Assembly: GCF_964355755.1 (NCBI RefSeq)
Contig: NC_092677.1
Span: 501,001-565,000 of the forward strand
Length of the DNA stretch: 64,000 bases
Direction of reading: 5' to 3'
From: Antedon mediterranea
Taxonomy: Eukaryota; Echinodermata; Crinoidea; Comatulida; Antedonidae
In this document: positions 1 to 64,000 of the stretch, piece by piece
Layout: every line of letters begins with the position of its first letter
Numbering within the stretch: position 1 is the stretch's first letter
The notes under the pieces: model-generated
Databases searched by the model: none
What the model saw: only the letters and a program-made list of their open reading frames with translations
Told to the model about the DNA's origin: nothing
Made by a program: the position numbers and the translations under genes

Positions 1-59
1 TCATGAAATCTTAATTTTTAAAAAAAGTATTGTTAATATCGAAGTATTCCGTCAACGCC

Positions 60-3000
60 ATGGACATGTTATATTCCAGTTTGTTAATTATGCTTATAGG
101 TAAGTACGACTAATATTATTTAATACATTGTAAGGCGTGGCTATACGTGTATTGCACGATACCATTAGTTTGTGTAGATATTAGGTTTGAATTACGTGTG
201 AATAACCTGTTATTACTGAACTTTGGTCACAGACGCTTCTACATGTTAAACATTGGTCAGCCATTCAAATACACAGTATATTTCTATTACTGACTATGAT
301 GTATACAGTCTATATGAATTTATAATGTTTGTAAGAAATAGATTAAACTAGAGAGTTAATTCATTACATGGCCTATTTGTCACTAGATATGTAGGCATTA
401 AAAGTAATATTTAGTTCATATTCATTAAATATTATCAAACGTAACACTACCGGTAATATAATATGTATTTTCATTATGTTAGTTAATATAGTAGGTAATG
501 ACGAAATAGCGCAATAAAGCACATTATTTCGGTAATCTTACTTTATTTGCATAGGCCCCCTAAAGACAAAGTTCTAATTGGATTGTGGTTCTGTCTCGGT
601 CTTCGTTTCTAGAAACCTTTTCCTCCATCACAATACTAATACACAATACGTTTAATTATTGTGGTTTTGCTATTTGCCTAATTTCAGCTTGATTGCTTTC
701 ATTTTTATACATAGGCTTCCTACACTTGGATAGATATACTATATTTTAATTTCTGTTAATAAGTACTACTGTTTTCTATAGGCCTGACATGCATCACATT
801 TGAATTAAAGATTTTATCACTATATTTTGAATCATGTTTTTTTAACCATAGTCCCTATGGCTGTTGCACTAGAGGTCACAATAAGTGATGTGCAAGGATT
901 TCCCGAGAATTCAGACGCGTTACTAGCTTGCGACTACGCACCAACTAGTGCAACGGGGGTTGATATCTCGTGGACACGAGTTAATGCTCAAAGCGAAATT
1001 ACTAATTTAGTAGTACGAAGTGAAGTGGTTGATGAATTCAAATCACGTATGGAGCTCCAGGTTGCTGATACTTTCCAGGGTAACGCTGGTTTAATAATTC
1101 GTAATGTCACTAAAGAGGATGCTATGTCTTACGTGTGTGCAGTATTCTCTACTAGTGATGGTCAAGAACAAGGAATAACTACTCTACAGATACAATGTAA
1201 GTATTGATCTTTTTGTTTTTCTCTTTCTATCATGCTTGCTACTTAATGGTATCTCTAAAACAGGACATGCTCCCGATTGAAAAAAAAAATCAATTCCTTG
1301 ATCATAACTTTCATAAATTTAAAAGGTCATATTTGACCTATACACTCAGCAAGACGTGCCCGCATATAAAAAAGAAATAACTATTATTTAAATACTTATG
1401 CGATCTACAGATATAATTTACATTGTGTATGGCCTACATAATATCCAAGTCCAAACGAAAAGAAAGAAAGAAACGAAACGTGTAGGACTAATAGACCTTA
1501 GATGAATGCGGATATTTTTCTGAACCCACAGTGTTAGTCTACGTTTTATTGGGGAAGGATTTTGTAGGTACTTAGTACTATAATACAATATTGAATAAAT
1601 GTGAAATGTTAAGAATTCTACTGTTTTTTGTTTTTATTTTAGGGAATTACAAGCCAAAAATTACAAGTGATCCAGCTCCAGATTCTTTGCAAGTTGGTGA
1701 CAACGTAACATTTACGTGTTTATCTGAAGCCAACCCTACATCAGAAATAGCATGGCTAAAGAACAACGTTACCATTGAGATGGATGACAGATTCACAAAG
1801 AACGAGAATGCATCTACTCTTCACATAGATGGTTTAACTCGAGATGATCACGCACTCTTTAGTTGTAGTTCAACAAACCCCGTAAAAGAAATAAGGAGTG
1901 ATCAGATTGAAGTTGATATAGAATGTAAGTAGTATGCCTAATATTGGTAATAGAACACTTGTTTACTTTAATTATAATGATTAAGAAGACATTTAGATCA
2001 TAGGCTGGCCTAAAGTATACATTGTGCTGACCCGCACGGTATAGGCTAATCTACAAAAATATCCAAATGGCTGTAGACTAGTTTTTAAAAAGGCGATTCG
2101 ACTAAATATTGGTAAAAAGATAAATATTTTGGCACAGATGGTATTCCATACGTATATTACTTGCGCTATATAGATAAAACAAATTGTGAATTGGAAACTA
2201 TGAAACGCCGAGTGCCTTCATTGGAAAATAGAAGTTCAGAATTGTTGTTATGATTTATAATAGGTCTAAGTATAATTGTTTTTAATAGATGAGCCAGAGA
2301 TGTATTTAAACCAGACAGGCAACAAAGTTGAATGCACCAGTGAAGCGAATCCAGCAGTGTATCAGTACGAGTTTGAAGTAGACGGTAAAGTAGTGAGGAC
2401 AGACGACGCAGTGTACGAATTGAAAGGAACTGAATGTGTTAATATCACGTGTTTTGGTACTAACAAAATAGGAACAGGCAACGCATCGGATATCGCGTGT
2501 CCTTTGAGTAAGTATTCTGTTACTCATCCAGAAAAGCAAGAAATTTCTACTTACTGACTTTTATAGTTAAATCACCTTTTGACGTCGCTTTAAATTATGA
2601 AACAAAAACAGTACGCTTCTTTCACATATTTTAACATTATTCTATTTGCTTTATTTAACATGAATTTACAATGTGTCTATCTTGGTATAATTCTATACAA
2701 TACTATTGCTTTTTAGTTCATCAATGTTTTTTTTCATTTCAGTTATTCCATCCACACCGCAGCCTAGTACAGGTAAGAATCAACTAAACTGTCATTGGTG
2801 TGTTTAAACGCGTATCTGTACGCGCGCGTATGTTTTAAAATCTGAAATTTAAAACACCCTCTTGTTATATTACGTCTTTATATATTATAATATTACGTCA
2901 TTATAATTTATGATTCATATCTGCATCTATAGGTTTGTCTGGTGGCGCTGTCGCCGGCATTGTTATTGGTGTTCTAGCGTTAGTTGGCGCTGTTGTCGTT

Positions 3001-4534
3001 CTTGTCCTCATCCTCCTCGTATTCCGTAAGTACACAATTCTCTTCCACTAAGTTACTTTTCTAGTGGCCAATCACCCAAAATAAGTCGTTTTAGTATGGT
3101 TTAACTAATTATATACTTATCGAATTCTTATTTTTGTTTTGGAGCAATGAAATTAAAACAGTCGCGCTACTGCAAAATCATCAGCGTATAATTACAGGGT
3201 GGTTATCTGTGGCAAAGAAAACTTTTTTAGTATTTAGTAACCTAACAGACAACCTAAACAAATGAGTAATTCTCGTATTTTTATACGTCGTTATCAGGTA
3301 AAAGTGGAGTGTATGGAGAATCCAAAGATTCAAAATGGTGAGTGTCTAAATTACTATTATCATCATTATTATCATTCCGGTATATATAATATTCAGAATA
3401 TTATAGGTAAATTCTCCCAGTATCTCCAAGTGTACGTATAGGCCTACTATGAAGAACAATACAGAACTATGGTTTGGGGTTAGGGTCAGGATATCAATCC
3501 CAATAAGAGAATGCTTCCAATACTATACTTAAGCCTAAATCGTGGTTTCCACAAGAGACGCACGCAAGCGAGTTGATCAATCACAAGCGACAGTTCGAAT
3601 AATATATCTATCGCTTGTGATTGGTCAAATCATTTACGTTGCGAACCAATCATTATTATTATTGTCACAATTAAACATAAAAAATAAAATCTAATGTAAA
3701 AACAGTTTTTAAAAACAGATTGAAACAAGTTATAAACTTGCAGTGGCCAAGCACATAACATGTTTTGTTTATGTTGTTACAGGAACTATGCAGAAGAAGA
3801 TGAAAAGATGGAGACTAAAAAGAAGGAAGAAAGCAAGCCAGCAACAGGTTCAGGAGGCACAGATACAGGTAGGGACAACTACTTATTGGTTGCTAGGCAC
3901 AGATACAGGTAGGGACAACTACTTATTGGTTGCTAGGCACAGATACAGGTAGGGACAACTACTTATTGGTTGCTAGGCACAGATACAGGTAGGGACAACT
4001 ACTTATTGGTTGCTAGGCACAGATACAGGTAGGGACAACTACTTATTGATTGCTAGGCACAGATACAGGTATGGACAACTACTTATTGGTTGCTAGGCAC
4101 AGATACAGGTAGGGACAACTACTTATTGATTGCTAGTCGATCAATCGACTTGATACATTGATCTATTCATCCGATCAATAATCTTGGTTCCCACTTGGAC
4201 GCAACGCAACGACGTAGGCACAACGCAAGTGAGTTGACCAATCACAAGAAGTTTCAATGATCCACCGCATCGTGATTAGTCAAATTACTTATGGGGCGCG
4301 CCCATGCGTCGTGTGAACAGAGATTTAAGATTAAACCAATACCTTGCGACCGAAATTACCCTGTTAGACCTAAAACTGCAGAACTACAAAGTACTAAAGA
4401 CATGTTTTTTTTTTTTAATGTTAGGTACGGCGTCAGAAAAAAAGGGCAGCAGCGAAGAAGAGAAGGGGAAGGATCACAGGTATGATGAACCACCGACAGA
4501 GGCAAAGGAAGCGAACGAAAAGGATTGGGTGTGA
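60..4534 (+). CDS. Gene A: type I membrane receptor with three Ig domains
   Basis: Nine exons join in frame (410 aa): 60-99, 852-1196, 1643-1924, 2289-2507, 2743-2772, 2933-3025, 3311-3338, 3783-3868, 4425-4534. Residues 1 to about 20 are a hydrophobic signal peptide split by a phase-1 intron. About 20-128 is a V-type Ig domain (Cys in LLACDY, Trp in ISWTR, Cys in SYVCAV). 129-222 is a C2/I-type domain (FTCLSEANP, IAWLK, LFSCSS). 223-295 is a short Cys-rich third domain. A 10-residue stalk exon (PSTPQPST) and a membrane helix (about 310-335, GGAVAGIVIG then a Val/Leu run) follow. The tail is acidic and lysine-rich with Tyr in WNYAEED and HRYDEPP (YxxP). It has no clear ITIM. Many N-glycosylation sequons. 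Exon 7 is the weak point: the better-looking acceptor (3297) breaks the frame, the one at 3310 keeps it. Paralogue of gene B. Ligand unknown. Confidence 0.78.
3541..3655. mobile_element. MITE family 1, copy in gene A intron (ends worn)
   Basis: Imperfect palindrome with the family core: GAGTTGATCAATCACAAGCG on one arm and CGCTTGTGATTGGTCAAATC on the other. It sits in the intron between exons 7 and 8 of gene A. The terminal TTGGTTCCC-type ends are degraded. Confidence 0.75.
3857..4136 (+). repeat. 40-bp tandem repeat, 7 copies, spanning a splice donor of gene A
   Basis: Seven head-to-tail 40-bp units start at 3857, 3897, 3937, 3977, 4017, 4057 and 4097. The first unit begins inside coding exon 8 of gene A and includes its donor (GATACAG then GTAGGG). 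Each later unit repeats a TTGCTAG acceptor-like end, the 12-nt GCACAGATACAG and the donor. Units differ by one or two bases, so the array is young. Confidence 0.95.
4180..4315. mobile_element. MITE family 1, copy in gene A last intron
   Basis: Left end CTTGGTTCCCACTTGGACGC is intact. The core GAGTTGACCAATCACAAG and its reverse GTGATTAGTCAAATTACTTA are present, and the right end is diverged. It lies between the 40-bp repeat array and the last exon of gene A. Confidence 0.75.
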
Positions 4535-4625
4535 CCATGGCAACATAATACGCGTGACCGCCGACAGAGGCAAAGGAAGCGAACGAAAAGGATTGGTTGT
4601 GACCATGGTAACATAATACGCGTGA
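4493..4625 (+). repeat. 68-bp tandem duplication of the gene A stop-codon region
   Basis: Two copies (4493-4560 and 4561-4625) nearly identical. The first holds the last 13 codons, the TGA and the start of the 3' UTR of gene A. The second repeats this in the 3' UTR with a G-to-T change before its own TGA. Confidence 0.9.
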
Positions 4626-4687
4626 AACTTTGCATAATTTACGCAAAAGAAGAGACAAACCAAATTCAATTAAATACTATAAAAGAT

Positions 4688-4693
4688 AATAAA
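4688..4693 (+). terminator. Candidate polyadenylation signal of gene A
   Basis: AATAAA about 155 nt after the gene A stop. A second AATAAA lies at 4870-4875, just before the 40-bp repeat array. No cleavage site can be fixed from sequence alone. Confidence 0.45.
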
Positions 4694-4968
4694 GTTAGAT
4701 TAATAACTATAATTGTTAGTTTTCCTTTTTAGTTTTGTTAATATTATTAAGTAGTATTTTAGGCCTAGATTTTTACAAATTTTAATGACACATAATTTGT
4801 ACCTGATTTGTATAGATTTAGCATTTGTACATCAATGATAAATTTAATTGTTTTTTAAATCTTGTTAAAAATAAATCGTCTTTATACAAATATTGTGCGT
4901 ATACCTTTTGACAATTGTTCTATAGGACCTACAGGCACATAGGCCGATAAAAAAAACGATTGTAACTT

Positions 4969-5328
4969 GACACTCGGGTGACGCTCGGAATTGAATTGCA
5001 ATAAACATGACTCTCGGGTGACGCTCGGAATTGAATTGCAATAAACATGACACTCGGGTGACTCTCGGAATTGAATTACAATAAACATGACACTCGGGTG
5101 ACGCTCGGAATTGAATTGCAATAAACATGACTCTCGGGTGACGCTCGGAATTGAATTGCAATAAACATGACACTCGGGTGACGCTCGGAATTGAATTGCA
5201 ATAAACCTGACACTCGGGTGACGCTCGGAATTGAATTACAATAAACATGATACTCGGGTGACGCTCGGAATTGAATTACAATAAACATGATACTCGGGTG
5301 ACGTTCGGAATTGAATTGCAATAAACAT
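4969..5328. repeat. 40-bp tandem repeat, 9 copies
   Basis: Nine near-identical 40-bp units starting with GACACTCGGGTGACGCTCGG, at 4969, 5009 and so on to 5289. Unrelated in sequence to the 40-bp array in gene A but with the same period. It lies downstream of gene A. Apparent open frames through it are a by-product of the repeat. Confidence 0.95.
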
Positions 5329-6470
5329 TGCATTTAAAAGAGCTTTCTCGATCACCCGGGTTTAACGGCTCAACGAGTAAAACGTCACCGTGTAGCAGGC
5401 AGAGATTCAACAACAAAGGTAAGTGGTTCAATTCTCTCACTAATCATGTAATTAAGTTCTTCTTTCAGCAAAAACAAAACGCGAAACTCCCGAGTCGAAA
5501 ATAAACGCGAAAAAATACCACGCGAAAAAATAAACAAAACACAAAAAAATTTAAAACCCCAAAAATTAAAAAAAATTAAATTAAAGCAAAAAAAAATTGT
5601 CTTTTTTTTTGGAGTTATTTTTGCATTTTGAAGTCACATGAAGTCATGAAGTTTATGCATAAAAATAATCTCTCTATACAAGGATTTTATTTAACAAGGT
5701 ATTATTTCTGCAATTAATATGATTTGTCATTATAGTAACCAGTAGGCCCCTATAATTATTTGGATTTTAATAGATTTATAATATTTTAAAAATACAGTAT
5801 AGTACATTTATTTCGAAATATACCATATGAGTTTTTAGAAATTCAATTATTAAGCTATATATAATTATATGCGTATATTTTGCGTTATCATCGTCTTGTA
5901 GACGTATAGTAACCATTTATGTAAACAAATAAATGGATTGAATTTTTGCCATTTTTAACCAATTTGAGGTAACATGCGTAGATTATTTTGATCGTCAAAT
6001 TATGAGATTCTGCGCATGCCGATTTATATACAAGATACAAGATAACTTTATTATCAAATAGTTGATTAACGAAAGATTTGAAATTGGTTTTTCTCATGGC
6101 AACTTAATATAAAAATAGATAAAATCAGTAAAATGTAGTAAAATACACAGCACTGTAAAATATGTAGAGATAAGGATAAATGCTATCAAGTGTTCCCAGG
6201 TGTTATAAAATACAATTATTTGTGTTTGTCGTCATTATATTTAAATATATCGTGGTAACATGCGATGATCATATTATTTTATTGTGGTCTGCCCATGTCA
6301 ATTCAAGTTCGTCATTTTTTGAAAAATAATCAAAATATTCACTAAAATACTACTATTATTATTATGCCATAATATTTGGCTACTATACGTCTATAAGATG
6401 ATTTAACGCAATATATGCACATATATAGCATATATAACATTTTAAAAAGTGCCTATTTTGGAAATATTTA
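5329..6470. other. Gene-free AT-rich spacer between gene A and the satellite
   Basis: No coding exon seen. It holds an A-rich tract near 5460-5600, scattered worn copies of the satellite hairpin arm (TAGTAACC words near 5734 and 5906) and the left flanking repeat at 6385-6460. Confidence 0.6.
6385..6460 (+). repeat. Left flanking direct repeat of the satellite array
   Basis: The stretch beginning ATACGTCTATAAGATG and containing GCAATATATGCACATATATA recurs in the same orientation at 10191-10275 on the other side of the satellite array. Confidence 0.8.
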
Positions 6471-9400
6471 TTTTTTGACGTAAATGGTTACTATAGCATA
6501 ATAAACATGCGCAGAGTCGAATAATGCGTTCTGCGCATGTTAATTGTGCTATAGTAACCAGTTTTATCGAAAAACAAAAAGGTCGAAAATTGGCCATTTT
6601 TTTGAAAAAATCCCTTTACTTTAAGTACAGGGAAATTTTCGAAAAATTGCCGATTTTCGACCCTTTTATTTTTTTGTCATCAATGGTTACGATAGTATAA
6701 TAAACATGTGCAGAGTCCGAATAATGGGTTCTGTGCATGTCAATTGTCCTATAGTAATCACTTTTGACATAAATGGTTACTATAGCATAATAAACATGCG
6801 CAGAGTGGAATAATGGGTTCTGCGCATGTCAATTGTGCTATAGTAACCAGTTTTATCGAAAAATTAAAATGTCGAAAATTGGCCATTTTTTTTTTAAAAA
6901 TTCCTGTACTATAGTACAGGGAAATTTTCGAAGAATAGCAAATTTTCGACCCTTTTGTTTTTTGACATAAATGGTTACTATAGCATAATAAACATGCAGA
7001 GAGTCCAAAAATAGGTTCTGCGTATGTCAATTGTGCTATAGTAACCACTTTTGACATAAATGGTTACTATAGCATAATAAACATGCGCAGAGTGGAATAA
7101 TGGGTTCTGCGTATGTCAATTGTGCTATAGTAACCAGTTTTATCGAAAAATAAAAATGTCGGAAATTGGCCATTTTTTTGACAAAATCCATGTACTATAG
7201 TACAGGGAAATTTTAGAAAAATAGCAAATTTTCGACCCTTTTGTTTTTTGACATAAATGGTTACTATAGCATAATAAACATGCACAGAGTCGAAAAATGG
7301 GTTCTGCGCATGTCAATTGTGCTATAGTAACCACTTTTGACATACATGGTTACTATAGCATAATAAACATGCGCAGAGTGGAATAATGGGTTCTGCGCAT
7401 TTCAATTGTGCTATAGTAACCAGTTTTATCGAAAAATAAAATTGTCGAAAATTGGCCATTTTTTGAAAAATCTCTTTACTATAGTACAGGGAAATTTTAG
7501 AAAAATAGCAAATTTTCGACCCTTTTGTTTTTTGACATAAATGGTTACTATAGCATAATAAACATGCACAGAGTCGAAAAATGGGTTCTGCGCATGTCAA
7601 TTGTGCTATAGTAACCACTTTTGACATACATGGTTACTATAACATAATAAACATGCGCAGAGTGGAATAATGGGTTCTGCGCATGTCAATTGTGCTATAG
7701 TAACCAGTTTTATCGAAAAATTAAAATGTCGAAAATTGGCCATTTTTTTTGAAAAATCCCTGTACTATAGTACAGGGAAATTTTCGAAAAATAGCAAATT
7801 TTCGACCCTTTGTTTTTTGACATAAATGGTTACTATAGCATAATAAACATGCACAGAGTCGAAAAATGGGTTCTGCGCATGTCAATTGTGCTACAGAAAC
7901 CACTTTTGACATAAATGGTTACTATAGCATAATAAACATGCGCAGAGTGGAATAATGGGTTCTGCGCATGTCAATTGTGCTATAGTAACCAGTTTTATCG
8001 AAAAATTAAAATGTCGAAAATTGGCCATTTTTTTGAAAAATCTCTTTACTATAGTACAGGGAAATTTTAGAAAAATAGCAAATTTTCGACCCTTTTATTT
8101 TTTGACATAAATGGTTACTATAGCATAATAAACATGCACAGAGTCCAAAAACAGGTTCTGCGTATGTCAATTGTGCTATAGTAACCAGTTTTATCGAAAA
8201 ATTAAAATGTCGAAAATTGGCCATTTTTTTTGAAAAATCCCTGTACTATAGTACAGGAAAATTTTCGAAAAATATCCGATTTTCGACCCTTTTATTTTTT
8301 GACATAAACGGTTACTATATAGCATAATAAACATGCAGAGAGTCCAAAAATAGGTTCTGCGTATGTCAATTGTGCTATAGTAACCACTTTTGACATAATT
8401 GGTTACTATAGCATAATAAACATGCGCAGAGTGGAATAATGGGTTCTGCGCATTTCAATTGTGCTATAGTAACCACTTTTGACAGAAATGGTTACTATAG
8501 CATAATAAACATGCACAGAGTGGAATAATGGGTTCTGCGCATTTCAATTGTGCTATAGTAACCACTTTTGACATAAATGGTTACTATAGCATAATAAACA
8601 TGCGCAGAGTGGAATAATGGGTTCTGCGCATTTCAATTGTGCTATAGTAACCAGTTTTATCGAAAAATAAAATTGTCGAAAATTGGCCATTTTTTGAAAA
8701 ATCCCTGTACTATAGTACAGGGAAATTTTCGAAAAATAGCAAATTTTCGACCCTTTTGTTTTTTGACATAAATGGTTACTATAGCATAATAAACATGCAC
8801 AGAGTCGAAAAATGGGTTCTGCGCATGTCAATTGTGCTACAGTAACCACTTTTGACATAAATGGTTACTATAGCATAATAAACATGCGCAGAGTGGAATA
8901 ATGGGTTCTGCGCATGTCAATTGTGCTATAGTAACCAGTTTTATCGAAAAATAAAAATGTCGAAAATTGGCCATTTTTTGAAAAATCCCTTTACTATAGT
9001 ACAGGGAAATTTTCGAAAAATAGCAAATTTTCGACCCTTTTATTTTTTGACATAAATGGTTACTATAGCATAATAAACATGCACAGAGTCCAAAAATAGG
9101 TTCTGCGCATGTCAATTGTGCTATAGTAACCACTTTTGACATAAATGGTTACTATAGCATAATAAACATGCACAGAGTGGAATAATGGGTTATGCGCATG
9201 TCAATTGTGCTATAGTAACCAGTTTTATCGAAAAATTAAAATGTCGGAAATTGGCCATTTTTTTTGAAAAAATCCATGTACTATAGTACAGGGAAATTTT
9301 CGTAAAATATCCGATTTTCGACCCTTTTATTTTTTGACATAAATGGTTACTATAGCATAATAAACATGCAGAGAGTCCAAAAATAGGTTCTGCGTATGTC

Positions 9401-10150
9401 AATTGTGCTATAGTAACCACTTTTGACATATTAATGGTTACTATAGCATAATAAACATGCGCAGAGTGGAATAATGGGTTCTGCGCATGTCAATTGTGCT
9501 ATAGTAACCAGTTTTATCGAAAAATAAAATTGCCAAAAATTGGCCATTTTTTTGAAAAATACCTGTTCTATAGTACAGGGAAATTTTCGAAAAATAGCAA
9601 ATTTTCGACCCTTTTGTTTTTTGACATAAATGGTTACTATAGTATAATAAACATGCACAGAGTCGAAAATGGGTTCTGCGCATGTCAATTGTGCTATAGT
9701 AACCACTTTTGACATAAATGGTTACTATAGCATAATAAACATGCGCAGAGTGGAATAATGGGTTCTGCGCATGTCAATTGTACTATAGTAACCAGTTTTA
9801 TCGAGAAATAAAAATGTCGGAAATTGGCCATTTTTTTAAAAATCCCTTTACTATAGTACAGGGAAATTTTCGAAAAATAGCAAATTTTCGACCCTTTTGT
9901 TTTTTGACATAAATGGTTACTATAGCATAATAAACATGCACAGAGTCGAAAAATGGGTTCTGCGCATGTCAATTGTGCTATAGTAACCACTTTTGACATA
10001 AATGGTTACTATAGCATAATAAACATGCGCAGAGTGGAATAATGGGTTCTGCGCATGTCAATTGTGCTATAGTAACCACTTTTGGCATGGTTACTATAGC
10101 ATAATAAACATGCGCAGAGTCGAATAATGGGTTCTGCGCATGTCAATTGT
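6470..10150. repeat. Satellite array, ~285-bp unit, 12-13 copies, built of palindromes
   Basis: Units repeat every 284-287 bp. Each holds two hairpins whose arms read GGTTACTATAGCATAAT and TGCTATAGTAACC. Many units also hold a 20-bp perfect palindrome CCCTGTACTATAGTACAGGG (for example 8703-8722) in a hairpin of AAATTGGCC / TCGAAAATT type. An 88-bp sub-unit alternates with a 197-bp sub-unit, with local irregularity at 8100-8590. Open frames in the array are side effects of the period. It lies between the tail-to-tail genes A and B. Confidence 0.95.
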
Positions 10151-10190
10151 GCTATGGTAGAAAATTGGCCATTTTTTTGAAAAAATCAAA

Positions 10191-10275
10191 ATCAATACGT
10201 CTATAAGATGCTTATAACGCAATATATGCACATATATAGCAATATTATTGCATAATAACCGTCTTTTAAAAAGTG
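10191..10275 (+). repeat. Right flanking direct repeat of the satellite array
   Basis: Second copy of the 6385-6460 sequence (ATACGTCTATAAGATG, then GCAATATATGCACATATATA), with an insertion before its TTTTAAAAAGTGC end. Confidence 0.8.
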
Positions 10276-11074
10276 CGTAATTTGGCCATTTTTCGAAAAA
10301 ATCCCTCATGTTTAGTGATCCTAATTGTTAATAAGAGTCAATGTACTTCATTCATTTAATGTAATAATCTTGACCTTTGACCGATCGATGAGTATAATAT
10401 TTCTCTACTTTCTTATTATAACAAAGCTCAAGGGATAATGGAACTGGCCACGTATTGTTACTCTTCATGCATGCAGGCCTTTTCAAAGATAACCAATTAC
10501 AGCAAACCCACTTACCTATACAAAAAATAGGACTACTTTATAAATTTAAAATGCTAGGTTTATACAATTAACAATACTGATGGTTAGAAAAACTCTAAAA
10601 TTTTATAAAATATAAGTAAAATGATTCCATTGTTCCCATTTACCAGTAATTTATAACTAAATCATGGGTTTTGTTATGTTTATTTGTATTGTAATATCAT
10701 GTTTTTAATTGACGAAATGAAATGAAATAATTGATATCTCACCAGTCTAAGTCTTTCCGTTGTGTTGGTCGCATATACTTGAAAGCGTTTCCTAAGTAAC
10801 AGAAAACACTCTATTATTTATTTTTATATACATTGGAAAAATTGTATTTCAAAAGTAAATTTATCTCATCGAAATTTAAATTATTTTCAGTACTATAAAA
10901 TATTACAGACAATACAAATTGATCAGAAACAAACTACGTTTATTTTTCGTTTTAATGACGCTTCGCGTGATTACACAGATATTGAATTATTCTGCAGGGC
11001 TCTCCAAAAGACACAAACCGAATGTCTATATTAGTAACGAGCTAATCATTGGATAACAAGAGACCTCCCACGGA
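10276..11074. other. Gene-free spacer, 3' side of gene B
   Basis: No exon recognised. On the + strand 10690-10725 ends in GACGAAATGAAATGAAATAA, like the 3' tail of the LINE type seen at 44.7 kb and 53 kb, so a short LINE tail remnant is likely. An AATAAA on the minus strand (10944-10939) could end gene B transcripts. Confidence 0.45.
10939..10944 (-). terminator. Candidate polyadenylation signal of gene B
   Basis: AATAAA on the minus strand about 130 nt after the proposed stop of gene B. Confidence 0.35.
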
Positions 11075-13532
11075 CTATGCAGTGTACAACCGTCGCATTA
11101 AAGGTTTCAGCAGCGGCAGCAGCGAAAGTCGTAAACTTGCATAGGTCGTCTTAAGCCAATGTAAGCCGTCAAACGATGAACTTTCGGTTTTTACAAGTAA
11201 TGAAGCGTGAAAAGTCAAATTGTTACAAGAAAAAACAAATTTAGAATGGTAAAAAATGTATTGCAATTTTAATAATTACTAATAACAAATAGAAGTTAAA
11301 CAAAAAAGCAAATGACGCTGCGTGGTTGTGCGTGGCAATTGCGCGTACACAATGGGCTTATACAGATTCACAAAACTATTACATACCGTAAGCTCCTTGA
11401 CACACATCCTGCACAATCAAGGTTTATAACAAAAATTACTTACGTTTCTTCAAAATTATAAACCCAGCTATAAGTAAAGAAATTGCAATAACTGAAACTA
11501 CGATTCCAACAACCGCTCCACCACTCAAACCTACAAAGTAAATGAAGTTGAATCATTAATTTTTGTTGTTGTAAAAATTGGCACTTGGTTTACATCTTCA
11601 GGGACGTCATCGTGAAAATTCAATACAATGTTTGTCAAAACTATATTCACATGGTAAAGTATACAGCAAACACAAATACTATGCTGCACACCATACATGA
11701 GTTAGTGGTTTCTACAAACCCACGACATCCTCCTATTGTATTCATATTTAGGGGTAGCATTGGTAAGAACTCTTAGATACTTGTGTGTTTGTGTTTTTTT
11801 AAAAGCCATGGTTCCTACTTGGACGCCACGCAACAACGTAGGTACAACGCAAGTGAGTTAATCAAACGAAAGAATAATCCACCGTGACGTGATTGGTCAA
11901 TTATTACGTCTTTGCGCTGTGTCCAAGCCAAGAGTGACCCAAGTTTAAGTATGCATCTTAATCTCCACCACTGTTATATTCTTACCTTGTTTATGCTCTG
12001 TATCTGTCTTTTGTGCTAAAAATAACAAAATGACAAATAAAATGATTACTATAAGAAAAAGACGATGACAAATGACAAATACAATTATTACTATAAATAG
12101 AAATATATGATTCAATAATATAATTGACTTGAATGAACAGTATGAATTCCATAGTCCTATTGTATATGTGCGTATTACATACCTGACCCACAGACCAGTT
12201 GTGACGTAATCATAGATGAAACTTCGTTTGACGCTTCGCATGTCACGTGCTCGCATGAATCAATGTCCATTTTAACATATGATAACTCCACTTCTTCGTA
12301 CTTCGAACTGTTTGTGTATACAATTATTGTAGCGATTGGAAAAGCGTCTACCTGGCAGAGTAGCGTATTTCCAGTAACTGATAGATTTATAACAGGTGCG
12401 TCTATAATAAAAAGCATAACTTTTAACTTATAAGTCAAATATCTTAAAGCATTAAACATTGATTTTTAAAGGAAACAATGAAGGAAAGAAGAGTAAACAT
12501 AGAATCTAACATTCAAATGATTGCTGAGATCATCTACTATCCACAATAGATGTTTTCAGGAATGAAACTAATCGCCAGACCCGTAGATTACCATAATAAG
12601 TCGCAAGAAAAAGACAGAAATGTACATACGCTTTACTTGCAACAAGAGAGTTTCACTTAGCAACACGCTTGCGTTGTTTCCAGATCTACATCGAATTTCA
12701 CTTCCATGATCTTCTCTAGTTAATGTGTCAATCTTTAGAATAGTATCCTCCATTTTGTAATTACCGCCATCAATTGTCCTGTTATTAACTGACCACGTGA
12801 CAATAGAAATAGGTTGTGAATCTGTTACGCACGTAAGGATGACGCTATTTCCTGTTTGAAGTATTCCAGAAGGCTGCTGAGTAATGTTTGGTACACTATT
12901 CCCTTAAATAAAACAAATATTCTATAATGCACTTTTTGCGTGTCATACAGGCGCTCCATAGTTGTACTAAACATTTACATTTACAATACTTGTTTAAAAA
13001 ATATCTATTTTCTGTGAAGAATTATATTTTCTATTACAGTACTTACATATTATATTTAACCGTGTCGAAGCTTTTGATCCTCGTTTCGTCTTAATGACGA
13101 CTACTTCGCAAACATAAATTCCAGCATCAGATTCTGTGACATTAGCAATGCCTAAACTAGCATCTCCAAACGAATTTGCTGCCAAGAAATAGCCTTCAAT
13201 TTTAGATTCATTCCTCACAATTATGTTAGTTATATCTTGTTTAGATTTTACATAACTCCATGAAATGTCGATGTCGCCATTCACAGTTTCCGGATCATAA
13301 TGGCATTTTAAAATCGTTGGTTTTCCTTTTGTTGCGAGTTGATTTGAAGGTATCTCTACGGTTACATTACTGCAGAACACCAATACTGAAAAAATATAAA
13401 CAATTATTGTCTATAGATAAAAAAGAAAAACCGGACTTAGACGGCAGAAAATACATAGGTTACAGACTTACCATTGCACGAAGTAAAGATTATAACAATC
13501 AAACTTAATATACTTCTACAAACACCTTCCAT
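11075..13532 (-). CDS. Gene B: three-Ig-domain membrane receptor, paralogue of gene A
   Basis: Minus-strand exons: 13532-13472, 13385-13047, 12902-12630, 12401-12183, 12015-11986, 11530-11444, 11408-11387, 11180-11075; 378 aa in frame. Signal peptide (SLIVIIFTSC) split by a phase-1 intron. V-type Ig about 21-133 (LKCHYDP, ISWSYV, GIYVCEV). Second Ig to about 224 (LTCVTD, VTWSVNN, IRCRSGN). Cys-rich third domain to 297, its exon 219 nt as in gene A. 10-residue stalk, membrane helix (GGAVVGIVVSVIAISLL), a 22-nt micro-exon and a tail with TTYASL. The V domain shares the ISW..V.....IN..VR pattern with gene A. The last exon rests on a weak acceptor (CCGAAAG), though no other AG lies in the preceding 85 nt and phase fits; the two tail exons are less sure than the rest. 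Confidence 0.75.
11805..11935. mobile_element. MITE family 1, copy in gene B intron
   Basis: Left end CATGGTTCCTACTTGGACGC, core AAGTGAGTTAATCAAACG and reverse arm GTGATTGGTCAATTATTACG, right end TGTCCAAGCC. It lies between the stalk and membrane exons of gene B. Confidence 0.75.
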
Positions 13533-14962
13533 GCTTTGCAGATTCTGTTTACAGGTCCATATGGATTGGACCTAACAACAGGAAGTCTAACAAGTCCTTT
13601 CAACAACTGACAATTCAGTTAAAACACTTTCTAGTTTTTGGAGAAAATATTACGTTTATATAACTGTGTAAGTCTTTCACACTGCTACCTCATTGTTGAC
13701 ACCTTCAGTGACTAATACGTTAGAACCATTTTTGATTCATTGATAAGAAAATAGAAAAAAAAAAAGCCAAATAAAGACTGAAGAATCACAATAAATGTTT
13801 AAATAACAGGACAAAGAGTAGTTAATCATTGATAGTGTCATGATCAAAGGTTGCTTTTGATTCGAGTAGTATGACCTATAATAGTTTTTAAGAATATTTA
13901 TAATGTAGCCTAATTGATTTCCTACCACCACCTCTGTTGCTTGAATAAACACCTTTAAACAGAACCACACTTTGCGGTATTTTTTAAATATTTTTTTTCC
14001 AATAATGTTATGGATAATAATAATTTGGATAAATTTGAATAATCAATCAGTACTTGATCTGAATATTTCTTCTCTTTCAAACGAATGAGAATGAAATATA
14101 GTTGACTCAAGTTAAAAATCATTCAAAATAATCAACCGAAACTTGTATCAGGTAAGCCGAATTAAAAATTATAGTATGGAATAATAGAGTTGGTGATAAA
14201 AGTTCAAGATGGGATAATAAAATTGACCTAAATTCTACTCTGGAAGATTTAAAATTCTGGAAACAATCAAACATGTAAGCTAATAATTTAAATATCCATA
14301 ATACAAATATTTGCAATGCACACTTTTCTCCTCAAGAACCTTACTAATTCGACCACAAACAAATGTATTCATAAATTCTCTAGAGGGCGTGCTACGGTTC
14401 AGGATTAATTATTGCATGGGGAGCATTCCCTGATGACCTACCACCAGTGCTCTAAGTTTAAGCATGAACCTATTATAGGTCCATGGTTTAAGCATGAGTG
14501 AATGAGATAGATCCATGGTTTAAGAAATACATATGACAATGTTGTAAGAGTGTATTATTTAGGCCGTCATGGTGATTATCAAGTCATTGTTCTTAAACGG
14601 TAAAAAGTGCCTATAAATAGGCCTAACAAACAAGATACGCCTTCTTTTTCTGAGTACAAGATACAATGCAATAATGAAAGTTTGCTTTTACCATAAATTG
14701 ATCACGTGCGCAAATATTTTTAGTGTTCATGTGACCTGTTGGTGTAATAAATTAATAACTTAGCTTAATGTTTTATGACATTGGGATCAACAAGTTCAAC
14801 AACATTGCAAGCAATAACATCATTCTGTTTCCTTCTAGCCTATAGAAAAGTCAGTGCCATTGTGTTTGGATGAATTATAGTAAGTATAAATACTTTTGCA
14901 CATTTAAATAACAACAAGCGCTATATCTTTAATCCACTATGTTCACTCAGCTGGAACCAGCC

Positions 14963-15050
14963 TTAGTATCCATAATATGCGTACGCGTACGCAATGACTA
15001 TCGTATACGTACGCGCAACGCAAATGATTTGACCAATCACAAGCGGCAGT
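14963..15050. mobile_element. Partial MITE family 1 copy
   Basis: One arm only: GCGCAACGCAAATGATTTG followed by ACCAATCACAAGCGGCAGT. The second arm is absent or unrecognisable. Confidence 0.5.
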
Positions 15051-15736
15051 GGCAAACAATTGAAATTGAAGTCTCTCATATGTTAATTTCATTTGTGTAT
15101 TACTATGCCTTTTTAAATGGTATATTTTCAATCCGAAATCGTCTTAAACGAAACAATTTGGTGAATATTTTAATCTGGGAGTGTCTTTGTTTAAAATAAA
15201 CCCTAGCCTATAATGCCTAAACTATTGATTTAACCAAATCACGATTACCAGTGTGTGATTATCATCTGTCGAGTGTCTGAATAATCCCAGTTGATGTTCT
15301 TTTGTACCTCTTAACCTCGTAATTGAACCTTAACAATATTACAAAAAATATCACCAATAAAAGTCTACCGTTATGTTCAAATTCTAACGGTTTTTCAGTA
15401 CAATAGGCTTTTGAAAATCTGTTTGAGATGTGGATAATTGCATTCTTTAATTGTACGTTTGGTTAGTCTTTATACCTGCCTGTTCAACTGGAACGAAGAA
15501 TAACGGACTGTTCACTACCGGTACAATAGACTATACACTCCAGTTTTCAAAGCCTATTCACCCGGCGGACTTATTATAAGCAGCGGTAACAACATTTAGC
15601 AGTAAGAAATTTCAATTATTTTCCATTTTATTTCAGATTTTATCACTTTACTATAAGCACTAGAAACGAATAATAAAATATCTTGATATTTAATTAGTGT
15701 GATAGCAACAGCAGCGGAAGCAAACGGTGCGGTTTT

Positions 15737-15841
15737 CTCACCTGCGGCGGGATGGTAAGCTGCGACAATCAACACCGCGCCCTTTACAAAACCCGGCAGA
15801 TTTTGCTCATCTTCGGAGCAGAATTCATTGAGCTCCTGCAT
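15737..15841 (-). CDS. Possible first coding exon of an unknown gene
   Basis: Read on the minus strand from an ATG at 15841, 35 codons (start MQELNEFCSEDEQNLPGF) run to GCCGCAG followed by GTGAGA, a good donor. It is richer in G+C than its surroundings and has coding-like composition. No following exon was found on the minus strand, and it matches no family I recognise. It may be a gene fragment or part of a transposon. Confidence 0.25.
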
Positions 15842-17159
15842 CCTCTTTTCACATCCAAACTTTAAGCGGATTCATGATGTTTTGATGATGTAGACTTTTA
15901 GTGAACTCAATACGTATTACGAAGTCATTTCCGTAATCTGATAATGATATGTTGAACAGTGTCATCGATACTATCGTATAATTAATGAAGTCTAACCTGT
16001 TGATCATATTTGTTATTCATAATAATCACAAACGTTTATTGTTCACTATAAATAATAAAAATTACAATAATACATTAAGTATGCAAAATTACACTAAGTA
16101 GGCTAGTACATTAGCGGAAGAAAACCTTGTATTTTACTGTTAAACCATAGAGAAATATTGGTATATGTGAATGGGAACATTTATCATCTCTAATTGACCT
16201 CAACATCCATCACAATATCTTTGTCATAATCATGTTAATAAGCAGCATGATTACACTCATATTTTTATCATGATTAATACGCGCACATCCTCAGTAATTC
16301 AGAGTACAGTACTTGTTGTTGCAACACCTTTACAGCAATATTCCTTTTGTACTTAAGTCTATTATTGGACGTATGTGTTAACCAGAGCGAGAGGTGCAAC
16401 AAAGAACACTAAACGATTCCAAAGAACAACATAATATAATAAATACTTAATAGTATGTGTGAATTCATTACGAAACCGTTATTCCGCTGAGCCGTCGAGT
16501 AGTTATCACGAATGGGCGTGGCAACTTAGACTATCGTTACTTAAGCATAATTATTAAGAAATGTATACCCGACGGTATTATACTATTAATAATATATTAA
16601 TAACATAGGTTGTATATCCATGTATATGCTGCTGCCGCATAGATTTTATCATATTTTATACAACATTATTTTATGATTTTTGTAAGGTGATTCATGCATT
16701 TGGTATCGTAGTGATGTCAACCCAGCATGATCTTAACTACAAGCCTGCATTTAGTGTGTGTCGTGTTTCCATCGCACACAGCAAGAGTCCACTGGCCTGG
16801 AGAAACCAGTGTAGGCCTACTTATGGATGCGATAACATTCATAAACTGGGTTTCTTCAAAATCCTAATATATTTCCGAATCGTCATACTGGTGGTGACTG
16901 TTTCATACCAATTACATCGATTATTACGCATCGCGTACGGTTTCTATAGCTGCGTCTGATTTGTGACGTCACTGCCGTACGCGCACCGGGTCGAAAAATT
17001 TCTAAATTACTTTACTATACCTTCTTTATGATTCGCCAATTAAGTGTATCACCGATTAATACAGTTTTGTACAAAGCGAAAATTAAAAATAGGCTTATTG
17101 ATTGTTCAATTTGGCACAATAATTGTGAATTTTTATTTTTTAAATAAAACATGATTGAT

Positions 17160-17290
17160 GAATAATAAATAATAATAACTTTATTGAACATACGCCTTTA
17201 AATCGGCGGCACACGTTCTTCTGGACGGTGCGTTCTTACATACATTACATACATTAAGTTAGCCAGAAGGCTAAATAAAGTATAAAGAGA
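17160..17290 (-). mobile_element. Probable LINE 3'-end remnant (antisense)
   Basis: AATAATAACTTTATTGAAC on the + strand is the complement of a common LINE tail (AATAAAGTTATTATT). The following text has no coding trace. Confidence 0.35.
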
Positions 17291-17770
17291 AAAAAAAGAA
17301 AAAACATTTAAATGAAAGGAAACGAATTGTATAAAAAGAAACTAAAGAGCAAAAAGTACAATACTTAACTTTGATGGAGTGTTATTATTTATTATTAGTA
17401 TTATTATCAATGTTATTAATATGTTAATTTTAAAGAAAATATTATTAGACTTATATTAAAAATGTCATTTAATTTAAATATTATATTGTTTATTATTATT
17501 TAATTATTTATGTTCTTGTTAATACTGTATATAATTTAATTATGTTATGAGTTATGATCTTTATTATAATAAACATGAACATAGTTTATATACTATTTTT
17601 TTTTTACCATACTCAGTGTTTGTGAGCCGGCCCTTCATGTGCTTGATGTATTGTGGGCTACTTACTGTGCATCTCCAATGAGTTCTGATAGAAGTTTAGA
17701 CTCAGTCTCTTTACCTATCCAATAACATTAATTTTTTTCATAAACAAATATTAATGTTTTATTCACAGAT

Positions 17771-20700
17771 ATGAAATTAAAAATCTTCCTATGCATGTTA
17801 ATAGTAGAAGGTAAGTTCAGTTCATCAATGGCGTATTCCTGTCTAGACTAAAATAGTTTATTTACAGAATGTAACATGTCTAAGAGCCATTATACAGTTT
17901 ATGCCTGTTATGACGTCATATCAAATTTTGATGAACCTAATCATGTTATCAGATTAATGTCAAACGATAAAGCAAAGAAAGAGATGATGAAAACATGCAT
18001 TATGTTTACTTAGTGATTCATTACAAAACATAGCTTAGACAATGTTTGAAGATTGGTTTTCAGTTGGTTTATTTTTAAGATTTTCGCGCCACATAATCAT
18101 TTTAAAACATGAATGATAACAACACAAGTATTAACTTAGCATAGGGTTAAATTGAAAGTTAGACATAGTGAACAAAATGAAAACATTGCACATAAAATAG
18201 AAAAGCCATTAAACTCTATCAGTAATTATAGTATATATAGGCCCAACGTATTATTATTATGTTTATAATATGGGCAAATAATGCATGCAAATGATATATC
18301 TTTGAGAGACACGCCCTTTGGCGATAGTTGTCTTTTGTCTCTCCTCCGTGATCCCTTTTTATGTATCACTAAAAGAAAAGGAATAAATAAATAAACTATA
18401 TAGACTAACTTGCGGAACGAAATTGTGCATTATCAAACTAATTCATAAAATACTTTTGTTGTAAGCTATTATATTTAGCGTGCGATGTCAGACAACACAA
18501 ATATCTGAAGAAGTAATGGTGGAAGTAACAACAAAAGAAGATGTACCAATGGTAGCAAATGTAACACCAAGTCAGTCACCAGCAAACAACACAACTACAG
18601 CAGCACCACCACAAGGTAAAACAGTAACCGTTATCTGCAGGTTATCCTCTTAGTTTCCTTCTTGCTTCCTAAACTTCTCTCTTGATTTCAACCATTACAT
18701 CGAATATTCCTTATTATATATCCCCCTTTTCTTCTCTTCTCTATTTTACTCATTCCTAATTAATTCTTTTTCTTCTCTTTCTTACTCTCCTTTTATCTCA
18801 ACTATTGGGTCTACACAAGTAAATTATTTTCTTTTTTTCTTCTCATTTCCTTGCGTTTTCTTCTCCAACTGCTTTCATTTGTCTTCTTCTGTTTCTTAAT
18901 CACTTTTTTTTCTTTCAACCATTAAACCTTCATCGGCTTTGGGCCTACAGCAGCAACATAAACTATTCCCTTCCTTTCTTTTCTTCTCCTTTCTTCCTTC
19001 TTTAACTCTAAAATTTCATTTGTCTTCGTCTGTTTCTTAATCACTTTCTTTCTCTCAACCATTAAACCTTCATCGACATGGGCCTACAGGAGCAACGTAA
19101 ATACTTAATTTCTTTCTCTTCTTCTCCTTTTTCCTTCTTCTACTCAAACTAATTTCATTTTTCTTCTTCTGTTTCTTAATCACTTTCTTTATCTCAACCA
19201 TTAAACCTTCACCGTCAAATGTATCTCCTCTGTGTTCAAATATCAAATTTTTACAAATTCAATCAATCAAAATTTTGTTTTACTTTTTTCACAGTCAATA
19301 TGACGACTAAAGATTCTGGTGAAAGCAGCGACAGTAAGTTTTATTGTAGCAAAATGGAAATTTTACACTATTCATCTTGAGTGTGTGAATGTACATGTTT
19401 ATAACAACAGTGATATAGCAATGGATCCATTTAACAATAGTTAGCAGGTTTAAGAAAACACTAAACGTGCAGTGTAAAGCTTGGTTCCTACTAGGACGTA
19501 ACGCAATGACGTAAACGCAACGTAAGCAACTTGACCAATGACAACCGACAGTTTGAATAATCCATCGCTTGTGATTGTTCAAATCACTTATGTTGCGTCA
19601 CGTCCTTGCGTTACGTCTCTAGTGGGAACCAAGCTAAAGGAGGCACACGTATATCAACCAACAATAAGAGTAATAAGTGTTATTTATTTATTTATTTTAA
19701 GGTGGTGAGTCAAAGGAGGAGGAAGATGAAGATTCAGGTAATTTCTAAAAAGAGGTATTTGAGGAGATATTAACTTTAAATTATTGGATAAAAGCGATAT
19801 ATTAAACCTGACGAAATTTACCGATATGGGTGTTCTTTGAGGGTGGGTGGGTGGGTGTTAGGCAGATCGCACGAAAGGTACCGATGTGGGTCTTCCTTGA
19901 GGGTGGGCGGGTGGTAGGCAGATCGCAAATCATAATTGGGCGTACAAAACATCTACCGATTGTTTTCCAATTTTTGACGATCAGATTCTAAAGACCTGTA
20001 GGAACCAATTACATCACGTTAATTAATTTTGTGCACTAATTGAGGGGGACATGGGGACGTGTGATTGCGGGGAAATTGGGACGTGTTGCCTCACACTCAC
20101 AGTCGATTCCTTGACACAGAGTTTTGGTGTGTCTGGTCCACCAGGCGCGACGACCTACCGACACAACATGCGTAGTCGTCCAGGTCGTCGCAAAGCTCAT
20201 AAGTCTGTGGTTCTAATTTTAAGACTTAATGTTCTTACAGGTGACTTAAGTGGAGGTGCTATTGCTGGTATCATTATTGGTGTCATTCTAGGCCTTGTTT
20301 TAATTGTCATCATTGTATACGTTATTGTGTCAAAGGTTTGCACTAAAGGTAAGTCATTTACAACAAATAAATGTAATATAATATTCGTTATAGAAGTCTA
20401 ATTAAACCTGAATTATACGCATGGCTGATTTTATATGGAAGAAACATGACTCAACATGAATATGACACGACTATACGAAGCGTTATAAAGTCTATATTAA
20501 TTCGATTCATGCCCATCGATTTATTGATTAAAAACATTGTCATTTTTATGTTTTCAGGTGATGCTCAACCCGCCCCAGCAAAGAAAAGGTAAGTACGCAA
20601 GTCAGATAACTGGTATAATATATCGTAACCTTTGACCGGGGCGTATGTTTCTATTCTATGTAGGCCTATTTCATGGAGAAATAACTTATTTTTCCATGGT

Positions 20701-21018
20701 TGTATAAAAAAGCCTTCCGATGATTACATAGTACTTTCTCGGTAAAATCCTCGTCACATTTTTGCTAGAAACAAAATTGATTGATATAATTCAAATATTA
20801 ACATTAGATAAACACTGCCGGCATAGTTTGAACTTGTAGCTAATACTAGATTGTAACAAAAAAAACAACAATAATATGGACAATAACGTCAAATATAAAC
20901 TATGTATTGTTTATTTTACAGTGAAGTACGATACACTGAAGTCGAAAAGGGGGAACCCGCAGCCGATAAAATCGCAGAAGAAGACAAACCGGCGGCAGAC
21001 GCAGAAGTAAAGGCTTAA
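17771..21018 (+). CDS. Gene C: membrane protein with four-Cys head, mucin-like stalk and ITIM tail
   Basis: Eight exons join in frame (207 aa): 17771-17810, 17868-18003, 18479-18615, 19295-19333, 19702-19737, 20241-20348, 20558-20588, 20922-21018. Signal peptide MKLKIFLCMLIVE. Residues 14-58 form a short domain (Cys in GECNMS, VYACYD, KTCI), with a fourth Cys (VRCQ) in the next exon. Residues 60-129 are a Thr/Pro/Ser stalk that becomes acidic (KEEEDEDS). Membrane helix about 133-157 (GGAIAGIIIGVILGLV). The tail has VRYTEV (20926-20943), which fits the ITIM pattern, then acidic/Ala repeats ending AEVKA. Membrane, micro-exon and tail layout match genes A, B, D and F, but no Ig exon exists. The donor after exon 2 (AT then GTTTAC) is weak; it is the only join found that keeps the frame. 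Confidence 0.65.
18640..19215 (+). repeat. Pyrimidine-rich imperfect tandem repeat in gene C intron
   Basis: About 120-130 bp units repeated three times, each with TTTCTTAATCACTTTCTTT, AACCATTAAACCTTCATCG and GGGCCTACAG-like words. The + strand is almost purely C/T for long runs. It lies between exons 3 and 4 of gene C. Confidence 0.75.
19478..19637. mobile_element. MITE family 1, near-complete copy in gene C intron
   Basis: Ends AGCTTGGTTCCTACTAGGAC and CTCTAGTGGGAACCAAGCT are inverted repeats. The arms hold ACTTGACCAATGACAACCG and CGCTTGTGATTGTTCAAATC. Best-preserved copy of the family here, about 160 bp. No coding capacity. Confidence 0.9.
19811..19927 (+). repeat. ~59-bp tandem duplication, G-rich
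   Basis: Two copies of a segment with ACCGATATGGGTGTTC / ACCGATGTGGGTCTTC, GAGGGTGGGTGGG and GGCAGATCGCA. Intronic in gene C. Confidence 0.75.
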
Positions 21019-21242
21019 TAAATTTGACATAAGATAGTTTAAGCTGTAGATATTAAGTGTATAAACATAGGCACAACCTTCTTTAGTTATCTCTACTTAA
21101 TCTATCAATCTTTTAGTACGCCATTGTAATTCTATTTTGTAGCAAACACTTACTTTAGTATTAATATATAATGTATGAATATAATGAACTGGATGGCTGA
21201 ATACCAAAATTTGCCGACTTCAACGCCTTTATCGTGCCTTTA

Positions 21243-21418
21243 AAGCTGGTTTCTAATTGGACGCAACGCACATGGTGAGTTGACCAATCACATGCGACAG
21301 TTCGGGTGACCTATACCGTCGTGATTGGTCAAATTTCTTGCGGTACACTTTGCGTTGTTGCGTTGCGTCCAAGCATAGTCAATAGACTACAACTATTGCT
21401 CCATGGAAACCAAGCTTA
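21243..21418. mobile_element. MITE family 1 copy with interrupted right end
   Basis: Left GCTGGTTTCTAATTGGACGC, core GAGTTGACCAATCACATGCG and GTGATTGGTCAAATTTCTTG. The right arm (TTGCGTTGCGTCCAAGC) is separated from ACCAAGCTT by about 40 bp of extra sequence. Confidence 0.8.
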
Positions 21419-22793
21419 AACCAAAGTTCGACAGTGTAGTAACTAATGTTTTTAGAGGACAATTCACACCAAATTAACTTCTATCTTTGCAACAGGCCAT
21501 AGTGCATTAACTTGATTCTTTAATTTTAGTGGTGTCGAATAACTCTAAATATCGAATTAAATACGAATCCATGTGCATTAAATATTTTCTATGTAAATTA
21601 GTTAAGGAGGATCAGTTTCACTATGTAATTTGCTTATTAGATCATGTACATATTAATAATGCTTGCCAGTATTGTACTCTTAGCTTTATATAGTTTACAT
21701 TTTTTTAATACAGGTGGACGAAAGGGCGTCATAGTTGTCGCGCATATACCCGTTTTCTACGCGCAAGCGCGTTAAGTGCTAGTGTTAGTAATTTGTGTAG
21801 AAATAGTACGGTATAAGCCCAGTAGTAATAGTACGGTATAAGCCCAGTAGTAATAGTAGACCATGAAGTTATAAACTCTATGAGTAGACATTTGCTAATT
21901 TTGTATCTTTGATTTTTGATGAAAACAATTAAAATACAACTTACAATAATATTTAGAGTACGAAATACAACTTATTTTTAAATAACCCGGATGGGATGAT
22001 TGATAAATGATATAAAAGCAAAACAGTTTAGGTTGATTTGTGATTTACCGAAACCATCTTCTATCAAGATTGCCAATACACAACATTTCATCAACTACTT
22101 TGCCTTTCGGTAGAAAGGCATATCGGCGAAATTCACTGAAAGCCCAAGTCGTTAGACTATGTTCAAAGTTCAACATGTTTTTAGTGTACACTTACTACAT
22201 TATTCAAACATTACGCAGACAAATCACAGACTCAATAATTGTGATAGCAAAAAGGCAGATTTATTTCTACAATTTATTTACATCATGATGTGCCAACGTA
22301 CGTGATGATCAACTTAAAATTCGCAACAACCAACATTATCATCTAAATAACGTTTTTTAAAGTTTATAAACCGGTAAAATACAATTTAACTAACATTTTT
22401 TCGCTGTAAAATATGAAAACTGTTACACAGCCTAGCACTGTCGAAAAGTCTACATTTTAACAGGACAGTTTAAATTATTTAAAAAACACCACAATCTAAC
22501 GAATTGTGATACGTCAAAATGTTCGATTTTACCATTTATTTACAAAAGTATTTACAGTTAATATATAAACCAAAAACTGTATTAGTTACAGTACGTCTAT
22601 ATTCAATCATATTTTCAATTTCCAATTGCGCGTAATTCAAGATCGCAATTAACCAGATTTCAAAACCAAAGTTCATTGAAAAAAATACACATAATAAAAA
22701 ATTTGGTATTATACTTAAAATTTTGAGACACATCTTCGACTTGAAAGTAAAATGAAACACGTTTTGAGATCCAACAATCAAAATAAAACTTGG

Positions 22794-22897
22794 GTTTTTT
22801 TTCCAAGCAACGCAACGCTGGCGGGCCGACCAATCACAAGCGACAGTTTGGCATCGTCGTGATTGGTCTAAATACTTGCGTTACGCGCGCGATTAAT
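22794..22897. mobile_element. MITE family 1, shortened copy
   Basis: Arms CCGACCAATCACAAGCGACA and CGTGATTGGTCTAAATACTT around a short centre. Outer ends worn. Confidence 0.75.
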
Positions 22898-23099
22898 TCG
22901 ACATACAGCACCAACATTCAACCAACGAGAAACTGGAATGTTTACTTCACAATAATTTAAATTTCCATTCCGCTTCTTTTATAAATCATAATTACTGCAT
23001 TGCGACAATAAAACTATTCACATTTTGTTACAAAAGATATTAAAAATATAAAATTAGAATACAATAAATATAATAATACATTATATATGCATAATAAAA

Positions 23100-23360
23100 T
23101 ATGATTATTCATTAAAAAAATAACATTTATTAATATTCATTAAAAAGATCATGGATATTCATTAAAAGTGATTAGACATTCAATAAAAAAAAAAGAAGAT
23201 AAATATTCATTAAAAATTATAAATTATGCTAATGAATATCAAATAAAAAATGCTTAGTGACATTCATTAAAAATATTGATTGAATATTCATTAACAATTA
23301 ATGTTTATAATATTCATAATACAATACCGATAACTATTCATTAAAAAACATGAATATTCA
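23100..23360 (+). repeat. Cluster of irregularly spaced ATTCATTAAAA words
   Basis: About ten copies of (AT)ATTCATTAAAA or close variants in 260 bp with uneven spacing, so this is not a strict tandem repeat. Related ATGAATATTCAT words occur near 25495-25530. Confidence 0.7.
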
Positions 23361-23409
23361 TTAGCTACGAATAGTTATAGCAGATACGGTATAATATTAT
23401 CAATTAAAC

Positions 23410-23730
23410 ACACCAATGTAACAAGAAAACATCGAAAAATCAAATAAAACAATAATTTATGAACATTTGAAATAATTCATAATTACACATTGAATTTGTG
23501 TGGAGGAACAAACTCCTTTCTTCTGTGTCATATAAATAGTCCAGTGAAATATAGAAATTCCCGCTCCGATCCATGTTATATAAGTCAGTCTGTACAAACT
23601 GACTTAAAGATGCCCTAGAGCACAGATACCCTAGAGTAGAGATACCGCACAGAAGAGCAGCATATTGCAAACAGAGTCAATAAACTTCTACTCCTCCTCT
23701 GTGGTTCAACTTTACCACCAGACTAAGACA
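23410..23730 (+). mobile_element. Possible solo LTR
   Basis: A TATA-like TGTTATATAAGTCAG near 23574, followed about 100 nt later by GTCAATAAACTTCTACTCC (AATAAA at 23679-23684) and a T/C-rich stretch, resembles the promoter and polyadenylation layout of an LTR retrotransposon repeat. Clear TG...CA ends and target duplications were not found. Confidence 0.3.
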
Positions 23731-25137
23731 AGCAGCATATCAAGTAACCAAGAAATATTTTCCCCAAACAAGTTTAATTACTGTGGTTTTGCTTTTGCTT
23801 AATTTCAGCTCAATTCATTTAAACCTATATTGCAAATTATTAAAAACCTGCTATTACTACTAAGGCCTACAATTTACACATTATATTTGATTAATTCTAC
23901 AAAAATACAGTTATACATTATTAAGAAAAACTCTCTGACTACAAAACTTAAGGTGTGCAATGTGTATTTTGGCTTGAGTAAAAGGCACATAAAGTGATAT
24001 CATTCACGAGTGTTGTACATTAATGTTAATTACATTCATAAATAAGATTAGTTATAATACATATAATCAATAATGACATAATTTAAAATGCGCTAAGAAT
24101 ATGCTTACAGTGTATATATACATGTACATTGCTAAAAGATAGTGGAACATAATATAGTGGGAATTGGATATCTAAAAACTCAGTGAAAGAAAAGGCTTCA
24201 CACAACTATAATAAAGAAACTGAATCGCCAATGAGAATGAAGTGACTATGCACCCACTAGAGCAATATAAGGGAAGAAACTCACCAGTGAAATGAACAAA
24301 TGTGAAGTACAGTAAGGAGTACATGTCTTCACCAAACTAAACTAGGAATATGTTACAAAACAAAACTAGCATGATTAATGCTACCAATAAGATATACATT
24401 AGCCAATACCACATTAAGTGCCATGGTTAGTATTCATTATATATGAACATTCATCAATTGATTAAATATTGCATCGTGATCAATAAGAATCAATAATAAT
24501 CAATAGGAATCAATAATGATCAATAGTAGAAAACTGAAATCACTACAAGATGAGCCACTGTTGAAATAATACAGGTGAAAAGAAAGAAAAATGCTAAAAT
24601 GAGTGTAAATAGCAAAAATGAGTGTAAATAGCTGATTTTGAAAGTGTAAATAGCATCAGCAACCTTACACGTTAATTTAACAGCTACAGCTTAGTAACAT
24701 ACTGAATAATAATAAGCATATGAGGAATGAACTAGTAAAGTTAGGTTTGTGGTACACCATGGGTTTCCAAAAGGTGTACCAATTATTCACACTCACTAGT
24801 AATGTAACATGTGTGAATTAGGAATGTATTATTCATTTGGATTTTGTTCAATTTTACATGGTAACAACATTAAGGTTGCGGATGCATGTGAGTAATGTTA
24901 GTACAAAGCACCTGAAAATAAAAATTAAATAAATAGGGATGAACAAATAAGAATTTGTAATAGCAACAATATATATAAAAGATAATTAATTAAACAACAA
25001 ATAAAATATAAGGATAAATATAATGAATTAGGCAGTGCTACAGAAGCTAAAATGTTTTGACTAGAAAAAACCTATATTAGATATCTTTTCAACTTGGTAG
25101 CAATTGTTTGATACATTTTAATACCTAGGGTATTTTT

Positions 25138-25143
25138 TTTATT
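25138..25143 (-). terminator. Candidate polyadenylation signal of gene D
   Basis: AATAAA on the minus strand about 185 nt past the stop. A nearer one lies at 25284-25279. Confidence 0.35.
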
Positions 25144-25324
25144 TATGTGAACAATAAAACACACTATCCAATTAAAATAACTAATTTATCTATAAAATTA
25201 AGGCATTGATATAAACTTATTAAATTTCAAATTTTTATATTTTTCTAAAATGTTTTTTTCAAATTCTAATATTTCTACTTTATTTAGGAATTTTAAAATG
25301 GTTAAAATGTTTAAAATGATAGTG

Positions 25325-28300
25325 TTAGACGGTTACAGGCATAGAATTAGCATAGTCATCGTCGTCCGGCCTATCATTATAGTCCTCGCTGCCGTAAGAT
25401 GGTCTGCTATAAGCCCGATCATCAGAGGCATCATAAGGATGATATGCATCCTGCTGTAAAGAACAATTTGTCATGCATGAGTGGCTACATTATGATGAAT
25501 ATTAATGTTATATAATGAATATTCATGAGGTCTATTATATATGTAATCATTGATGTAAATTTTTATAGGTTCATTACCATGCATATTTCAATCAGACAAC
25601 ATTTTAATTCATTATATATTTATGAGTTTCATTAAAATGAACATTCATTCAACATGCTTTATTATTAGATGAACTTGCTCTAACCTGAAAAAGATTTTTT
25701 TGCAAATAAAAATATTATTTGCAGTAATTTTAAACAACTTAATTAATTTTCAAGTAAATTGCAAAACTTGGCTATACAAATGAAAATTTCATTTATTATA
25801 CAAAGCAAAAACAAAACAATTATTTTACAAAAAGAGATGTTAAGAAATATGAAAGCTTTTTGTTATTGTAATAAAAAACCAAAACCATGAAAAAAATAAA
25901 ATCATCAATATACCATAAATTGATCCCACAATGCACCAGTCATTGTCATAGCAACACTACATATTGCAGTTCATGTGCCGTTTTGTTTTAAAATGTGTTA
26001 CATAACTCAGAACAAATTCAAAACAATACTTTTATATGCTGGCAGTCTCTAATATCTATCAGTCTAACCTATAGTAATACACAGGACGGATATCAAGAGA
26101 TTGGTTGGAATGCATAAGTGCCATCCCAAAAAATATCACCATGGAAACAATAGCCAAGCTCAAGATCATTACTTTTCTATCTACCTTTTTTGAAAAAATA
26201 TTAGTAGATTCTTGAAAAAAACTTGAAAATAATAAAAGAACGAAAAGTTACTCTAGTGCAACATTATTGCCGATTATTAAAAGAGAAGACTTCCAAAAAC
26301 CTAAAAATGTGATTATTTAAATACCTAAATTTTCCCAAACTTAGAAGTGGATTCAAACATAACTTAAGAGCAGTGGAAACAAATTAAAAAAACAAAAAGT
26401 ATGTAATATTATTACAAATTACATGTTTACGAATGTACGATGGACGTCCACTGTTGTGTGTTTTATCTGCAGGTCTACGGTAATTCATTCCATAAGGTTT
26501 AACATTAATATAATTTACCTGGTTGCTCTACAAAAATAAACAGTTTTAAACAATATATCAAGACAAAACAGAATTTTATTAGGTTGATTTGGTTCAAAAC
26601 ATGAATAAAATGACACACAAAAATGGAACAATAAGAACAAGACTGAACCAGAATAACCAAAGAAAGTTTTAAAAAATAAAAATGTATTTCCATTTGGGTT
26701 CTTAGAAATGGGATCTAAAGTTCAACTCGACACTAAAACATATTCAATAAGACATCTTAAAATAACATAGCGACAGTATTGCCTGAATCAATAGTAGAAA
26801 GGCTTTTGAAAATCAACCTCTGCATAGTAATCACTGTATTATGGGCATATATAGTTTAAGCATAATGTTGCTTCCAGGCTATAATGTGGATATTTCCTAA
26901 CCATAGACTTGATCCTGCTACCCAATGACTACCTTTATTATTTTTAGAAAGCAAATGAAATAGGTGAACATAAAGCTGCTAGGCCATAGAATGAAACCGC
27001 CACAACATATGTTGGATGTTGACATTAGGTAGGTGAACACAAAGCTGCTAGGACGACGTAACAGAAGAGTACATGATTCAGAAATCAAAGCAAGAATATT
27101 CACTCAAACAATACAAAGGAAATTGAAAGGTAAGTTTGCATAGAATTTTTCTCAAAATCTGAGAGAAAGATTGAATGGAATCATGGAATGGAATCCTAAA
27201 ATGCGATATAATCATGGAATGACCTACCTCAGCATCAGCTGTGGTGGACGGCTTGTCGGAATCAAGAAGCTGAAATGCCATAAAAACAAGTGAAAACACC
27301 ATGACAACACACTATGCTAGTAAAGACAATGAATACTGTCCTCAACATTATGGAGTAACAGATTTGTAGAAACAACACCGCTACCAACGAGGAAAACAAA
27401 GTGTACACTTAATGAAAATAACCAGACACCAACACAGTTGTACACAAGTAGTGTGGGTGAATATTGAATTATTAAGGATAATATTGTAGATTATCTATTC
27501 CAACCATTAACTAGATAGCAAATAACATAGGCCAACATAATGCGGTTAGGTATAACATGAAAAACAAAGCTTTTTCTTTTGGGTGTTGATACAATATAGG
27601 CTAAGCTGGACGGTAGGAAAACTAAGCTATTCCTTATTGGGTGTTGAGATAGGGTAGGTCAAGCTGAGGTCAAGCTGTTAGGTGTAACAGGAAAAACTAA
27701 GCTTGTCCTTATTAAATGGGTGTACTGTTGACAAGGGACAGGCCAACATAACCCTGTATAAAAAACTAAGCTATTTCTTACACCATGTGGTTTAAAATGT
27801 CCTGTACATGAACATCTATTGAGATATACACAGTATACAAAGGGCCTGTACATAAAACAAGACTGATAATTATGAATAAAAATAGTTTGTACGCAGCATG
27901 TAATGATACAATTACAATTAATGGGCGTAGCAACAATGTCAGCTTCAAATTGACGGGCTATAATGCTCTGTCATCACTGCTGGTGAAAATGTGGCATGAT
28001 GACATCACAAAATGATCAATGTTATTACAACTATAAGGAAATAACAATGATGTCACTATGGCACACAAGACAAACAACTCAATGTCATTGTTGTTCTTTT
28101 GTATATGATTAGGCGTTACACATTACTAAATGACATGAGACTTGAATGTGAGCTTAATGTTACACAGCACATCAAAATATATATCAGACATAAACAGCTA
28201 CCTTCGCTGCCTCCTTTGTGCCGTTACTTGGTGGCGCTGTCTTCTTCCCTTGGTTTACACGATTTGGATCTTTTGTGTCCCACGTAACGTCCATATAAGC

Positions 28301-31300
28301 TGAATCAGCAGATCTGAAAGAGTCAAGGATATTCATTGTTGAATTTTTTAATTGTTATTTTTTAATACAAAAACTTTCAGTTTCTCTGTAATTTGGTATT
28401 TAAAAAAATATTTCTCGAAAAGACTACTCATTTTATTTATTTTAGTTTTACTTTCATTAATTCATTTTAATATGAAACAGTCCCAAGTATAAAATCATTA
28501 TAAAAGAAAAACAAAATTTAAATTTGCATATTTCAGGCAATGAATATATTGTGTAAGAACATACTCATCTACTATATAAAATTGATTTTTAATTTAAAAT
28601 GTTATATTTTCTTATTGTAATGTCAGCAGTAGCAACGTTTATATATTAATTTTAACATTCAATAAAGAATATATTAGGACAAATGCAATCAGAATACAAG
28701 GCCCATAATTATGTGGTATTAGACTTACTTTGAAGGTCCATCATCCCCTGAAAAGTAAAAAAAAAACACATTAAAATAAAATTTTATAAATGTTAGCTAT
28801 ACATCCACATGCGATTCACAGTACTGTATCTACAAATACAATAGTACTTCCAATTAGGCAAATTCTATGATACAGCATCACATGAAATGTTATGCAAGAA
28901 GAGCCCATGATACAGGAGTCACATGTGATAAATATGTGATGCTAATTTCAATGTGATGCTGGACAACAATCTATAGAAACATGGCTCATATGTTTCTATA
29001 CAATTTTCACCATATTTATTATTAAGTCATTCTCTATTTAGACGAAACCAAAAACAAGACTTACTGGATTTTAAAACAATTATGATTACGACTGCTAAAA
29101 TAATAAGCATGACAAGTATCCCAACAACAATACCAGCAATGGCTCCAGTTCCTATACCACCTTCACCAGTACTAGGCTCTGTATATAATATCAATCATTT
29201 TAACAGTTAATAGTGCAGTACATTTAGAGCAGTATAGTAATACAACTCTAAAACAAATTTACATTTAATAGTAAAAATTTAATAATTACCTTTATCAGTA
29301 ACTAAAACATTTATACTGACACTAGATGGTTCTGGTGCTCCTGCCGTACCAATGCAAACAACCTCATGTCCATTTTTTTCAGCTGTAAATATCAGAGTAC
29401 TTTCTGACATTTTATCTCCATCCAACGTCCATTCATACTCAAATCCCTCGTCTGAGTCCCCACACTGACAACGTAAAGATACCTCATCACCAACCTCAAC
29501 ATTCATGTTACCATCCACTTTTTTACCGTCATTCACAATAGATAAAGAACCACATGAATCTGTTGAGATAAAACAGATGTATTACTATTACTATTTGTAC
29601 AACTTCATAAATCATTTATGAATCCATAATAATATTAATGATATTATTGTAAAGACCAGGTAATAAACTATTTATTATTTTCAGATATTTACTATAATTT
29701 GCCAAAATGATAAAATATGTAAAATGTTATATAATGCTCTGTAAGAATGTTATTAAGTCCATCATGTGACCATCGTAGCAGATATTGACTGGAAACTTGT
29801 AATTGTCAGTATCAATAAATACAATTTCTAATTTGTGTGTATCTAGCCTAATTCTTGAATGGGGAAAGTTGAGTAAGTATTTTTCATAATAATAATTTTA
29901 ACCAATCCCATAGTCAAGCTTTACCGTAATTATTTCAAGTTCTAAAAAAATTACTTTCAAATACAGTATAATTTTTCCCAGGAATTCCCATTGCTGTTTG
30001 GTTAAACAAACCACCATTGATTGTTGTTTACCAGATGAATCAAACCTTTAATCACGACATGCAGTCGTCATCCAATTCTTAGTTTGAACTAAAGTCTACA
30101 AACAATAACTCATACAAAACCTAATGCAAACCAAACAATTCTGAACATCTTTCAGCAGAATTTCAATTTATAAACTTATTTCCTTATTAATAATTATTTG
30201 AATATAATAAACAACTCTAGTACATAAAGTTTAAAGCAACAGGATATCTTATAAATAACATTGAGTAAGTGCATTGAGGCGTACATTTAGTGGTGGTGCA
30301 TTCTCTGTTTTGGTTATTGTACTGTATAAGGTATAAATACTAGATATATATGGTTCACTTGGCATGTTAAAGAGTATACACACACACACAAGAGTACTAC
30401 AAGTATACGTATCATTACAAGCTATAATAAAATGGCTCAAATTGCAAACAAAAATCACAGACTTTAGGTTGAAAGTTGAGTACACTGACTTCACATTATA
30501 ATAGGTTTTCATTGTAAGGTACACTAGTGGTGGTAATGTGCTATAGTGATAAGAGTGCATACAGTGAAAGAAAACCCCTTTATACACTAGTACAGGCTAT
30601 AAACAAAATGTGAGGAGCTCTGTCTACACTATCAAACTTAATGTGACAACAAAATGTGATGTGCCCATATATGGACATAATGATCTCATATCACTACCAT
30701 ATTTGGGCATATTATCACTACCATATTTGGGCACATCACACTTTTTTTTGTCAAACTAGTTTCATAGTGTAGACAGAGCTTTACACACACTCAACATCAA
30801 AACAAAGGTAAACATCCAAGTTTAACACAATGTGCAGCACACATCAAACACTGATTGAATGAATATTATAATAGTAGTAAACATCTGTACTCTCTACTGT
30901 AAATAACATAATTATGTGGCAGACTCATGATCATTATACAGGTGGTGTACTGTAAATAACATAATTATGTGGCAGCCTCATGATCATTATACAGGTGTAC
31001 TACTGTAAATATTATGATTGTAAATTAATGGTAAAAACAGAAGGTTTTGCTCAATAAACAGGTGGATTACCATGCACATTAGTTTAAAGTTATATATTTC
31101 TTTTTTATATTTTATAACATAAGACAGGCAAAGGTATGTAGTATGGATATTAAAATAGTTCACAGCAAACACATCAATTAATTCATGTTACTAGCTAATT
31201 GCATGTAAAATACATTCAGCCAACATGAATGCACATTACATTGTAAACATGCATCATGTTATGAAGATTATAGCAAACATGCATGTCAAAGGGCATTTTA

Positions 31301-34300
31301 AAACAAACATGCTTACTGTACATACTAGGCATGCATGCAATTTATGAATATTTTGAAGCATTATTTTAAAGAACACCATAAAAGTATACGGTATATTATA
31401 TTAAGCATGTAAAGTTAGGCAAGCATAGGCTAGGACTTATTTTACAGTATTATATTGCAGATTAGATAAGCATACATAGGCTAGGACTTATGTTATGTGT
31501 CATAGCATATGTACTGTAAGTAAAAGGTACTGTAGGACTTATTTTACAGTATTATATTGCAGATTAGATAAGCATATATAGGCTACAGTAGGACTTAGGT
31601 ACTGTAAGTAAAAGGTAGGACTTATTTTACTGTAGGTTAGACAACAAGAAGCATAATGGTAACATTTTAAAATTTATTTTATGTATATTTCGTCTTTTTT
31701 TATTAAAAAGTAGTAAACATCTATGGCAGTATATAAGGTTTAATAATTTAAATTAAAATAATTACTGTATTATTAAAAAAATAATTTTACACATCACAAT
31801 GTTCAACAAATAGGTGAGCAAAGTTAATATATTGTCATTTATAAATAAAAACATTTAAGACACAGGCAAACAAACATCATGCAGTATTTCTTACATTTTC
31901 TTGCAAAAACAAGAAAATCTAAGAACAAATAAATGAAAAGAAAAAAGCTGTTCAATGCAAAAAGTACCGTACACGACAAATTTGAGGTAGCAACATTTTG
32001 AGCTACTCCAACAAGCTAGAAATTTAAAATAAATGTTGTGTGCCAAATAATAAAAGTATCGCAAAATTATTAATGTAAATGAATACTTTGAGGACATTTG
32101 CTGAATAATTACCAATTTAGTTGGATTTGAAAATTTAGGTAAATTAATTGGTTTACCTGGTTGTGTTGTGAACGCATTTGTAGTGATCAGGGTTGTGGTC
32201 CGGGCTGCAAAAACAAATTGAACAGCTCTTGGCTATGGTTCTAGTTCAAAGGGCAAGGTTTAAGGGTCAATTGTCCATGGTCATTTAATGTTAATACATT
32301 TTTAAATTTTAACCAAATTAAAAAAAATTCTTGAAAATCTGGGATAACAAACTAAAAAAAAAACAAAACTAGGGATATAGACAAAAAATATCCTTAAAAA
32401 AGAAACCAGGGAAAGATTAATCCTAACTAAAAACAAATAAAATAGTTATGAAATGTACAACCAAAGTTATAAGAGTTAAATCAGTACATCTCACCAACAA
32501 ACAGTCATGCAACAAACTAATAGTCTAAATTAGATGAATGCAAAATGTTGTAGCCTGTGAAAACAACGTCTAAAAAAGTTACAATCTAATGACACAATGT
32601 TATAGCCTGTGAATACAATGTCTAAAAAAGTTACAATGACAACAGGTATAATTTTAGGCAATTGGGTCAACATGTTATAATATATTTAGCTGATTCAAAG
32701 CCTCATTGATCTAATCAATATAGTACAGTAGTTAACTATTAAAGTAAATAACTTAATCTAGACTATAAAATTCATTCAAAATCAACGAATAACCTAGTAC
32801 AGTGTGTAAACTTTCAAAATGTCCTGGACTTGAAATAATCTGAAGTCTTTTGGTCAGACATGAATTGTCTTAATGGATTTTTCCAGAGTAATGATTCTCG
32901 GTGCAGTTCAATGAAATACTTTATTATTGAAATTGTATGTAAATCTATACTTTAAAAAAAATAGTTCAGTGCGTTCATTCTATTTAATATTGCATTCCCT
33001 ACCTAAATTGATACTAATTCTAAATATTGTTCAGGTTACTACAGGTGATATTTATGTCATTGTTTCAATTTATAATCTTTTAGTTGGATTGACAAGTGAA
33101 ACAAGATGCTGATAAATATTATAGTTCAATTGAACTGTATCTCTAGGACTGTAGTCTGAGGGAATAGTTGAATTGAACTGTAGCTCTAGGACTGAAGTCC
33201 GAGAGAATAGTTGAATTGTGTTTGTTAAAGTGCGAATTTAAATGACACCACTTGCTGCATAGCCCCCATCTTTAAGTTGCAAAGTAGCAAGCTAATTTCC
33301 CTGTTAAGCCAATTCTGACCAATCATTGTCTTATGTAGGACAACCTGAGCATTCAACTTACCTACAACAGTGACTTGTACTGAACTCTGTCTTGCTCCCA
33401 CCTCATTACTTGCATTCAACGTCACAGTATACACATCACCAATGGTGTTTGAAGCAACAAATGTGAATGTTTCTGGGTCGCTATCAATGTCAGTTGCTCC
33501 TTGTGATGACCAATCATAGTTAGCAGCAGGTCTGGCCTCTACATCAAAGCTTATCACAACATTTTCTCCTCGGGAAACTTCAATGTCTTCTAGTGCTGTA
33601 ATTTCAGGAGCGACTAAAAAATCATAAAGAGTTGTATTTAATTTAATATTTATTTATAGAAGAGTTGCTTTTCCCTTTGAAATATCTAGGCTTTTAAGAT
33701 AGATGGTTTATGTAGTTTTAAAAATCGATCTGTGAAAGTAAACTATTCCAATTCAAGTATAAGGTAATAATGTCATAATACATAACTTGGCTAGCATTAC
33801 CCATCTCAGTAATAATAGTATTGCATGCAAGCAAATATAATAATAGTTAAAAGGGGACGTACTGTACTTAAGATTTCTCATATTTGGTTAAGATTTATTT
33901 TATTGATTAAACATGCTCTAATACTTACAATACACATCTAGAACCTGACCAGCAGTGGCTTTTGTTCCAGCATCGTTTTCTACCTCACACATATAACTTC
34001 CCTGATCGTTCCGATCCGTGGTGAACGTGTAAGTAGACGATCCTCCTTGCTCTAACACTGATCCATCCTTCTTAAATGTGAACATGCCGTCCGGTTTGGC
34101 AACGACATCACATGACAATGTTACTGGATCACCCTCCTTCACAGGTGTAGTAAAACTTAATACAGGCTCCTCTAAATCTAAGTCAAGAAAAAATGTTTGT
34201 AATATATTGAGCAAAAAAAACTCCCCAAGACAGCAATATTTATAGACAATGTTTCTAAAAATATAAACATTTATAGTTTTTTGGAATTAGTGTACAGTAT

Positions 34301-37300
34301 GCTAAGAAAGAGACATATAATTATATATATATTATTATATTAAGATGCAATAATAAGATATCCATTATTATTTTAATATTCTGAATTCCATAATTGGTAA
34401 TACAATCTACGCTCGCGCTAACCGCTCGCCAATTCGCCAATGGCGACTGGAGTCTCCATTTGGCGAAAATAATTATTGCTTTGTTCGCCAAATTGCCAAG
34501 CCTAGGCCTAGCCTGGTCGGCGTGACTTCTTATGGGAGCGAGAATTCGCCACACTTCGGTACTTTCTGACTCGGGTACACTTTTTACCACCACAGCATTT
34601 TATGTGACGACGACGTCACGATCGCTGTGTTCATTTTTTAAGTTCTGTTTAAACATGCGCAGAGCGTGCCTCGATGACGTTTTAATGACACACAGTTGTT
34701 AATGTGATTGGTTCGTGGCCGGCCGTCGTCGACGTGATGATGAGCGAATAAAAGGGGAAGTCCCTATTCTTCGACGTAGAAAATGAACTTCGAGAAGAAA
34801 ATGTAAACAGAAACATGTGGACGAATACTTCCGTAAACGAGGCTGTTCTGTTATTTAAAAAGGGGAATTTTAAATTTAACAAAGTAATTACCTCAATAGT
34901 ATAACGTTAACATGTTTAATTTTATTTCCCTTTCGATTATTCTAACCGAAAGTTGCGCTTTAAATTGAATAGTTAAGAAACAGCGTATACTGCAACGGCA
35001 ACCCTGGCCAAAGCGCGTTTTGGCCGCCTACATAGAATGGGTTACGGCCGCTGCATAGCAATTTCAAAGCTTCTTAAATTTCTGCGGTACATTTCTTGTT
35101 TTATATATAAATAGATTGATAAGTATTCCACTTATTAAATAATTTAATAAATCGGTAAAATTGACGTTTCGAAGCAAATATTCCATGATGAGAGGCGACC
35201 TTTTTCGACATGCCTCGTGTGCGACGAAGACTAGTTCAGAAAATGGAACAGTCCACTGCGGGGGTTATCCAATCATTAATTAACGCGCTAAATACATGCA
35301 TACCATGCACATTTCCTGGGCGACGGTAATTTAGTAATAAGCGGAGAACTGAATCCCCCCTAAGGAAAATGGTAAACACTGATATTTATGGTAGGGATTA
35401 TTTTTTTTAGGGGTTGGTCTTGTTGGCCTCTTCGCACGAGGTCCACGCAAAGTCAAATAAAACGATGTGTTTTATCAAACAGAAATATAAATTAGCTTCA
35501 ATTCAATACTAAATTAGCCAGATTTTGATAATGAGAAAGACTCAAAAATTGACTTTTGAGGCGGATGTACATAATAATAATAACCGATTTACATATCAAA
35601 ATAAAGAGTATTTAAAGCCTGATAACATGCAACAAAAATTACTCCATCACCTATTATGGACCTCGTGCGATCGGGTGAATATATAAAAATAATCCCTTAA
35701 ACAAGTTCTTTCCAGGCATATAATTTTTATTCTCATGGGTACATAAGAAATAGTATATTTTTAACTTCAAAGACACGTCACTTTTTGAAATTTCACGAAC
35801 GTGTTAAAATCGCGGTAACGAAAATCAGGTTCATTGGGATACCTAATAATAATATAAATGTAAAAGAAATAAAATTAAGATGAACTTACATATAACATTC
35901 AGAGTAACTACAGCAGTGTCAATTGGAGGATTATCCGAATTATCAACCTCACATTCATAATCACCACTGTAACTACGTAAAGTGTTAGCAATCACAAGAA
36001 GTCTGTCATCATTTGGATCAAGAGTAAAGATAGTACTGTAGGCAGGCTGCACTGTTTTAGATAAACCCACAATAGTTGTTGCTATAGGTTCAGATGCCCC
36101 ATTAGTGACATTACTCCATCTTATAATAATAGCGCTACCACTCATAGGATCGTATTTACATATCATTCTCGTTTCAGAGCCTTCAACCACATCCCCCAAG
36201 CTGTCAATAGTTACAGTCACACCAGTACATGTACTGAATAAAACTAGGAGAAAATTATTAATTATTTAATTTATTAAATTTATATTAAAATGGTGAGCAT
36301 ACAGTAATGTATCATTACATAAAGATCAAACGTGTCACCATCTAAATCAATCAAAGATTCTGGTATTAAAGTGGGCAGTTCTTCTCTTGTCATTTTTTTT
36401 ATGGAAACTGGCGCAACAAAAGATTTCCTTAATATTATTAAATACTGTAAATATTCTGACAAAAGTTGTTGATATTGTCATCAACACTTCCAAATTGGAC
36501 ATGAATTGGGATAGACTAAAACAATTAAGATTTTTAGAATACACAGTAGGGTTGGTAAGCAATTTCAAATTATCTAACTAAAAAATTAATTAAAAACTAG
36601 ATTTGAACTCGTCACTACGGACGAGTTAGGTTATCCGCAGCCCAAAAGCCACGTGCACGTCACACGTTAGAATATTACGCACAGAAAAACGATTATGCTA
36701 TTGAAGAAAATGTTAGTGCGCTCTCTATTTTGCGTCACGTCAAAGTATATACAGTATACACTATATACTGTATAAGTACTACATACAGTTCAGAATAGGT
36801 GAAAATAAGTGACCAAAGTTAATGACACTTTTGACCATGATGACGTCATCACAATTTTAAAAATGGTAAATCATGTGAAAGATAATTGATTGACCTAGAC
36901 AATATAAAGAAATGGTGGAAAATGGAATACGGATAAGTACTGTAGATGCGCTCTATTAAATGTGATGCGCTATGACGAAAGAGACAAAAATCCTATATTT
37001 TATATTTGAGTGGCCATACGATGACGTCACAATGTCCGGTTAGCCATATTGATTCATGATTCGATATCTACAACTTATCACCTTCCAGAATCTGTAATTT
37101 CAAAAAAGTTCACCACGTAGTTTAGAATCTCTGACAGTTTAAAAAAAGGCATACTTTTCACGAAATTTTGAACTTTTTCATCAAAAACGCTCGCAAATTT
37201 TTTAATTCTATGTGCTCGTATGACGTGATTTTAAGTCGAAATTGTTTGAAAGTTGGTAAATTTACTAAAAAAGACAGGAAAAACAAAAATCAAGCAAAAA

Positions 37301-40300
37301 AATGATGTTTTTGCGCTACGTGCGCGTATAAAAAATGCGCACGCCTGGGAATTTTTTAAATGCTCAAAATGATAGGAAACGCGTAGAAAGTTGATTAGAA
37401 ATTGATTTTTCGCATTTTGAAATTTTAAACGCGCGTGCGCGAGTAACTTTCTGTGAAAGATGCCATTTATAATCCATAGAAAGTTTGCCCTTGATATAAC
37501 TTAAATTTTCACCAAGTGTCAATACTACAAAATGACTTTTAGTTTTTAATCTACAGTATGATCAATCATTGAAATTCATAAAATCGCGCGTAACTTATGC
37601 TGCGCAACTCGGACGTGACCGAAAACCTTATTACGACATCTTCAGATAGAGGTCAATCTTCTGTTAAAGTTATACAATGTTATGTTGAGAAGATTTAGAG
37701 ATACAGTACCAGCGAGAATTACTGCCCCTTTTTGGACGCGACGGACGCGTCGAGTGTCCGTCCAATTTGCGTCCACGACGCGTCCATTCATAAACTAAAC
37801 CAATGATTTGGACGCACTTTCGTCGGGCGGGCCGTGACCTCGCTACCTGAGTCTGTTTTTGTTATTGTTCGCGACCGTATTCATATTCAAATGACATCGG
37901 AAAACTAAGCCTGACTGTTGAGCAGGGTCGGCTGTATTGGTGTTTGTTTATAAAATACTTTCACATTCACAAACAATATGATTAAAAAATAAATAAAGTT
38001 AGCCTACGACTTGTGTGTGTTGTGTTTATTTTTATCTGCCGAATAATTCGTCCAAAAAGCCAGTTTCGTGCGAAACTGTGTCTATATCCATCGCTAGCTC
38101 GCCGTGGGATCTAGCCGGCCGGTTCACTGTCTAGCACGTACACCACCGCCTGAGATCGGCCTAGCGTACTCAATCAATAATCATCGTCATGATACAGTAT
38201 ATTTTGTTCATATGAATCATTTTATGGAAGAATATTTTTTTAATAACGTGGCCTCTATTTCATGTTGAATTATTGATATGATCATAGAGAAATAAGTTAT
38301 ATTTAAATGTCATATGATGAGTTAAAACTGTGGAAGAAGGCTCAACAAAATCATGTAGCCTACAGTATGTACTGTACACTGTCAATTTATATCTCCATGG
38401 TCGTCATAGCGCGCAACAAAGAGCACGTGATATTTTTCTACTCCATTGGATCCCAGCAATATTGCAACCATGTTCTACCGCTGCTGAAAAGCGGGTTGAT
38501 TTTTTTTACGCTATAATGATGTTCCTCTCTGATCATGTTAAGATTACAGTGTTTGTATAATTGTAATAATGACTGTAATAATATTTTTTTAGTTAATGTT
38601 ATTTTGTACCAATTTTGGGGTCTAAGCATAGAGATATTATAGTGAAGTTCACTATAATATCTCTATGCTTAGACCCCAAAATTGTCACTATAATATCTCT
38701 ATGCTTAGACCCCAAAATTGGTACAAAAAAACAAGGGCGGGTGTTAGAATTTGATACACTGAATAGAAAAAGACAATAGGACACGGAACAACACAAAGGC
38801 ATTAAGGCTTGGTACAAAAGCGATTTAAAACAAAAAAGCCAAGGGCGGGTGCTAGAATTTAATATAATGAATAAAAATAGGTTGAGGATATTTATAGTGT
38901 TACAAAACTACATGTACTGCACCATTTTTGTCCATTACAATGTGTCGATTTTTTAATTAGTATATAAAATTCATTGCTTCGCTCGGACAGCGAAAGCAAA
39001 CTATTTTTCACACACTCGGGTCGCCGAACGGTCGAGTTAGGTAAATATGCTATCACGTGGTTTTACTGCATGCATGGCAGGCACACGTGGTTTCAGCACT
39101 ACATTTCCCGCAAGTCCCGTTCGGCGGTTTCTTTTTAGGCGGCGTGCCAAAGAAGTTTTTTGACATTCGATACTCACAATTCATTGCTTCGCTCGGACAG
39201 CGAAAGCAACATATTTTCACACACTCGGGTCTAGTCGCCGAACGTTCGAGTTTGGTAAATATGCTATCACGTGGTTTTACTGCATGGCAGGCACACGTGG
39301 TTTCAGCACTGCATTTCCCGCAAGTCTCGTTCAGCGGTTTCTTTTTAGGCGGCGTGCCAAAGAAGTTTTTTGACATCTGATAATAATTTTACTCACAAAA
39401 AATCAGTCTTTCTTGCCCATATAGTAAGCTGTAGTACTAATGAACTGGTATCTATACGCACTTATTCATTAATTCGTTTTTTAGAGGTTTTTTTTGCATG
39501 TTATTAACTACTGTAGTATAAAATACATTTCGTTTAATACAGGTTTTCACGGGTTTAGAAAACATCGTACAGAATATAACTGTAGTACAGTAACAATGCG
39601 GAGCTTTTGTTTACGTTAACACCGGCGTGGTTAGCTCCCGGTTAGCTCAAACACAAAGGACGTTGGTCAAGGTCAAATCACGTCAGACGCATCGATATAA
39701 TGGACGCGAAGTGGACGCGTCATGGACGTATTCATGCCGCGTCTGCCGCGTCCGAATTGGGCAGTAATTCTCGCTGGTACTGTACACGCGCAACAAAATT
39801 CTGGGAAAGAAAGAAGAACATAGAAAAAAAAAAAGATCCTGACAATAACAAGGGGTTATCCGCCAAGTGCGGATAACCAATAATTAAGTGTATCTTACCA
39901 TGGATTAAAGAATAGAAGGATATGCATCGACGGTGACATCAAACGATTTTACAACGCGCTTGCCTATACTAAAGCACTGCTGCCAATCAAACAAACACGC
40001 TCATTGAACTCCGTGTCTCTAACCGCGGCCCTCTGTAAAACGCTTCGAATCAACTGTTACATTTTTTGAGACCAAAACGTAAGCATGTAGAAATCGTATG
40101 CGCAGTCTGAATGTTCTATTGACATGTCTGCGTCGATGATTAATTGACAACAAAAATATATTGCTGAATAATTCTGTTTTAGTTTCATCACAATCGGACT
40201 ACGAAAAGTTCACTTTCTTACGACTGGTAATTTTAAGTAGTTGGTAATATTAATAAAATATGCAATTTTTATATTTGAATTATCATTATTTGCCTGCCAT

Positions 40301-41448
40301 CTTCTGTCATTAAAAATTGCGTTAATCTATAGAATATTAAATTATGCATTTGACCATGTATGTTGTTAGCGTGGCCGGTGTTCACCCATACAACAATCGT
40401 GTTTTTAATATATGGCTAAGCAGTGGTTTCTTCATAAATCTCCTTAATTATCGATGTGATTATATTTAAATTGTAGTGCCTGGTGATTGGCTAGTGGTTA
40501 TGTCATCCACATCACATCCAATCACCGGGTCTAATTGAATGAAAACAGCGATCCCTGATCCGGGATTGGCTGGCTATGTATAGTTGCGATTCGTGTTCCC
40601 ACTAGCGACGCAGATTAGCCTAGGCCTACCTAGGCAGTATCAATGTCGGCAAATCATATGGTTTACTAGTAAGCCTAGGCCTAGTATTGCTGATTTTGTA
40701 ATTTTACATGTAGGCTGAGACAACAAATAAATAGTTATTGTCTCAGATGTAGGGCTACTACAGGTCATAAAATGCTACTTTAATGTCATAGGCCTAAAAA
40801 CATTAGCGTAGATCAATCGCGGCAGAAACCTATACTAATTACAATTATAGCATCTAATATTCTAAGCCAATAACAATATAGTATTGTTTTTATCTGGTAT
40901 ATTGATGAAGTAGGCCTACACTAAGGTCTTCACAATAACATAAAATGTAATTTAATAACTGTTTTCAATGGCGTGAGGCAGAGGCCTGAAGCCACTTGTT
41001 TAGGAAACCTAAGTGGCCCTCCAAAATTTTCAAAGATCGAGGCCTCGGACGTTTTTAGCATTTTCGACAAATTTTATTCCTGTTCCTCTGGGCACTGCTC
41101 ATGGGCCCCAAGCTTCGGTTTAGCCAGTGAGCGCACATATCCGTTACGCCACTGATTATACTGTTCAAATATGTATGAATACATACAGTGCAACAAAGAA
41201 CGCGCGAAAGAAGCGTAGTCAACACGGTTAAATGTCGTTGCACATGTGCAGTAAACAATATATTAGGCACGCGACCGTTTCGTTGTTACCATGCGGTTAA
41301 TTAAACTGTAACATTGTGGGCGGTCCGCGGTCTGTCGGCGAGAGTCAAGGAACCCTTGATCTCACGTCGATGCATATCCTTCTATTCTTTAATCCATGAT
41401 CTTACCTGCCATGTAAATGACAACAGCGAAGTTTGCCTTTAAAGCCAT
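25325..41448 (-). CDS. Gene D: Ig-domain membrane receptor with two-ITIM tail
   Basis: Twelve minus-strand exons, 578 aa: 41448-41406, 36243-35890, 34177-33929, 33613-33362, 32204-32157, 29559-29290, 29178-29065, 28747-28729, 28313-28202, 27269-27228, 26527-26423, 25453-25325. Signal peptide (ANFAVVIYMAVLFSTCTG). V-type Ig about 25-132 (MICKYDP, IRWSNV, DYECEV). Ig 2 to 215 (LSCDVV, YMCEV; Phe at the Trp position). Ig-like domain 3 to 299, lacking both Cys. Thr-rich 16-residue stalk exon. Ig 4 to 405 (LRCQCG, YEWTLDG, VVCIGTAG). Membrane helix about 415-438. The tail has SAYMDV and VNYINV (both ITIM-like), YSRP (YxxP), YAN (YxN) and a C-terminus PVTV (class II PDZ-like). The last acceptor is CAGCAG, a possible 3-nt alternative. 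All phases fit. The stalk exon before the fourth Ig domain is odd and may mean alternative forms. Confidence 0.8.
26930..27060. repeat. Short duplicated segments in gene D intron
   Basis: TAGGTGAACATAAAGCTGCT near 26960 recurs as TAGGTGAACACAAAGCTGCT near 27030. Similar AAACTAAGCT / GGTGTT repeats continue at 27540-27780. No exon seen apart from those listed for gene D. Confidence 0.6.
30614..30782. mobile_element. MITE family 2 copy in gene D intron
   Basis: Inverted ends GCTCTGTCTACACTATCA and its complement (with TTCATAGTGTAGACAGAGC). Inner words TTGTGATGTGCCCA and TGGGCACATCACA pair. A CACTACCATATTTGGGC segment is duplicated inside. Same family as 48482-48626. Confidence 0.85.
30890..31005. 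repeat. Tandem duplication, ~59 bp
   Basis: ACTGTAAATAACATAATTAT followed by GTGGCAGACTCATGATCATT is repeated once with one substitution. Intronic in gene D. Confidence 0.85.
31425..31640. repeat. Imperfect ~100-bp tandem repeat
   Basis: TAGGACTTATTTTACAGTAT plus GCAGATTAGATAAGCATA recur two to three times with TACTGTAAGTAAAAGGTA between. Intronic in gene D. Confidence 0.75.
32553..32640. repeat. ~50-bp tandem duplication
   Basis: TGTTGTAGCCTGTGAAAACA and TGTTATAGCCTGTGAATACA head two copies, each ending GTCTAAAAAAGTTACAAT. Intronic in gene D. Confidence 0.75.
34380..35700. other. CpG-richer intronic block with an inverted repeat
   Basis: Between Ig exons 1 and 2 of gene D. 34400-34760 is unusually rich in CG dinucleotides and repeated TTCGCCA / TGGCGA words. 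Further on, TCGCACGAGGTCCA (35434) and TGGACCTCGTGCGA (35656) form an inverted repeat about 220 bp apart. Possibly a worn DNA transposon. No exon found. Confidence 0.4.
38602..38728. repeat. Long hairpin with a third arm copy
   Basis: AATTTTGGGGTCTAAGCATA through GAGATATTATAGTGAA is followed, after one base at 38646, by its exact reverse complement, then by a second copy of that complement (38686-38728). Inside the 37704-39782 transposon. Confidence 0.9.
38969..39381 (-). repeat. 209-bp tandem duplication carrying a Cys-rich frame
   Basis: Two ~94% similar copies. On the minus strand an open frame runs through both (39376-39053). Each unit reads a Lys-rich start (FFGTPPKKKP), then CGKCSAETTCACHA and CVKICCFRCP, spaced like a zinc-binding motif. 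It could be the worn C-terminal end of a transposase, or chance in a CG-rich repeat. No start or promoter is evident. Confidence 0.4.
39899..41398. mobile_element. Non-autonomous DNA transposon inserted at the gene D first splice donor
   Basis: A 1500-bp element with 34-bp perfect inverted ends starting CATGGATTAAAGAATAG, extended imperfectly to about 45 bp. It is flanked by a perfect 7-bp duplication ATCTTAC (39892-39898 and 41399-41405). On the gene D strand the duplication reads GTAAGAT, the 5' splice site of exon 1. No transposase frame inside. Confidence 0.85.
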
Positions 41449-44210
41449 GTTGAGTTACTGAATTTTATTATCTGAAGGAATAATAAATAACTGTATGTAA
41501 TATAACTTAATGCCAATTTGAGTACATTCAAAACAATAGTATAAAATAAGAATATAGTTAATAAGTATCTCTCATATTTAAACTGTACTGTATTCTTTGA
41601 AATGTACTTTCCTGCTGTGAGACAGAAAATACAATCACTTGCTAATTTTTCTTGTGAGAATATAATAGTCATTATTAATTTAATTCTTTTATTATGATAT
41701 GAATGAATAATCATGTATTAATAAGACTTTAAGAATGTGAATTCAGTAGTTGAGAAACAACTACCAGTTTGTTTTTAAATCAACATTTTGTATCCCTTGC
41801 CTAGAGTATTTATACTTAACAATCATCACAACAATTACTTAATTATTTAATAAAAAGATTTAAACTGCTCACAGTACTAGACTATATTATGTAATTGTAT
41901 ATTATTTGAAACTGTATGTTCATGTTATTCTATTATGATATGAATAAATAATAACTTAAGGCAATTATTTATTAATAAGACTTTTAAAATATGTCAAATT
42001 TGAGAAACAACTGACCATAATGTTTTTTTAAAATCAACATTTTGTATGATTGGCCTGTGTAAACCATCGGAATTACTGTATAATTTAATAAAGAGATTTG
42101 TTATGATACTTAGTATTCAATTCACTAAATCCATGGACGGCAATCCATGCTATTCATTCAAAATAACGGAAGTCATTAATATGGTTTTTGTAATAACCAC
42201 TTCCCCTCATGGGAGTAATTATTAAGAATCTTGATACAGTACAGTAGCTGAGTGTTATTTTATTCAATGTCCTTTCCAACAACTCAGCATCAAACAGGAT
42301 ATTATAACCATTGTCAGAATGGTAACTAAAAAGATTACATTTTTTATATTAAATTATCTGTCGCTCATCTGTATGAGATTTTTTAATACAGCAAAAATGA
42401 ATTATGAAATAGTACTTATGTTGATAATTAATTGAGTAATTACCTAAAAATTCCATTTATAAACATCACATTTCATAGAACCAAATTAACAATAATGACA
42501 TACTGGTAGGGTAGGCTTTATGAATCACCCTTTATATATGCCTCATATCATAGAATAGGCTAGCTAGCTTGGTAATTAATAAATATATGGATAGGTAGGC
42601 CTATTTACTGGAGATCCCTACTACTACTACTACTAGGCCTACTATGCTATGGTAGGCCTATTGATTGGTTGGTAAGCCATACACAATTACAAATAATGCT
42701 GTGTGTGTGTGGTGTGTGAATTGAAAATTAGTCCATTAAATTAATACAGTACTATTACATTATAAATTTGTACAATTGATTGACAACAATAGATTCGTCT
42801 GTGTCTAAGAGGATACACAATTAATACAATTAAAATGACAACATATAAAAATAGTAGGCTAGGCCTAGCTAGCTAGGATACACTTTCCACACCTTTCAGT
42901 TCCGGCATTCAGAGTGTGTAACCCCACCTTCAACCCCAACGGTGGTGGTTTCCACCAATCGCGACACACCCGTATATTTACGTCGTCGTAGGCCTGTTGC
43001 ACTTTTTTGAATCGCGAAAATAAGACATTTCAAATAAATATAAAATACAGAATGTAATACCTACGTTTTACTTGATTATTATAGGCCTATATACTTTGAT
43101 TCGTTGTTTGTGTACTGCCCTTCAATGAAAAATACTCGTACACAACTTTTACCTTCGAACAGAAATGGTCACTTCCGGTGTAGTCAAGCCTCCTGCATTT
43201 TAAATACGACTGTTACTTTTTGTAAATCGTAACCACAAGGCAATGCGCGTCGTGCATACCAATTTGATGACGTAGAACACATGAACAGTAAAATTAATAC
43301 ACCCTATTGCATATGAGTCATTGGATATGCACACGGAATCTCGTTAACTTCCGACCTACCTTATTTAAATAACACTGTTGCATTGTTCTTTTCATAATTT
43401 GAATATCTATGGCTCATATAAAAGCTCCATGGAATATTAAGGAATATCGTGTGGAGTCATTATTGTTAATATGGAATGATATTATTGGTTGTGATGGTTT
43501 TTATTATGCAACAAGTGCGACCTTAATAATTAAAGGTCCATTAATATTTATATATATTACTTATTAGATTTTTTTTTTCCTGTTTGGTGGATACGATCAA
43601 TTTTTTAAAACCGAAAATCTTTAAAATTCAATTTTACGGAAAACAATAACAATAAAGTATAACAAAACATGTAAAAATAGTGTATTTAGTGTATTATTAT
43701 TATTTATTCCTTACATACCATATACAGCTATTTTGTTGTGAATTGCGGCTATTAATGTTTATGTCTCGAATCTAGTTTGACGTTCGTACTCTTGTTTATC
43801 GGATAAAAAAAAATTTAAACAGCGGATAAATATAATATATTTTTATACCCTTGTGGTCACTACCAAAATAGACGAGATAAGTGACATCGGGAGAGAGGGC
43901 GCTGTAATTATTTTTGTGAACCAGCTCAATTGCCGATAAATTAATTTATACTTAATGAAAACAATAAGTCAAATAATTTTTTTATTGTATTATTTTTTTT
44001 TTTTTGCGCTTAAGTTCATCTCTCATTGACCCGCTCCAACCGTCATAGGCGTCTCAGGTCACAGGTGATGAAATAAAATAAAACAACAACAAAACTCATC
44101 ATTATAACTTCATTCTTGTAATTTACATTTGTACACATGTCAATACATTATATACAGTAAGCCTATAAAACGTTTCATTATAAAATAATTTTTTTTCCAC
44201 AAAAATGACG
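41449..44210. other. Spacer between gene D start and gene E end
   Basis: Presumed promoter and 5' UTR of gene D plus 3' UTR of gene E. An imperfect ~240-bp direct repeat lies at 41690-41870 and 41933-42110 (shared TTGAGAAACAACT and AATCAACATTTTGTAT). A CTA simple repeat with TAGGCCTA words lies near 42615-42660. No coding exon seen. Confidence 0.5.
43981..43986 (-). terminator. Candidate polyadenylation signal of gene E
   Basis: AATAAA on the minus strand about 225 nt after the gene E stop. Confidence 0.35.
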
Positions 44211-47200
44211 TCATATAATATTTGGAATTGGTTTTTGGTCTTCGGCAGTAATCAAAGCTATTGATGTTGTCTCTTGTGGCAGCCGTGTGAACGCACGTTT
44301 CCTACCCTTATTCGACGCGACGCAGCATACGCAACAGCAGCAACACGTACATGTGAACAGGGCGAATAAAAGTATGACGCAACCAATCACGATACTTATA
44401 ACTTCCCAGATACTGAAATGAAATAATACATGTGACGTCATCATATTAGAAATACTATAAACAATGAAATCATATATTACGCAATAACAATAATTTTACA
44501 TCAGTTGAATCATGCCTATAACAGTTGAGTCGGGAAAGACTACTCTTCCCTGGTTGAATGTACTGGTTATATGACGTAAACGCGACGCAAGTATTTTTGT
44601 CCAATCACGATGTGATAGATCTCACTAAAGCGTGGTTCTCACCAGAGACGCAACACAAGGACGTAACACAACGTAAGCGAGTTGACCAATGACAAGCGAA
44701 AGTACAGTGTGAATATTTCATTTCATTTTTTATTTTCATTTCTTTATTCTGATATAAAATCAATAGAGATAAAAACACAAAAAAGTACCGAGACGGCAAA
44801 CTTATTTCCATTGTGGTCCTAAACAAATATAACAGAATAAACAAGGAAAACCACAATTACTTAAACATAATACACAAACATATTGCAAATTAAATTTCAC
44901 AAAAATAACCTTTTGATCTCTGTTTAAATAATTGTAATGAAGAGGAGCTTTGAACAAAATAGGGGAGTGAATTCCATAACCGAATGCTTATTAAGAAAGT
45001 TGACCTGTTGTGAGTTCCTATGACTGGAATTTGGATCGAAATGCTGTCTCTAGCAAATCTTGTATTGTGATTGTGACGTTGTCTCGTCAGGGTAATTGTA
45101 TCCAGGTAAGTTGGAGAACTTTTATTAATTATTTTATACATAATACAGTTTCCTCTCTTGTACGCTTAGGTCAACTGGCAACCAATTTAAGTTTACAAAC
45201 TCATGTATACCTATATGAGATCGTGGTCCTAGCTTCGAAATGCACCTAATAATTTTGTTTTGAGACGTCTGTAGCCTATTTTTAATATATTTATTTGTAC
45301 ACGAGTACCATACACAGCACCCATAGTCATAATGACATTGTGTCAGAGAAGATGCAATTAATTTAAGAGCATATTTAGTAATATATTTTTTATTTCTATT
45401 AAGAAATTTAAGTATACAATGAATTTTATTATTTTATTTTATTTTTTGTTTCTATGGAGCGCCAAAAGAGCAACAATAATAGTACAAGTATAAAAACAGA
45501 AAGAAAACGAAACAAAAAAACTTATCAAGATTTTTAATTAAAATTTATTTGCCAGTATTTATTTCCTCGTACTTGCATGATTATACTATTATCATTACAA
45601 TTTTAATTTTACATTGTTCCATCCACACTGTAGATGGACTCCACAGAGTTTTCAGCCCTCTATATAATTTTTGCTTTTTTGACATTCCATAGAAACAAAA
45701 ACATTGAACATGGGGTAGGCCTACTGTACTGTAGGCTAGTAATTTTGTGTGCGAGAGAAAAACGTCTGTAAAATCATCAATTTAAAAATTTATTTGTTAC
45801 TTAGGTCTTGGGTCTTAGCTTTCGTGATCTTAGGTCTTAGGGGGTCTTAGCTTTCGTGGTCTTAGGTTTCGTGACACCCGTCATTTTCCCTTTATCCCAT
45901 CCATTTCTAACAGAATCCGATAGATGTATTAGACATGTTTCTGTAGAAAATGAAGGTCTAAAACCTGATTGATGATAGGTATAAAGAAGTGATTGGTCAT
46001 TTAAGTAACTCATTAAGTGATTATACATAATACGTTCTACAATTTTAGACACTGCAGATAGAATAGAAACGGGTCTATAGTTTCCAGCATATAATCGATC
46101 TTTCTTTTTGTAAATAGGCACTACCTTAGCAGATTTCCAATCAGAAGGGATATAACCGGTTGAAATGGATATATTTATAATATGGCTCAGTGGATGTAAG
46201 ATAGCCAGAGCCCCATCTTTAAAAAATCTGGCAGGTAAGGAATCTAAACCCGCACCTTTCTTACTATTTAAGTTGTTTATTATCGTTAGTACGGTTTGTT
46301 TATTTACTTTTTTAAAAGCAAATACACCTTTTTTTTATTTGCATAGTACTGTTTAACGTGCTTTTCATTGCCTTGTGATTGGTTAAATCACTTACGTTGC
46401 GTTACGTCCTTATGTTGTGTCTCTAGTGGGAACCAAGCTTTACGAGTCTCACGTCTTTGCGTTGCGTCCTTGGAAAACAATCATGAGTATATCTTAATGG
46501 TACTTAGTACACTAATAAACATTAATGACGAAACCCCTTAATAAAACTGTCAATATATTAAGGTTGGTTTATAACAATTAAATATTTTTATTTCAATATA
46601 ACACATTATGTAACGAATTGATCTTACGATAATTGAGTAGCAAACTTGTCTGTGTGCGTACAGCAATATCCGCCATTGCTATCTTCAGTCCTTTCACAGC
46701 AATATTCCAATGCGTGACTACTGTTACCATGGCAATCAGTGTTTTTAGTACAAAATCCATAAACTTGAACTATATTAATAATATGAAACAAATTATTCAT
46801 TACTGTTTGGAATATATTATTAGACTACCTGAGCTTAATACCGTAAGTGTACTAATGTGTACACTAATTCTCATTTTCAAAATTGGTATTCACCCCCAAC
46901 TACTGTAGACTCACGCTGTGGACTTAATATAACCATATATTAAATAGTGAACATTTAATCCATGGTATAATATAATATTTTCAATAGGAAACTTTATATT
47001 TATAGTCTTTATTTCGCCTCACAAACACTACTAGACCAATCAGTTATGTCACAGCTTAATTTTTAGATGTTCTACACCAGGAATTGTGAATCAGCTCTAT
47101 CCGCCGATGTTACACTCGTGTAAACTGTGTGTAATATTTCATGTTGTGTTTCCCTATAGCCTATTTGATTATTAAAATAATGGCCAGCCACTGGGGACCA

Positions 47201-47404
47201 TGTATAAATTGAAATCAATGGAAACTAGGCCTAATCTATAAAATAAAAGGAAATGTTTATAGTATCGCCAGTGGTGAAATGCAGATAGACTACTTTACAA
47301 TAGATCAGTGCTTAAGAATATAACGGTGACTTAAGTCATTACCTACCAAACAACGTTGAGATTATAAAGCACACAATCGCTTTAACGGTTTTCATCATTG
47401 TCAT
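44211..47404 (-). CDS. Gene E: small Cys-rich single-pass membrane protein (Shisa/CYYR1-like)
   Basis: Three minus-strand exons, 133 aa: 47404-47347, 46769-46628, 44412-44211. Signal peptide about 1-20 (MKTVKAIVCFIISTLF). Compact ectodomain about 22-63 with CTKNTDC, EYCCER and GGYCCTH (six Cys as C-x5-C ... CC ... CC). Membrane helix about 68-88 (WEVISIVIGCVILLFALF) followed at once by a Cys run (CTCCCCCVCC), likely palmitoylated, then basic KGRKR and a short tail ending PIPNII. Cys-rich head plus helix plus Cys run is the layout of the Shisa, CYYR1 and VOPP1 type of small membrane proteins, which tune receptor trafficking. The family call is by layout only. Phases 1 and 2 fit exactly. Two acceptors 6 nt apart (before 46769 or 46763) are both in frame. 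The last intron carries nested transposons. Confidence 0.7.
44574..46476. mobile_element. Nested MITE family 1 copies split by a LINE, in gene E intron
   Basis: An outer half (ACGTAAACGCGACGCAAG, then GTCCAATCACGATG, 44574-44616) pairs with TCTTTGCGTTGCGTCCTTGG at 46455-46475. Inside it an inner copy has its left half at 44632-44702 (GCGTGGTTCTCACCAGAGAC, then GAGTTGACCAATGACAAGCG) and its right half at 46369-46440 (TTGTGATTGGTTAAATCACT, then TAGTGGGAACCAAGCTT). The LINE at 44703-46368 separates the inner halves. Confidence 0.7.
44703..46368 (-). mobile_element. Decayed non-LTR retrotransposon (LINE), reverse transcriptase fragments
   Basis: Minus-strand frames match LINE reverse transcriptase. 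46350-45890 gives KKGAGLDSLPARF, SDWKSAKVVPIYKK, NYRPVSILSAVSKIVERI and HQSGFRPSFST. 45420-45145 gives the later CHYDYG and NWLPV blocks, and 45141-44890 the C-terminal end (MYKIINKSSPTYL, RLWNSLPYF, QLFKQRSKG). A frameshift near 45142 and loss of the middle, with a GTCTTAGG-type simple repeat at 45800-45885, show it is dead. The tail is (GAAAT)n-like at 44705-44730. CR1/L2/Jockey-like from motif order. Possible target duplication AGTAC. Confidence 0.85.
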
Positions 47405-48481
47405 TATAACGGTTTATTGTCCTTTATACATAGCTAACTGGTAATGAGTTTTAAAATAAAGCAATCCTTTTGTTGATGGCTGCTGGCTGCTGGCTGCAAC
47501 TGGTAAACGATCGATATCAATCAATATATCGATTAGTTTATACACTTTCTCAAAACAAGACAAATGTGTCTTTTTCCAATAATTCCCTTAATAAAACGGT
47601 TTAATAAAATAATCGAAAAGCGCCGCACATTCGTTGATTTGTTTTAAAAATTATAATAAGATATTACCGCACACCGGTTCATATTATTATTATTATTATT
47701 AATCAGATAAGCTGATAAATACGCGCCGCCGCCGCGATTGTAAACGCGTCGTGTCACATGGACATCGCGCGGCGGTAATATTGAAATGACAGCGGTTGAT
47801 ATATATCCAACGGTTCTATTCTTTTGTACCAAAATATCCTTTTTTCAATTTTTTGTCTTGTACAACAAACAAAATCACAAAAAAACAAGATTGCCCTAAG
47901 CGATTTTATTCAGTAAAACTACGTAACTAACACCAATAGGACAATTACAAACAATCACCATATTGAAATTCGACAAACTAAAAATATCTTAGAGAAGTAA
48001 TAGAATTATTTTTTCATCCTCCAGTATAACGCATGCACCTCGCCCCTACTCACACATAACATACTTCCATTAAAACAAAACTCGTTCCCTTTGCTGCGAT
48101 CCATAATTATTATATTCCAAATAGGCCTACACATACAAAAATCTTCCATTGAGAGGGTAAGACCTGACGAATGTGCATAATATTTTTTTTCATGGAATTC
48201 TTACTTTATTATCATTATCGATCCTACAACATTATACGGAATCACATAAATTAATTATTTACATAATTATAAATATCAACGAATATTAATATAAAGCTAC
48301 ATATGATTAATAAAGTAATTAAATACAGTAAAACGATATAGTGAAAGAAAGAACATAGTTTTCTTTCTCCGAACTTTCTTTCTTGAACTTTTCATAATAC
48401 TGCAATAAAAAATAATTTACATCTCAAAATCATTTTATTATAGGCATACACGTTTTGCTTCCAAAAGCTTGTTCTCGCTTA

Positions 48482-48626
48482 AGCTCTGTCTACACTATCA
48501 AACTAACTTGACAACAAAGTGTGTGATATGCCCAAATATGGTAGTGATATGACATCATCATGTCTGTATTATGAGCACATCGCATTTTGTCGTCACATAA
48601 AGTTTGATAGTGTAGACAGAGCTTAA
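48482..48626. mobile_element. MITE family 2 copy
   Basis: 145-bp palindrome with ends AAGCTCTGTCTACACTATCA and its exact complement. Inner GTGATATGCCCA pairs loosely with GAGCACATCGC. It abuts the next MITE. Confidence 0.9.
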
Positions 48627-48745
48627 AAGGATGCAACGCAAGAACGTAAGCCCACAGCAAGTGAGATGACCAATCACAAGCGTCAGTTTGGATGACGATG
48701 ATCCGTCGCGTCGTGATTGGTCAAATTCCGTTTGTGCGCTAGTGT
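48627..48745. mobile_element. MITE family 1 copy abutting the family 2 element
   Basis: GGATGCAACGCAAGAACGTA, core GATGACCAATCACAAGCG and CGTGATTGGTCAAATTCC. Its left terminal GGTTCCC end is missing where family 2 begins. Confidence 0.75.
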
Positions 48746-49128
48746 GCCCAGTAAATTAAAGCTATTACAATTGTAAATTTCATTAACGTGATCTTAAATA
48801 CAAAATAATCTAATATAACAAATAGAATAAGTTTGGCATCCTACAACTAATAAAGCCAATATAATATGATGTGGTAGTATTAATTATATAAGATGAAAAT
48901 GGTTTTGTAAAAAGCTATAAACGGAAGCTATATACTTTGAAATATAATTATGTATCCAGTCCTATTGGTAATTTAACTGTTGTACTGAAAATAGGAATTA
49001 TAAAAAATAGATTTCATAAAAAAAAATTGGCAAAAGAGTATAATTTGACCGTCTTTGACGGAAAGTACATTTAACAGTTTACAACATTTATGTACAGACA
49101 ATTAAAAACAGTGGCGGAACTTTAAAGG

Positions 49129-49262
49129 TGGGTTCCCACTTATTTGGGTGCAACGCTATGGTGTACGCAAGTTGGTTGACCAATCACGAGCGACAGTTAC
49201 GATGACTCATCGCGTCACATTAGTTGTGTTTGCTTTTCGTCCTAGTGGGAACCAAGATTTAG
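49129..49262. mobile_element. MITE family 1 copy
   Basis: Ends GTGGGTTCCCACTTATTTGG and CCTAGTGGGAACCAAGATTT. Core GTTGACCAATCACGAGCG; the second arm is degraded. Confidence 0.8.
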
Positions 49263-49340
49263 GTGAGTTGTTTGTAACGATGTCAAAAATCTAAAGGACT
49301 TCAATACGATTCACATACATAGGTGCGTTAGACAATATTA

Positions 49341-49497
49341 AGCTTGGTTCCCATTAGGATCCAATGCAAGGACGTAAGCGCAACACAAGCGAGTTTACCA
49401 ATGACATGTTATAGTCCGAATAATCCATCGGTTGTGATTGGTCAATTTACAGTACGTACGTTGCGCTTAAGCTGCATCCTAGTGGGGACCAAGCTCA
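49341..49497. mobile_element. MITE family 1, near-complete copy
   Basis: Inverted ends AGCTTGGTTCCCATTAGGAT and ATCCTAGTGGGGACCAAGCT. Core GAGTTTACCAATGACATG and GGTTGTGATTGGTCAATTTA. About 157 bp, non-coding. Confidence 0.9.
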
Positions 49498-50520
49498 ATA
49501 ACGTGTAAAATGCATCTGCACCAATATAATTTTTACAATAATTCACTGTAATCTTATACATTTATAAACATTTGATGAAAGGAAATAAGACAAAAAATTA
49601 TAAAAATCACGTATATTGAACTGTCCATTGCTAGTTTCCACAAAATACTTTTGTTTCATTAACTAATGCAATGTTCTATTTCAATAATAGTTTTAAAAAA
49701 ACCAGAGAGTTTATCTTAAGGAACATGTTAAAAACTATGCTACTGCATTTACTGCAGTAACTGCTTTTTTAAACCTGCAATAACATATGATTTAAATAAC
49801 TTTATTATCATTATTATTTCTTTACCGGATTAGTCTAAAAAACGAAAAGAAAACAAAGATCTTAAGGATCATGTTAAAAGTATGCTACTGTAGTTACTGC
49901 AGTAAAAGCATTTTTTACTGCAATTACTTATTATTTTAGTAACTTTATTATGTTAATTTCACACTACTTTGTACACACAAGGCACAACAATTCATGATAA
50001 TGTGATAAAAACATGACGTGATAAAACATGATGATGGAACCAATGAAAACAACATCATTTTATGATGTACAAACATTCTGCGTATTTAGAAATATTCACA
50101 ATTTAATTACACAATTATAAAGCATTATACAATTGTACAAGAATGAAAGAAAATAAAGATCTTAAAGATTTGTGATACCATATATGGTTTAACGTTACAT
50201 CGATGATTACATCAAAAGTGATATATAGACAGAGCAACATGAAGTATCATATGCTGTATTTAGTATAATTCAATAAAGACACATCATCAAAACTTATTTT
50301 TAAGTGTGAACATCAATTATTGGAATACTTAAGCATCATGAAATGAAAATGAAAAAAAAAACAAAAAAAAACTTGTGGTTTTTTAATACAGTATCAATGA
50401 ACTTTTGATTGATGTTGCCGAGTAAACTTTTCCGAAACTGAACAATATTAAGGCAGAAAACTGTTATTCTGAAATTCTTCTTCCTATCTGAGACAGTAAG
50501 TCATGTCTCAGTTTCCATAC

Positions 50521-50698
50521 AAAATGTATCTTAACACCAGACAGTTTATGCAAGTCCAAGTGTGTCCAAAATGTATCTTGACACCAGACCGTTTGGACAA
50601 GTCCAAGTGTGTTCAAAATGTATCTTAACACCAGACAGTTTGGGCAAGTCCGAGTGTGTCCAAAATGTATCTTAACACCAGACAGTTTGAACAGTTGA
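50521..50698. repeat. 47-bp tandem repeat, about 4 copies
   Basis: Units start AAAATGTATCTTAACACCAG at about 50521, 50568, 50615 and 50662, and contain CAGTTTGGGCAAGTCC. Possibly inside the gene F 3' UTR. Confidence 0.9.
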
Positions 50699-51854
50699 AA
50701 ATTAGTTGTTTGAGTCAACGGATTGTGAATAAATTGTAAAGCTCACAGCATTCTGAACGATTCCAAAGATATTACATCTTAGACTATTCTAAAGCAGTTA
50801 TGTACATTGTTTGGTGTGTTAAATATCTAAACACTGTTTGTATGCCATCCACTGCACATTCCATCCAATATTAAGTGATGTATCTAAAATTGTCCCAATA
50901 ATGATATTCTAAATGATTATTCAAATTGACATGCATTAATTATATTATTATCTTAATTTTGTATAATTGTAATAAAACTGAAAATATATTATTGAAAAAA
51001 CAAAACAAAATTGTTGTACATTATGTAATAAGCCTTTTACATCTACAGCTCAAACTTGTTGCAGAAATACTCTTGTCTTATTGAACTATTGTAGCCTACA
51101 CCTACACATCTTGTGATTGCCTCTTCAATTACAAACACTACATATACAGTGAAATATTGCTGAAATGTTAGTCACTACTAATCAGGTAGGTAAGCCACCA
51201 TGCTACCAATTATATTATTCACAAATACAGGTCCTACTGGGATGCTGGAAACATACCAATAAATATATTCTTATATGTAAATAAATTATATTTATTCACA
51301 ATGGCCTAACTGTGTTCACATGTTTCCTCAGTAAAAACTATTTTGAGAATGAATTATACTTTCATAATTCCAAACTGAAGAAGTAGATGTATAGTAACAT
51401 CAATAAGAACTGTTATTATGGTACATCCAAATTCATATGGCTAATAATCCATACCAGAATTAGTACTACAAGATTTTAATGTCCAATATGTGGCTAGATT
51501 CCTCTCTATTTACAAGTTAAGTTGTGTTCATTGTTTGTTCTTTCAACCTAACATGGTCTCAGCTTGCATAAAGCAGGATAAATGCTTCAAACTAAAAAGG
51601 CTTATTGAGCTAGAAAAGCAAGGTGTAATATATATAAGACTATTTGTATAGGATAAGGATTTACTAATATATGTTTTTACATTATTTAGTAGTAAAGTAT
51701 TATAAAAGTTAACAAGTAATCAAAGATGAAATAATTATTTAAAAAGTTGGATTGCAGCAATAGTCATGTACTCTAATATTTGTTTTGTTTTTAATTTATC
51801 ATTTTTCTTAATGCTTTTAATATATTTTTCTCCAGAATTTGTATAATTTTGTTT

Positions 51855-51986
51855 TTAGACATCAGTAGGGTATAACTCAACCGCACTATCTTTTCTCTTT
51901 TTCTTCTTTCTTTTCTTTTTTGGTTGATCATCATCATTAATTGGGTGAATTTTATTAGTTGGATGTGTAATAGATGGCGCTGGTTG
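51855..51986 (-). other. Open frame continuing past the gene F TGA
   Basis: After the stop (TGA followed by C) the same frame stays open for 43 codons to TAA at 51857-51855: QPAPSITHPTNK, an acidic INDDD, a polybasic run PKKKRKKKKRK and the end AVELYPTDV. The composition is protein-like, as in the upstream tail. It could be the ancestral tail cut by a recent nonsense change, a readthrough extension, or chance. Confidence 0.45.
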
Positions 51987-54900
51987 TCAGATTTTAGTGG
52001 GTTGGATGCTAGCATATGTCGTATCTGGATCAGGGTGGTTGATCTTGTTGCTTGCACCACCTTTTGGCAAACCAGAAATCAGATCCAAATCGGCATATTG
52101 TAGTTCTTCGACATTTCTTAACTGCTTCTATAAAAAAAGGTGTTTACAATTAATAAGAATGAAATCGTTAATCAAAAAACAAAACAAAATTAACACATAA
52201 AAAAACATAATTTGGAGATTTTACAATAACAGAAAAAAGACAAAAAAATGGTTTTTTGTTTGTTTAGTCACCTTACCTTTTATGTTAAAATTTAAATAAA
52301 ATTCAAATTTAAACAAATTTGAAATAATTTTTGCAGTAAACAGGTTAATTTGTTCATTGCACTTTTTGAATTTTCATTTAAAAATTCTTGCACATTATTA
52401 TAAAATAGGGCTCTAAAATCTATTGAACTAAGCTTAAAAGATAAGCCAATTTAAAGTATTAAATAGAAAAGCTTTAGAAGACATACAAAGAATCCCATAT
52501 CGTGAACTATAAGCATATATTTTTTTCTGTATATCCCATCCAATAAACATTTTGTTTGTGCCAGTCAATAATAACACCATGTATAGGAAATAACCACAAT
52601 GAAGAGTATGATGGGATACTAAATTTACCATTATTTTAGATATATTCAAATTACTTCACAGTGTATATAAGCAGCATGTTTATTTGTTAAATGTGTATAC
52701 AGTATTATACACCAAATGAAACCATTATTTTTGGTAAGCCATATCACAACAATGTATAGTTAATATTATCGCAAGGAGAAAAAAATCATTAAAATTGCTA
52801 ATCGACATCATTCCTTCAATAACAAGGAAGTATTTTTAAATGAGCTCATATGGGCCACCGTAACTGACAGACATTTGTTTTCTGTATTTAAAAAAAAGTA
52901 TGTTTTTTTTTTTACATTTATTCATTTTCAACATTTTTTGTCGAGTGGAGACCCACTTGATAGTTTGATTTAGTTCACTTTTGGGAATCCTGTCTCTCTC
53001 TATTGTTTGTTTATTTTTGTTATAATTATGTGAGACGAAATAAATGAAATGAAATAAGTACTTTATGATGTTTCGATCTTTGACTTGAATGTTTTCATCG
53101 ATAGAGAAAAAATTAGATTGGTTTGTAGTATTCCACTTTTTTCCCAATTATGACACTATTTCATAATTTTGTCAATAAAAAAACTTAGGGAAAGTGTAAT
53201 AAAAAAAAAAAATACACAATGGCTACCAACAAAGCAAAGGTTACTTCAGCGGAGGACAAACAACAGCTAATGAGAAATTACGGCAAAAAATTGGGAAAGA
53301 AAAATGTATTGCAATGCCATCCAGCAAGAGTAGTTGTTTGTGTAGACAAGAAGTTATCTTAGAAGTTACTTTGTAAAACCCAATTATTCAATTAGTTTAC
53401 TAAAGTTTAATTACTTTAATTCTTTGGACTCAGAGTGTGCATATTTGGTTTTCTTCTTTAACTTTTATTTATTTTTTCATTTTACTTAATATTTAAGTAC
53501 AGCTTAAACAGTCTTTGTGTTTCGTAAATCAAATGCTATTAATAATGACTGGGGTGTATGGGTTGGGTTACTTAAATAAAATAACAAAATGTATCTTAAA
53601 TTCTAATCTATACATGACTGCTTGCTGCAATCTTATAAACGTTTTACTTTACGTTACTTCTACTCAAAATAAACCAATCTAAAAACAAAAATAATTTTTG
53701 CTATTTTTTTTTTGTAAATCATTTTTTTTAATTTCTGGGCTGCAATTGCATAAACAAATTTTTATTTTAAAACTGCTTTTTTATACCAATACCAATGCTA
53801 TTTAAGATGGGTTTTTTATTGCAGTAATTATAAAATCATAAAATAAGATATTTTTCAATTTTAAGTAAACAAAAAATTGCTGTAAAGAAAAGAAAAAGTA
53901 CAAATTAAACAAAATTTAACTAAAATGTGCTTGGGTTAGGTATATTACTGTATTCAACAATCTTATTGTTGATCATGTTGAAATCTCAAGAACCAATCAC
54001 ATGCATCAAAAACAATCTCAGGAAAATCATTGGCTGTAAGTATAAATTTAAATTGGAATCAACAAATTAGAGAAGAGAATTGTTATGACATCACTGTGCA
54101 ACATGCATCAAATGTGGCATCATCATTTAAAGTCATCATATCATGCTTTAACCAACATACTATGTTAGTTAGGTTGCATTTTACTTTATTTTATTGTACA
54201 CTATTTCAAATCATTTCTCTAGTGGATGTCTTCTTGAGGAATACTTTAATTTCTTCTTTATAAAACCTATCTTTGAATTTGAATAAACAAAAATGGAAAA
54301 ACATATTAAATCAACAGATTAGCATAATATGGCATTGGAGGGGGATTCTTAATTAATTAGTTCCAGAGAATGGAGCAACAGTAATTAATACCACTATCAT
54401 ACACTACAGATTATCTGGGGAAGAAAGGTAATGATACAATTGTATAAAAATGTACCACTTTTCTCATCTAACATCCCTCATATCTTTAATATCCTAACAG
54501 GATAGTGAATTGTTAATGTGTAATGTGATGGACTTAAGTCTACTCTTAACTCTCTTGCTGAATAACAACATGGTAGACATGCTTAAACTAAATTAAAGTT
54601 AATATAGATTACCAATATCATCACAATTTGTTATACCTGTTCAAAATAAAAAACATTTAATAAGTCAAGTATCAAAATAGTCTACCTATGTGGAATGATA
54701 CATAAAACAATAACAAAAGAGTGGCTCTGTAGAGCCATTACATAATCTATATTGTTAGATAGATATGGAACTATATTGAACCACAAATGTTTCTAGTAGA
54801 TATTTCTTTTTTCATATTTATTTACTTATTATCAATATACAGTACCAGATTTAACCATCATCATTAAAAGTTCCAGTTTATATTTATGACGAATTCTATA

Positions 54901-57900
54901 AATTTCTCTTCCAAGTATACTTAGTACTAGTAGTCGAGTCGCCGTAAACCATAGCTATACAATCTGCACAGGACATTCCTCGACCAATGTTCTGGTGGTA
55001 TAACACGTCTTCTCGGATAAGGACTTAAAGCTGGAGGTTCAGTGTACACATCTGGCTCATGTGCGCTTTAAAGAACGTAGTAGAACTTTCAGAAAGTAGG
55101 GGGTCACCCTGGAATACTGGTCCATTGAGTTCCTGTCGTTGTGGACATACAAATGGGCGCAGCACCCGACACAAAGGGACCCTTTTAGGGGAGAAGAAAG
55201 TTGTGGTATGTGCAATTCAACCCAGTAGGCTGCAATTCACAGACTATTTTCATTTACATCCTTACAAGGTCTGCAAGGAAGATAAACAACAGTCTGTATA
55301 CTGTACTTACATCAACTTGGGCTGGTCGCTCAGGTTTCTTCGTTTTCTTGTCCATTTCAACTTTAGCATACAGATCACCAGGTGCTTCAGATTCAACTGG
55401 TTTCTTTTTCTTTAAGTTGACCTCTGTGTATAGGTCACCACCTTTTGCTTCATATCTAACTAACGGTGTCTTTCCTTCTTCCATTTCAATGGCAGGTTCA
55501 CCATCTGATTTGTTCTTTTTTCTGGAGAGAATAATAATAATAATTATTATCGGACTGATATCATTAGAATTGTTTGTCCCACAGTTTATTTTTAAATGCT
55601 AATTGCAAATGATTTTTAAATATACCGCAATTCATTTTTAGGTGCAGCATTCGTTTTTATTTGTATTTTCCCTATAGTAAAAAGAGCCAAAACATCTGTG
55701 CTCTGTGGACGCAATCCTATTATTAAACAAAAGTGGCCTTTCTTGATGAAATTGTAGAAAACTAAATGTATCAAACTAAGATAAGTGTGTAAACTCACAA
55801 ACTTTTTTCATTCTTGTTGCCTGTAAAAAATAAACAGTTTTTGATAATAAATGTGATCAAATAAGAAAATTATAATAACTAGAGGGTATAAAATATTCAA
55901 AAATGAATGAAGTTGAAACTGGTAACAATGATGATAATGACTATAATATAGAATAATATTCTATATTAATAATACAACATATTATGTTGTATTATTGATA
56001 ATTACAAAAAAAAGATGTAAATTTGAAAGGTTTGAAATTAAATAATTTAGATGATTTATTATATAATTTAAGATCATTAGCAGAAAACAAAACGAATTGG
56101 ATTTAGTTTGATTGATAAATGTTTTGTTGTAGAATGATATTTACCATTAGTTACTGTGAACGTGGCATGGTGTTTAAAAACTTGTTCACTGGTTGTCATT
56201 TCACAGAGATAGTACCCATCATCATCCTCTTTCACATTAGGTATCTTGAGAGAACCATCATCAGCAACTGACCATCTAGAATTAACATCTCCCGAACGAA
56301 CTAGGAAATTCCCTCTCACACCATTTTTATCAGATTTATACCAATCAAAGTGTTGCACTTTCTCTCCATTTGGAGGGGTGAATTCAACTTGCAAACAACC
56401 GTTAGTAGAAACATCTGCCATACTTGGCAAAACTTTCATTCTTATTAGCCAAATGAAAGATAACATGACATTTTTAATGTATGGGTTAAAAAAAATTCTT
56501 TTAACGATAGAAATTAAACCACATTTATTGTGCTTTTCTATTTGTAATAACTTTTTTATAGTTTATGGCAAAACTATAGAGCTTCCTAAACACACATAAA
56601 AATATTTGAAATAAAATGCATTGAAGAAAGATTATAGATGTTCAAACAGTATTACAGGTAGTAGTAAAATAGAAAGGATAAATTAGAATTAAAAATATTA
56701 ATTTCATAGACTTTTAGGTTATGCAACCCTTCACCTAACATATGAATACAAGAGGCAATATTTTTAAAAAATGCATGCAAATAGCTAAAAAATGCAAAAA
56801 TGAGAAACTATGCCAAAATGCATAAATATTTTTTATATCCATCTTAATATTATGCGTATGTGATTGATTTATGTCAATTACAGTATTTTTTAAAACAAAG
56901 GAAAATATTTGAACACTCACCTACAAGGCTTTTCAGGTTTGTTATTTTTCAAATCTGATGAAAAAAAATTGTTAGTGCTCTGTAAAACTTGGAAAATTTA
57001 CATTTTAGTCATATATACAGACTATGGCTTCAGCTTTTTCTATAACATTGTTGGGCAGGAAAATTTGTAGATTAATTTTATCCTTAGTTACTAGAGGTTC
57101 AAGGTCTTGAATGAACCATGTGAGGGCAGCAGGCCATTTGACAATAAGTGGCCTACATTTTGGTTTTGCTTTAACTTGTGCCTTAAAAATGAAATCCATA
57201 AAATAAAGACAAACTGATGAGAAGTGGTCTTTATACTGTTGCTGTTAATAATTTACAGTATTGACATAATATCTACTTATGTATGCTAATTGCTTAATTA
57301 TTAATTAGCAATTGTTTTGACATTTTATTTACAGCATACTGCATGCATATGTTATTTTATACAGTATTTTCATTTCAACTAGTTTTGTAATCTTATTTAC
57401 AAAATGTTTATCATTCACTTACATATTACAATTCCCACTATAATGAACAAGGCAGCAGCACCAGCAACTCCTCCTGCAATGGCTGCAGTGTTAACTGTAT
57501 CTTCATCTGTAACTACTGAGAAGGATGAAAATAACAAAACTGTGTAAAGCTATAAAAAGTCTACTGGGATGAATCACTGTATTATTCTTGGTTGAAAATC
57601 ATGATCAAATTTTCAAATATAAATAATACTTGTCTATACTTTTTTATTATTAGGTATTACGTATTTGCTGAAGTAGCATTATGGATTCAACTTTTTATTT
57701 CTATGGCTGCTATAGGCACAGAATACATTTGTTTCTGTAACATCAGTGGCTTAACATTTATCAGTGGGATAGCTTATGGTCTGATTACTATTCAAACGCA
57801 CCAATTACGAAAGTAATTTCCAGTGATCTGAGATCCATATTCCCACCATTTTAGGCCGTGAAAAAAACACTTTTGGAACGCTGTTTAAACAGAGCTACTG

Positions 57901-60900
57901 TTGAAATGGGAAACTGTTATATATTACATCACTTCCATCCACTTAGAATCAAATCTCCAAGTCTAAGACATTCAAAGGGGTGGTGCTCAGATTTTTCTGG
58001 AGTAGAACAGTTAAGACAATGCACAGGCTACTACTGTTTTTTGTTTTTACTACAGTATTGATCAGTGTCGCAAAAATTCTCAAAATCTTACAAAAAGGTG
58101 GCTGTGTAAAACGATTGGATAGAACTTTAAAATGGGGTAATGCACAAAATTCAAAAACTTTTTAAGTATTAGGTGTTAATGGAATAACTTATTATTAGTA
58201 ACTCAAATTAAGTCTGAACCATTGGATGAATATTTATTGGATTAAAATATAACAGTAATATGCTGTTTCATTATAAATATATTAATTTGTAATATTAACA
58301 CTATTATACTTTATTAGAAGAAATTGGTAAACGTTAGACAGTTATGAAGATACTTAAAAAAAAAATCAGTGATATGACAGTGAAAGCAAGTTTTCAGAAA
58401 AAAAACTACATTAGTGATTAAACCAGGTAATTATCCTTGTCTTGTGTCACCTGTAATATAAACATTATAATCAATCTAATTCAATGAACCTATACCTAAA
58501 TTCTCCCAACTCTTAATTATTAATTTAATTAATTAATAATATAAGTATGGAAATTAATTTGTAAACTGTATACTAACAAAGATGGTTGCCATATGAACAA
58601 GTTGGCAACAAAACCACTAATTACAGTAAACATTTCATTTTGCTATGGTAAAGATAAGAAAATTTGCAAGAATGATAGGTCTGACTGAGATGCAAACTGA
58701 TATTCTACATCATAGTAAAGCAATTCATATCATCAACATGGTACTGCACAACATAAAATGTATGTCTCTATCATACTACTGTAGCTATAAACTATTTTTT
58801 TTATATAATTACCAAATACCTCTTTCATATTACCTACTGTATAAAACCTTTTTAACATACCGGGGTGTCAACACCTATTTATTTGCCTGTGTGCTAGGAG
58901 ATGTGAACAGGCAAATTTCAAACCTACTAAAAGAAATAGTAGAAGCAGATCTGCCTAGTAATTTTTGGGAAGTATAATTTTAGACTTTGGCACAAAGTAA
59001 ACAATTTTGTTGTATGTCGTAGAATCTTGTATTGTCTTACCTTTTTCAGTTTCGTTTTTAGTAGTAGTAGTTGTTTTAGTCGTAAGTTCATATGTAGTTC
59101 CTGAATGTAAACAAGGTCTAGTTCAGACTGATGGTATTATATTATAAGGCAAAAATTAGCCCATTGACAAGGAGCACCAAGTTTAAATGTCTGACAATTT
59201 AAACATAGCTAAATATTCAAACTTAGAGTTTCTGAATTTTTTAAATTTTGTTTTGTTTTGTTTGTACGTTTTTTAATATGGATGAAATTCCAAAATAAAT
59301 ATAAATTGAATTAAAAGCATGGAGGTATGGCTAAGGCAATCATAGCCATTGACAATAGGATGTTTTGGTGTCACTTGCTAAAATCAGGCCCCTGGTTTTT
59401 TTCAGATAAAAACAAGTAGAGTAGTTTCATTACCAATACTCCCCACTTGCAGAACAATTTGGTTACAAAACATGTTTCACAAGCAATATAGAAAGGCAAG
59501 TCATATGCAATTAGGAACATATTCCCTGAAGTTTTAAAATTGTTTATATAGTATAATGGTTATTGTTAATCAAATACAAAAACATTTTGCATGTGTATAG
59601 TATCATACCACAGCACTAGTTCTTAAACAAGACAACAACTCATACAATTGTATAGCTTTTTGAATTTGTTACAATTAGCAATATTATGGTTGAAATTGTT
59701 TACCTATTATCATAGTAATGAAATGTACAATTATCTTTAAGGTAGAAGAAGCAACAACTTGGTTTTTGCATGGTAAATAATACACAAGCATTACAGAGAA
59801 AATGAAATTCCAAACAAATTACTTGACACGTATCCTCTTTTACAAGTTTATATACACTAGTATGGAAAAATGAAAACTTGGGATGAGAGATAAATTTATG
59901 ATGTGAATATATGGCATGATTAGTGGAAAATGAAGAAAAAAGAAGTAAATTTAATATTATATGGTATTGTGAATTCAGATCGATTAGCGATTGTGAGACC
60001 CAATCACAAGTCATTTGCGATAAGAGATCCCGGTAACCCACAATTCCAATATTGACCAATTGCTACTGGTTGTAAAGTATGTTTTCCACTAGGCAAATTT
60101 AAGTAAATCGAAAGCGTCAGCTTATACGAATGCATATTCATGTTTCCTTCTTCAAAATCTCTAGTTCCTTGAGTTTTTGCATTAGCAACATTGGTAGTTC
60201 AAATAGTTTCTACTTTTTGTGAATCAAACAATTTTGCAACCAACCAGAAGTCAGGAAATAAGCGTTATAAGAGTACTTGTTAATAACGTTATAATATTTA
60301 AAGTTGTTTAAGCTGAAGCTATAGCCAACATAAGCATGGAAGGTGGGCTAGTTGATGGTTGGCTGACAACTTGTGATTACATGATTTATTTTTGTAAATT
60401 CTGATATATTAAATAATATTAATAATTATAATCATGGCACTAAATGCATGCAGTAATTAGTGCAATAAATATAGTGTAATTTTATAACATTAGTGAAATA
60501 TTCCTTGGATCCAAGATGTCTCTAAAGCACTAAATACTACATGAATACAACTTAGATAATTGATAATATAATATGGAAGCCAAGCAAAACTAGCTGTACT
60601 GTTTATTAGTAATTTAATAGTATCATACAACAGACAATTTTTTTGACCCAAATATTGTTAAAAAGTATTTAATAAGATTGTAAAAAATGGGGTTTGAAAA
60701 TATAGGCAAGCAAACTGATTGGCTGGAAATTATCACCAATGATGACCTATACAATAAATGTAGACCTAAGGGGAATCCCCACAAAATGTCTACCAACAAT
60801 GGCAATACCATTTTGGTAAGATAACAAGTTTTCCTGATGATCCCTTACAAACATGAATATGGATTTTATATTTCATTTTGGAATCTGCACCTTTGTCAAG

Positions 60901-61216
60901 AAGAAACCAAATATACAGTATTTTAAAGCTATTTAAATAAATATTGACTTTGGCTATAGAAATTTGTATACTGTATTCAATGAAATTATAGAACACATCG
61001 ATTTCTAATGATTTGAATAGGAAAATTCTTAAATTCATTAATTTTATTGATTATAAAATAAGATAGGAGAAGGGACAAGCTCGGCCTAACATCAAGCGAC
61101 TGGTGAATGCAAAAGCATTGATGTGCTCATTATTGTGATATTTGCCTATTGTAAATGTAATGTTAGCTGCAATTTAGATGACATCTTACCTGGGTCTTGT
61201 GTAGTAGGTGGTGTTT
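51987..61216 (-). CDS. Gene F (5'-partial): membrane receptor with ITIM and ITSM tail
   Basis: Minus-strand exons: 61216-61190, 59100-59041, 57515-57423, 56954-56921, 56440-56145 (an Ig domain, see its own entry), 55820-55799, 55521-55311, 52127-51987. Stalk: TPPTTQDP and a Thr-rich exon (LTTKTTTTKNETEK). Membrane helix AAIAGGVAGAAALFIIVGIV. Two alternative-looking juxtamembrane micro-exons (34 and 22 nt), either of which keeps the frame alone. The tail repeats a D-L-Y motif (GDLYTEVNL, GDLYAKVEM) between Lys-rich linkers. The last exon has LQYADL, which fits the ITIM (52103-52086), and TTYASI, which fits the ITSM (52022-52005), 27 residues apart, then TGA. No extracellular Ig exon is seen upstream to the window end, so signal peptide and ectodomain must lie beyond 64000. 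By its tail this is an inhibitory-type receptor. Confidence 0.7.
52925..53060 (+). mobile_element. LINE 3'-end remnant
   Basis: GTCGAGTGGAGACCCACTTG near the start and GAGACGAAATAAATGAAATG at the end resemble the 3' UTR and tail of the LINE type at 44.7 kb (GAAAT-type tail). No coding part remains. Confidence 0.5.
53219..53362 (+). CDS. Unassigned 47-codon open frame in gene F intron
   Basis: ATG at 53219 after an A-run, to TAG at 53362. It begins MATNKAKVTSAEDKQQLM and continues NYGKKLGKKN, rather protein-like for intronic sequence. I recognise no family. The upstream A-rich run and lack of introns would fit a small retrocopy or part of a LINE. Confidence 0.2.
   Translation: MATNKAKVTSAEDKQQLMRNYGKKLGKKNVLQCHPARVVVCVDKKLS
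54927..55055 (-). CDS. Candidate alternative last exon of gene F
   Basis: From a phase-0 acceptor (CACATGAG) the minus strand reads 43 codons to TAG: PDVYTEPPALSPYPRRR, then IPPEHWSRN and ending GLRRLDY. D-V-Y-T-E matches the D-L-Y-T-E repeat of the preceding tail exon, and phase fits that exon (55311, phase 0). It would replace the ITIM/ITSM end. The acceptor lacks a good pyrimidine tract. A different, overlapping open frame runs upstream of it (about 55220-55035). Confidence 0.35.
   Translation of the reverse strand, partial: PDVYTEPPALSPYPRRRVIPPEHWSRNVLCRLYSYGLRRLDY
56145..56440 (-). CDS. Ig-domain exon lying after the membrane exon of gene F
   Basis: A 296-nt exon (phase 2 to 1) encodes a V-like Ig domain: Cys in NGCLQVEF, Trp in FDWYKSD, LKIPNVKEDDDGYYLCEM. 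It sits between the membrane exon (57423) and the tail (55521). Acceptor and donor phases fit its neighbours, so inclusion with both micro-exons (352 nt) keeps the frame and would put an Ig domain on the cytoplasmic side. An upstream in-frame ATG (56466, MLSFIWLIRMK) could instead give a separate protein start, though it makes a poor signal peptide. Confidence 0.55.
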
Positions 61217-64000
61217 CTAAAAAAAAATCAATGTAAAACACAAAAATAACATTCAATGAATAGTGATTTAGCCCTGTGTGTAATGTAATATTACATTAGT
61301 ATAGTATGTTTCTTTGCAGTATTAATGATGTGCTCCTCTCAATGACTGCCATGTAATCACAAGTAAATGGGCTTTAACAAATGAATACCTTTGTCATGGC
61401 ACACCATTAAAACCATCACAAATTACAGTAATTTTTTTTTAAATTTTAGATCTGCTCTGAGTGATGTTATAATGATTGAACTGCAACAATGTTGATGACG
61501 AAATTCAAATGACAAACAATTACTAAAGCAATGTTCATCAAATAATAATATGCATGATTGTTGATCATGACAAACGAAACATGTGCACATTTGCCTATAA
61601 TCTACCAAAAAGCCTGAAATGCATGTACATTTTAATATGAAACAATTCCTGAAGCCTACTATAAAACCACACCAGTCAACCCTAAACCAACATAGTGGGA
61701 ACACTTTTTATCTTGTAGCTCATATCGGTTTTTTAAAAATTAAGAAAAGGTAATTTATCTTTTAAAAAATGTGTATGCAACTCTTTTGATTTGTTCAAAG
61801 TTCAATGATACACTCTCCCAAATTGCTTGTCTAGAGTTTGGCAGGTGTAATTTTAAAAGCACATTGTGGACTATTTAAATTTAAATGCAATGTTAATGTT
61901 ATGCATGCTGATCTACACTGCTTTATATTAAGCTATATGTTTTTTTTACTCATTTTATTGATGGTAAAAAGGAACTAAATTCTATTATGTTGAACTTACT
62001 GTATTAAGACAAGTGTTTAATATTAAATTTCATATTCAATAGTTCTCCAATTAGACAATTTTGTAATTTTAACATACATTAAAAAAAACCAAATAAATCT
62101 CATAATAGTGTAGTATAAATTTACTGTAATTTATCCAACAAATATTAAATCATTTTTTATAACCTATAGTTAGTATAAAATATATCATACACTATATGTA
62201 TCACTGTAACAGTCAAGTATTTATTAAAAGGCATTTAATGTATGGTTTACATATTTTTTTCCCAAAACTCACTGTTATTGTTAAATGAACTTTTGGTTAT
62301 TACTTTATTGGTCAACAAATTGATACCAAACAATATAGATGACTCATTTCTGTAAGATCATCATATCCTTTTTTGACAGAGGATTATTATACAAATGAGT
62401 TGTGGTGATATAACCACTGTGGGAAATACCATGGATAAACAAGTTAAATTTTCTACACACAAAAAATAATTAAGATTAAATGAGATCAGTTGTCTAGTCA
62501 AAAGTTTACCTGGTTGAAAGTTGAACATGGAATATGTCCACTGACATTTAGGGTTGAATCACACAGTAAACCTAAAGGCCTATACAATGTGACTACAACA
62601 TAGTTTCAAGATCAAATTCATTCAACTCCCTTGAAGTTTACACATGATATATATCCTTTATGAATAGTATTAATAATAGTGGCATGATTCTATAGTTAGA
62701 AATTGTTAAAAAAGGAAAAGCTGAGTTGGATGGCATGTTTAACTGTAGTATAGTACACTCAATCTTTCTGGAAAAAAAATCCTATAGTACATCTAACATA
62801 CAATGTTCATAACTTGAATAAAGATTAAATTTACAAGCCTTTATTCATTGACCATTCACCTTTGAATCAGTGACACTAAAACTAATAATATTATGCAGCA
62901 GTGTTCAAACAATAACAAACATACAGGTATTAACCATGGATAATTACAACACTAACAATATTGCCTACCGTACGCATTTTTACTACACCATTTTGGTTTT
63001 TATTGAGTTTATTAAATTTGAGCAATCATATTAATGTTCTGGCAACAGATAACTCTGGCAAAGTGCCAAAGTCCAGGGCGTGTCTCTAATGAATAAATGT
63101 TTAATGATCAACTGTTATTTTGCAATAGATTTTAAAGTTCAATACGGAAATAAAACAGTAAATTTATTTAGTGCCACAACTAACGATAAAAGCAATCATT
63201 TTCATCCATAATGCAAACAAGAGTAAACAAGCATTGAATAATGGGGAATTCCCCTAAAGAATCCAATGAGGTAGAAATCAATAACATAATTACAATATGT
63301 CTTTTCACACAAAAAACAGGTTTGTTAAGATGATCCCTTGTCTCGCCCAATCATAGTACCAGTATATGAGCTCATCTCCTATATTATTTAATAATGGTTG
63401 CTGAACCTCCAATTAATCTGATTGGAAGAGGAAAATGGCATGATTCATGATTTATTCATGTTACTTTTTCCAAATATGAACAGAAACTAGACACTCCCAT
63501 GCATAACATTTTATAGTCTTGTTTATTACTTTTTTTCATTTTCTATTTTTGTCAATACAAAATTTCCATTGCCAAAAGCATAGAAGGAAGTAAACAAATA
63601 AGTACCGCTTGTCTCCAAGTAAACTAATGTACAAAACTGTGTAACAAAAGAACGCACTTTTTAATTCAATATCTAACAATGATCGATCGCAACGCTATTA
63701 TTAATGTTTCACAAAACATACTGACGTTGCTATGTTATTGTTGTTATAGCAATGCTACGCAAACAGCATTTGTTTATTAATACAGACGGATATAGATTTC
63801 TTCTTCTAAACAGCGACTAAAAAAATTATAGAACATTACCTTTTATCTTTTTTAACATAATACTTAATAGATTATAATTTGTGGGGTGTAACACTGCAAA
63901 AGAGAGTATGTGGGCCTGTAAGAATTAAATAGACCTATGTCCTGTCAGTAGTCTAGTACACTCTGAATGACTTTTATTCTATTTTGGCTCATTTTTCATT
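61217..64000. other. Right end of window: no recognisable gene
   Basis: Probably a long intron of gene F. No Ig-type exon, RNA gene, strong repeat or transposon end was recognised. The donor-like CAACCAG/GTAAAC at about 62515-62510 (minus strand) has no convincing exon attached. Confidence 0.45.

Follow-up and report, generated by a model that had tools for sequence, protein, structure and literature searches.

Receptor complexes that combine variable Ig heads with tails of the ITIM or ITAM type are known in vertebrates and at the allorecognition loci of two colonial invertebrates. In Botryllus schlosseri, the FcoR genes of the fuhc locus encode clustered type I IgSF receptors with V and C2 Ig domains, and tails that carry an ITIM, a hemITAM or a YxxI/L/V core (PMC12065747). 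The Alr complex of Hydractinia comprises 41 IgSF members with ITIM/ITAM-type tails (PMC12065747, PMC11999971). In the oyster, a single receptor, CgIgIT2, has five Ig domains and an ITAM of its own (PMC11999971). The literature searched, which lacks most subscription journals, yielded no description of a crinoid complex of this kind.

The window analyzed here is a stretch of 64,000 nucleotides of the crinoid Antedon mediterranea (C8:501001-565000, C8 being the window's chromosome), taken from an assembly of 354 Mb in 18 contigs, about 11 of them large. The initial annotation, which had taken the host for an invertebrate (it is an echinoderm), described in this window a cluster of five membrane receptor genes, A, B, C, D and F. 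The window does contain clustered IgSF membrane receptors whose tails carry tyrosine motifs, and the cluster extends far beyond what was first seen. Of 150 V-set exons scored genome-wide, 46 lie at C8 0.38-1.70 Mb, where 0.56 would be expected, and a second concentration of 40 is found at C8 4.7-6.2 Mb. The end of the window is separated by 57 kb from the start of a head-to-tail array, about 1 Mb long, of at least 60 V-domain type I receptors, all in one orientation. A DNA pattern for TYQDLQ gave 68 matches in the genome (3 for the reversed pattern, used as a control), among which 60 fall at C8:621702-1609284, all on the plus strand; these 60 array tails are pattern matches from which a sample was read, and not 60 full gene models. 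A search for ESAYVNVK placed 12 of its 13 matches (11 exact, one near) in the same interval. Paralog gene models, numbered L002 and upwards, were computed from splice sites on a single haplotype. Those of the first cluster are compact, often 3 to 5 kb, with a V exon, at least one further Ig exon, a TM exon and tail exons. We conclude that the window is probably the proximal flank of a lineage-specific IgSF complex, extending over C8 ~0.38-1.66 Mb and containing receptors of both activating and inhibitory type.

The exons of the window genes are listed in Table 1. Gene A (plus strand, 60-4534) is a clean open frame of nine exons with consensus splice sites, encoding 414 amino acids, and its product also matches the Pfam Ig_3 profile (4.8e-22). 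Gene B (minus strand, 13532-10743) is 33% identical to A and follows its layout down to the first tail exon, all joins between ectodomain exons being in phase 1; the rest of its tail was looked for in the window and not found. Both are clean type I receptors with V, I and C2 Ig domains. In C, D and F, the membrane and tail exons are real. The differences between heads first proposed stand for A and B (three Ig domains) and for D (four Ig-like domains, the exon of the second being about 45% identical to paralogs L002-L004), but not for C and F: in the window, a search established no head for C beyond the candidate signal-like and Thr-rich exons, and found none for F. An isolated V-set exon close to F was rejected as its head, because it lies downstream of the F TM exon, in a phase-2 intron, and cannot join.

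Table 1. Exons of the five receptor genes, in window coordinates
Gene	Feature	Position	Strand	Evidence or remark
A	Exon 1, signal peptide, MDMLYSSLLIMLI..., ends in phase 1	60..99	+	GTAAGT donor, in frame with exon 2
A	Exon 2, V-set domain, phase 1-1	852..1196	+	Pfam V-set 4.9e-14; model pLDDT 83
A	Exon 3, I-set Ig domain, phase 1-1	1643..1924	+	Ig_3 and I-set matches
A	Exon 4, C2-like Ig domain, phase 1-1	2289..2507	+	In frame; 96% amino acid identity to L005
A	Exon 5, short stalk, phase 1-1	2743..2772	+	In-frame splice
A	Exon 6, TM, GLSGGAVAGIVIG..., phase 1-1, no charged residue	2933..3025	+	Hydropathy 3.17
A	Tail exons 3298-3337 (1-2), 3783-3868 (2-1), 4425-4534 (stop)	3298..4534	+	YGES, YAEE, YDEP; no ITIM
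B	Ectodomain: signal 13532-13472, V-set 13385-13047, Ig 12902-12630, Ig 12401-12183	12183..13532	-	V-set 8.3e-14, Ig_3 1.7e-15
B	Stalk 12015-11986, TM 11530-11444 (1-1), tail exon 10791-10743 (1-2; KYMRP)	10743..12015	-	Rest of tail not found
C	Possible signal exon 17774-17810, Thr-rich exon near 18485-18615	17774..18615	+	Candidates from sequence reading
C	TM 20241-20348 (1-1), tail exons 20558-20588 (1-2), 20922-21018 (stop)	20241..21018	+	Strict ITIM VRYTEV; TM of the same type as A
D	Ig exons 1-3: 36243-35890 (V-set), 34177-33929, 33613-33362 (PKD/Ig-like, no Cys pair)	33362..36243	-	Pfam
D	Ig exon 4 29559-29290, TM 29178-29064 (phase 1 in, 2 out)	29064..29559	-	TM phases differ from A, B, C and F
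D	Tail exons 28313-28202 (SAYMDV), 27269-27228, 26527 to stop (VNYINV)	26400..28313	-	Two strict ITIMs
F	TM ~57519-57423 (1-1), tail exons ~56954-56921 (1-2), 55521-55311 (2-0)	55311..57519	-	DLYTEV, DLYAKV
	Isolated V-set exon in F tail intron	56145..56414	-	Pfam V-set 6.9e-8

The single exon blueprint claimed for all five genes is kept by A, B, C and F, in which a TM exon of phases 1-1 is followed by a first tail exon of phases 1-2; D departs from it, its TM exon ending in phase 2 and its tail exons running 2-0 and 0-0. Ig exons of phase 1-1 are common in animals and do not by themselves set these genes apart; in the window, exons that are long, have phases 1-1 and show good splice sites almost always encode Ig domains. 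When the TM and tail of A were used as a protein query against the genome, essentially A alone was matched, and a degenerate TM pattern matched, across the whole genome, A, B, C and one site on C2. The TM type of A, B and C is therefore rare. Two kinds of repeated sequence were also noted in the window. Minisatellites of 40 bp and a 285-bp tandem repeat occupy 3815-4176, 4884-5408 and 6473-10192, and the second tail exon of A extends into the first minisatellite. A reverse transcriptase-like fragment (LDSLPARFFKDGA...YRPVSILSAVSKIVERI), the remnant of a LINE, lies on the minus strand at 45840-46334.

Tail motifs were scored with a strict ITIM consensus, [SIVL]xYxx[IVL] (PMC8631942). ITIM or ITSM matches had been announced for four of the five genes (C, D, F and probably B); under this definition three strict ITIMs remain, all of them in C and D; A has none, as first stated, and neither does the incomplete tail of B. 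The distance between the two ITIM tyrosines of D is 51 residues, which falls to 37 when the phase 0-0 exon is left out. Both motifs of F are YxxV cores, the aspartate at -2 placing them outside the consensus, and TVYRLL, considered as an ITSM of F, was rejected because it lies beyond the GTAAGT donor of its exon. Three or more strict ITIM/ITSM matches in five tails are rarely obtained with shuffled tails (P = 0.0024), a value to be read with the caveat that the motif itself drew attention to some of the tail exons. Independent support for the tail motifs comes from the paralogous array. The reading of the window as a self-contained cluster of five inhibitory receptors could invoke the strict ITIMs of C and D and the presence of an SHP-2 gene in the genome. 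We nevertheless hold it to be very improbable: the five genes form the margin of a group of at least 60 relatives with ITAM-spaced tails, three of them have no strict ITIM, and the tail phases of D differ.

The dominant tail of the array is near-constant and can be written YQDLQ-x8/9-YVNV, x counting the residues between the two four-residue motifs. Under heads of different kinds the tails are still homologous (TYMDY...NQTYQDLQHKEEESAYVNVK, AYMTYTGETDKETNHTYQDLQKKDDNQAVYVNVK, and shorter forms in L005 and L007), and these heads comprise three V subfamilies plus at least two further types. In the 16 tails compared, the key tyrosines are 11 to 14 residues apart, nearly all in the arrangement YxxL-x8..10-YxxV. 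The strict ITIM consensus is present in 10 of these 16, and the second half of the tail is mostly also a YxN (Grb2-type) site. The spacing fits an ITAM, but the array tails do not conform to the strict definition (YxxI/L-x6-12-YxxI/L), their last position being V rather than I or L; the only strict ITAM found was in L031, a gene of the second cluster. In PD-1, BTLA and, similarly, many others, SHP-1/2 bind by their tandem SH2 domains to an ITIM and an ITSM whose tyrosines lie about 25 residues from each other (PMC8631942). With its shorter spacing, the array tail suits the tandem SH2 domains of a Syk-type kinase better than those of SHP-2. Calling these tails 'inhibitory-type', as was first done, is too narrow for the complex, since the spacing of its main tail is ITAM-like. 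None of the eight TM segments checked contains a charged residue; nothing therefore suggests that these receptors couple to an adaptor.

Tails and heads of the array evolve under different constraints. Among array paralogs, omega was 0.57 to 0.65 for V exons and 0.16 for tails. For tails recovered through the TM exon, without a motif filter (n = 12), omega was 0.25 (0.10-0.57), compared to 0.65 (0.50-0.88) for the largest V set, the two intervals overlapping slightly in this unfiltered comparison. All 12 of the tails recovered through the TM exon alone keep every tyrosine. Two further TM exons had no tail under the unfiltered rule; a full tail lies farther downstream of one, and the farther-downstream tail of the other is devoid of the first tyrosine. 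This sampling led us to reject ascertainment bias as the source of tail conservation. Recent duplication alone was rejected as well, because synonymous divergence in the tails (0.16 to 0.19) is close to that of the V exons (0.18 to 0.35) in two of the three V sets: the tails are constrained and not merely young. We conclude that the array tails are under purifying selection (omega 0.16-0.25), and the V domains less so. Since V-domain omega is below 1 on average, these values do not demonstrate positive selection.

Heads and tails have been exchanged between receptors, as the comparison of A with L005, a gene about 205 kb away at C8:707 kb, makes clear. The three Ig exons (852-2507 in A, 650-2285 in L005) are 93 to 98% identical at the nucleotide level, with dS of 0.045 to 0.13. 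The TM and tail exons differ, and the tail of L005 contains SAYEIV; the joining of head to tail in L005 is predicted from splice sites. These two genes have what characterizes paired receptors, similar ectodomains and different signalling parts, and the resemblance to paired-receptor clusters initially proposed is borne out. Matches between A and L005 stop 4 to 17 bases beyond the exon ends, and the introns between the Ig exons match barely or no better than shuffled sequence. By comparison, one intron is 93% identical between L005 and L007. The identity between A and L005 would be most simply explained by gene conversion confined to exons, for which cDNA may have been the intermediate. A more ambitious reading is that crinoids evolved a vertebrate-like system of activating and inhibitory V-domain receptors on one chromosome, with a near-constant tail and heads swapped by such exon-limited conversion, perhaps by way of cDNA. 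It is a speculative reading, to which we attach a low probability; if true, it would be a germline-diversifying recognition system outside vertebrates.

The V domains match the IgSF V-set profile and keep the canonical Cys pair, the Trp and the DxGxYxC motif. AlphaFold models were obtained for the V domain of A and for one of the array (pLDDT 86). In Foldseek searches, both models fell near antibody light chains, PD-1, PD-L1, SIRPalpha, butyrophilin and Dpr, and that of A matched V domains, PD-L1, BTN3A1 and SIRPalpha. Such a fold could also belong to a family acting in cell adhesion or tissue patterning, like Dpr/DIP, nectins or JAMs, in which V heads would interact with one another or with partner heads, and YxxL/V motifs would serve AP-2 endocytosis or Grb2 docking rather than immune signalling. 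Dpr10 was the first match of the array V domain, with nectin, SynCAM and NCAM also matching; YxxL/V is also an endocytosis signal, YQDL and YVNV fit YxxPhi sites, and YVNV is a classical Grb2-type site. As PD-1, SIRPalpha and butyrophilin match too, the fold cannot separate immune from adhesion families. On the other side, sixty tandem copies with interchangeable heads would be unusual for adhesion families, and the two tyrosines keep their spacing in every one of the 16 tails. We consider an adhesion family unlikely.

Candidate signalling partners are encoded in the genome. An SHP-2 ortholog lies at C3:14.10 Mb, with 57 to 80% identity and its exons in order, and a Syk/ZAP-70-type gene at C6:536.8-546.7 kb comprises, in order, two SH2 regions and the kinase exons. 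From what is known of such motifs and partners, the conserved tyrosines may mediate activating or inhibitory signalling. Once a ligand is bound by the V head, the tail would be phosphorylated by Src-type kinases; where YxxL and YxxV tyrosines are paired at ITAM spacing, they would then recruit a Syk-type kinase, for activation, and single ITIM or YxN sites would recruit SHP-2 or Grb2, for restraint or adaptor signalling. Receptors like A, which share the head but lack these motifs, would act as modulators. On this view the genes of the flank are relatives with changed tails, which have strict ITIMs in C and D, YxxV cores in F and neither in A. The output could be defence or self/non-self discrimination.

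An immune or allorecognition role is suggested by analogy with Botryllus FcoR, Hydractinia Alr and vertebrate clusters. As described, both invertebrate systems resemble the crinoid complex, FcoR in its clustered type I IgSF receptors with tyrosine-motif tails, and Alr in its multi-gene IgSF composition with ITIM/ITAM-type tails. The differences are that FcoR has a sushi domain and is paired with fester genes, whereas no sushi domain was seen in the crinoid complex, which has one orientation and a near-constant, ITAM-spaced tail; and that the V-set and I-set domains of Alr are described as unique (PMC11999971), whereas the crinoid V domains are canonical. The crinoid locus might itself be an allorecognition complex like Alr or fuhc, in which polymorphic heads would recognize self and set a balance between ITIM and ITAM-like signals. 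The genomic style is the same, one region with many IgSF genes, ITIM and activating-type motifs, and exchange of heads and tails, but crinoids are solitary, and this role seems quite improbable. With the vertebrate paired clusters (the LRC with KIR/LILR, CEACAM, SIRP), the complex shares near-identical heads on different tails, tandem arrays and an SHP-type phosphatase; in contrast to vertebrate paired receptors, the TM segments checked have no charged residue and the motifs are in the receptor's own tail. The oyster CgIgIT2 is likewise an invertebrate Ig receptor with its own ITAM, but a single one and not a large array. Crinoids are considered the sister class of the remaining echinoderms. 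So large a complex in a solitary member of this phylum would bear on whether such systems descend from an early animal ancestor or arose more than once. A defined locus, its tails and its partner enzymes (SHP-2 and the Syk-type kinase) make this question testable.

Other Ig genes were noted elsewhere in the genome. A small related locus at C7:15693-15709 kb (L040, L041) has the same type of V domain, membrane segment and tail (TYQDLQHTVQESAYENVK). In the second cluster of C8, L031 (5798000-5807000) is a five-Ig receptor with the strict ITAM YQELKVSALPAIYKEL and SIYENI in its tail. On the minus strand at C8:5120500-5128500 (L032), at least 14 near-identical V-type exons with weak donor sites occur within 8 kb, about 0.5 to 1.1 kb apart, in a pattern that reaches to about 5142 kb; they may be either a variable-exon array or a tandem expansion within one gene. 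Intronless genes for V-set membrane proteins of about 430 to 660 residues, grouped in families and with a kirre/nephrin-like layout, were seen at C11:15.90 Mb (L011), C3:18.75 Mb (L013) and more sites on C7. Dispersed single-exon frames of about 1350 residues with Ig domains occur, as several near-equal copies, at C9:22.13 Mb (L012) and on C1, C5, C6 and C10. A COX1 search showed that the assembly has no mitochondrial contig, and a search for GH6, as a test for a tunicate, gave no match, a weak result since the control matched nowhere either. Two markers point to a crinoid, and on their basis a cnidarian or tunicate origin was rejected. The genome contains two tandem hairpins of miR-2012, a marker of echinoderms and hemichordates (Rfam family match, E = 1.7e-6, below the curated threshold). 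Finally, it encodes, with its amidation Gly, the exact L-type SALMFamide peptide GLRFHKGAPF that is present in all three crinoids studied (PMC9793003).
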